Positions 1 to 64,000 of a stretch of 64,000 bases of DNA are shown here, one piece after another. The notes beneath the pieces are model-generated. The model saw only the letters and a program-made list of their open reading frames with translations, ran no database searches and was not told the origin of the DNA. The position numbers and the translations under genes are program-made. This stretch comes from Acholoe squamosa (taxonomy: Eukaryota > Annelida > Polychaeta > Phyllodocida > Polynoidae), in the NCBI GenBank assembly GCA_949317995.1, contig OX439042.1, positions 15,727,174 through 15,791,173 of the forward strand. Direction: 5' to 3'. Each line of letters opens with the position of its first letter. Position 1 is the stretch's first letter.

Positions 1-1
1 A

Positions 2-1531
2 GTTAGACCAGAGGTCTCTCTGGAAAATCGAGAAATGAGAAGGTTTCTTGCTCAATGGACCGAGCTTGAAGTCCGGAAAGGCGTGTTATACCGTTGGAAG
101 CCATGTAATAATGGTGGTAGAATCATGCAAGTGGTGATACCACATGCCATGAGACATGACATTATGTACTTCTGTCATGGACATCGGAGCAGTGGTCATT
201 TCGGAAGGAAACGCTCGCTAGCACGACTTTCCAAGAAATACTATTGGCCTGGCATGACACGGGACTTGCAAAGATGGGTAACCACCTGTCCGGATTGTTG
301 TAAAAACAAACCCGGACCCGGGATGGGCAAACTTCCCCTATCCCAAGAACTTTTCGGAGTTAGATTCGCAAGAATCGGGGTAGATATTATTAGTGGATTT
401 AATACAACCGCTAATGATAATACCTGTATGATGGTAGTGTGTGATTATTATACGAAATACACTAAAGTATTTCCACTACCGGACCACAAAGCAATTACTT
501 GTGCCGAAGCTTTTGTAAAAGGTTGGGTACTAAGCTTCGGTGTACCATTAATGCTACACAGTGACCAAGGCAGAGAATTCGAATCAAATCTCTGGCAGGG
601 TATGTGCGAGTACTTGGCTATTTGCAAGACTAGAACCAATCCGTATAGACCACAAAGCGACGGATTGGTGGAAAGGTTCAATAGAACCCTCATCCAAGTC
701 CTAAAGTCACTCGTTAATGAACATATGGATGACTGGGATGAGCAATGTCATTTTGTGACACATGCTTATAATAGTACAGTACATTCAAGTACAAATTGTT
801 CTCCGAACCTTTTAGTATTCGGAGAAGATTTGATAATGCCTGCTGACCTAGTTTTTGGAGTCGTAGGAATGGACCCTGAACTACCTTGCCATGTAGTTTT
901 TGTGGAATGTTTAAGAGACAGATTTAGAAAAGCATATGAGTCTGTCCGAATTGATTTGGAGAAAAGTGCCAAATGGCAGAAAGTAGGATACGATACCGAT
1001 CTAAAACATCGGAAATTCCAATCCGGAGACAGAGTCCTTAGATTACATGAACCACTTAGACACATAAAATTAGCGTCTAATTGGGACGGTCCCTTTACTA
1101 TAACACAAATTATCAGTGATTGTACCGTAATTATTAAATCTGACCTTGGTCGACTCTATAAGTCAAATGTGGCTAGATTAAGGAGATGGTCTGGGAGGGA
1201 GACCTCCACAGAAATGTATGGTGAAGGTTCCGAAAGGATCCTGAATCAGAATCGCATAATAGACCAGGTAAAGAACACTACAGTGAAGCGTGGTCAGGGT
1301 AGACCCAAAAAGTGTTCCGAATCAGTGACACCCACGCCAACACCGATTAAGCGTGGGGGAGTTAAAAAAGTCTCGGCAGGTGAAGACAAAAAGAAGAGGA
1401 AAGGTGTTTCTAAGGCTAAGAAGCACCTAGAGAAAGCTCTTCAGACTGTCAGGTCCGATAAAGAACTATCCGAGAAGGGGAGATACGTTCGCCGCAGCCC
1501 CCGAATTGCCCAGAGGACTGCAGTGACCTAA
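2..1531 (+). CDS. Ty3/gypsy pol polyprotein, integrase end (5' partial)
   Basis: The frame is open from the window edge, so the ATG at 35 is internal. It reads as the C-terminal integrase of a Ty3/gypsy Pol. A His/Cys zinc-binding module (HGHRSSGHFG, then TTCPDCC) is followed by the catalytic core, with Asp in GVDIISG, Asp in LHSDQG and Glu in GLVERFNR. The second Asp and the Glu are separated by 35 residues, the canonical D,D-35-E spacing. A GPF/Y-like module (NWDGPFTI) follows, then a very basic tail with an AT-hook-like GRPKK. The role is to join element cDNA to host DNA. All catalytic residues are present and no break is seen in this part. Confidence 0.93.
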   Translation, partial: VRPEVSLENREMRRFLAQWTELEVRKGVLYRWKPCNNGGRIMQVVIPHAMRHDIMYFCHGHRSSGHFGRKRSLARLSKKYYWPGMTRDLQRWVTTCPDCCKNKPGPGMGKLPLSQELFGVRFARIGVDIISGFNTTANDNTCMMVVCDYYTKYTKVFPLPDHKAITCAEAFVKGWVLSFGVPLMLHSDQGREFESNLWQGMCEYLAICKTRTNPYRPQSDGLVERFNRTLIQVLKSLVNEHMDDWDEQCHFVTHAYNSTVHSSTNCSPNLLVFGEDLIMPADLVFGVVGMDPELPCHVVFVECLRDRFRKAYESVRIDLEKSAKWQKVGYDTDLKHRKFQSGDRVLRLHEPLRHIKLASNWDGPFTITQIISDCTVIIKSDLGRLYKSNVARLRRWSGRETSTEMYGEGSERILNQNRIIDQVKNTTVKRGQGRPKKCSESVTPTPTPIKRGGVKKVSAGEDKKKRKGVSKAKKHLEKALQTVRSDKELSEKGRYVRRSPRIAQRTAVT

Positions 1532-2040
1532 CCTGTATACACAACGAGTGTAATGTTTACATTTAGAGGAACGGATGACAACTGACCCTAAAGGCTTATT
1601 TGTCGCCCCCGCATGATGTACCAATGGGTAGTGGACGGATAATCCGGTGGATTTGCTTAAGCTTTCCATAATCTCCACTTAAATCCCCAGTCGAGTCATC
1701 GGGGTGAGCGATAATTACCTAAAAACAATCAGTTTGTTGATGTACCGCCTGTAGCACGTGCGTTTCCGCATGACGTCACCGTGTCCAGTCTCGGCTGACC
1801 TCTCGTGACCTCGCGGACCGCGGGGAAATGACGTCACGAAAGCTGGCCTGTCGCCATATTTGTTTTCGGTAACGTCCAAGACGGTCGAGCTCGCTCCCTT
1901 CTTGGATTTTACCGGCTAAGCAAACCCCCCGCTGCTCCTCCAGAGTCTGTCTCCTGGTAGACAGACTCCGTTTGTGCCGGCCCCGGCGCCGTAAAAGCCG
2001 GAAAAAGGAGTAGTTTACTCCCGTGGTCGATTCCCCAGTC
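1532..2040 (+). promoter_or_regulatory. Spacer between integrase and second gene, with promoter-like motifs
   Basis: No convincing coding frame. Two full CRE palindromes (TGACGTCA at 1771-1778 and 1829-1836), an E-box CACGTG at 1755-1760 and a YY1-like GCCATATT near 1855 cluster just upstream of the ATG at 2041, in a locally GC-rich stretch. This suggests an internal promoter driving the second gene separately from the LTR. It does not resemble the LTR at 6498-6865. Motif function is inferred. Confidence 0.4.
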
Positions 2041-3888
2041 ATGGCTGAGGAATCCGTAGCTGCAGCCAAGCTATCCGGTGACCCGGATAAGCTGACTCCG
2101 TCCGCAGAAGCTTTTCCGGAAGCTTTGTCGCCTGTTACACAGGAAGAGAGCGAGATGATGGACGTGGAGGAACCCACGGATCGCTCGTTCGAGGAGAAGC
2201 TGGCTTCATTCTCACTCAATGAGCCAGAGAAACTGCTATCTCCACTCCCAGCAGAGGGATCCGGAGCGACTGCGAGTGCTGAACCCGCAGCGACAGAGTC
2301 CGAAACTACCCAAGTTGACGGACAGAAGGATGAGTGGAAGCCAGCAGTGGCGGAGCCTTTTCCAGCTAGTTATGATGGTCGCTACCTGTATGTCCACCCG
2401 GAACTGCAGGCACAAGTGACCTACGCGGACGGGACACCAGTCAGGATGGACCCGAAAGTCAGGATAGCTATCGAGGGCGTCATGGCTCCCGAACAGCTGA
2501 CCAGGATGCCTCCCGAGTGGCTTCGAGACTGGCCGTGGTTCCAACGGGGACTTATGGTGGACGCCGGTTTCCGTGAAACCGTGTACGCAGCTAACCGAGC
2601 CTTCGAGCTCGGAGCGTATCCGAAGCCTGACAAGTCCCTGTGGAACGTCAAGGCTACGAACATTAACTGGGTAGGCTGTGTCTGGGATACCGATGGCCAG
2701 ACCTACCCACGCCCTAGTGCTGTCCGGACGCCGTGCCGGACCACTAAGGAATTCCGGGAGGCCGCTGCTAACTTCGAGCAGTGGGACGACGGTTACTACA
2801 TAACCGAACAGGAATTGGTGGATGTCCAGAACAATTCACTAATCGGATTGGACCGAGCTGCAGCCCTTCGGACGGTTATTGTCCGCCGCATGACTGCCGA
2901 ACAGGAGGCACAGGAAGAGGCTAAGAGGGCCGCGGAAGCACCCGCACCTCCTATCCCCGACCTGAAGCTTGCCACCAGAAGCTCCGCCAGTGCTACATCA
3001 GCTACCGGCAGCACTACTACTCCAGTAGAAGCCACGACCTCCAGCACATCCGGAACCCAGGAACCGGAGGAAGACTGGAAGGTCAGTAAGAACCGACGAT
3101 CCGCTGCTCGGAAGCTCAAGAATCTCCCGGATTCTGCGAGAGCCGAGCCGAAACCCAGCACCTCAACCACTGGTAGTACTGCCATGGAGGTTGAGTCGTC
3201 TGACGAGGAGTCGGTGCACGAATCCTCGGTTGAGTATGATGAGAAGGCCACTCCATCAACTCAAACCGAGGCCGAACGTTGGGCTAACGCCAAATCCGGA
3301 TTCAAAACCCGGATCCCGACGTGTTTCTCCGACTGTGCGTACGGAGTTAAGAAGGACGGCTCTACCCTCTATGCCTGTCCAGACTCAATCAATAAGAACG
3401 ATGAGTCGGATGATGAAGATTGGATGCGCCTTTCGGACGAGGACCCCAATCCGAGCAAAGCCTATCGAAAGATGTGGCTTATGCTAAACCACACCGAAGG
3501 GTATTACACTTATACCCAGAGGAGGAAGCTGCGTTGGGCTTTAGAGAAGTGGTACGGTGACGATCAAAAGTCCTGTCCCTTCTCTATCTGCCAGGATGCG
3601 AGTGATGTCTCGATCCGGACCTGGAGTACTCCAGCCCGGTTCCAAAGGCATCTGGTAGAGGCCCACTTCCACCATCACCCGGTTTACATTTGTGATCCGA
3701 GTTATGGTAAGAAGGGCAAGAAGTGTACTACGAAGGTGCAATACAACCGACGTAGTGATCTGGCTAGACACCAGAAGAAATGCCACGCAGAAGGTTTGGA
3801 CGGGGCCCGGAAGCGCATCATGGAGCTTCATCAGGAACTCATGAAGGAGTTCGATAGCCTGAGCGAGGATGCTTGGTCTAAGATCTGA
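2041..3888 (+). CDS. Unknown retroelement protein with two C2H2-like zinc fingers
   Basis: 615 codons from the first ATG; a GTG at 2023 is in frame but an unlikely start. I do not recognise the family. The N-terminal ~100 residues are acidic and Ser/Pro-rich. A Trp-rich globular part (LRDWPWFQRG; NWVGCVWD) covers roughly residues 110-290. A Ser/Thr-rich linker follows. Near the C terminus are two C2H2-like fingers at about residues 512-545 (CPFSIC ... RHLVEAH) and 552-580 (a wide Cys pair, then RHQKKCH). The stop is TGA at 3886-3888, and the same frame stays open to 4989. Nucleic-acid binding is a reasonable inference. It could be a Gag-like protein, a third-gene product of the gypsy element, or a captured gene. 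Confidence 0.75.
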   Translation: MAEESVAAAKLSGDPDKLTPSAEAFPEALSPVTQEESEMMDVEEPTDRSFEEKLASFSLNEPEKLLSPLPAEGSGATASAEPAATESETTQVDGQKDEWKPAVAEPFPASYDGRYLYVHPELQAQVTYADGTPVRMDPKVRIAIEGVMAPEQLTRMPPEWLRDWPWFQRGLMVDAGFRETVYAANRAFELGAYPKPDKSLWNVKATNINWVGCVWDTDGQTYPRPSAVRTPCRTTKEFREAAANFEQWDDGYYITEQELVDVQNNSLIGLDRAAALRTVIVRRMTAEQEAQEEAKRAAEAPAPPIPDLKLATRSSASATSATGSTTTPVEATTSSTSGTQEPEEDWKVSKNRRSAARKLKNLPDSARAEPKPSTSTTGSTAMEVESSDEESVHESSVEYDEKATPSTQTEAERWANAKSGFKTRIPTCFSDCAYGVKKDGSTLYACPDSINKNDESDDEDWMRLSDEDPNPSKAYRKMWLMLNHTEGYYTYTQRRKLRWALEKWYGDDQKSCPFSICQDASDVSIRTWSTPARFQRHLVEAHFHHHPVYICDPSYGKKGKKCTTKVQYNRRSDLARHQKKCHAEGLDGARKRIMELHQELMKEFDSLSEDAWSKI

Positions 3889-3981
3889 CCAGGGGACCAA
3901 GTCCTCTGCGAAGTTCCGAAGACCAAGGATTCGAAACTCCGAGCAAAGATAGTCCTGACTCCTGGGAAGGGTAAACTGGAC

Positions 3982-4989
3982 ATGCACGAGTCTCTCTGGC
4001 AGAAATGCGAGGAATCCGGAAAGGATGCAAAGAGAGCTCGTGAAAGGAGCAGGAGAGACCAGAACCGTGGCGGCAACGGTAATGGTCAGAGCACGACAAA
4101 ACCAAAGGTCAGAGCAGAGGACCGTTCCAGGTCCCCTCTGACAAGGCACCCCGCAGAACAGGCTCAGGGCACTCCGGTGTTCAAGAAGCCTGAACCTGCC
4201 GGATACGCTGGAGCCGTATCTAAACCTGGGAAAGTGAGTTCTCGAAACTTTCCGTCCTTAAACCAGGGACCTGGACCTGAGAGCCAGACCTTGGTAGTAG
4301 GAAAGGATGGTCGCCTTATGCCAAAGAAGACCACCGCATCTGCTGCCGCCGGATCTGCATCCGCTCCAGCCGCCCCACCAGTTACCTTTACCCAGGAGCA
4401 GTTAAACATGTACCTGCAAATGGGACTGAAACAGAATGTACCACCTGCCTTCTGTGTACCAACGACAGGTGTGTCCGGGAGTCCTAAACCCGGAAGTGGT
4501 CCACAGGCCGCCTCGACTCCTCCCAAGGCTGTCGCGGCACCTGAGAAACCGAAGGACGCCATTACCATTAAAACTGGTAATGCGGAAGTTTGGTTTGAGA
4601 AGTCTCGCCAAGGGGAGGCAGATGTCCAGAAGGCCATCTACACCCATTGGGAGAAGACCGTTCGGGAGAAAGCGATCGAGTTTCATCAGGGTCTCCTAAA
4701 CGAAACTCTGTTGTGTATGAAACAGGTGGGCGACGCTGAAAAGCAACGTCTCGAGACTCTCATCCGGGACGATGTAAAGGCCCAGGAGGAGGCTGCCTCA
4801 GCTGCTCAAGAAAAAGCAGCTATGGATGTACACGTGTTGGAAAAGCGTGTAAAGGAGGAGATCACTCGGAACACCAACCTGAACACTAAGTTCATGAGGG
4901 TGTTCGGAGTCGACTTGGACGAGTGGGACGGCACTCCCGAGTCGGCTTTAGCTCTTCTGAAGAAGAAGCATGCTAAGAAATCCGTTTAA
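3982..4989 (+). CDS. In-frame continuation: basic, low-complexity, coiled-coil protein
   Basis: 335 codons from ATG 3982, in the same frame as the upstream zinc-finger gene. No stop separates them except the TGA at 3886-3888; codons 3889-3981 are all open. It may therefore be the C-terminal half of one ~980-codon protein, made by readthrough or cut by a nonsense mutation, instead of a separate gene. The N-terminal part is rich in Arg/Lys and Ser. The middle is Ala/Pro-rich. The C-terminal ~120 residues (around EKQRLETLIRDDVKAQEE) have the heptad-like charged pattern of a coiled coil. No known domain was recognised. Confidence 0.65.
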   Translation: MHESLWQKCEESGKDAKRARERSRRDQNRGGNGNGQSTTKPKVRAEDRSRSPLTRHPAEQAQGTPVFKKPEPAGYAGAVSKPGKVSSRNFPSLNQGPGPESQTLVVGKDGRLMPKKTTASAAAGSASAPAAPPVTFTQEQLNMYLQMGLKQNVPPAFCVPTTGVSGSPKPGSGPQAASTPPKAVAAPEKPKDAITIKTGNAEVWFEKSRQGEADVQKAIYTHWEKTVREKAIEFHQGLLNETLLCMKQVGDAEKQRLETLIRDDVKAQEEAASAAQEKAAMDVHVLEKRVKEEITRNTNLNTKFMRVFGVDLDEWDGTPESALALLKKKHAKKSV

Positions 4990-6497
4990 AGCATGCTAGG
5001 GTTATTTCTTCCATAATTTTTTTTTTCCAACACCAAATGACCAGATATAGTCTTTGCGGAACCCTAAAGGTCTGCGAATGCTTTTACTAGTGCATGAACA
5101 CCTATGCTATGTGTTCCGGGTTCCTTTGACCAGTCTATTATTCAGGTTGTATAACATTTATTACACCCTGAATAGCCTATTCGGATTTATAATTTCATCC
5201 ATGAACAATCCGATAGTAGACTTGCTGCTGTGAGACGAATCCGGATGCCAGTTCCAGACTCCTGCTGTTACCCGTGCTAACCAATTACTAGGATGGACTT
5301 TACGATTTACCTCTACAACTCATCTGTACTGCCGAATGGACTTATATCTCTACTACTATTACTTCCGGATCAACCTATATCGGACTATTATTTTACTTAT
5401 GTCAACTAAAACTTAAAAAGGATTACGTTCTCTACACAGTTGACACATCCGGACTAATATTCTACAAATCTACACCATTCGGATATACTATAAACTTTAG
5501 CACTACTAGAGGATTGTGGGTAGCTGCCCCAAATCAACTACCGTGTTCACTCAATATAAGGAAACTATAAACTTTAGCACGTCCATCCCGTGGTTAGCTG
5601 ACCACACCTACCTACTAGTACCCGGAGGATACAGCAGAAGACTCCAGCAGCATTTATAATTCCTGTATATTGTATATAATGTCATATTTCTATTTTTCTA
5701 TAATATTATATGTATGTACATATCCACTAGATACATATTATAATACGGGTACATAGACATTTCCTGATACGGATCTCTAATCACTATTAGTATTTATATT
5801 ATAAGATCCGTTAAACTTCACCAGATAACACATATTATTGTCCTGCGAGACAAAATATATAATAAGTATAATGATCTGGTGCTATAAAGGTTATTAGGTA
5901 CACGGTGATAATATATTATTATATTCATTACCACACCGTGATGTTTTTTTTTCAAGTGTATGTTATAAATAATCATATTCGTACTACTCACGGAATCCTT
6001 AACGGATTCGTATAATATTAATATACGACATGTCATTAGATAGTGATGTTACTATAACAGTCTTCTTTAAGACTACATATTCAAATGTGTTGTCAATGAC
6101 TACAAACACACATACGGATGTTATTTTGTGATATGTTTTATTATCGACAGTTCCGTTACATATAGCTGTCATCATCACATGTATACGATTCATATTACTT
6201 GTCTTATTAATTATACCTGAAATATAATACAATATTATGTGGTATAATAATTAAATAGACAGTTCCGTTTCACATAACTGTCTCTTCTTCAAGTAATTCG
6301 TATAATATTTCAACATCCTAATCGTTATATGTAACTAAATTTCACTATCGAATATATATATATGACATCTGGTTCACAATTTATTTAGTGTTAATGTTAT
6401 ACCTATGGTTGTACCTCTATTACTAAAGGTTTAGACATGTAGAAATGTTATCCTAGTAATATTATATGTATAACACCCTCCTAAATGTCTGGGGGAG
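4990..6497 (+). other. AT-rich non-coding stretch before the LTR
   Basis: About 1.5 kb with stops in all frames and much lower GC than the genes before it. A short direct repeat (actataaactttagca at about 5487 and 5565) is present. The last bases, a G-rich run (gggggag at 6491-6497), look like the polypurine tract that primes plus-strand synthesis next to a 3' LTR. Otherwise I see no feature. Confidence 0.45.
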
Positions 6498-6865
6498 TGG
6501 TGTAGAGGTACACTTTACTAAACCATAGGAGTTGGGTACCGTCTGACGTGGCGGGTGAGTCGAGTCGTCGGACGTTCCTCAGGTTCCGGATAGGTGGCAG
6601 CACCGATCCGGGTCTGTGGGGACATCTGACGACGAACACCTGGGTCCGTATATAAAGCCCAGGGCTCAGCCGCTACGTCAGAGGCCCTTCTGGCCTCCAC
6701 ACTATGTAAACCACTGTCTTTTAATATTAGCTGCCTCTTTGATATCATTCGGCAGCCGTGAGTGTGCATTAAGTAATAAACCTAACCGTTGGCATACACT
6801 TGGAATACTGTCTTACTCTTTCTTTCCGAATCGTAAGACCCGAACCCCCCAGGTCCGTAAGGCCA
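6498..6865 (+). repeat. Probable 3' LTR of the gypsy element
   Basis: It starts TGG directly after a G-rich polypurine-like run and ends CCA, giving short inverted ends. It contains a TATA box (tataaa at 6651-6656) and a poly(A) signal (aataaa at 6775-6780) in the right order and spacing for U3-R-U5. The boundaries are uncertain by tens of bases because the 5' LTR lies outside the window; a start at 6468 (tgtataac) is an alternative. Confidence 0.55.
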
Positions 6866-8888
6866 CAAACCCTTACAATATGAAAAAGTATTCAATTGTA
6901 TTAAGTCATACCTGGATGAATATCACCCTGTAATAGAATTTAAAGTACGAGAGAATGACATATTCTTTGATGAAAGGGTTGGCAGAATGATCTCCAAAAA
7001 AAAAAAGACTTTTTAGAAGGGCCAAACGCTGTATCACTGGTTATAGAAATGAATTGTTGGACCGGGTAAAGGTACTAAAAAGGGCTATAAACCAACGCCT
7101 GGTATATAAGAAGCGTACTATTATGCTACAACTACTCAATAAATATAGAAAGGACCCAAAAAGTTTTTGGAAAATATTAAAGCTGGTATGGCAAGGCAAG
7201 GCAGTGACCCCGACAATGAACCTAGTGGATAAAGATGGAAATGTGGTACCAATGGGTCAACTTGCAAATTATGTAAACGATTTTTATATTAATATTGGTA
7301 GTGACCTTGCCAGGGCATTTACTATCCAGCCCTATCCTGATTTAGTACCTCAGAGTGAGAACATTATGACACTGAGAAATTGTACTATCGATATATGTAC
7401 TGACGTATTAAAATCCATAGATTGGAGTAAGAATTCTTGTATTACAAATATACCTTGTAATATGGTAAAGGAATGTCTTTTAATGAAACCTGAGTTACTT
7501 GAAAATTTTATAAATAGATCAATTACTGAGGCTAAATTCCCAGACTTGTTGAAAATAGGTTATGTGGTACCATTACCCAAGGATGGGTTACTAAGTGATG
7601 TATCTAATTGGAGACCGATCACTATGACTAATGTTTTCTCAAAACTTATTGAGAAGTGTATACACAGACAGCTAATGAATTTCATCATAGAAAATAATAT
7701 AATAAGTAGAAACCAATATGGGTTCATCCCTGGTAAATCTACTGTTGATGCAACTTTTGGACTAATTCAATATTTGTTTGAAGCTAGGAATCGGAATGAA
7801 TACTCTGTTATCCTGTTCTTGGATTTAAAAATGGCATTTAATACTGTAAATTTAAATATAATGTTAAAGAAATTGAAATATATAAATTGTGATGATATGT
7901 GTCTGAAATGGTTTGAAAGCTTTCTATGTAATAGACTCCAATCAACAAGGGTTAATAACAAATTTTCTGACACAAAAGTTATGGAGCTCAGGGCACAGTT
8001 CTGGGACCATTGATGTTTAATTTGTATTTAAATTCTATTGTGTCAGTTATTGAACACTGTCAATATTTTCTGTATGCCGATGATGTAGCATTGGTAGTAA
8101 ATGGGACCGATGTTGAAATAATGACAAGTTTGTTACAGTCCGATGTTGATAGAATAGGTGAATGGTGTAAGACAAACATACTTACAGTTAATGTCAATAA
8201 GACCAAATTATTATGGTGTCATTCACCAAGACAGCGTATTAACCCTATGGATATCTTTATGCAGGGTACTAAATTAGCTGTTGTACAGAGTTTTTCATAC
8301 CTCGGTGTCTTAATAGATAGTGGTTTAACTTTTAAATCACATTGCAAAAAAGTAGACAAGATGGGTACAACTAAGCTGAAACAATTGAGAAATATAGTAA
8401 AGTATACTGATAGAGAAAATTCCCTGCGTATCTACAAACAAATGATTGTACCAACCTTAGAATATTGCAGTTATATACTAGATAGTGGACCTAAGACCAT
8501 TGTAGACCATATTGATATAATCCAAAATCACTGCCTTAGGGCTTGTCTAAAAGTAAGAAATGCCCAGGATATGCATGTAGCTGATTTACTACAACAGTGT
8601 AAGGTGGACACTCTAGAGATAAGGAGAAGAAAGTCCTTGACATGCTTGATGTATAAATATGCACAAGATATTGATCATATACTGGTACCTCCTAGGTTAT
8701 TAAGAGGACATGACAAAAAGAAGATAAAGGTGAATAGGCCAGTCTATGAATCATACAGAGTTAGTCCATTATATAGAGGTAATCGTCTTTGGGAAACACT
8801 GACGAGTGATGTACAACAGAAGGACACTCTAAACAACTTCAGAGCATGTTTAAAAGGAGATGTACTAAATACCTTGGGCAATGTCTGA
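6866..8888 (+). pseudogene. LINE (CR1/Jockey-like) reverse transcriptase, frameshifted and 5'-incomplete
   Basis: A non-LTR retrotransposon ORF2 lacking its endonuclease part. Coding similarity begins right at the LTR edge. The RT blocks are in order: NWRPITMTN, GFIPGKST, FLDLKMAFNTVN, a QGTVLGP block, and the catalytic YADD (in LYADDVAL near 8078). A typical C-terminal region follows to the stop at 8886-8888. Two frameshifts break it: one at the A-run 6998-7008 and one near 7975-7985, just before the QGTVLGP block. The 7054-8013 and 8010-8888 frames are therefore pieces of one protein. The RT catalytic residues themselves are present. Assignment to CR1/Jockey versus a related clade is by general look only. 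Confidence 0.85.
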
Positions 8889-9109
8889 TTTATAGGAACT
8901 CTATATATGACTAGTGAAATTTCATATGATAGTTTCATGGAAACTACCTGAACTTCAATTATGACTCAAATGAACCTGTGTATAACTATTGTACTAATTA
9001 TCCCATATGGCGACTTGTTGTAATAACTTATGTCAAAGTGTTTCGAGAAGCCAATAAACAGTGTTGAAACTTCAAACTATACATACCTTTATTAAAGTAT
9101 AGAAAAGTA
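8889..9109 (+). other. LINE 3' untranslated region / flank
   Basis: No coding frame. It probably includes the LINE 3' UTR. I do not see a clear poly(A) or short tandem tail that would mark the LINE end. Confidence 0.3.
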
Positions 9110-9330
9110 ATTTTTGATGAATTTCAGATCTGATTGGAGGTCTATGCCTCCATTTTCCCTATCCCATTATTATATCAATCTAATTTGGGATGCTAAGTTT
9201 TAGCTTTTTGTTCAATTCATTATGAATTCTTGGCAAATTTGGGGGGCCCAGACATACTCAGGCCCCAGCTCCTTTATGATCGGGGGGGGGGGGGAGCAGC
9301 CCCCCCCCCGGCCCCCTGACTTTTTTTTTC
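9110..9330. repeat. Fragment of a dispersed repeat (family of 34912-35262)
   Basis: Shares a long stretch with the element at 34912-35262. Shared parts are a 'ggatctga ... cccattctccctat' block, 'taagttttagctt', 'gaattcttgg', and then 'ggcccagacatactcaggcc' followed by long G and C runs. The terminal inverted repeats seen in the other copy are missing here, so this is a truncated relic. Confidence 0.7.
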
Positions 9331-10134
9331 ATGTTGTACAGAAGTGTTCAAGAAAAGTGTCGTGCGAGAAGTTACATTTTCAGCAGTACTGTAGTCACTT
9401 TGGCCAGTACCTTTTGTGGTTTGGCACTGCATTGTGCAAGTGTAGTGTGTGCCTTTTCATCTAGATATTGATTATTGTTTCCTTCAGCGGCTAGCAGCAG
9501 TACCTTTTTACAACCTAGAACCCTACTTGAAATGAGGGCCAGGAGCAGTGGCCACAGCAAGGCACAATCAATTCTCTAAATTAGACATGTGGCTTTTCAC
9601 TCTAATGGGGCATGTGCAAGTTGCAGGATGAAAAATTACAAACTAAAATCACTCACTATATAGCCAATATTATGTAGCTATATGGATGAATCATGATAAT
9701 ACAGAAATGTAGGTTTTATGCAGCATAAAATAACGGTTTTTCCAGATCCATAATATTCCCAGGTTAGGCCTACTTTTGCTAGGCAATGCACTCTGAGTGA
9801 TGCAGTTTGCATTTTTGCCCATTCAAGCATTAGCACACTTAATTGATGGGGCCATTTCTATCTATCCCCTAAGTCCTCTATATCTCCATGTTTATCACTG
9901 AGAACAAAGAGACCTGTTATCAGATAAAGGTGTTACTTACTATCCATTTAGGGGCAACACATGATTCCTTAAGGTTTATGTCCATTTGTCTCAATGACCA
10001 ATATATATTGCCCACTCCTAAGGTGCAGTACCCGTCCCATGGGTTATATAAGGCATGATGCATGAATACATGAAGCCACAGTGAGTAAACCCCTTTGGGA
10101 TACAGTCGTGTATGATAACAACACTGAAAAAAAA
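9331..10134. other. Intergenic DNA, nothing recognised
   Basis: No splice-supported coding exon and no obvious repeat boundary seen on either strand. Confidence 0.4.
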
Positions 10135-10363
10135 GTCTTGCTCACTTGAGGCTGGATCAAGACTCAGGCAATATCGCCATAATGAGTATGATTTGAGACA
10201 CAGCCTGATCATTGGAAGATAATCTGGCAGACCCATAGTATCACCCCAACATCAGAATCAGGATCTGCTAGAGTATCACCGCAGGATCAAGCTGAGTCTC
10301 AAACCATACTCATTTTGGCGACATTTCCTGAGTCTAGATCCAGCCTCCCATGAGTAAGAATTC
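10135..10363. repeat. Inverted-repeat element (foldback/MITE-like)
   Basis: Left arm about 10135-10211 and right arm about 10285-10363 are imperfect reverse complements over roughly 75 bases; for example gaggctggatcaagactcag pairs with ctgagtctagatccagcctc. The loop is about 75 bases. Such a structure is typical of a non-autonomous DNA transposon or foldback element. It lies about 0.5 kb upstream of the SLC22 start codon. The 10364-10855 stretch after it holds no clear promoter motif. Confidence 0.75.
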
Positions 10364-10855
10364 TTTCATTGCATTAACCCGCTATGTTGATCACAAAGTG
10401 CTAGGCCATTGAGTCCACTCCCATTTTTACCTTAGGTACATCCCAATTGCTGATAACCACTAAGTACTTACACCTTTAGACTTTAGACTGCTCTGTGGCT
10501 CTCATCATACTAAGGGTCCATAATAGATGCAGATCATTAATACAATATTTACTACATAATTTTATAACCATACAGACGTCCTTTTGTGATCCTAGGAAGT
10601 TAATGATTCTAAGGAGGGTTAGGAAAATCAAGCCCATATTAGTATCAGGAAAATTATAAGTTTATAAGGAAGGGTGGACTTTCAGTTTGCTGAGGAAAGA
10701 CAGAGATAAGGCATGTACCTGCCAGCTGGTGGGAACAATCACCTGAGTGATGTCCCTTGTCATTCACCAGTTGGTACACGGGGAGGCTGGACCTGTGGAT
10801 GCTACCCTGCAGGTGATACAAACATATCAGTGAGATATTGTAACAGACATTAACA

Positions 10856-13800
10856 ATGGCAGAGCAGGAGATGGAGGAGAAGGTACCCTGGGATGTAGAT
10901 ACTGTGTATAGGAAGATTAATGCTAAAGGGAGGTGGCAGATTGGTGTATACATGCTACATTGTGTTATGTATACAACATTGGCCTTCCATTACTTGGTGT
11001 TTGTCTTTCAAGGTAGGTTTCTTTTGTATTTATCTTTATCAATAGGCATCTCACTTTTTACCATATATATTGTAGATAAGATGTTATACCTGAGTGATAC
11101 AGTATATACAAACAAACTTTAATTCCTTTTGTGTGAGGTAACTTTTAGATGCAGTGCAATAATCAAACACTGTTAGTAAACTGTAGAGTAACTGACCACT
11201 TTGACTCCATCATATATTGCTGAAAATGGTTTGCTGTATTTTTGATCGGCCCAAAGGGGGTGTTTGAAGAAAAAGATTGTAAAAACGCTTAACAATTACA
11301 ACTCCAATTCCCCGTTCTGTCTTTCTCATACGCTGTTTTTTAACAGATTTCAAATCACAAAAATCTCATAATTCAAAGAAAGGAAACAATTCATTAACAA
11401 GCTACTGTTACAGTGGATACACCTTCCCACCACTGTAAGCTCCCAGAGAATGCTACAAAGAATGAGACGATCCCCCAGGTGTGGGAGGATGGGGCGTGGG
11501 TGGACGACAGGTGTCATGTCTACGTGAACCGCAGCATCAGTAACGCCACAGTGAAATGCACAGAGTGGCAGTTTGATCCAAACTCAGGATACATTTCTAC
11601 CATTGTCACTGATGTAAGTTTGATCCTAAGACAGGATACATTTCTACCATTGTCACTGATGTAAGTTTGATCCTAAATCAGGATACATTTCTACCATTGT
11701 CACTGATGTAAGTTTGATCCTAAATCAGGATACATTTCTACCATTGTCACTGATGTAAGTTTGATCTTAAAACAGGATACATTTCTACCATTGTCACTGA
11801 TGTAAGTTTGATGCTAAATCAGGATACATTTCTCCTCTTGTCACTGATGTAAGTTTGATCCTAAATCAGGATGCATTTCTACCATTGTCAGTGATGTAAG
11901 TTTGATCTTAAATCAGGATACATTTCTACCATTGTCACTGATGTAAGTTTGATCTTAAATCAGGATACATTTCTACCGTTGTCACTGATGTAAGTTTGAT
12001 CTTAAATCAGGATACATTTCTACCATTGTCAGTGATGTAAGTTTGATCTTAAATCAGGATACATTTCTCCTCTTGTCACTGATGTAAGTTTGATCCTAAA
12101 TCAGGATGCATTTCTACCATTGTCAGTGATGTAAGTTTGATGCTAAATCATGGATACATTTCTCCTCTTGTCACTGATGTAAGTTTGATCCTAAATCAGG
12201 ATGCATTTCTACCATTGTCAGTGATGTAAGTTTGATCCTAAATCAGGATACATTTCTACCATTGTCACTGATGTAAGTTTGATCTTAAGACAGGATACAT
12301 TTCTACCATTGTCAGTGATGTAAGTTTGATCCTAAGACAGGATACATTTCTACCATTGTCACTGATGTAAGTTTGATCCTAAATCAGGATGCATTTCTTC
12401 TTTTGTCACTGATGTAAGTTTGATACTAACACAGGATACATTTCTACTGATGTAAGTTTGATATGGAGTGATTTGTTCCCCACCAATTGGTTATGAAATA
12501 ATCCTAAAAGCTTGACATGCATAGTTTCATCTGAAATACGCTGCATACATTGACCTGATTGTACTTGTTATGCGTTAACGGGGAATACCAATAAACTGAA
12601 TTCCAACTGATCAATCCTGATCTAACATTTTCTTTTAAGAAGTCAAATATACTTCTGTAGGAACATTATTAGATGGGTTTCATGCCCTTTGTAGGATTGT
12701 ACCCAATACAAGGCACACAGGACCTTCTATTGGTTCTGACATCATGATACTCTGACTCTGATATCACGATACTGCTTAAGTTCCCTATGTGAATTACCTT
12801 CACCTTCCATCTACAGGTCACAGTTAAACAGAAGCAGATATGGAAAAATCATATCTATTATATAGGGAGCAGAGCCATTGCTAGTACCAAACAAATTAGC
12901 TAGGTGGCTCATGTAGTCGGGGGCTAGATTAGCAGTTGGCCTCTTTGTACAGTTTAATTTGGTTGGCCCTTCCTAATAGTCTATATAAAGCTATATTCTA
13001 AAAATATATACCTTTGGATAGCAAATACTTTAAACTTAAACAATATAAGCTTTGTTTAGACATAGTTCTTCAAAAACAGAAGAAAATAAACCTCAGAATT
13101 TTTCTAAGGGGGCACATATAATCCTAGCTGAGTAAAACCAAACCATTGTCTCCCTATCAGCCTAATCCCCTCCATTCACACCTAAAACAATGGACAGGTA
13201 CTTAAGGTGATTAAGATAGAGGCAGGGGCAGCTTATCAGTCTTATAAATTCCCATTGTTTTCTGTGGGTGGAGGGGAAGATAAGAGATTACCCACAATCC
13301 TCTGCCAGATCCAAGATGGCCGTCGGAGGTCAGTTACATGACTGATTTCAAGATGGCCACCTCCATAAAGGAATGGCTCTGTTCCCTATATGTTGATCCT
13401 TTAAAGCCCCCACGAGGCCTGTGGGATTTAGTCCTATCGTGATGTATCAATTGATCCAGTGTTGAGGATCTGCATTAGAGGATCATGCCAGCAGTGTATC
13501 GTTAGCATGATGCCGACATCAACCAGACAGAGTTGCCATGATGCAAGAATGCATGTCTGGGGATCAGAGCTCACTGGGTTGCAGCCATACATTACCATGA
13601 CAAATACAGTACATGAGAGGGTTAGGAGATATGTAAATATTGATAAGAGGCTAATTCATATATGGTGCTATCAATGCCTCTATATTGGCTCAGTGCTTCA
13701 GACTTGACTTTTGAACCACTCAGATTTTGGACATTGGTCGTCTGAGTAATGTAATTCTAATTGACCCGATGCTGGGGTCATTCTTTCATAATTCTGTATT

Positions 13801-16800
13801 TGGAATGATGGGCCGTACCTAGAAGTGATAATGTAAATGTCAACTGATGTATAGCATACACCTAGCATTTTTGTATGAGAAAGTATCTAGAGCCACTGAA
13901 TATTTAGAGAAAAAGCCCAAACAATTTGAATTTCGAGATGGCGGTATGTATGAATCATGTATATTAATGTTGACAGATGAAAAACAAGGGATGAAGGAAG
14001 ATTAAGTCAATCAGATGGATGAAGGAGTGATATGAAATATCAGTGCTTATTTCAATGATAATGGCTGATGATAGCCTCCTCGAAATTGTCAGGACATGTT
14101 TCGGTGATGGTAATAATGCTTGTTTTTATATGGTCTTTTCAGTTCGATCTGGTCTGTGGTAAGAACATTTTGGTGGAAATCTCAATTATGATTTCTAACC
14201 TGGTGCTGGCCGTATGTCAAGTGTTTGCCACCAAACTGGCTGATGTCTACGGCCGGAAGCCTGTCTTCCTGGCCGCTTGCGCACTAAGGATGCTGTTTGG
14301 GGTCGGCAAGGCCTTCGCACCCAACATGATCATTTACATGATCATGGACGCCCTTATTCACTTTGCTATGACGGTGAGGCGTTCATTTTTGAAATTATGT
14401 TTTGTTATACATTATGATAATTCTTTAAATATTTGTTTTGGTTAACAACAAGTATAGATGGGAAACTGAAAAAAATTCCATACCATATGGGTTGATATAA
14501 CTAGTGAAAAGACAATTGCTTAGATCATAAATAGCAATGTTTGATCCAGGATGTGATATTGTTCATCTCCTCTTTTTTTTTAAAAATCAATTTTGGTTGT
14601 GAATGTGCACATTGTCAGTTTGAAAAACTTCAAATCAATGTATTATCTCCATCTACAGTATAGCTATCTGGTATTGAATACAGCAGGGAAAACATTCTCA
14701 AATCTCCCGTAGTCCATATACATGTAAATAATTGCATGTGACACAAAGATATAATACTCCCTCAAAATATCATAGACACATCTTCATGTGAATGTGTATA
14801 ACCTTTCAGGGCTTTACGGCCACCCTACTGGTGATGTCCATGGAGCTGTTCCCCACTGAGTACCGCTCCATGGCAGGTACCTCCTTGGAGTTCTTCTGGT
14901 TCCTGGGCCTCATGTTCACGTCCCTGGTTGTCTACTGTTTCCGCAGCTGGAGGGTCCTCCAGCTGGTCATCTATGCACCTCTCATCATAGGTGTGGCCTA
15001 CTACTGGTGAATGAGTTAACCCCTTCAACCAGTAAAGACTCACGATGCATTAATGCATTATGCTCATTGATATCAGTGATCTTGATGGGCAGCTCTGAAA
15101 GGCATTTCTCAAGATGGTATGACTGAAAACAGCTACTACAATTTTATAACCCTCAAAATTAAAGTGGGTGATCGTAGGCAATGCACTCTGACTGCTCTGT
15201 ACGATCAGCATTTAACACAGTAATTACATAGGGTTTGGCAGGGTAGTTGTACTAGTGTAGTTATTAGTGACAACTTAGATGCAGGGCTATGATAGCATCA
15301 CAGTGAGTGATTCCACTACGATTTGACAGGGGTCTAGTCGTACCATCTTGAGAAATGCCTTCCAATTGAGGATGCCATCCATTCACCATGCTGACTCGAT
15401 GGACACACTCCCGGCAGGTTGATATGTACTAACGACGTTCTGGTGACCAGAATCGCTAGGTATAAATCCATGACGACCTATGGGTATTATACGTCAATGC
15501 AGTTAGGTTAAAGGTCATAGAATACTCTAGGGACTTATATGTCCATTTGATTCTGAGGATAAATGCATGGAGCCCTAATGTATACCCTGCCAGGATTTTA
15601 TATTCACAAAAAGAATATTATTGGAATACCCTATCTTCACTATATAGTCCACCTAAGCCATAGACCAGTGCTGTACTTGAAAATTATTTTTGTTCCATTT
15701 TAATCCTTGATAATGTGAATTATGTACGAGATGGAGGGCAATATTAAGACAATGTCTCTAATATAGTATCCTTTATTAAAATTAATTCTATTCACAGGCT
15801 TATAGACGAGTCAGTTCCCTGGCTGATGGCCCGGAAGCAGTATACTAAGGCTGAGAACATCATCAGAAGAGGGGCCAGGTTCAATAAAGTCCCTGTCACT
15901 GATGACCTATTCCAAGAGGCAAAGCCAATCACTAGTTCCTCTAACCATGAGACTAAGACTAAGCCAAGCATCAGTTTCCCGACCAGTGAGAAGGGGAATG
16001 ACATCTCAGGTAGCACAAACAGTGTCAAGAAGAGAACTGGGAATGGATTCTTTGGTAGTAACACCAGCCTCAGCAGTGTCACAGAAGCTTTAGGTATGTT
16101 AATTAAATTCTCATTTTCCTGTCTTTAGATTTTCTTTACAATGAAGGTATTAATAGGATTATAATGATATAATATTTGTAGCGTATTATAAGGTACATAA
16201 ATGTTCCTCACAGGGATTACATAGTACATAAGAATTTCTTTAGCTGTGTAAAGTAACTCTCAGTCCACACTTTAAAAATTAACCGTTGAATCTACCAGGG
16301 ATCCTTGTAAAACTGAACAGTGAACCACCATACTTATGTAGCAGGGAGCCAGTGTAGTATTAAGAGGAAGCCCCAGGTGGCAGTATGGTGGTACAAGGAA
16401 TCTCTGAAAATAACAACATCTCTGGGAAAGTAACAACAAATCTCTGGCTACTTTGGGACAAGGATTCCAGCATTATTTCGATGACAACTGTGTTCTTACA
16501 GTGCAGGCACAAGATAAAGATCTGAGTCTGAGGTTTTCAGTGCTATGGTATTCAAGAATAATTTGATCAACTCTGTGTCAATGTTATTTTTTCTTCTTCT
16601 CTCTGTACCTTCTCTACCAGGCAGAAGTGTGCATGGCAGTGGACCATTGTATATAAAAGTACAGAACGGTATAACTAACTACGTAGACAAGAAGGAAAAT
16701 AATGATGTCAAGTACGACGAGCAGGTGTCAGCTTTCAGTGTCTTCAAGTCAAGGAGAATGCTTGTCATTAGTATTATCAACTTCGTTTTATGGTAAGCCA

Positions 16801-19277
16801 ATCGAGAAATAAATTCTCTAAATGAATTCAAAATGTTTTTCTCATGGGGACGGACATATTTTCTAAACATGATGTCACCAACAATACACCATGATCTGTA
16901 TCCAATTCTATCAGCAGATTCCTAACATTGTCGTTCCAAGTGGCAAGAACATGAGACATTCCCTATCGTTATTTGAATGTTCATTTTAGCAGAATTCCAC
17001 AAACTTGGCCATACAGATATTCTGGCTACGTTAATCTGCAGAAATATTTCTAAAATATTTGGTCTTTTATTTGTGGTGGACATCAACTATGTTACTAGCA
17101 CTCTGATAAGTATACGAATTGAGATTCTAACACCATTTCCACTCCACAATGAACGATGCATTGACATTCTTACTTCTGCTTTCCCTATGATACCTATGAT
17201 GTGGATGGTCTTATTAGCTTGCAGTTTTTTTCACGTTCAGGTTCACCAATAGTGTAGTGTATACCGTTATCAATCTCACAGTCACTCACCTTGCTGGGGA
17301 CCGTTATCTCAACTTTCTCCTACTTAATTTAGCAGAACTCCCAGCCATTATTAGCTTCCACTGGGCACTTAATAGGTAAGGATTCTTCTAATAAGATGAC
17401 AATAATATCTTCATGATGACTACTTTGGTGGGCTTTATGTTGAATGGTAAGATTTTGACATTCATCAGCGGACAGACAACAGTCTTCCTAGATGGCATTT
17501 TAAATTTGATGCAGTCTATGGTATTTTAAACTATGGCACAGTACTAAATTTCAAATCTTATGTACCTTAGAGAATGGCGCCAAGTTGAGGGTGCGGCGCG
17601 CATATATGCACAACATATGTGCAGGGTCCCTCCTTAATGAGGGGACGATGGCTAAAATGAACTAGATTCATTTACATCGGTCCCTATACAGTTTTTACAT
17701 TTTAGATATGGTAGACGATGGCCAATATGCTTTTACCACGTTCTTTGTGGCATAGCCCTTTTGCTTACGCTAATTCAAGTTTTTGGTAAGTAACAAACAT
17801 AATTAGTACCTTTTTTACATATATAATTGCTAAAGCTCCACTAGTAGTTTTAGGAATGGAAATGTCACCATTGTAGGTGGTAGAAATGTGATAAATCTGT
17901 ACAAATCAACAAGCACATCTTTAGTCAGCCTTTTGTCATTATACGAAGAGAACCAAATGCAATAGAAAATGTCATTCAGTTAGAATTAACTGCATCATTA
18001 TGTATTTTATCATTGATCTCTGGCATTAATCTTTCAGGGGTGAATGCACCATGGCTTGGAATAACCCTTAATTTTGTAGGGAAATTTGCCATCACAGCAA
18101 GCTACTGTGCTATTCTAGTCTTTGCACCAGAGTTATATCCTACCAACGTCAGGTAATTGTGAACACAGTGCTTTCCTCATACTATTCTCCCCCATTCAAA
18201 GAGCCTCAGGGCCTCGCTATCTAACCTACTCATAAAGATCAAACTAGTATCTAAAGAACAAGTACCCTATACTTGGTAGCTAATTTAGTCGTTTTAGCCA
18301 TTACCCCGGTGACAAATTGTAACAGAATGCAGTTTACCACCAAATGGCCCAGAAGGGTCTACAGAATCAGCAAAAACAAGAAAGTCCTCACAAAATCGAG
18401 CAGTTTAACATTGTCAAATACACATAAATCCAAAATGGCCTCCAAATTACCAGATATCAATCTTTAATCATACAAATATTGTTGTTTTTTAATCTACCCC
18501 CCCCCCTAAATCTGACTCACATCAATGATTATATAGTATAAGTGAAATGCAGAGGTAAGGTAGAGAAAAAAGGTTATGGTTCAAAATAGTCAGGTGCCCT
18601 TTTAATAATGCCCCTAAATTGATTAGTGCAATGTGACTGTGTCATGTTCATCATGAATTGCAACTTGGCTTTTCAGGAGTATGTTCTTTGGTATGTGCTG
18701 GTTCTGGGCATACATTGCCCAACTTATAGCACCATATTGTAGACCTTTGGTAAGTTAAAAGTTGTTATCGTTATCCTATACTCAACAGCAGATCATGGCA
18801 ATTACACTGCATCCATCCAAAGTGCCGTGACATCTACTTTCACTTCAGTATGGAAATGTTAGGATTCAAATCATGAGCCTATTTCCAGCCTAAAGACAAA
18901 GTGTAGAAAATAATTAACCATATTATCATCAACGGTCCTCATTTCAATCACCATTAAACAAAAGGGGATGACCACATACTGAAAGGGGTTCAGTAATTTA
19001 ATGTCAGTTTTAACAACTGTTGCCAGAAACGTATGATCACTTCTCATAAATGTCATTGTTTCGTTCACAGGAGGTGCTTGTGCCTGGGTTGGTGCGTGGA
19101 TTTTGTGGCTGCTTATCTATAATAGTAGGGTTTCTGGTTCTGTTACTCCCTGAAACATTCATGAGACCATTCCCCAAAACTATAGCTGAAATAGAAAACT
19201 GGACAACTACTGTGTCAGAGGAGGAAAAGAGAAGATATAAGGAAAGGTCACAGACAGACTCATCTGAAGAAGCCTGA
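10856..19277 (+). CDS. SLC22-family organic cation/anion transporter, 11 exons, 620 aa
   Basis: Coding exons: 10856-11012, 11414-11613, 14143-14373, 14810-15006, 15798-16093, 16621-16792, 17241-17375, 17706-17785, 18038-18152, 18677-18749, 19071-19277; total 1863 nt, in phase throughout. This is a major-facilitator plasma-membrane carrier for organic ions. It has TM1 in exon 1, then a large extracellular loop with several N-glycosylation sites (ENATKNET, VNRSISNAT) and the typical TIVTDFDLVC end. The MFS signature KLADVYGRK is in exon 3. WLIDESVPWL follows TM6, with ELPAI in exon 7, LNRYGRR across exons 7/8, APELYPTNVR in exon 9 and LPETFMRPFP near the C terminus. The loop between TM6 and TM7 is unusually long (exons 5-6), making the protein longer than the usual ~550 aa. 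Substrate cannot be told from sequence. Intron 2 carries a donor-site minisatellite. Confidence 0.95.
11572..12463 (+). repeat. 47-bp minisatellite spanning the exon 2 splice donor
   Basis: About 19 units of 47 bp. The first unit is the last 42 bases of SLC22 exon 2 (from tttgatcc at 11572) plus the intron's GTAAG. Each later unit repeats the exon tail followed by a consensus donor (...gtcactgat|GTAAGT). The array therefore offers many near-identical competing 5' splice sites. 47 is not a multiple of 3, so use of a later donor would usually shift the frame. The copies vary by point changes (ccattg/cctcttg; atcc/atctt). Confidence 0.95.
15099..15361. repeat. Inverted repeat in SLC22 intron 4 (MITE-like)
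   Basis: Arms of 26 bp at 15099-15124 and 15336-15361 match at 25 positions (core ggcatttctcaagatggta), enclosing about 210 bases. Probably a small non-autonomous element; no target duplication identified. Confidence 0.6.
16266..16503. repeat. Dispersed MITE-like repeat in SLC22 intron 5
   Basis: Homologous over its length to 62660-62877. Shared blocks are cttgtaaaactgaacagtg, a block ending 'gaagccccaggtggca', and 'acaaggaatctc'. Both copies begin CACTGTAAAA-like and end in its inverse, and both lie in introns. Confidence 0.75.
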
Positions 19278-20015
19278 GGAAAGTACTTATAAATATCCAC
19301 CTGTTGGAGCAAAATATAGTATCTGCAATTCTAGGTACCATTAACAGATAAATAGCTGAATAGGACTGGGTAAAGGCCAAATCCCACTGCGCGAAAAAGA
19401 TCAGAATATGCTTGTGATTTAGACATTTGGTTTCCTTATTCAGTCGATAATGAATTGGTAATATCGTATAAGGAAGGCCTATAGAGACTAAGGATACATG
19501 CCGAAGGGCTGTTAAATCTGCGATGGAACACATCAAAAGTTTTTGATGTTTTTTTCAGAACAGACCAGACATCTCTGTCATACATCGGATATCCTTATGA
19601 TTTAGAGAAAAAGAAGGAGTTCTTGTGAATCAAACGAGGTGCGTGTTTCAGACACCGAGGATAGCAGCCATTTACTTTACCTTATAGAAGCAGCCCAAAA
19701 CCAGGGTGCACCTTATGAGTGGGATATAATACATGCTATCGAATAGAACTAGATTAGCCATGGTATTATTCAAAGTGCGTCTCTGGGGTCTGGCATGAAT
19801 TCAAGGTGGTATTTACGTCTATTTACAAGGTACAAAAATATGTAGGTTATATTCATAAGTGAAGTTAAATGAGCATTCCATGGACAAGTGGTATCCTATT
19901 TGGAAGGGTGCATAGATCACTATGATTATGGCTGTGGATGTCATGATTGAAAGAGTTAAAATGAGAACACATATGCATGGATTTGGGTTAACTTGGATAA
20001 AGACACTGCCAAAAA

Positions 20016-20021
20016 AATAAA
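20016..20021 (+). other. Candidate poly(A) signal of the SLC22 gene
   Basis: AATAAA about 740 bases after the stop codon. The 19278-20015 stretch between is presumed 3' UTR/flank, with nothing else recognised. Confidence 0.35.
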
Positions 20022-20070
20022 GAAAGTTGACTTTGAGTACTATCCCTTTTATTTATATCCACTTTGTACA

Positions 20071-20072
<2 letters not shown>

Positions 20073-20129
<57 letters not shown>
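20073..20129. repeat. (TA)n microsatellite, left flank of the YR element
   Basis: Uninterrupted AT dinucleotides up to the left end of the tyrosine-recombinase element. The same repeat resumes at its right end, so the element sits inside a TA tract. Confidence 0.95.
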
Positions 20130-20132
<3 letters not shown>

Positions 20133-20337
20133 AACTATATACACTCGTGTATATTTATATAATTAACCGCGAACGGTTAGGGACTATTTGCAGCGCGCAT
20201 TGGTATCTATGATGTCATAGCATGACGTCATGGTAAACACTCCTCCAGTATATAAGAGGAGTTTTCAATGTAACGGTCAATTGGCTCGATTCACCTGTAC
20301 AGGTAACACCACGCTGGGTGTTTCCTTGATTTTTAAA
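20130..20337 (+). repeat. A1 split direct repeat with promoter
   Basis: Starts tggaactatatacactcg, containing the inverted repeat atatacac-tc-gtgtatat that may be a recombinase site, and a second palindrome taaccg-cgaa-cggtta. A CRE-like palindrome (atgacgtcat at about 20222-20231) and TATATAA at about 20249-20255 mark the likely promoter. Confidence 0.9.
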
Positions 20338-20373
20338 GATTTCCTTGGTTGGAATTTGATTTTTCGAATCAAG

Positions 20374-21408
20374 ATGGGGAGGAAATCAACTAGAGTTGCC
20401 AAAGCGGCTACTACCTCTAAAAAATCGGCTAAATCGGCAAAGAAAACAGTAGAATCGGCCAATTCAGGATTTACGAGTGAGTTGGAATCGTCTTGTGTGG
20501 ATCAGAGGTCTGCATCGCCCAACCATGCTAACGGGTTAGAAGACGACCAATTCATTGACCAGACGGATAGGATGGACCTATTGGAAGGCGAGTTGTGCAC
20601 AATCAAGAATCTACTACAGGATTTGGTTGCTGGAAAGGACAGTAAAGACGAGACGAAATCTACCGAGGGGGCGTGGCAGCATGCACGTGCAAATGTTTGT
20701 CAACGGCCAGTGACGTCACATCACCAAGGACGCAGCCGCGTATCTAGGCAGCAGTCTCCGAGCGTCCTTAGTAACAGCACTAAGTGGGACGATGTGGAGC
20801 AGCGTGGTCGTCGCAGGAGGTCAAAGTCTTCTTTCTCCGCTCGTCACAGGCTTCGATCGTCTTCAAGAGGGTCGACAATAGATTCCTCTACATCCAAGCT
20901 TCACACCAATACCAAATGTGGTGAGTTTGATCATGAAGTTTATGTAAAAAAGAGGGAAAAGATCGACACAGTAGAAAAACTAGTACTTGTCAATTTAAAT
21001 TTTGTCCTGGACTATTACAAAGACAATGGTGATGTAGAAGGCATGTTAAAACATCTCCAATTTCTAGTAGAGAAAGCTGGGACCAAAATGTACACAGTAG
21101 CAGCCTTATTGGCTTACGACAGGTCGGTGAGATCCAGGGCTAATAAGGATGGTATAGAAGCTTTTGGGGTCATAGACAATTCTGACATTCTCAGGTACCT
21201 ATCTTATGATGGTACTGTTCAAGCACAGAAGGCATACGCCACCAAAACTAAGAATGGCACCAAACAAAAAATCTCAAATAATTCTTGCTATGCTTTTAAT
21301 AGAGCAGAAGGTTGTGTAAGGGACCCTTGCAGGTATAAACATGTTTGTAGTGGATGCAATTCCACTGGCCATGGTAAGACCGAGTGCCAAAAATCCAGGA
21401 ATGAATAG
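20374..21408 (+). CDS. Gag-like protein of the YR retrotransposon
   Basis: 344 aa from the ATG at 20374. The frame is open upstream to 20230 inside A1, but that has no better start. The N terminus is Lys/Ser/Thr-rich, the middle is Ser/Arg-rich, and the C terminus carries two zinc motifs: a CCCH finger (C-x8-C-x4-C-x3-H in CYAFNRAEGC...) and a zinc knuckle C-x2-C-x4-H-x4-C (CSGCNSTGHGKTEC). Presumed to package element RNA. It ends at TAG 21406-21408, after which the same frame stays open into the RT gene. Confidence 0.85.
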   Translation: MGRKSTRVAKAATTSKKSAKSAKKTVESANSGFTSELESSCVDQRSASPNHANGLEDDQFIDQTDRMDLLEGELCTIKNLLQDLVAGKDSKDETKSTEGAWQHARANVCQRPVTSHHQGRSRVSRQQSPSVLSNSTKWDDVEQRGRRRRSKSSFSARHRLRSSSRGSTIDSSTSKLHTNTKCGEFDHEVYVKKREKIDTVEKLVLVNLNFVLDYYKDNGDVEGMLKHLQFLVEKAGTKMYTVAALLAYDRSVRSRANKDGIEAFGVIDNSDILRYLSYDGTVQAQKAYATKTKNGTKQKISNNSCYAFNRAEGCVRDPCRYKHVCSGCNSTGHGKTECQKSRNE

Positions 21409-21468
21409 GAAACTGTAGGTGGTCGATGTCCCATAGCTGGTAATGATTTTCGTTTGGTGCCTGACCAA

Positions 21469-23415
21469 GTTATGGTAGGTGTGGTAGATGTCGACTCGCC
21501 TTCACAAACTCCAGTACAGGAGGTAAATCATACGGAGAGGGTTAAGGATTGTATTCTTTCAACTGAGTCCGTAGCAGAACAAAGTATTTTCCAAGAATTT
21601 AATTCGTTAGAAAATAATATAAATGTTACTTGTAATAGCCCAATACAGGTGGGTATTGAACCCCTTTTTACTGTCAGTGTCGCAGACCTGCCCAGCATCA
21701 GGGTATATGACGATTGTATTAAAGGTGTATGTACGTGTGTTCATTACATTGGTGGGGAGAGAGCTCAAATTTTACCATGTAGGGTAGCTTCTTTCCTTCA
21801 ACAAAATGGTCTCATTGATATTAGTGGTATAGAGGCTGATTTTCTATAGCATGGTATTGTTCAAGGGTTTAAAATTGTGGATCCGGACTGTCGTACTACT
21901 TATGATTGTAAAAATTATAAATCAATCCTGGAGGGAAGATTCTATAATGAATATTGTGGTATATTATTAGACGAGTTGGAGGCGGGTCTAGTCTCGAAGA
22001 GTGTCAGTAAACCTCGTTGTATCCATGCACTAGGTGGTGTAGAAAAATCAAATGGGAGTTTAAGACCCATAACTGACTGCAGTATGCCTGACAAAATATC
22101 TATTAACAACTTTATGGATACCACTACCTCAGCCTTTTCTTATAATAATATTAGCACGGTGACTGCTCAGTTGAATAAGAACGATTTCATGAGTGTGGTG
22201 GATTTAAAGTCAGCTTATAGGTCTATAAATGTGTATGCACCTCACACGACCATGCAGGGTTTCAGATGGGATTTTGGACATGGTGAGGATTATTATGTAA
22301 GCAACAGGTTAACTTTTGGCCTGAAATGTGCTCCATATATTTTTAATAAGATCTCTGATTTTATTGTGGAGGTGGCAAAATCCTACGGTGTAGAAAGGAT
22401 TGTAAATTATCTAAACGATTTTATAATTATTGCAAGTTCTTATGAAGACTGCCTCAGACAGAGAAATTTACTAACAGAATGTATGGAATATATGGGTTTT
22501 GTTATCTCCAGAGAAAAGGTAACCGATCCAACACAGGAGTGTAAATTTTTAGGTATTCTGATTAATTCTGTTGAACTGCAGTTATCTTTACCTGAGGATA
22601 AAGTGGAGAAAATGAGAGGAATTTTATCCAACAATGTGAATAAGAAGTATATCACCAAAAAGGTTCTTGAGAGGATTGGTGGTCTCATGTCGTTTTGTTC
22701 CCAGGTTGTAAAAGGTAGGAGGACGTTCAGTAGAAGAATTTTTGACTTGTGCGCCCGTGCTAGACCTAGGGGTTACATTAGGGTTTCAGAATGTACCAAA
22801 CGAGACATGCAGTGGTGGTTGGGTTTTTGTAATACTTTTAATGGTAAAAGTTTAATCCTGAACGTTATGGTTAATACATCTATGTACTCGGATTCGTCTA
22901 TTAAGGGCTTTGGAGCTTGGATGGGTAAAGATTTTCTATACGGAGACTGGACATCTGTTGATAAATTTAATCTTGGGGAAAATCATTTCACTGACCCTCC
23001 AATCCTTGACAATCTAAGAAACCATCATCGAAATATCAATGTATATGAATTGTACCCTGTTATGATGGGCTTGAAACGCTGGATTTCTAGTTATAAAAAC
23101 AAAAGAATACACTGTATAACAGATAATATGCAAGTTCTAACTATGATTAATACAGGCAGGTCAAAAAACAAACTTTGTATGGAATGGCTAAGAGAGATTT
23201 TTTGGCTGTGTTTCATTAACAATGTAGAAATATTCGCTACATATATTAAGTCAGAGGACAATATCCTGGCTGACCAGTTGTCGAGACTTGCATATAAAGG
23301 TATGCCTGGTAAATGTATAACTTCTCTCCATGAAAATGATATGTGTTGCTTTAATTCCAGAGTGGGAGAGGTTACTAAACAGAAAAAGGTTACTTTTAGC
23401 CCAGAGTGTGTCTGA
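21469..23415 (+). pseudogene. Reverse transcriptase/RNase H of the YR retrotransposon, with TAG and altered active site
   Basis: The RT-RNase H frame is interrupted by TAG at 21847-21849, and frame 21850-23415 continues the same protein. RT blocks visible are SLRPITDCS, VVDLKSAYRSI and LTFGLKCAPY. The catalytic box reads YLND (AAC at 22414-22416) where the family has YxDD, so one catalytic Asp is replaced by Asn. RNase H residues are present: Asp in YSDSS, Glu in VYELYP, Asp in ITDNMQ and Asp in ILADQLSR. It is in the same frame as gag and overlaps the recombinase gene by 86 nt. This copy is probably unable to make cDNA itself. Confidence 0.9.
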
Positions 23416-24283
23416 AAATACAAGGAGAACTAGGAATCAACAACTTAAAAGGTATAAGAAATTTTGTAAAAAATTTTGTTTACAAACTTTTCCTTGTTCT
23501 CCCTCTCAAAGTTCCATATATGCAGTTTACTTATCAGCTTTTATGAAGCCATCGTCTGTAAAAAATTATTTGTCTGCGGTTTGGTATTTTCAAAAAATTA
23601 AGGGCTATCCTGATTACAGTAGTAATTTCATGTTTAAGAAGACCCTTGATGGCATTGACAGGCTTTCTACCTGTTCAACCAGAGTTATTCACTATTATTC
23701 TCCTAAAGACATGTTGAGGTTAAGGTCATTCTTGGATCTAACCAACATGGCAGACTTTAAATTTTGGATGGCAATTTTAACATGCTATAGGGGTGTGTTA
23801 CGAGTGGGACATGTGGTTGAGTCTCCACATTCCTTAAAGGTTGGTGATATTAAATTTCATCGAGATTATTTGTCTATGTGTATCAGAACATCCAAGACAG
23901 ATCAGCTTGGTAAAAGTTCTTTTAATATCTATTTATCAAAAAATGTTAATTCCCCACTATGTCCTTATCTAGGTCTGGAAAAGTTGTGCTGTGGTAGGAG
24001 TAGCAGAGAGTATCTGTTTAAGTCTAAGGGTAATCCTCTTCAGTACCAGTATGTCAACTCCAGGTTAAAGTTTTTATCTTTGCAAGCTGGTATCGAGGGC
24101 TGTGTCTCCACCCACTCTTTGAGGCATGGTGGGGCTACTTTGTTAAAAGAGGCTGGACTCAGTATAGAGTCTATCAAAAAGAGAGTCAATTGGAAATCCA
24201 ACTCAGTTTTTAATTATTTACATAACTACAAAGATGAACTATTGGAGTTGGATAGAGTGTGTCAATCTCATTTGCAATGCTGA
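23330..24283 (+). CDS. Tyrosine recombinase of the YR retrotransposon
   Basis: 317 aa, shifted frame relative to RT, overlapping its end. It has the residues expected of a phage-integrase-type enzyme: Arg in GVLRVGH, a Lys in SKTDQLGK, the H-x-x-R box in THSLRHGG, a Trp in RVNWKS and the nucleophile Tyr in VFNYLHNY. It would integrate a circular double-stranded DNA copy without the target-site duplication left by DDE integrases. The frame is intact. The start codon choice (ATG 23330) is not decisive, since the true start could be slightly downstream. Confidence 0.93.
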   Translation: MKMICVALIPEWERLLNRKRLLLAQSVSENTRRTRNQQLKRYKKFCKKFCLQTFPCSPSQSSIYAVYLSAFMKPSSVKNYLSAVWYFQKIKGYPDYSSNFMFKKTLDGIDRLSTCSTRVIHYYSPKDMLRLRSFLDLTNMADFKFWMAILTCYRGVLRVGHVVESPHSLKVGDIKFHRDYLSMCIRTSKTDQLGKSSFNIYLSKNVNSPLCPYLGLEKLCCGRSSREYLFKSKGNPLQYQYVNSRLKFLSLQAGIEGCVSTHSLRHGGATLLKEAGLSIESIKKRVNWKSNSVFNYLHNYKDELLELDRVCQSHLQC

Positions 24284-24329
24284 TTGATATGTGTTTTCAC
24301 ATGTGTTTGGCGTGTTTTTATGTGTTTTT

Positions 24330-24510
24330 GGCATGTATGGTGCTGATAGCCCCAAGGTCAGTAACCCACCAAACTCATGTGTTTCTGTGATAGATCATTT
24401 ATTATTTGTATATTATATTAATACCTTTTATTACCGGTACACCCTAGTATTTATTGTCATCTTATCCATTTATTACCGGTATTATTATTCCCTGGTAGCG
24501 AGTTAACTTA
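24330..24510 (+). repeat. B1 split direct repeat
   Basis: 181 bp starting ggcatgtatggtgctgatag, directly abutting A2. It matches B2 with one difference noticed (tattt versus tatta). Confidence 0.93.
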
Positions 24511-24718
24511 TGGAACTATATACACTCGTGTATATTTATATAATTAACCGCGAACGGTTAGGGACTATTTGCAGCGCGCATTGGTATCTATGATGTCATA
24601 GCATGACGTCATGGTAAACACTCCTCCAGTATATAAGAGGAGTTTTCAATGTAACGGTCAATTGGCTCGATTCACCTGTACAGGTAACACCACGCTGGGT
24701 GTTTCCTTGATTTTTAAA
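24511..24718 (+). repeat. A2 split direct repeat
   Basis: Copy of A1, including the CRE/TATA motifs, placed directly after B1. A 105-bp unique spacer (24719-24823) separates it from B2. Confidence 0.93.
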
Positions 24719-24823
24719 TTTTACTATTGTTATTACTATTGTGGTTACTATACTATTGTTATTATATATGCATTTTACTGACTATGCTTATTGTCAACTA
24801 ATTATTATAGTTGTTTTAATAAA

Positions 24824-25000
24824 GGCATGTATGGTGCTGATAGCCCCAAGGTCAGTAACCCACCAAACTCATGTGTTTCTGTGATAGATCATTTATTATT
24901 TGTATATTATATTAATACCTTTTATTACCGGTACACCCTAGTATTAATTGTCATCTTATCCATTTATTACCGGTATTATTATTCCCTGGTAGCGAGTTAA

Positions 25001-25004
<4 letters not shown>
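24824..25004 (+). repeat. B2 split direct repeat, right end of the element
   Basis: Second copy of B1, ending gagttaactta at the (TA)n flank. Confidence 0.93.

Positions 25005-25079
<75 letters not shown>
25005..25079. repeat. (TA)n(TG)n microsatellite, right flank of the YR element
   Basis: Continuation of the TA tract into which the element inserted, passing into (TG)n at about 25060. Confidence 0.95.
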
Positions 25080-25946
25080 CTGCATGCATAAAACAAGGAT
25101 TTCGTATTGCAGTATGCAAAATGATTATCATACCAGTTCATGAAGCTGCCATTGTCAGAATGGCACACACTGTGGCTCCCTCTGTTTGTGAGTATCTGGG
25201 GCAGAAAATATCGTCCACTGCACAACTGATATACTGAGTGTGTAGTTCTGTACCCACAAACTAGGTGGCTGTACGGCTCAAGCCCGGGGGCTCCAGGGCT
25301 TAGTCTCATAGCGTGGGACCGGATAATATCCCTTAAGTTAAGTCATATCATAGAAATATACGCTCAATAATGATTTATCATAATATATAGTCAACATCAG
25401 AATCTGATGTTAGTCCAACCCCCAACAACGTTGGGCTGACTACTTGCGCACCCACGACCTCTCTTCTCCAAGCATTAATGAGATATACATTCACAGGATA
25501 GGACACGTTGACTGTGGATTGGGATCATCTATTACAAACAGGCATCCTCATAAAACTGAAGAGTTATTAACTGCCGGCTAACTGAGTATGGGGGGGGGGC
25601 ATCTTGTGGACGAAAAGGAGAACTACAATGAACAAGTGAATGAATGCAGGTGAATATACCAATCCGTACTGACCATTGGCCTTTGTTTTCTGAATTCCCA
25701 AAGTTAGTGAACTCTGAATAGATGCTGCCATTTTATAGCTGAGGTTTATTGAATGTGTTTCAAGGAATAGATAACCTGATATTTGGCGTGAAAAAGATAA
25801 TAGGGGAGACCCATGAGAAATCCCATGATTAGGGTTACTAGCATTGTGTTGTATATTGTTCATCTTCATAAGGTGTAATGCTAATCACTTCCTCTAACCC
25901 TCAGAAGTAAGTACAGGAGAGGGCACTAGGTGGCAGGCTAACAGGT
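25080..25946. other. Intergenic DNA, nothing recognised
   Basis: No splice-supported exon seen. A short G run occurs near 25590. Confidence 0.4.
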
Positions 25947-26080
25947 AAAGCACTGGTTCCACAGGCTTAAATCAGTCAGATAAGCACTTATCCGACCGAT
26001 TTTTTCTATACTTTTGATATATCATAAATCATCGGATTATGGCTATCCCGACCGATTCTACGCCTGTGGAACCAGCGCTT
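25947..26080. repeat. Small inverted-repeat element (~134 bp)
   Basis: Near-perfect inverted ends (ctggttccacaggc at the left; its reverse complement at 26062-26075). The interior has repeated 'ccgaccgatt' motifs and the palindrome gataagcacttatc. MITE-like; no clear target duplication. Confidence 0.65.
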
Positions 26081-26110
26081 AAGGCATCTATATTTTGTGC
26101 ACGGTGGAGT

Positions 26111-26150
26111 TCCCACACACTGCCTGATTTTGGTCAGGCAGTGTGTGGGA
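26111..26150. repeat. Perfect 17-bp hairpin
   Basis: tcccacacactgcctga (26111-26127), loop ttttgg, and its exact reverse complement (26134-26150). Lies 30 bases after the inverted-repeat element above. Confidence 0.8.
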
Positions 26151-27164
26151 TCTTAACCTACTAGATTACAGAGTGTTATCTAGCTTATTTGAAGGACAAT
26201 GAACTGGATGTAAAAAAACAAACCATCTGTAAAAAGATCAAGCTGAGCTATCTAGCCTATTGAATGTGATTTATCAATTGGTATACCTTTCATGGTACAT
26301 ACTGAACCCAATATTCACCATCCAATATTATTCACATAACAGGGATGTACCTAAGTATGACCTACAACACATAGTTTATGGGAAAGTTATTTAATCCAAG
26401 CCCCTACAAGCTAATGAGGATTTAATGTGCATATGTGGATCAACACAGGAAAAGGGACCTCTGTGAGGGGCCTCACGGGGGTCCCCTTCTTTGGTTTATT
26501 TTGGTACAGGAAAACTCAAACATGTGTCTTAATAGGTGCTATTTACAGTGTGACCAGACAACCCTCTGCACCTGTACGGACTGCTCTTTCAGGACATGAT
26601 TTATTTACAGACCCTAGTGTGCTAACAACCCTGCCTACTCTTAGCTGGAGTGTGCAGGCCCAGTTGTTACTCAGCCTGAACTGGCCTTGTCAGACTGCCT
26701 GCAGACACCAACTCCCAGATCACAGTTTCAGACACCTTTCACAATACAAACTAGTGTTCCCAAACCACCCATATCCAATATTTCCAATATGATTTTCTTA
26801 GCTTCTAGGTAACTTGAGACCAAAAGAAAAACTGATTAGGACCATGGCTTGCATGGACAAACAGATATTCTGACATCAGAATTATTAGATGGATTCTAAA
26901 ATTCTTCTCCTGTTCCTATCAGAAGGGATCACTCTTAGCTACTAGTACAGCAGATAAGGTTACCCTTCCGTTTTTCCATCAGATGGAGTCGGACTGGGTA
27001 CCCTCCCCCTACACTCATACCTAGTGCCATATAGGCACTAGTGACTGCTACAATGTCCCTGAACTTGGCACTCTTCAACCCTATGTTTCAGACTAGAAAA
27101 ATAAAACCTATGCTTGAAGAGTGAGCAGTATTTCCAGTTCCTGCCTACTTATGAGTGAGGCGAT
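26151..27164. other. Intergenic DNA, nothing recognised
   Basis: A 121-codon open frame at 26427-26792 shows no recognisable domain, and I do not call it a gene. Confidence 0.4.
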
Positions 27165-27297
27165 GGGCATTTTCGCGTGCCCTGATCCGGTTAACCCGGT
27201 CGGCCGGCTGTACCCATCGGGCATACACCACAGCTACACCCCGGATGTACCAGATCAAGTCACCCGGTTAACCAGGTTGGGTCGCGTGAAAGTGCCC
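27165..27297 (+). repeat. GGGCATTTTCGCG-ended MITE, copy 1
   Basis: 133 bp with inverted ends (gggcattttcgcg ... cgcgtgaaagtgccc). The interior is GC-rich and palindromic (ccggttaacc, ccggtcggccgg). It is nearly the reverse complement of 27644-27779. Confidence 0.85.
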
Positions 27298-27643
27298 TAT
27301 AGTGGGAATGAAATTAGTGTTCTCCCACCAGACCTTTCTGCTTCCTATACTTCTTCCTGTATGGTGGTTCCCTGGGGGTTTATACCTCAGGGCACCAGAG
27401 TACCTCCCCACCTTAGTTAACCACCACAAATGTAACAATGTAGTAGTAGCGAGTTTGGTAGAAAATGCATATATTTTGTGCATTTTAGACAATTTAGACT
27501 AACCTTTGCAGGTATTAAGACTCCTGAAAGAATTATTGGAATTTATTGAGAATTTAAGGAGTTTTTTTGCCATTTTTCTTGGATTTCGTTTACCTCCAGT
27601 TTCTGTCAATGCTAGCACCTATAGCAGGTCGCATGGGAGAGCT

Positions 27644-27779
27644 GGGGCATTTTCGCGGGACCCAACCCGGTCGACCGGGTGACTTGATCTGTTACATCCG
27701 GGGTGTAGCTGTGGAGTATGCCCGATGGGTACAGCCGGTCGACCGGGTTAACCGGATCGGGGCACGCGAAAATGCCCCC
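27644..27779 (-). repeat. GGGCATTTTCGCG-ended MITE, copy 2 (inverted)
   Basis: Same family as 27165-27297 in opposite orientation, about 350 bp away. It contains cccggtcgaccggg palindromes where copy 1 has slightly altered versions. Together the two copies could form a large stem-loop. Confidence 0.85.
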
Positions 27780-28344
27780 GTACATATCCCCAGTATACAT
27801 GCGCGAGGCTACAGTTCCCCAGGTGAGCCCTGACCACTCATACATGAAGGCATGTGCTGCTGCAGACCAATCTGGCCCCAGCTCGACAGCGTGAGTCGTG
27901 TCTGGCGACCAGCGTTTATGGGTAAAAGTAGGTCTGGCTGTAGTGGTAAAATGTAGGCAGGTACAGTGCGTAGTAATATTCCCCAGAATATGGAGACCCA
28001 CAATCCCAACACAAGAGAGGGAGTTCCCTGAATCCCGACCGGACGAGACTGGCTTCAGACCTGGGTATATATATCATGTCTATGAGGTACAGTGAGGTGG
28101 TACTGAGTGGAAATCTGTGATAGGGATTCTGATAAGCTATGTTAGAGGTACATCCTGTGTTAGTTCTGGGTTGTATTAGTGGCAATTTAATTAGTGATAC
28201 GTCTTCCCAGACGTATAATTGTTTAATTCCAATAAGGTATAACACATACTGGTTATTATAAAGATAACATGCCACGAGGAGCTACAGCAGAACATCTTCT
28301 TTAACACTGTGACAGATAAGAAGCCGTGAAATGGTCTATTTAAA
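27780..28344. other. Intergenic DNA, nothing recognised
   Basis: No exon or repeat boundary identified. Confidence 0.4.
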
Positions 28345-28585
28345 GGAGTGGTCATTATTTATCAACGGGGGGGGGGGGTTGGTGGGTTTGAGGGGGGGGG
28401 GGTTGTAAAAAATTTCAGACCCCTCTCGTGGGGGGGGGGGGCTAAAAAATGTTTGACCTCTCTTGGGGGGGGGGGCTAAGAAAATTTACCCTCTTTTTAG
28501 CCAAAAAGCCCGCATACTACTTTAGATCAAAGAGGGACACGAAAACCCACCATCCAACCCCCTGTTGATAGATAATGACCACTCC
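28345..28585. repeat. Inverted-repeat element with long poly-G runs
   Basis: Ends ggagtggtcattatttatca (28345) and its near-complement at about 28564-28585 bracket four runs of roughly 10 or more G near 28367, 28395, 28430 and 28465. A related end (agtggtcactatttatca) recurs at about 35953 without a partner I could find. Confidence 0.65.
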
Positions 28586-29783
28586 CTAACCACCGATCAT
28601 ACTAAATGTAGTTTCTTTAACTTGTTCCATAAGGCCCTATATGAATGACAGTACAGTAAAACACTGTGTTACCTAGAATCTCGGAAAACAACCCTGCAAT
28701 CCTTGTCCAAAAGCTGCAGGGATCCGCCGTTAGTTTGATATTTTTTTACACTGTATCTCATAAACAATTTGTAGCATGAGGACCATTTGTGGTCTAAAGA
28801 CTGTCTTTTATGTAACAAGAGACATAACCCCCCTGCAGGTATAGAGATCTAAAAAAAAATTGGAACAGGAGTTTTCGGCATTCCCCCCACGAGTGCACAT
28901 TGTTTCCCCCTATTCTCTTTTCGATTCTGTTAATGGAAGGGCGGGGGGGGGGCAAATGTATCATTGCCAACAAAAAAGATGTAGTTATAAGGTGGGGTAA
29001 AGAAATTCTGCCTTGGCTATGATACTGGGTTTTGCCTTGACTATGATACAGGGGTGGGCAAATCTTGAAATCCTGGAGCCAATACAGCAGCAGTTGTAGC
29101 CATGGTGCGGAGAAGCCTTGGTATGACAGATGATATTGGTGTGAACCCAGTATTTTGAGAAAGGGAGTGGGGCAGACTTTGGTCAGAAGATGTAGTTGAA
29201 TGGGTTGATGGACCCCTGCTAAGGAAAATGCGATAAAATTATGTGGTCAGTGAGGCAAACATGGTAGGGGGTCTGGGCATACCCCCGAGGAAAATTTTGC
29301 TTTCTAGAGGTAATTTGGTGCATTTTTAGACCTCAAATTCAGAGGCTACTGTAGTCTAATTTACTACAAAATTCAGAAATTGAGACTGTGAGTAAGGCTG
29401 GGGGTGGAGGATTGGTGGGTCAGGGGTGAGGCCAGGAGAAGAGAAGCAGTGGAAAATGGTAGGGTAGAAGGTGTGGGCAGTAGGAGACAGCAATAGGGGA
29501 AGAGTGGGACTGGGAGTTAGGGGAGAAAGAGAAAGGCAGTAGGGTACTGGTAGGGCTGGTGCAAAGGTAGGAGGAGAGAGGCAGAAAATGAATAGTGAGA
29601 CTGGGGGTGAGCGCAGAAGGAGAATGGCAGTAAGGAAATGGTAGGACTGGGTGAGAACAGGACAAAAATGGATATGGAGGAATGGTGGGTTGGATGCCAG
29701 GGCAAGATGAGATTGAGGATGGATCTAGGGGCAAGGACCATCACTGCCAGTCTTACCCAGGTCCCAACATGAGGTCACATTTC

Positions 29784-29786
<3 letters not shown>
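28586..29786. other. Intergenic DNA, low-complexity patches
   Basis: Contains a two-copy ~24-bp tandem (ttctgccttggctatgatac, about 29007-29055) and a purine-rich G/A stretch at about 29400-29720. No coding evidence. Confidence 0.4.

Positions 29787-29832
<46 letters not shown>
29787..29832. repeat. (TA)n microsatellite
   Basis: Uninterrupted TA dinucleotides that run directly into the left end of the next element. Confidence 0.95.
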
Positions 29833-29833
<1 letters not shown>

Positions 29834-30123
29834 TGTAATCTCCCGCGTATAAGGCGCATCTTATACGCAGGGTTTTAGTTCTACCTGGATCCGCAAGGGG
29901 GACACCAAGACCTTTCTTTTGATATGTCACACTCCCATATGGCCACATATGCTGCATATGGTGTCCAGTGGGGTCCCGGGGGTCCAAGCAACACATAGCT
30001 TTTTGAATTTTGAGAATCCATTCAGTAGAAGAGAAGTTATGAATTTTTTATTTTTTTGACCATATTGTAAAACTCTAGGTGCGCCTTATACGCAGGGTGC
30101 GCCTTATACGCGGGAGATTACGG
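29833..30123. repeat. TA-flanked MITE (mariner/pogo-like ends), ~291 bp
   Basis: Long inverted ends: ctgtaatctcccgcgtataa at the left and its complement, ending ttatacgcgggagattacgg, at the right. TA lies on both sides, as for Tc1/mariner-superfamily insertions. The sub-repeat gcgccttatacgc is present twice near the right end. Non-coding. Confidence 0.85.
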
Positions 30124-33096
30124 TATATGCCATATTGAAGTATTTAGGCCCATGGTAGTGGTAAAGGAAGGTCATTGGCATTGGGGTATCCCCCCCTGTA
30201 AGATTTCGAAAATTGTGAGGCCAAAAGGTGCATTCTGGTGATTATTGAGTAGAGATTACATATTCTATAAATCCTATTTAATCCCCCTCAGATAAGTGAA
30301 GAAAGTCAGAAGATTCCTTTGAAGGATATTTAAAAAAGCTCAGAATGGAGACTCCTAAACAAACTGAAAATCTAGACTGCATTCTCAAGCAACTTTAAAC
30401 AGGGTTTCTCTATGTCACCCCAGTTTTCCAAAAGACTATACTTGCCTTTCCCTCAGGAACATTTACTATGTGGATCTTACTCTCGTAGAGCCTTCAATTT
30501 AAGTTTCTCTCCCACCCCACCTTGGAGAATTTGTGAAATTTTGGAAATAAATTGCTTCATTTTCAGGAGTTCTATGAACATAAAAATATTATATTGGATT
30601 GAAACTTTTGGCTCTATAAGGGCACAGTAGTATTGTCCTGAAATGTCACAATTGTCTAGAAAAAGTTGGGAGGGGGGAGGGCATAAACATAGTCCTCCCC
30701 CAACAGAAAAGTTGGGGGAAGGGGGGCATATGCCTCCCCCTTCCACTGCCACTGTATTGGTGAATGACCTTTACTATCTCCTACCCCATGAATTCATGAA
30801 TCCATACATCCAAAAGTTGTTTTTTTACCTCTGTCTTCCAACTTCAGCCCATTTTCCCACAATACCCCATCCCCCTGCTACCACCACCTAACAGTAAACT
30901 GAGTGTGCACTCCACAACCATCTTCTGGGAGGGGGGCAGTTCACAAGGACATCAGTGATAGAGATTGAAGAAGGAGGGAAAAGAAGATGGAGGGGTAAGC
31001 AGTGGATACTTATGGAAAATGGACAAATTTTGAAAATTTCAAAGACAAATTATTATTATCGGTGACTTCTGGGAATGACTTCATAACTTTAGTTCTAGTA
31101 GGAATTTCTAAAAAATTCTTTCAGTTTTGGAAAGCCTGGGATCTGGAGACGAATCCGAATCTATCAAGGCAACTGTTGCCACTTTTTGGTAGGCCGAAAT
31201 ACCTGCCTGCTCACAGGCAGGATCCAAGATGTATACAAGTCTATAGTGGCACAAACACATGGCTAGTCTGAACTAAGTACTCACTTTCAGTTCCTGGAAA
31301 TTGTCCGTCCTATTCACAAACATGTAGTTTTCATGTACATCAGCTTATATTGACTGAAACATGAGATATATCCAATAAATCTGACATGTTTATCTTGAGC
31401 TTAGATATCACTACCTCAAAGGCCTCCATTGTCAACATGCTGGGGTGCTACCTGGTTTTAGACTGCTCTTGAAACGTAGGGCTAACCAACCAAGAATAGT
31501 GTAGTCCTTTTGGCACTAGGTGGCTACACCTGTCTTCAAGATGGCCGACAATGACTTGGAGTTAGGGAGGGAGATTTGAAAATCACCTGGATTATTAATT
31601 ATCACAAGTATTTCAAGTGCTTTGTGTATTGTGAATCTTTGGATATACATTGAGGGAAGTGTTGGTGGAAGCATTGGACCTGAACAGTAAGTACTTCTGT
31701 GAGAAATGGCCACTCTGCCAGATTGGCTGACCAAACAGACTACAACAGACACACTTGGCCTCTGAGGTTCCCTCAGAATGTCTACGGAGCACTTTTTGGC
31801 TACATGGCGACAGCTGCCCACCCCTGTGATACTGGCCCCTTCCCTGGGAAGCCTGTAGGGTCAAGGGGGATTAGACAGATATGTACCCGGTCAGACAGGG
31901 CAGATCCGGAGACGAGCGAAGTGTAGCATAAAGCAATATAGCACGTCTCACACCAAGTGGCAAAGGCTATCTCTGCTAATCTTTATGTGTGAACATTGCC
32001 ATATCAAAGTGTCTGCCAGCTGCAACGCAAAATAATGAAAGCCCTTTGGGAGCATTTATCTGGAACAGATAACAAGATGTATATTCTTATCTACCATATA
32101 GCTGTTATTGCCACGATAAACGGTAGTTATCATTGGTATTCCTACCCAGCTTACTGGGCCCTGATATGTTCATTCAGAGGCCCAGCAATTGATGTCCACT
32201 GGGTCTGCAGAGGGCTCAGCCTAGTCTGCCTGGGCCCCAGTTATCATGTTACAAAAAGCAAAGGCTTGGCATATGATTTTACATTTCAAAACAATACACA
32301 ACAAGTAGGTAGGTCCTAGAGTTGAGATATCAAATACCAACCCCAGTTAAGACTAGGGACTCAGTTTTCATTGGGGGCTTGGGAAACTACTCTGAAAGTT
32401 CTACCACCACAACACCAGTGCCACCGCTTACCATCGCTCCTTTAGCGATGGTTCCATCTATAGTATTTCTATCATATAGATAAATATCCAGTATACCGCT
32501 ATTCATGAGATTCATGTGTTAGAAAATGTAGCAACCATGAAAACCTGTGTTGGCAATACGAAAAGTTTACAATTTTTTGTGATCCAATGTCATAAAGTTT
32601 CCATCAGTAATGCCTTCTGGGGCTTAATTATATATCAATATCGCTTATTTGAAATATTGCTGTACTGGTGCATGGAAAAATCTCAAATTGTCACCTCAAT
32701 ATGTATGTCACTGGAACACAGTTTTATAGGACACATTTCAGCTACATTAGGGTTTCTAAAACCTACGATTTCTACTCCCCCTGCCAATTGTTTTTTAATA
32801 ACTGAACACTCCTTATGCTCAGCTGTCTATAGGGCCTAATCCTGGTTGGGTCTAGACAGGAAACACCATGAAACACCATGAATAGATTAATTGTAGAACC
32901 CTGCTATACATGCATATGGTAAGTTCCTGATTCTATTCATAGGTCTTTGTGGGCAAGGGCATCTTTTGCGTATACTTGTGATGTTAAATTAAATGAGTGT
33001 TAGGTATCATCAGAAAAAAAAACCCATAAAATTTCTTGGCTATTGATCTAATACGATTTGAAACAGGTCAAGTTTTCATTTCCCTTATTTCAGCTG
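30124..33096. other. Intergenic DNA, no gene recognised
   Basis: About 3 kb with scattered short open frames and G-rich patches (about 30668-30740), and no exon supported by splice sites or recognisable protein. A repeat-derived origin of 30165-30250 is possible, since it resembles 29265-29330 weakly. Confidence 0.4.
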
Positions 33097-33109
33097 ACTG
33101 ATTCATGGT

Positions 33110-33226
33110 TGGTGCACATATGCGTGGGCACTGACACATTCCTCTGTGAAATTGTGTAATGTAATTCTCGCCATGAATATGACCCAGCTGTCGAAATTGC
33201 GTTAAACATCTATTACTCACTCACTC
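33110..33226 (+). mobile_element. Short retroposon with TCAC tail, copy 1
   Basis: 117 bp ending in a (TCAC)n tail and flanked by a perfect 13-bp target duplication actgattcatggt (33097-33109 and 33227-33239). Homologous to 49704-49877 and 56739-56915. No pol III box is seen, so it may be a 5'-truncated LINE end instead of a true SINE. Confidence 0.9.
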
Positions 33227-33239
33227 ACTGATTCATGGT

Positions 33240-34077
33240 CCATTTACCATACCCATACTGCGAGGTCAGTGGGGTGCAGAAGTTTGTTTACCCACAGGGA
33301 CCTGTTTCTAATAGCGTGAGTGATAGTTAAGCCTCTGCTACGTCACACGGTGGTTAGCTGCCGGCAAATATTGTGTACCAATGTTCACACAGCAATGCCA
33401 TAAGTAGGAACCTCTCAAAATAGTCAGTGTTATTGGATAATACATTGTTAGATGAATATACAAAGATCCCAGCACTTTTGATGTGTCTCGTTAGTGAATG
33501 AATCACATCACCTTACATGTGGAATAGGATGTAGAGATAGAATTCCATTGTATAAAAGAGACGTGCAAAGGGGAGACATAGTTACCTTACCTGACATACA
33601 CCCAAAGGTCAATTGGTTTGTTTGCCCGCAGAGACCCATGAATAGTCAAGATTAGTAACTATAACTTACGTTATCATGGTCGTCTGCGGGCAACCTAACC
33701 ATATATGCACTTCACTAATTTAAGTTGGTTTTCTAGTAAAGGAGAGGTTGTTTTCTAACAACAGGGAGATGGGGGGCACATTTTTTCAAACCCTTTGAGG
33801 GGGGGGGGGTGATTTTATCTCTTTTCAGTGAAAATGTCTAGGAATGACTAAAGGTAGAGAGGCCGTGTTAACCCCCCCCCCTGTAAAAAAATAACATTCC
33901 CTCATAGAAGTATACCGCACTCAATTACAACATACTGTATGGCCCCTTTTAAGCGTTCCTTCTAGTACACAATACATAATGATTCATCATAAAAAACTAA
34001 AAGCTTTACGGGTACCTCTCAATGTGTACCTACCTGGCCCCCATGTAGGCAATATTTGCCCTCGGTAAGCTACCCTG
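33240..34077. other. Intergenic DNA with G/C runs
   Basis: Nothing coding recognised. Poly-G at about 33798 and poly-C at about 33872. Confidence 0.4.
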
Positions 34078-34080
34078 TTA

Positions 34081-34210
34081 AGGGGTGCATCCACTGCCGA
34101 CGGATGGGCCATCCGTCGGTTTCATCCGTAGATTTTATCATTGTTTTCTATGGAGCAAAACACGGATGAAGGGAGACGGATGGTCCATCCGTCGCAGTGG
34201 ACGCAGCCCT
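34081..34210. repeat. Harbinger-like MITE, 130 bp, TTA duplication
   Basis: Inverted ends aggggtgcatccactgc (left) and gcagtggacgcagccct (right), continuing through gacggatgg motifs. Flanked by TTA at 34078-34080 and 34211-34213, the 3-bp duplication typical of PIF/Harbinger elements. Confidence 0.8.
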
Positions 34211-34911
34211 TTACGTAGCTAACAACTATGTACAACCTGTACTCTAAGTATCAGTAGGTTGTGATTGGGTGCACCGTCTGACTGGTTGACTAGACTACTA
34301 GTACATGAGCTAGACCACTTTACAACTGCATTAATTGCCACAATGATTTTCTTTTAGGTATGTGTCTAGGGTACCTGAAAATGTGAGGTGAACTTCTGAG
34401 ATGAGTAGCTTAAGGTCAGGACAGGCTCGTTTACATGATAACGAGGCTATATATTGAGCTTAATAGTAAAATCACATAATCACCTCTAGACTTGGATTGT
34501 ATCAACCATTTCACACATTTCAAAATCCATATATACATACACTTACAACCCACTGATGGCTTCAGTATCGCTATCAGTTAGTGCATGTGCACTGCACTGT
34601 CACTACTTGCTGTACCTCTCCTAATCACACCACCCCATGCCATGTCACACCACACACTTACAGCACAGCCTGAACACTGGACGTAACATTAAGGAACAAC
34701 TATATCCACTTACAGAGGGCTGAGGATTACATGGGAAAAGGCTGTCTGGACACATTATTCAAGGAGATTGTACATTTGGAGCTGTGATTTTATCCCAGAG
34801 AGTCAGTGGAGCCTGATTCTCCCCTACCCATGTGAGTTGGCATTGTAATTCTTTGTGCACTGATGATAAACTCATCAATAATCATGCTAATATACGTATG
34901 TAACTACCCTA

Positions 34912-35262
34912 CAGAGGCGTAGGAAGCAAATCTTCATTGGGGGGGGGCCTGGTGAGGGCACCATCGCGACCACCTTGAATTGTCGGCTGATGCGTGATGG
35001 CATCTATATATCCGTATTTAGAATTCATATACATAAGTGATTTTTGGTAAATTTTGGATCTGACTTTAGGCTCAGACCCCCATTCTCCCTATGACATCAA
35101 CATAATAATCAATTTGAGATGTAAAGTTTTAGCTTCTTTTCCATTGTGTTTATGAGTTCTTGGAAAATATTGGGGGGGCCCAGACATACTCAGGCCCCAC
35201 CTCATTCATGATTGGGGGGCCCAGGCCCCCCTGCCCCCCCCCCCCCTTTTCCTACGCCCCTG
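34912..35262. repeat. MITE with CAGRGGCGTAGG ends, 351 bp
   Basis: Begins cagaggcgtaggaa and ends ttcctacgcccctg, with CCCTA on both sides (34907-34911 and 35263-35267). The interior has G and C runs and a block shared with 9110-9330. The ends recall hAT-type termini, although hAT duplications are usually 8 bp. Confidence 0.85.
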
Positions 35263-35267
35263 CCCTA

Positions 35268-37124
35268 CTATGATAATCGGTTCTCGCTGGTGGCGCTCAA
35301 GATGACATTGCATCGTTCTTTCATAGCTTTTATTAGTACCATCCAATGATCCTGGCATTGGGGATACTTAACACATTGTATAATTGTACCATGGCATTGG
35401 AAGGTCATTCAGTATGTTCCTATCACCCCACCCATGGTTAGAGTCCCTATACGTGCCTCTTCGCGGGGGCTCTTCTCTGTATGTCTTTGGCAATCAGCTC
35501 GTCTTGATCAGCCAGCAGTGCATTTTTAAAACGATAACTACAGCTATGGTTTTGAAATGCCCTCCTGATATCCTGCATTAGATCCTTAGAAATCTATGAA
35601 TGACTGCACCCTCTGAAATAAAAAAAAAAAAATCGATAATCACTGTACCTCCTCCACTTACAATATAGGCCGTATAGGCAGGATTTCACTCAAAATTCAA
35701 TCCTCCTTTGAGGCTATTTCGTGAAGAAACACTAATTAAGGTTGACGAATTCCCATGTACCTTGCTTTGTCTATCATAGTGTTCCTTAAACATTCTAATT
35801 ATATTTCATCACTTTACATGCAAGTAATCCAAAGTTGACCATAAATGATTGATACACCACTGCAGGGTTGGCAAGATGCAATCATCCACTCTTAGTCTTG
35901 GTGAGTTAGTAGCTGGCGATTCCTTAAATGGAGAATTAACCCTCTAAGGTAGTGGTCACTATTTATCAGGAATGATAAGTTCGAACGTCATTGACCCCCT
36001 TGATTACCGTTATTCCTCCAAATAAGGTCCATCACGTGTATAACACGCATCCTGATTTCAGCAACATCCTGAGTCAACTACCTCTATTCTCGACCCTGTG
36101 GACACTTTTGGGACTTTCTGAAAGTGGCCGCATTAGAGGGAGGCAGCACATTCCTGATAAAAATAGATTGAAAAAGATAGTTCAGCTGCTTAGAAGTTAT
36201 ATGCCAATATAAGGTCTTTTTGTAGGTTTTCTTTGGCATCACTTCTTTATCATAATTGATCATGCTGTTTTATGGGTTACTACCATGCCAAACACACCCT
36301 TTGCTCATGTTTCTGCGCATATTTACTTCTCTGTGACACTGTGGTTAGTAAAAGACTCTACAAAATCGTAGTAGGGTGACACAAGGAAGGGGCGAAACCA
36401 GGACACCCACAAGTTAGGCCACAGAGTCAGCTGGTAGTGTAGGTTGCAGAGGCAGTAAACCTCCATGGTATAATTATGTTATTTCCGTGAGGTTTCTATT
36501 TCAATGTGGAAAAACTATACAAAAGTGTGTGTGACCATATGATGATAATACTGGATGCAGAAGTTTGGTTAGAATAATCTGGGAAAGTTATATAAATGTT
36601 TATTTACTTTTTAATGAGATTTCATGCATATTATTGTAAAAACACTGTGTAACCCTATTTTAGCTTCATTAATAAAAATCTCATAAAACTAGCTTGGGAC
36701 CCCCATGTTTTCTTAATACTATTGGAAGGAACATGTAATATTTTAATGATAATGATAATTTAATGAGGTCTTAACCATAATAACCGAAAAAAAGATAATA
36801 TCTCCAATATTCAATTATCACCATGTCACCCATATTCAAGCTCCTGGACATTCATACATAATTGTGCTAGTATAATATATTATGGGTTTGTCTGAAAATT
36901 GGGAACTCATTCTGTTCAGTTGTGCTGTTTGTTTGCTCCATCTCCTATCGAACACACATCAAAACATGAAACCTAGAAATGGTCATTTCACCCTTTTTGA
37001 CCTTTCTCACAAACGGCAGCCATTAAGATAATAAAATGCATATTTTGCTGTTTCTTGGGTAGATAATGTCTATTTTTCTTTTGTAACAGCAACATAGGGG
37101 CAATGATATTGATCTGGAATGCAT
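35268..37124. other. Intergenic DNA, nothing recognised
   Basis: No supported exon. A solitary MITE-like end sits at about 35953 (see 28345-28585). Confidence 0.4.
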
Positions 37125-37400
37125 TTTGACTTCGTCTTTCCCCCCAAAAATTGGTATGGTGAATCTGTTTTTGTTGTTGGTGTGTTGCTATGGCCCATGG
37201 TTAACTAGCAACAACCATTCATATAGGTAATTTGCCTAGCAGTCGGTATAAATGTGGCCTCTAACACATTCCAAAAACACCTATCCCCCCTAAATGGGAT
37301 ATCCATTTGAACTATTCGTTTGTTGCTATGGCCACAGGTTGCCTAGCAGCAGCCATTCTTATTGGTTATTTGCATAGCAACAAGTTATGTTATTGTTACA
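37125..37400. repeat. Diverged ~138-bp tandem duplication
   Basis: gttgctatggcc ... taggtaatttgc (from about 37183) recurs as gttgctatggcc ... ttggttatttgc (from about 37322), with similar C-rich sequence upstream of each. Two copies, well diverged. Confidence 0.6.
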
Positions 37401-38590
37401 CATTCTGTGTGATCCGACTGTTTTAGTGTCGACCTACAGTAAAGATTTTGACTCTGTATGTTACTTTTAGGGAGTGCTACCCTTTAATATGGTATTACCG
37501 AAAAATGATAAACTGGGATACCATCTTTAACACTGAAAAAACCATGATCATGAACTTTGGTACCAAAACTGCGTTATGAAGACTGCCAAATCCTCAAATC
37601 ATGGGGAACAAATTGATTAAGAATTAAGTAGTCATGTATTTTACTAGGAGATAAGTGATTTTTAACAGACGAGGCTAGAACAGCTAAGGTGTGATAGGAA
37701 TCAATTATTAAGTGTAAATTAAGTAAGTCTATCTACCTACCTATATAATATGACATCCTTTAACGGATTAACTCCAATAATATATAACACTCATCCTGCG
37801 TGGCTCAGACTGAAATTTAAGTACATTGTATCAAAGTTACAATAGGGTCTTTTCTAAAATTGGGGGATTGTTATCAGGGGACTCGATCACTGTCGATAGG
37901 GGAGATAGTTATCATCATTATGGTGTTAGTTAACAAAGGAGCGTCTGCTGCCTGTGTATGAATGTTGGCATCAATCAGCTGTATGGAGAACATGCCCGAA
38001 TATGACATTGTGGCAAAGGGGCACACTATTGTGATATTATCATTGATTTGATAGATTTTGTTACACTGTAACAGGAAGCACTTTCCGAATGCCCACGGCA
38101 TTGGGACTGTGTTATGGGGAGGTATACAAAGGGTGCTTTCCGAAAGTGCCCATGTGGGTTGATACCCCTATAAAGCCCTCAGGTTTCAGACTCCTACAAG
38201 ACACTCCAGGTTAAGGTAAATGCTACAAGCTACTTCTTCTTGGTTGGTGTTTTTGGAGCTAGGGCAGGTTATAACACATAGACAAAGAGATATATATTGC
38301 TCACTGGTGACTAGTATATTCTATTACTATTGTATCTGTATTTGGTTTGATAAAAATGCAATATAGCATATATATACGGTTTGTATATTGACGATATTGC
38401 AATATTCGTCAATATATAAAACTTGGGCTGTCATATTTATGCCATATTGCGTTTATACCACCTTTTCCTCCATTTTGTATTAATTTCTTACCTGATATCC
38501 ACAGAATATAGGCACGAGAAGACATTTTGTAAGTGTCACCGATCCTCCCCACTTTGCTCTGTGAGAAGCCATTGTTTTTGTTCCTTGCCG
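37401..38590 (+). other. Flank upstream of the MATE gene, possible TATA box
   Basis: CTATAAAG at 38168-38175 precedes a stretch ending in aag|gtaaat (donor at 38216). This could be a 5' untranslated first exon of the MATE gene, whose first coding exon opens with an acceptor at 41579. Speculative: other TATA-like strings occur nearby. Confidence 0.25.
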
Positions 38591-39050
38591 GGACCTGTAC
38601 CACTGTGTTTACAAACACTTTTCATAGTGAATCCAACCATGACAAGTCGAGATATTAAAAGGTACACATCCTTAGATAGTCTAGATGATTCCTCCATACT
38701 TATTATGTCCAATATATTCAAAATAAAGAAGAATCCATTGATTTTTCCATCGTAACGAGTCGCAGTCCGACATTCTCAGCGTCTTTTTTAACTGCGGCGT
38801 GTTGACCTACATTCACATGCGGGCCACTGACACACTTTCATCTAGCAAGGAGCCTGGTGGGAATGGATTGACTGTGACTTGCTTACGATGGAAAATCATT
38901 GGATTCTTCTTTATTTGAATATATTAGACATAACAAGCATGGAGGGATCATATAGACTGTCTAAGGATGTGTACGTTTTAATATGGAGACTTGTCATGGT
39001 TGGATTCCATACGAAAAGTGTGTGTAAACACAGGACTACCGCTACAGGTA
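38591..39050. repeat. Long inverted repeat, arms ~180 bp
   Basis: 38591-38771 and 38865-39050 are about 85-90% reverse complements by eye (for example cattgatttttccatcgtaa against ttacgatggaaaatcattgg), separated by about 95 bases. A transcript would fold into one long hairpin. Probably a foldback/MITE element. Confidence 0.85.
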
Positions 39051-39093
39051 AGAATTTATTTGTTTTTGCATTGGGTTTCATCACCGTTCAGTG

Positions 39094-39160
39094 TGGCGCT
39101 ATGGCTAAGGCGTCTGCCTACTTCCACTGTGGCCGGGGTTCAATTCTGTTGAGACAGTTT
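39094..39160 (+). mobile_element. tRNA-derived SINE head
   Basis: Has a pol III A-box-like tggctaaggcg (about 39102) and B-box-like ggggttcaattct (about 39136) at tRNA-like spacing, but no fold or CCA side matching an intact tRNA. The tail end was not delimited. Confidence 0.55.
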
Positions 39161-41579
39161 TTCACATTGAAACAATGGCGAGACTGACTTTGCATGTCCG
39201 CCAGCATTTCCCAAAATATTCTAAGTCTAACTTGACCTCGAAAAAGTATATCCAAAAATCCAGAAAATGAACATGTGTGTATATGCTCTCATATTGCACT
39301 GGTAGGAGAGGTCATAACAGTAAGGGAGGTGGCAGAATAGTGGTATAATATATTATATGAACTATATTTGACTGTCTACTTGTTTTATCTTCATATTTAC
39401 ATCCATCTATCCATCCCCCCTCCCCACATGGGGTTAAGCTAGGCCAATTATTAATCTATAAGAGATCAAAATCTACAATTAATTAAGCCCCCAAAATTGT
39501 TACATAACGGTATATAATTATGATAGATTTTTTTGTGAGTTATGCATTTTTTGTTCCCTTATTTGCGGCTGTTAACAAGTGAACTGCTTAAGCAAAAAAA
39601 ATAAATAAAATCAAAATCATCAATTATTTTTAGGGGCCGGTGATGTCAAACAAATTTCTTTGTTTTGAGTTACCTGGATACTGTTAGTTGTCATGACGCT
39701 CCAATCAGCAGAGCTGACTCTCCAGGGGGTCAGGATGGTGCATGTATGCAACCATCGTTGTATGCATTCAACCTAACGACCCTACATAAGTTATTGGTGC
39801 CATGCTTGGTGATCACTACTAAAATGGTTGACTGCTGAATTGACGCAGTTCTGCCGCAGCACTCACCACTGTTGCATTGGTGCACCATGCAGACAATCAA
39901 AAGGACTGTTAAGACATTGTGTATTTCTTGCAATATTAAAACAGGGCATATTAGGCAGTTCTAAACGAATATAGATAATGGTCTCTCCTCATATATATAC
40001 GTCTCTAACATATGTCCCATCTGCTGGCGATGTTGATAAATGTTTGGGCGAAAAAGCATCCCAGCAGGGAAAGACAAAAATATAGGTGTAACCAAGGTAA
40101 CATGGGGTCACCTTTTGAGGGGTCACCTGTATTATGCTGTTAAGTTTGGGTGGCTCGGAACATTTTGTTAGTTGGATTTGCAAGTCTTCATCAATGGGCC
40201 ATTGGGTTCTGTGCACTCAACAAAAATTGACAATTTGGCCCTCTGAAGGTGAGAAATAGAGTATTTCTCACCTTCGTAGTGTTCTACCCCTTCGTTTCTA
40301 CTCGAATCCTTCCATAGAAAATGAAGAACAACTAATCAGGTTCCAGTTAAAACTGTATTATCAACAACGCACTAGGCACCAGCTGTTCTCGATGACAGTT
40401 ACAGGCAGTAATGTATTAAACCACTAAAAACTCGACACTAGTTGACTAGCTCAGTCCACTAGTGTCTGGTAAATGCAATCAACATATACCTCCTCTGTGC
40501 AGAAGCACAGAAGAGTATCTAAAACATGGTAGTCGGGCAGCCGATCACCATCTTGCAGGATGGTCTGTCACAACTGGACTGACCCTGAGGAAGGCTGTAA
40601 AACGGCCTTATATACACCAGAGTCGAGGCCCACGTGACCCTAAGGTGACATGGCAGCGCTCCCAGGTGTCGGGTAAGAGAGGTGTTCTCGATGTCGCCGA
40701 TGGGGAGCCCCGACATACATCAAAGCTCTCTGAAGACGACTCGCGACCACCACACCTTCATCTATATTTACCGTGATACCTAGCAGGCTACTGGAGGAAT
40801 TAATGAGCTGATGGACACCGCCATCTGATTTGAAGGGTTCATAGGATAGGTTAATTGGTACCATCTATTGCAGCAGATTATAACCTTATAGTGGGGGCAC
40901 TCGTGAACAGATGTGACATAGGGTATATATGGACGTGCTAGGACAGATAATTCATTAAGTCCAATCATAACGACTTAACTGCGAAAAATCAATATACTCC
41001 TGATATACTTACTACAAGTGCTCTTTGGACACTATTAGTGCTACTTGAACCCTAAAACTGTTACACAGGGGCAATGCTTGGTAAGATAATCGCCAGTTAC
41101 ACAAAGATGGCATTCTTCTCGGCTTTCTGAGTGGTGGGTTCATTCCCGTAAGCCTGGATGTGTAGGATCAGATAATGAATTTCAGAGATAAAGTTTAAAG
41201 ATGTCATGATAATTTTGGAAGGTGATACGAGAGTTCATGTTCAACGACATTTTCTTAGCATCATATGCAGTAACATTGTGGATACACGTTGATATTTTGA
41301 CTACCAAGGACAAATCTCAAACATATGTCTTTTCATACAACAGCTAACTGATTAAAAATAACTTTGACAATTTACACATTGTAAGCTGCTTTTCAGGTAA
41401 TATACCTGGGTTTGTTCCAATATCGATCTCGACAACTACGCCTTATAGGCGTGATATAGCCACTATGTTGTTGTCAGTGATATTGAAATTTATATAAGCT
41501 ATGAATGCCCTGACTAATTTCCCTTCCACGAATTACTAATATCTAGCTCAATGTGATTGATTACTTTTATATTTTTCAG
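39161..41579. other. Flank/5' intron of the MATE gene; short hairpin
   Basis: Contains a perfect 14-bp stem at 40245-40258/40262-40275 (gaaggtgagaaata, loop gag). A GC-richer stretch at 40530-40770 has no recognised product. Confidence 0.4.
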
Positions 41580-41588
41580 AGAACCAAC

Positions 41589-44500
41589 ATGGAGCGTTCC
41601 AAGGGGTGTTGTGGGAGGGCGTGTGAGAAGGCATTCCCCTCAGGCTACAAGGAGGAGTTTGTAGGCACTATGAAGATAGCATGGGCCATTGTAAGTATTG
41701 CTATAAGAGGCCATTGTAAGTATTGCTATAACAGGCCATTGTAAGTATTGCTATAATGGGCCATTGTAAGTATTGCTATAATGGGCCATTGAAAGTATTG
41801 CTATAATGGGCCATTGTAAGTATTGCTATAATGGGCCATTGTAAGTGTTGCTAGCCATTGTAAGTAATGCTATAACAGGCCATTGTAAGTATTGCTATAA
41901 CAGGCCATTGTAAGTATTGCTATAATGGGCCATTGTAAGTATTGCTATAATGGGCCATTGTAAGTACTGCTATATGCTCCCTGATGTTATGGTTTTAGTC
42001 TTGCTGCTTCTCTCTATCACGACGTACCTAGCGTTTGTGAATTGGTGCCAAATAATTTGAAAAAAAAAAACCAACATGTTGCATAACCAACGTGGCCGGA
42101 AGGGCTATGAGAAGTCACATATAGTTCCATTGTCTTTAGCACAGTAGGCCCCCATAAATGATGTATGACGTTACTCTATATTATCTCTATGCCCAATTAA
42201 AACAAAATGAGTACCGTCTGTCTACATAAAACCGTTATCGGTGTGTATAATGCATTATGACTTGCACTTTCATTTCCTTTCCCCGTGTACCAATGCAGTC
42301 ACAGGGATTAACTGGCCGGTTCTACATGTGTGTATCTTTCAAATCATTCAGGAGAGGCTCGTGCATCATGGCATCCTAACATCATGATGCATTATCTGTT
42401 ATATGCATCATAATATTCTTGATGCATTATCTGTTATATGCATCATAATATTCTTTGTGGATTAGCCATTGTAATTTCAATATCAGAAATATGTAGATCT
42501 GCATGGCAGGAGTTTCGATGCTCGATCTTCTGTACCATTAAACATTATGATGGTGTAAAAGGCAAGAGAGGCAAAATAAGTGTTGTAATATATAGTTGAC
42601 CAAACCTATTGCATTCATGCCTATAGACACATATATCATTAAGTTCTTTCATAGATGGTGGATAAGGGTCAATAGATGTTAAAACAGAAGAAAACTCAAT
42701 ATTGTCAAAATGTCAGTTAAAATCCTCGTTGAACTGAGGCGACGAAATGTACAACTATTGGTATGATTCAAGATTGACATTATGTGACGACCTTGGGTCA
42801 AAAAGGTTATGAGTAATTTTGTCGTTGTGATGAACAATAACAACAAGTGTGACGACTTTTCATTTCCCATAGGCTAGGTTTTAGTACATACATATGTCAC
42901 GCGCCAAGTAGGAATAGGGACGATTCCTTAATTGCCCCTGCCCAATTTTGCGCAATTTTGGAACTGCCCCCCTCTTAGGTTGTCCAGTTCAGGAATATTT
43001 AAAAAAAGAGGCAAATATTACAAAGGCCTACATCTTAGAAATAGAAACCATTTTCTTTGGAAAATATATTCTTTGGCTGTCCAAAGTCTATATAGTAAAG
43101 ATTGCATCATGATAGCTTTAAAAATTCACTACAGCAGAACACAACAAACATGGGTATATGCTCAAATTCTGGAATGGATTTGTTGCGTTTTGGAATCAAA
43201 CTCTTCATTTGAATTAAACACGCATTATGACATTGCGCAGAGCATGCCCTACAGAGAGGCCAGCTTGATGGAAAAACGGGTAAGTGAGTTTTGAAGATTC
43301 ACAGGTAAACTGTACCTGCACAGGGGCTAACTGTATAACAGCCGGAGGTGTTATTCTCACAGCTTTATTGACACCTACAGTTAGTTGTATGGTGCATTGG
43401 ACTGATCCTGTAACAGCCACTACACATTGGGCCTAGTTCAGGGTGTGGTAAACAGACAAAAAAAGACCATGATTTTCAAGTATGTCTTAAAATGAACTTG
43501 TTTCATGAGAATAATTGTCCCTCCTAAAGCATTCCGAAACTGCGCAAATTACCACATTGCGCTTAACATATATACATGGTGTATGTACATTTCCCCCCTT
43601 TTCATCGACACTGTAGGATTGGCGGAGTTGCATGAATGAACCTGCGCAGCCCTAACAAAATATAATTTACAAATTAACGTTCCCCATGTATTCCTCCAGG
43701 TGTTGACGCAGGTAGCTGAGATGTACTTCCAGCCTATAGCCGTCATGTTTGGCGGCCACCTCGGGAAGCTGGAACTGGACGCCATAGCCTTGTCAAATAC
43801 AGTAAGAATATTATAAGAAAGACAGAACAAAAAAAGAATCAGCCTCATAGAGACGAATAGTACGCATGAATGTAGTGCAAAGTTGTACTGAAAGATATGC
43901 CAGCATATAGCATACCGAAATGGGTCGTTAAAGTGCCGGGGTCTCAAATGAGTGCCGGCTGTGGTGCCTTTATCTCACAAAATTGTCCATTCTGTCAGGT
44001 TACATGATCTCGTTAGCCAAAGATGAGAAGGTTGGTAAATAAATAATGCCATAATACATCAAATACACATGATAATATAGAGGTGAAAAAAATGGACGTA
44101 CTTGTAGTTAGGATGGTACATGTGATCCTTTACCCCTCAAAATGGTACATGTACTGTTTTGAGGGATAAAGCCAATTTTGTGAGATAAAGGCACCACGCC
44201 GGCCTCAAATAATCGCCGGGTAGAGGGAAATTGAAAACAATCTCAAGCAATAGCATGCAGATTAGGGCCGAGGTACAGAGGTACTAAAATTGTTAAGCCA
44301 TTACACGCCATTTCAGTGACGACACAGATTAGTTGTAGGAACAGAATGCAGCCCTGGAGGAGCTATGGTGGGAATCAGAGTTGAGCCCTCCATAGACAAA
44401 TTGAAGCCCACATAATATTTCCTAAATGCCAAGTATTTACAATATATTGTGAGCAGATTACAGAATTTAACGGATTGTATTGAAATATGCCTTTGCTTAC

Positions 44501-47500
44501 AACCATACATTCCTCCATTCGCTTTCAGCTTATCAACGTCTTGGGTTATTCTATCATTATAGGGATGGCTACGTGTTGTGAAACGGTGTTTTCACAGGTA
44601 AGTAGCTACAAATAAATCTACATTAGGCCATAACAGGTGTGTTTCAGAATATCCCATCCTACCTAGCAAAACAGGACAGATTCTAGAATCCTTCTTCCAT
44701 CTTAAAAGAAAACAAGAAAAATGTGGCAAGGACCACGGCACTGATAGGAGTTGCCACTCTGCAGCCGACGTGTGACGTCACGGCCGACGTTTGACATAAA
44801 AAATTACGTCACAAGGTGGCCGTGATGTCACTGACAAACCGAAAACATAATGAAGTTGCTACGGTCGTTGCCCTCCTGGCCGCTATGCGGCAAGCAACTC
44901 CAAAAAACGTATATTAGGCATGATTCTTTTTGAGTAGATTTCAATGTATAGTCATCCGAGTGTCTCAGCCCTGCCTCGTGTCCGACCTACTTTAGATTTT
45001 TTGGTCTTTCAATCTGAAATACACCTCTTTCTTTCTTGAAGGTTACTTGTGATAAGGTGGCCCTCTACATTAAAGTGCCTATATCTCATGCATGTGACTC
45101 AAAGTTTGGGATGCACGCTTGCTCTTCTAGAGGGTATTTGTATAAGTATACCTAGATTTGTAGAAGTATACCTAGCATTACCTTGCAATTGCATGATGTT
45201 CATTAAGCTATGTATTTTGGGTCGTTTCCCATCTTATGATAATTATTATTTGTTTTATTAGTGCTTCGGCTTTGGACATCACAAAATGATCGGGATATAT
45301 CTCCAGAGAAGTAAGTCAAATAAAAATAGTGAACCATAATGACCATTCCCTTCATGTGACACAAACCAAAAAGTCTTTCTTTTTAATTTAATACATCACG
45401 CTTTACACGAAATTATGATTTCATTCAAGAGAAAATGGATACAATATTGGATATTCGCAACTAGGGGAGACGTTTTTGAATGACTTCGATTCAAGGCCAA
45501 ATCATTTATGACAGAAATAAAACATATGCAATTAATTATTATAATTGCTGTATATCAGCCCTCATCATGGCCGTGGTTATGTGTGCTGTTCTCTTTTTAC
45601 AACACCCAGGTATCTACATCCATCTGCTCGCTCTGTTTCCGTGCTTTGCCATTCACCTAAACCTGGAACCTATATTAAAGGCCATAGGACAAGATCCAGA
45701 AGTATCAAAGTAAATAGGAACAAGTGATCATTGTTATAAAGAGTAATATTGGCTATAGTGGTGTTATTCTTCCCTAGAATTCACAATATTATGGCATTTA
45801 GATATCATTATGATCTACGTGAGAAGCCATGGCATATGTTGTGTGTGTTTTTTTTCATAAAAAAATATCATATGTGTTCTTATAACATAACATTTAAAAG
45901 TATCATATAATTTCATGTGCACCTATAAAATGTGTTCCCTGTGTTTTTATATGCTTCATGTTTTGCTTACCTGCTGCTTCTATTTTTCTCAGGCTAACTG
46001 CAACTTATTTGGTCTATTTTATGCCGGGCATGGTTGTAAGTATACATTCTTTTTACAAACATTTTCTTCTCTACAAGTATGTACAAGTGTTGTTCAATGG
46101 TTGCAAATTCAAAGCTGACTTAAAACAGTACAAGATGTTATGAAGTATTTGAAATTATAGATCATCCAAGAAAATCATGGGGTTCATGGCCAATCCCCTA
46201 GTAGATCTCCTCTATACATTTTAATACAATGTAAATGGGACGCACTAGAACAGGGTTGATTGATTTATGTTTTATTGGCAACAAAATAGCTCAATACAGT
46301 GAGTTCTTCAATAATTACCACCCCAAATATATAACTTTGTGTGTGTATATGTGTGTGTGTGTGTATGTATGTGTGGTAGCGTGTATGTATCAACATTTTC
46401 TACACAGTGTCCTTACATTCTGACTTTAAAAGCATTCGAAGAAAAACCTCCTTTGTATCAGCATGTTGGGTCTCCGCTGGTTACTGAATATGTGTTAGGG
46501 TTAATAATGTTACCATTACCATCTATTTAACTTTACCTGTATTACCCTTTTTTTGCAGTGCCTGTGCCTGACCATCATCCTCCGTCGGTACACCCAGTGT
46601 CAGAGTATCGTAATTCCTCACATCTTTATATTGGGAGCAGCTCACGCTGTACATGCTGTGTGTCAGTACCTGCTACTGTACCAATTCAGCATGGGTATCA
46701 TGTAGGTATCATGATAACATGAGTATCATGTAGGTATCATGATAACATGAGTATCATGTAGGTATCATGATAACATGAGTATCATGTAGGTATCATTATA
46801 ACATGAGTATCATGTAGGTATCATGATAATATTGGTATCATGTAGGTATCATTATAACATGAGTATCATGTAGGTATCATGATAATATGGGTATCATGTA
46901 GGTATCATTATAACATGAGTATCATGTAGGTATCATGATAACATGAGTATCATGTAGGTATCATAACATGGGCAACATGAAGGTATCATTGTAACATGCG
47001 TATTACATAGGTATCAATATAACATGGGTATCATGAGGGTATCATTGTAACTTGGGTATCATGTAGGTATCATGATAACATGGGTATCATGTAGGTATCA
47101 TGATAACATGAGTATCATGTAGGTATCATGATAACATGAGTATCATGTAGGTATCATGATAATATGAGTATCATGTAGGTATCATTATAACATGAGTATC
47201 ATGTAGGTATCATGATAATATGAGTATCATGTAGGTATCATTATAACATGGGTATCATGAGGGTATCATTATAACATGAGTATCATGTAGGTATCATGAT
47301 AATATGGGTATCATGTAGGTATCATGATAACATGGGTATCATGTAGGTATCATGATAACATGGGTATCATGTAGGTGTCATGATAACATGAGTATCATGT
47401 AGGTATCATGATAACATGGGTATCATGTAGGTATCATGATAACATGAGTATCATGTAGGTATCATTATAACATGGGTATCATGTAGGTATCATGATAACA

Positions 47501-50500
47501 TGGGTATAAATCATGTAGGTATCATAATAACATGGGTAGCATGTATGTATTATGATAACATGAGTATCATGTAGGTATCATAACATGGGCAACATGAAAG
47601 TATCATTGTAACATGCGTATTACATAGGTATCAATATAACATGGGTATCATGAGGGTATCATTGTAACTTGGGTATCATGTAGGTATCATGATAACATGG
47701 GTATCATGTAGGTATCATGATAACATGGGTATCATGTAGGTATCATGATAACATGGATATCATGTAGGTATCATTATAACATGAGTATCATTTAGGTATC
47801 ATTATAACATGGGTATCATGTAGGTATCATTATAACATGGGTATCATGTACTATAATTATAACATGAGTATCATGTAGGTATCATGATAACATGGGTAGC
47901 ATGTATGTACTATGATAACATGAGTATCATGTAGGTATCATGATAACATAAGTATAAATCATGTAGGTATCATGATAACATGAGTATCATGTAGGTATCA
48001 TGACCACATGGGTATCATGTAGGTATCATAACTTGGGCAACATGAAGGTATCATTGTAACATGCGTATTACATAGGTATCAATATAACATGGGTATCATG
48101 AGGGTATCATTGTAACTTGGGTATCATGTAGGTATCATGATAACATGGGTATCATGTAGGTATCATGATAACATGGGTATCATGTAGGTATCATGATAAC
48201 ATGGGTATCATGTAGGTATCATGATAATATGAGTATCATGTAGGTATCATTATAACATGGGTATCATGAGGGTATCATTATAACATGAGTATCATGTAGG
48301 TATCATGATAATATGAGTATCATGTAGGTATCATGATAACATGGGTATCATGTAGGTATCATGATAACATGGGTATCATGTAGGTATCATGATAACATGG
48401 GTATCATGTAGGTATCATGATAACATGGGTATCATGTAGGTGTCATGATAACATGAGTATCATGTAGGTATCATGATAACATGGGTATCATGTAGGTATC
48501 ATGATAACATGAGTATCATGTAGGTATCATTATAACATGGGTATCATGTAGGTATCATGATAACATGGGTATAAATCATGTAGGTATCATAATAACATGG
48601 GTAGCATGTATGTATTATGATAACATGAGTATCATGTAGGTATCATAACATGGGCAACATGAAAGTATCATTGTAACATGCGTATTACATAGGTATCAAT
48701 ATAACATGGGTATCATGAGGGTATCATTGTAACTTGGGTATCATGTAGGTATCATGATAACATGGGTATCGTGTAGGTATCATGATAACATGGGTATCAT
48801 GTAGGTATCATGATAACATGGGTATCATATAGGTATCATGATAACATGGGTATCATGTAGGTATCATTATAACATGGGTATCATGTAGGTATCATTATAA
48901 CATGAGTATCTTGTAGTTATCATGATAACATGGGTATCATGTAGGTATCATTATAACATGAGTATCTTGTAGTTATCATGATAACATGGGTAGAATGTGA
49001 GTACCATTAACATTTGTGTCATGTTAGCAAATCAGTGAGATTTTCCTCAAAGGGACAAAGGAGTAGATCATCGCATCACTGATATTGGTTGCGGAATCTT
49101 CAGTTTATTATCAATTATACTTCCAAAAAGGGGTCAAAGGCTGCAGGAACACTTTCTCCCAAATGTTGCCCATCCCTTCTGAGTGATACACGTCAACACT
49201 CGATCTATATAGGGTCCCCTGCTACCGAGAAAATAGTTTAAGAGCAATAGCTGAATCAGGTGACACACATGTATACGTATGCATCTATATATTAGAATGG
49301 CAAATGCATTAGGTGCTATTACATATTTAAACTTTTTTTCTTGTACTTGTAATACAGAGGATCTGCTATAGCCCAGGACATCACGTTCTTCTTTATTTTG
49401 GTGGTGACGTGTATCTACACTCACTTCTCCCAGGTGCACAAAGAGAGCTGGGGAGGTAGGTGGCTCTGCGTTTAAATAAAGGCACTTGTTATAAGTGAAA
49501 CTCACAATATCCACGGAGCTTAAGTAGATGTTCCACCAGCATCTGATGTAGCAATTGGGAACAACAGTTACTAAAAGATCAGTCACCGGATGCTATCCGA
49601 TGAAATTTAAGAATTTTTATTTCATCAGATATGTTCAGTAGATATGTTTTTCTTTCAGAGTTAAGCAGACCCACCTGTATGTGTGATGTACAGCCTACCT
49701 CCCGGGCCTCCCTAGCCCACTTAAAAGGGTCTATATCTCCTCTTTCTATCCCCTCGGATGTATGTGGTGCACATATGCGCGGGCACCGATACATTCCTCT
49801 GTGAAATTGTGTAATGTATTCTCGCCATGAATATGACCTTAGCTGTCGAAATGGCATTAAACATCTATTACTCACTCACAGCCTACCTCCCTGCCTACAT
49901 CCATCCTTAGGTCTTGGGAACACCTATGTTATATTTCCCCCATCATTTTTATTCTATGACATGTATCTGCTTGTGCCTAGGGTGGGACTGGAGAGGACTA
50001 CATGACTGGGGTCCCCTGGCCAAGCTGGCCGTCTATGGAATGCTCATGGTGGGTTTTGAGTGGTGGGCCTTTGAGATATCAATCATAATCTCAGGTGAGT
50101 TGGGATCTTTTAATCTACAATAATCATAAGATTATGATAATATATGAATTAAACAAATGAGGAGAGACACATTCCCAGTAGACCTACCTAGCAAAAGCTT
50201 CTTTGAAGGGTAATTCTGGGGAAGCCTTTTGTGCCCTACAGATGGCACAGCTATGTTCACTTTCATCATGATTTACCAGTATTCTATAGCCTTTTGAATT
50301 AGTTCCATTTTGCCAGGTTCGGATGGTTGTGTGAATGGAACAAAAATCTATTTTCAGATCCCTTTCACTTGAACTTGGTTAAACGAATATCATAATATGG
50401 CATTGATTATAACATTGAACTGATCAAGCTGTTATTTCCTGAGTACCTACTTGTTTGTCATGTTGTAGATATTCTAAATATGATCATATCCGTCTATATT

Positions 50501-53500
50501 TCTTGTAACATAAATTCCCCATAAACGGTTTGTGCCTGATATAAGCTTTGGAATCCTTCCTACAGGCTACATCGGGACGACAGAACTTGGAGCACAGTGT
50601 GTGGCCTTCAATCTTGATGCCATGTACTATGGGGTAGGTCTATGAGAATATTTTTTTCATTGGTCATTTACACCCTTATACAAAATTCACCTAAGCTTTT
50701 CTCAAATATTTAACAAATTTTGATTGCTACATTGGAAACATACACCAATTGCCCACAACATTAATGGGAAATAGTGCCCAAAGGTAGCTCTACTTGTTTC
50801 TTCAAGACAGTGTAATATTATATTCGTTTTCAGAACTAGGTCGACCTTTATAGCCTACTCCCATGTTATTGTAAACGTTATAAATAGTCTGTTCCTTATT
50901 ATCATTATTATTTTCTTTTACATTTGAACAGTTTGTATATGGTATCGGCATAGCCACATGTATCAGGACGGGGCAGTTCGTGGGTGCTGGCATGCCCCTC
51001 AATGCTAAAACCACCTCCAGGGTCGGCATGACCATCACAGGTAAGGTGATCTGTAACAGATACAGATAGGGGGTAGGGATGATAGAGCCTTTTTTTTTGA
51101 AAATATACCTGAGGATATCATGGCCTAAAATAGTTTTCCCGTTTTGATCTCATCGAGATAAAAAAGCGACACAACTATCTAAGCTCATAGATAATCGTAT
51201 ATCTAGATCTGTTCAGTTCCGGAGTTTGGTCACATCTTTGTCCACTCAATGTCGCCCCCTGGTAGGACATGTCTGCACTAACTCTGCCTCTGCAGCCGCA
51301 AATCTTCTTCATGAACTCATTAATGAGTGAGTAAATTGATGAAAACCGCAGATGTGTCAGTTTGAAGTTCTAGTCTTACAGTGAACCTTTTTTGCTGCAT
51401 GGTTCTAAGTACTAGGCCTCTGAATGCCATTTACAGGTGTCATGGGCCTGACATCTGGGACTATATTTGCTGTGTTTCGGTATCAGTTGCCGAGAATCTT
51501 CACAGATGAGCAGTAAGTCAACCAATGTTTTCAATTATTTTTTCTCTCGAAAAAAATTTGGTTCATCTAGTAAACTGTATTGCTACCACATACTACCAAG
51601 TTCCCGCCAGTCGATGGTGAATTAAGAACGTTATTTTCAAACTATTTCCACTGTGATAAGAAGAGAGAATTTTCTTTATTTCAGAGACGTCATTAACATG
51701 GTTGCCAACATACTGCCAGTGTTAGGGTTATATGCAATGGCTAGTGGCTTAAACGTGAGTAGACCCGGATATTGACATTTTTAAAGCTATAAAAACAATA
51801 GATATACAGATATTCCCCAACATTTCATTTTATTAGCGCGGCGACTAGTGAGTACTACTCGTGAGATGAGTAGACTAGTGTATGGTTCACAGTCGCCACG
51901 GTGTAAGGGATAGGGAGGCCTTGCAATCTATTTTTGTTTGTGGCTCCTCTGCTATGGACTATTCCTGCTCACTATTCTAATGTAATAACAACAGTGTGTG
52001 TACTTTACTTATCAGTGAAGGAATTTTCAGAATATATCTCATACTTTTGATTTTATTCGCAAATAAGACATTTCATCATTTGGAGCCCTATGGCAGATTA
52101 GCATTAGAGCATTTTAAGATTCAGAAATGCATCCCTGTAGCCTTTGTTTTAGAATTGTTCGTTTTGAAACTACTATATATATGTAGTACAAGTTTTATCT
52201 CAGTGGGTTATGGTACAATTGGATCATATTTTCTGTATTTGAACAAAGTATTCACTGTCAAAGATCTCTATGGAGAAATCAGTGCTAAAGTGTGTTGCCA
52301 TATGTGCATTTTTGTAAATCAGAGGAGGTTGAAATGTAAGGCCACCTTGTGGAACTGCTACATTCTTTTCTGTGTAAAATTTTTAGTTTACATTGAAATA
52401 ATGCTATCTCAGAATATGTATCTACTATTGGTGATGAAAGATTAATTTGATTACTCCTTTCATTATATAAACGATTTTGTGGAACACTGAAAACATGTAT
52501 GTACACCAAGGTACTTACACTGTGCTCCCCCCCCCCTACAGAGAGGTGGAGTGATCTGGCCGGTTTGCTGACCACTGGCCCATGACAGGTACAGACTATT
52601 ACAAGTGATTGGCAGTTGGGTGTGTGTGGGGGGGGGGGAGGCAGAGCAGGCTCCTGGCAATCTGAGACAGTGTACACTCATAATGACACACCTGTTGACT
52701 ATGGCATTGAACATTGAATAAGACAGGTCCCTGTGGCAGCTGAGTGAGGTGCATGCAGAATGGACAGTCTACAGACTATTAGTACTTAGCTGCAGTGGGT
52801 AGTTCAGGTTGAATTGGTGCTATATATACTACCAAAAGCCCAGATGATAGTATGCCCTATCTGTCTCACCAACTGAAACTAGACACAAGATTACAAGTCG
52901 CCGCGCCATGTCTCACAGGACTATTCTCTACTATTGTATTAAAATCTACAACACTATGGTTTTATTTGTTTTCCTTTCCCCTTTTTTCCTTCCCCCCTAT
53001 AGAATAATTGTTTTACCACTTTGGGTACGTTGCAATAATTATGTCCTTTTTTCACTACTTGCTCATGGGTCAAGATATTTAAATGCTTTAGGCACATGGA
53101 GTAATTTTAGATGTCTATCTAAAAGACCCGAAATGTCGACCTTTTCAAACTCAATTTATGCCTCACTGAGGCATAATCTCAATTTATGTCTCAGTGTGAT
53201 ATCTACTTGCGAGCCTATATAAACCCAAAGAGGGTTTAGGGAATATTTCTTACTTCTTTTTACACATGTCTATTTTGTATATAACAGGTGATAGGTCGCG
53301 GTGTGTTTAGGGGTATTGGGTGGCAGAGAGCTGGCTCCATCCTCAGCTTCATTGCCTTCTATGTGTTTGCATGGCCTATAGCCATCCCTCTCACCTTCTT
53401 CACCAACCTCAGCATCACAGGTAAGTACACATCCTCAATATGAATATAAAGCCAAATTCAAATCTGGAACCAAAATCCTTATATCTCCAAGTCGTTAAAT

Positions 53501-55785
53501 CTTTTGAGCACGTCTAATCGGCTGTGGATTCAGAATCTTGAAGGGGAAGGGGTGACTGCTATATGATATTTTCCTCCACAAAGACTTTTGGATAGGATTT
53601 CTATAGTACAAAAAAAAACCACCAAAAATGAAGAAAAACTTTTACGATTCTAAATCGACCACTGAGACTGTCAAACAATCACTGCCATCTCCTCTGTCAC
53701 ACAATGTTGTTGTATCAGGTACTTTTTTCGATAGCTGCTACGATTTTTGTACAATCATTCATAAAATGTATTTCAATATCAACAAAACACATTAAGAACA
53801 CAGAACGCCCCCACCCCCAAACCAATGGAGCTACTTTATTAATACAATTCACTCTCTGTCTGTATAATACAGGACTGTGGTTAGGCTTCATGATTGCCCT
53901 GTTCATAAGCGGCTTGTTCTATGTTGTGGTCGTACTTTTCAAACTGGACTGGGACAGCATCACTGGGCAGGTAAGTTCACAAGACATCAGAAAAAAATCT
54001 ATCCGCAATCTGAATTTACTTTTAAATGTTTGATATTTTGAATGCAGCTTTCCCCTATTTCATTGATATCTCAAGGAAACGTGTTTATGGCGAAGTATCA
54101 TACATAATAGGTTGGTATTTGATTTGTTATATATGAAGCAAGTCTGGGCCTTGCAAATTCAAGAAGTTTCTCAGCACATTTTTAGTGAAAAATCATGTTT
54201 TAGTCAAATCAGGAAAGGGGACGTGAGGAGGTATGTATAAACGATCTTGTCCCATCCTCTTTCTGGACACATTTTCTGTCTGTCTGTGATCTATGTGTGC
54301 AAAGTTGAAAAAGGTTGCTTCAGTTTTCTTGATCACAGTTCACTGGTCCTTGAACACGTCTGTCTTATTGTCTGGCATTTTCACTTTCATTTCTTTCATA
54401 GAAGTACCCTATATATCTATGTATAAGGGTTTTTTCCTGAACCGTTCTTGGCTGTCTATATTTTGAGATCAGACCTGGTTCGGGGCTAAGTGGCTGGTCT
54501 AGGTTTAGATGCCTAAATCTTTCCAACTTTATAAAGTAGACCTTTGCTCTTCCTTTCTTAATGTGAGAGGGCAAGCAGAAAAGGACATCTGTGAGGAGGT
54601 ATATGGGTAATCCTATCTGCTTCTCTGCTCACTTCAATTCACATGTAGAGTGTTATAAATGAGCATCTATCTATCTATTATCTGATTGTCTCTGCATACA
54701 AGTAAACCTTATTTTTAGTTATCTTTTTATTTTAAGGGAGGGGGTACATATATAATATCACCCCAGCATGTCAGTATGATCCTGAATGCATGTATACAGA
54801 AGCAGTTGCACAAGACAGCATGAAGCCTCAGCACCCTACTTGGAGGAAAACTTGTGTTCTTTTTAATGTAAAAAAAAACCTTTTTAACGCAAAATACGTT
54901 CTTCTGTCAAATGGGACAGCACTAGGGACTAACTCAACAATACTAGTAATGCATACATTATAGAAAAAAAAATGGTGATATAAATTGAGTTATTCATAGT
55001 TCCTTCTATTATTGCACAGGCCGTATCACGTGCACGCTATAATAGAACCATCTCCTGTTCACAAGCCTCTGTGGACGAGGACGTCTACAAGTCTACTGAG
55101 TCGACATGTACGTATTTAATCAATCATCTTAGATTCTACACGTCAGATGAAGACATTTCCATATTAAACCTCAGATTCACGTGTAGTGCCTAAAATTAAT
55201 GTTTTCATTATTGTGTCTTTTCGCTGCAACCATTTATAAGTCGTACATTATTGTTGCCATTATTGTTGTCATTATTTTCATGAGCTACAAAATAGCAAAC
55301 TTGTAGTACATTTGTGAAATAGTATCTATGCAGTTAACGTTTCGACCATATTGCTGAAGCTTCATCCCGAGTTTGCTCATTTATACAATCACTAGTGTAT
55401 ACAATTCCCTTGAAAATAATTAATGTAATCCATGAGGACCAATCAGAAAGGTTACTTAAATATCCTTGTTCTGCTTCCCATTCCAGCCCTCCTCATGTCC
55501 CAGGGTTCGACCCACACACCATCCGCCGAATCTAAGCTGGTGGAAAAGATCGCCGCAGAGACCGAGCGCTCCTCCAAACCCATGAAGATAACAGCTGGTC
55601 TTATCGTCAAACGTAGCATCACCGTTATTATCTTCCTGGCTATCTTTGCTGCTGGTATCATTGTGAGAGTGTTTGTAGACCATAGTTGGATTGGTGGTGC
55701 CAGCAGCAAGTATAATACCACCCAGAGTATAGGGATGACGACTATCTCAACATATACTTTCTCTGCCCAGATTACAGGCCTATGA
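41589..55785 (+). CDS. SLC47/MATE-type multidrug and toxin extrusion transporter, 17 coding exons, 586 aa
   Basis: Coding exons: 41589-41690, 43700-43801, 44529-44597, 45262-45310, 45610-45709, 45993-46035, 46559-46701, 49358-49455, 49981-50094, 50566-50633, 50932-51040, 51437-51512, 51685-51754, 53288-53420, 53873-53970, 55020-55107, 55487-55785; 1761 nt, in phase. An H+-antiporter that expels organic cations. Recognisable are GGHLGKLELDAIAL, the QDPEVSK loop, GSAIAQ, and FEWWAFE plus TELGAQ, which carry the conserved Glu residues of animal MATEs. A last hydrophobic segment (ITVIIFLAIFAAGIIV) matches the extra C-terminal helix of vertebrate MATE1. An acceptor just before the ATG implies an upstream non-coding exon. 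Exon 5 was started at 45610 because of its pyrimidine tract and better family alignment. Introns 1 and 7 hold donor-site minisatellites. Confidence 0.95.
41683..41974 (+). repeat. 25-bp minisatellite spanning the MATE exon 1 splice donor
   Basis: About 12 units. The unit is gggccatt|GTAAGTATTGCTATAAT, whose first 8 bases are the exon end and whose next bases are the intron donor. The first unit includes the real exon boundary at 41690/41691. Confidence 0.95.
42386..42455. repeat. 35-bp perfect tandem duplication in MATE intron 1
   Basis: Two identical units of 35 bp beginning gatgcattatctgttatatg. Confidence 0.9.
43935..44221. repeat. MITE in MATE intron 2, ~50-bp inverted ends
   Basis: Left end (gccggggtctcaaatgagtg, then tggtgcctttatctcacaaa) is the reverse complement, with few changes, of the right end at about 44173-44221 (ttttgtgagataaaggcacc ... 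aatcgccggg). About 287 bp. Confidence 0.85.
44747..44901. repeat. Small inverted-repeat element in MATE intron 3 with CRE-like sites
   Basis: Ends ggagttgcc / ggcaagcaactcc and inner pair tgacgtcacggcc / ggccgtgatgtca. Contains a full CRE palindrome. Non-coding. Confidence 0.55.
46691..48990 (+). repeat. 28-bp minisatellite (~80 units) spanning the MATE exon 7 splice donor
   Basis: Unit catgggtatcat|GTAGGTATCATGATAA (28 bp); the part before the bar is the end of exon 7 (donor at 46702). A 1065-bp block is itself duplicated: the marker ggcaac occurs at 46971, 47588, 48036 and 48653, spaced 617/448/617. This indicates recent unequal exchange inside the array. Confidence 0.95.
49704..49877 (+). 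mobile_element. Short retroposon with CTCA tail, copy 2 (MATE intron 8)
   Basis: 174 bp, longest copy of the family at 33110-33226, flanked by a perfect 14-bp target duplication acagcctacctccc (49690-49703 and 49878-49891). Confidence 0.9.
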
Positions 55786-56073
55786 AAAAGTATAGATTCT
55801 GACAATATTTTTTTCATTGGTTTATGAAAGATGGTGAATTTTCTCATTAGAAAAAAAAAACGTTAGGTCCAACTTGACTTTACTGAATACATGATGGCAT
55901 GTTAATGTAACTATATGTATCAATCGTTTTTCTACATTATGGGACTGATCCAGATGATAGCTGTGCATGTGAGGGTTCCTGTAAGCCCTAATGATCTATC
56001 ATCTTCAGACTGCTGTGCAGAGTAAATCTTGTCCGCCACTGCATGCACATACCACGACATCCACAATTGTAAC

Positions 56074-56079
56074 AATAAA
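56074..56079 (+). other. Candidate poly(A) signal of the MATE gene
   Basis: AATAAA 289 bases after the stop codon. The intervening DNA is presumed 3' UTR. Confidence 0.45.
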
Positions 56080-56738
56080 CAGGTACCAATGATAAGTCTT
56101 AGAGCCCATTCAGTCTACGTTGCCTTAATTATTTGCAAACTACGTTTACCGATATGCTGTTCAGCCTAGAGGACTGCCAATGTTGCTCTGTTCTTCATAA
56201 GAAATATGATTTTCCCTATTGTCTTCAATGGTTCAACATTAGATTTAGTCTATTTCTATTTTTGATCATAATTATTGTATCTCTAGATAGGATACTGCAT
56301 GGTAAATTATTCAATTTGATGTATCCCAGCCTTGTGTTCTGAATTTGATAGGCCTAATGGTGATAATGCATGGATCGTTGTAAATAGTAGGCCCTGATCT
56401 GTATAGATATATCTGTATTACTGATACAACGCTAAAGGTGTATCATTTACTCAATCAACAAAACTATCAGCATCGACAGTGTTATCGATTTAGATGTGTT
56501 CAAGCATGACATGTTGAAACGAAATCATTAATGACCCAAATTAGCCCTTTAGATTGGGAAGGTTTTGACTGCACTTTGTCCTTTGGTCACCTTGGTGCAA
56601 AATGCAGCCCTGGTGAGTAATGCACTCGTGCTGCATTTATGCATCATACAGGCTCTATGCACCTTGATGAAGAGTTTATGAAAGGTCAACAATATGCACC
56701 AATGTACTAGTACACACAATATATTGGCAAGAAGAGGG
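56080..56738. other. Intergenic DNA between convergent genes, nothing recognised
   Basis: No supported exon. Confidence 0.4.
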
Positions 56739-56915
56739 CTTCCTTAGTCTACTTAAAAGGGTCTAAATCTCGTCTTTTCTGCCCCCTTTGTGTGTGTGGT
56801 GCACATGGGCACGGGAACACTACACTCATCTGTGAAATTGTGTAATGTTCTGTCAATAAATCTGACCTTAGCTGTCGAAATGGCGTTAAATATCTGTTAC
56901 TGAGTAACTTACTCA
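56739..56915 (+). mobile_element. Short retroposon, copy 3
   Basis: Same family as 49704-49877 (shared acttaaaagggtct, tgtgaaattgtgtaatg, agctgtcgaaatggc), with a degraded tail. No target duplication found. Confidence 0.75.
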
Positions 56916-58543
56916 TTAAGTCTTTGACGAGTAGTGTTACAAGAACTAAATTGGTTAGATATCTATCCATTTGAACGATACTTATACTTCGTTGTATGTC
57001 GAGTGTTAAGTGTCCATACCTCACTTGTTGTACTTATGACAGCATATATGTAGTTAGAGAGCAATTAAAGAATCATGATTATTCAACTTCATTAATGTTG
57101 TTTAGGTAGATTTATTCATCAACAGAATAGTGTTGACAATATACGTCGTGAGATGGCATTTAACTAGATCCAGCTTGGTACCATTGGTCATAATCACTGG
57201 GAGGTAGAAATATCAGTTTGGTGCTGCCACCTTCCTACAGTTATGGAACTACTTCTCTTACTGTTTTGCCTACACTCAAATCCTTGGAACTAATGAAGAT
57301 GATGGAATACAATATAGCTAGAGTGTATAATTAAGAACACTGTGCGTGTGTTAGTTTTCGATGCAAAAATCAAAGATCCCCATATGTGTTGCCTTAGAGC
57401 AGGCAGGTCATCATCTTAAATGTTGGTAAAAAAAGTAGATTACAATCATTTCATAGCTTTGTTTGTTAATTAGCTGTTAGAGACCACATTAAACTGATAA
57501 CCCCATGGCAGCAAACCCATAATACATAGCTGATTCTTATTTGTTTATTATAAAATAATTAGATTCCTCTTATAATTTCCTCATAATAGTATGAAATATT
57601 GAATGCACATGATCATGATTAGTCGTAGTTAGATGGAGACGTGGCAGTTACCAAGCAAATATGAAATCTTATGGCAAGAGTGGTAATGGTTATGAATTAT
57701 CCATGATAACGTATACTAGTACTAAAATATTAAGGATAGGAATGTATTGATATATTACACTTTAATAATTCGAAAACCACGTATCAAAGATCAAACATAC
57801 CGGTAGATGTATTGTACCTTATACATAAATATACAAATGTATGTGGGGTTCCATTTTGTTTACAAGTATCAAAGTGTCTAACCTTATTCATTTCATTAAA
57901 TCCACCAATTATTTCCCTTGTTGAAAATTGTCTATCACATTTTTGTTGTGCTACCTCTACCAACAATTGAAGTGGTGGATATTTTGGAACATATCTTGGA
58001 GGATAAAGTGAATTCAACCCCCCATTGGTGGACACTTTGGAACTTGTAGACAACGGAACACAACAAGTGTCCCACATTATGTTACATAGGTTTATAACAC
58101 AATATCTATGCACCATTTTAATATCAATTCATGTTATAGCAATCAAACATATGCCCATTTCATTCCCCTCCCTTTAAATCTTGCTCAAGATCGTGCTTCA
58201 GATCTGTGTCAATGACTTAGCCTCCTACAGTTTTCATAACTCAGGTGCTAACTATACCAGTTGGCCATCTTTATGATAGCACTTTTCCGAAATAATGCCC
58301 AAAAGCGGCATACTATTTAATATCACTAATATAGTGATGATCTAAGGCACCGTCTACAAATCTGCAGCTCAATCCACGGCCGTAGGCCATTATGTACATA
58401 TATTCAAATATCCAGTTTGCATGTTTCATATCAATGGAACTCAGTCCTTCTAATGAACAAATATGTTCAATATGCAAGAGTTATAATACACGTCATCTAC
58501 ACACAAAAATAAAACCAACACTACCACATCCCTTTACACAACC
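56916..58543. other. Intergenic DNA between convergent genes, nothing recognised
   Basis: AT-rich, no supported exon. Part is likely the 3' UTR of the minus-strand gene; no clear AATAAA was seen on that strand close to the stop. Confidence 0.4.
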
Positions 58544-63900
<5,357 letters not shown>

Positions 63901-64000
63901 GACGTAGCCGATGAGGTGGATGGTGTGACGGCAATGCAAATCTAAAGGTACAGGAAACATTTATAAGTTATGGCGGACATGATATATTACCCTGAGCCTC

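Follow-up and report, generated by a model that had tools for sequence, protein, structure and literature searches.

Three minisatellites in two transporter genes of the polynoid annelid Acholoe squamosa are each built over a 5' splice site, the array beginning in the last bases of an exon and most of its units repeating the donor downstream, within the intron. This pattern is confirmed as genuine and striking. The explanation that we favour, and regard as probable, is that the arrays are mirage minisatellites in which the first donor is the one that is spliced and the further copies are passive, and that such repeats form preferentially at donors. The window analysed was a stretch of 64,000 nucleotides of contig OX439042.1 (assembly GCA_949317995.1), and all positions given here are those of the window.

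The genes and their arrays

Gene models were made by joining open exons at candidate GT-AG sites. Both models are open from ATG to stop and together contain 25 GT-AG introns (Table 1). The product of the first gene carries the Pfam domains Sugar_tr and MFS_1, and its best solved relative is SLC22 member 3 (7zh0, E 2.5e-45). The product of the second carries the Pfam domain MatE, and its best solved relative is MATE1 (9r10, E 9.4e-88), to which residues 18-463 were aligned. Protein searches were made with MATE (102 rows), with SLC22 (34 rows) and with a reverse transcriptase ORF (284 matches, 120 of them listed), and no lancelet name was present among those listed rows that carry a name, near relatives being possibly absent from the set searched. 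Rfam yielded no hit, and array 3 had no match in a phage search. Two of the array-bearing exons, SLC22 exon 2 and MATE exon 7, are 200 and 143 bases long, respectively, and MATE coding exon 1 has 102 coding bases, or 111 if it is counted from an acceptor-like site at 41580.

Table 1. Positions in the window of the two genes, the exons that carry arrays and the arrays themselves. A slash marks the exon-intron junction.
Feature	Start	End	Strand	Description
SLC22-type transporter gene	10856	19277	+	11 coding exons, 620 aa, spliced in frame, GT-AG introns
SLC22 exon 2	11414	11613	+	first donor GAT/GTAAGT at 11613/11614, phase 0
Array 1, SLC22 intron 2	11570	12462	+	47-bp unit, 19 copies (the last only 38 bp long) and one partial copy
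MATE/SLC47-type transporter gene	41589	55785	+	16 coding exons, 551 aa, spliced in frame
MATE coding exon 1	41589	41690	+	first donor ATT/GTAAGT at 41690/41691, phase 0
Array 2, MATE coding intron 1	41681	41974	+	TRF, 25-bp unit, 12 copies (one cut to 19 bp)
MATE exon 7	46559	46701	+	first donor CAT/GTAGGT at 46701/46702, phase 2
Array 3, MATE intron 7	46690	48992	+	TRF 28 bp x 82.3; about 83 copies by unit list

A preliminary description of the window had reported arrays with units of 47, 25 and 28 bp in SLC22 intron 2 and in MATE coding introns 1 and 7, and on these TRF and the spliced models agree; for array 1 the TRF call was 11570-12447, 47 bp x 18.7. Judged by eye the three units are unrelated, as had been stated, and the arrays do begin in the last exonic bases, their starts lying 44, 10 and 12 bases before the donor in arrays 1, 2 and 3, respectively. 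In all three the unit spans the exon-intron boundary. That of array 1 consists of 44 bases from the end of SLC22 exon 2 and the start of the donor, that of array 2 of 10 exonic and 15 intronic bases, and that of array 3 of 12 exonic and 16 intronic bases; array 3 fills most of MATE intron 7 (2,656 bp). The further claim that each unit is an exon end plus a GT donor is correct for most units, but not for every one. GTAAGT is found 19 times in array 1, ie in all full units, and in 11 of the 12 units of array 2. Array 3 has 83 units and 60 occurrences of GTAGGT, 23 units being without the exact hexamer. The splice signal is repeated in many but not all units, as in the mirage class.

We consider it extremely improbable that the arrays were inflated or misassembled. 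An exact repeat of 402 bp at an offset of 1,065 bp within array 3 could be an assembly duplication, and a passage in PMC3087553 reports a mirage that was aberrantly assembled in a draft genome. Such an artefact is, however, difficult to reconcile with the variation among the units (13, 7 and 31 types in arrays 1, 2 and 3, respectively) and with three independent arrays each joined to the gene at the correct junction.

Probable splicing at the first donor

The SLC22 junction made with the first donor, STIVTD/FDLVC, aligns without gaps to STIVSEFDLVC of 7zh0, in a printed alignment that covers just seven residues ahead of this point. The junction after MATE coding exon 1, KIAWAI/VLTQ, is also gapless against MATE1, and the one after exon 7, FSMGI/IGSAIA, aligns without gaps to LGVIGSALA of the same protein. 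Because the alignments run gapless over the junctions, it is the first donor, in every array, that agrees with the protein family, and this supports the view, from protein comparison, that the first donor would be the real one. When the three exact donor copies that follow it were tried in each array, all 9 gave a frameshift or a stop. None of the unit sizes is divisible by three; the frame is restored when three whole units are added, yet stops intervene.

These outcomes bear on the possibility that later donors, or AG sites internal to the units, are used to give variant exons, either in alternative splicing or as a stage of intron gain. Mirages are proposed as a source of new introns in a passage of PMC3087553, and in human IFI6 the downstream repeat units are, by the account available, used as donors. 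The IFI6 variants encode isoforms, however, whereas here the next three donors of every array break the frame or bring in a stop, and we regard use of the later sites as very improbable.

Masking of the later donors by RNA structure was considered and rejected. The first donor was unpaired with a mean probability of 0.39, 0.31 and 0.35 in arrays 1, 2 and 3, respectively, compared to 0.33, 0.24 and 0.31 for the other donors (array 3 to position 47650 only), ie the first donor is slightly more open in all three cases, the difference being at most roughly one standard deviation.

Placement of the arrays

Minisatellite loci were counted within the two gene spans from TRF rows with a unit of at least 12 bp, overlapping rows being merged. 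Eight loci were obtained, three lying over a donor, none over an acceptor and five inside introns. The donor-spanning loci are those with at least 12 copies, and the other five have 2.0-2.6 copies. The intron-interior array at 42371-42455 also gave overlapping TRF rows of 3.1-3.4 copies with a 64-68% match. The preliminary description had counted three of three coding-gene minisatellites at donors. This is accurate for arrays of at least three copies with a clear unit, but becomes three of four if 42371-42455 is counted, and leaves aside the five low-copy arrays inside introns. Outside the two genes the window contains two arrays of approximately three copies (29507-29651 and 60023-60083) and some shorter ones.

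In the placement test an array was allowed to enter an exon by at most one unit at either end, and the arrays were taken as independent. The chance of covering one of the 25 donors was 0.064, 0.036 and 0.040 for arrays 1, 2 and 3, respectively, with the array's own length removed, the product being 9e-5 (5e-5 if the length is not removed). The probability that at least three of the 8 gene arrays would lie on donors was 0.0022. It rose to 0.0037 for at least three of 11, when three weaker rows of lower score were added, one of which lies inside MATE exon 9; lower-score rows whose unit was 2 or 4 bases long were excluded from this count. The earlier judgement that placement at donors is unlikely by chance is therefore upheld, at around 1e-4 for the three arrays and 0.002-0.004 over all gene arrays, these being post hoc, in-window figures from two genes and three arrays, calculated after the pattern had been noticed.

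A direct-repeat scan of the junctions (ungapped repeats, offsets 8-200) scored the donors that carry arrays at 426, 127 and 196, compared to a highest score of 10 among the 22 other donors and of 7 among the 25 acceptors. Relic arrays were not apparent at these other junctions, neither the 22 plain donors (P 0.37) nor the 25 acceptors (P 0.74) being above intron positions, and within the same range of offsets no young two-copy stage was seen at any of the 22 other donors. No high-copy array lies over any of the 25 acceptors in the two genes, and there is none in the intron interiors, ie in the 15,676 bases of intron that the arrays do not occupy.

The simplest alternative is chance combined with tolerance: minisatellites would arise anywhere, those in exons or at acceptors would be removed, and the position of the three on donors would be a coincidence. 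The smallness of the sample, the fact that the pattern was noticed afterwards and the rather modest P over all gene arrays speak for it, as does the inclusion of an acceptor case, BflGb6, among the published mirages. It predicts, however, that most arrays should be interior, whereas the interiors hold no high-copy array and the 25 donors hold three. We find this explanation doubtful.

Conservation of the repeated donors

In arrays 2 and 3 the intronic copies have a consensus identical to the exon copy, whereas in array 1 the two differ by 2 bases. The columns that vary between the intronic copies of array 1 number 4, 4 and 3 at codon positions 1, 2 and 3, respectively, an even spread as for non-coding drift. 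When the donor hexamer was ranked by conservation among all six-column windows of the unit, it came 13th of 47, 8th of 25 and 12th of 28 in arrays 1, 2 and 3, respectively. The rate of change in the donor columns was 0.000, 0.014 and 0.063, compared to 0.060, 0.075 and 0.074 in the remaining columns. Selection on the donor copies is not supported by the hexamer ranks, and weak selection is compatible with the lower raw rate in all three arrays. Since several other stretches of each unit are as well conserved as the hexamer, the donor copies look like passive intron and not like strongly selected decoys.

The preliminary description had also suggested that selection might tolerate only donor-preserving repeats. 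That suggestion is weakened by the rank of the hexamer, and also by the intron interiors, where arrays would be equally harmless and where no high-copy array is present in 15,676 bases, compared to three at 25 donors. A period of 144 bp was detected by TRF in array 2, and, together with the long exact repeat in array 3, suggests block duplication and hence turnover. The picture is of a minisatellite seeded by the exon end, growing in blocks and drifting.

All three array donors have a T before the GT, compared to only one of the 22 others, that of MATE exon 6 (Fisher 0.0017, post hoc), so that arrays are present on three of the four donors with T at -1 and on none of the other 21. The array introns also exceed all the other 22 in length, partly through the arrays themselves, array 3 supplying most of its intron. 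Both features could be accommodated by a function in which U1 snRNP assembles on the rows of donors, either aiding exon definition or shielding a long intron from premature polyadenylation, and for which the rows have been retained. Such a function is improbable in our view, because the hexamer is conserved no better than other windows of the unit, more than a quarter of the array 3 units (23 of 83) are without it, and the array donors are not weak overall, with 8, 8 and 9 of 11 consensus matches compared to an average of about 7.5 for the other 22. The idea that arrays attach to weak donors was rejected on the same figures, which are no lower than those of the other donors.

Origin and growth

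The clearest trace of a founding event is in array 1, where the 8-bp sequence AGTTTGAT lies within the exon at the left end of the array and recurs after the last unit. Such an arrangement would be expected had a duplication begun between two short direct repeats. The flanks of array 2 show no founder microhomology of this kind, and array 3 is degenerate at its right end, so a founding signature common to the three is not apparent.

We suggest that each array was founded by a short tandem duplication over the exon end and the first intron bases, and that rounds of slippage or unequal exchange then enlarged it. Splicing would take the exon-proximal donor, and the later copies would then fall into the intron, where they should be harmless. 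The first donor is probably chosen by exon definition, because it delimits, with the acceptor upstream, an exon of ordinary length, and the donor-side copies would consequently be silent. Acceptor-side copies would more often be misread by splicing. Together these would explain why donor arrays are tolerated and acceptor arrays are rarer. The later copies may be expected to drift and to spread in blocks like those of any minisatellite, and would not be kept as spare splice sites.

Tolerance alone cannot account for intron interiors that are free of high-copy arrays, and a formation bias at donors is therefore the likelier cause. A raised rate of duplication or of growth at donors would explain why the arrays sit there and not inside introns. 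Nucleation of repeats at donors, as raised in the preliminary description, is a possible form of this bias, but the founder direct repeat is clear in array 1 only and there is no two-copy stage at the 22 other donors; had nucleation there been strongly favoured, such beginnings might be expected. We also thought through, and rejected, a 'held seed', ie a selected exon copy that prolongs the life of its array, which would guard one copy only and predicts no excess.

It is conceivable, although we think it rather unlikely, that in this lineage a 5' splice site in use itself promotes the origin or expansion of tandem repeats, so that donor minisatellites would be the mark of mutation linked to splicing. 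Pausing of the polymerase at the donor, or RNA-DNA hybrids formed there with U1, might be examples of such a process, and a preference of the process for T before GT is a possible refinement.

What is new here is the in-window measure of the donor excess and the evidence against strongly selected decoy copies, a modest but genuine addition. If three long donor arrays per 25 introns is typical, splice junctions would influence the sites at which repeats arise. Each array also offers a natural test of the way in which the splicing machinery selects one donor among 11 to 60 identical ones.

Comparison with known systems

The three arrays belong to a known and named class of repeats, the mirages, which were first described in amphioxus. 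The amphioxus Adh mirage was reportedly the subject of a paper by Canestro in 2002. The amphioxus repeats mentioned in the preliminary description are the published mirages, to judge from passages in PMC3087553 and PMC3902484, which place them in Adh3, in the globins BflGb6 (acceptor side) and BflGb9 (end of exon 2), in PGBD5 and in troponin C. According to the same passages splicing seems to be undisturbed, the mechanism of origin is called unclear, and the Adh3 mirage is somatically unstable. Whereas the acceptor is repeated in BflGb6, all three arrays described here are at donors, in two transporter genes. Array 3, with approximately 83 copies, is also far above the 2-7 copies that those passages give for the globin and PGBD5 mirages of amphioxus.

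No genome-wide count of arrays at donors was found in searches of an open-access library, outside which most subscription papers lie, and no donor-spanning repeat was found among the earthworm intron minisatellites in passages of PMC12783039. The passages in PMC2572611, PMC2915984 and PMC3618361 that cite Turri 1995 have no bearing on donor arrays.

The minisatellite of human IFI6 (6-16/G1P3) resembles the present arrays in supplying multiple splice donors. Its downstream repeat units serve as donors and its variants encode protein isoforms, according to the account in a passage of PMC4526556, citing Turri 1995. On that account the downstream units of IFI6 are coding donors, in contrast to the next three donors of each array here, which lead to a frameshift or a stop.

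A second parallel is the gain of introns by tandem duplication, in which, as outlined in part of PMC4974935, an exon segment bearing AGGT gives rise to a new intron, both splice sites of which come from the duplicated AG/GT. The likeness is that a tandem duplication at splice signals makes exon copies intronic. The present arrays were rejected as members of that group, their junctions being GAT/GT, ATT/GT and CAT/GT and not AG/GT. As the model is described there, moreover, it makes a new intron, whereas here an existing intron has been lengthened at its donor, each array lying within one intron.

Tandem repeats and splice donors

The 28-bp minisatellite at the donor of MATE exon 7 contains a 402-base exact repeat at an offset of 1,065 bp, a long block duplication, and other exact runs recur with spacings of 448 bp and 617 bp. 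Such exact long-offset repeats suggest recent growth of the array by multi-unit blocks, or duplication in the assembly. The last exonic base before the donor GT (position -1) was T in four of the 25 donors of the SLC22-type and MATE/SLC47-type genes (11613, 41690, 46035 and 46701), and arrays were present on three of these four. Of two further repeats, one lies in the interior of a MATE intron, off the splice junctions, and one is external to both genes.

Repeats and open reading frames (ORFs) in the window
Position	Feature
46690-48992	Minisatellite, MATE exon 7 donor
42371-42455	35-bp unit x 2.5, MATE intron 1
29507-29651	46-bp G-rich unit, about 3 diverged copies
2014-4989	Two adjoining long ORFs, 624 and 366 aa
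6991-8888	Two overlapping ORFs, reverse transcriptase
20221-21408	Long ORF
21850-24283	Neighbouring ORFs, reverse transcriptase and tyrosine recombinase (Phage_integrase)

Open reading frames

The two adjoining long ORFs had no match in a Pfam search at E 0.01. The overlapping pair, over which a reverse transcriptase domain is split in two halves, is a retroelement copy with a broken frame. A long ORF precedes the reverse transcriptase/tyrosine-recombinase ORFs, which, judging from their domain order, we take to be DIRS-like.
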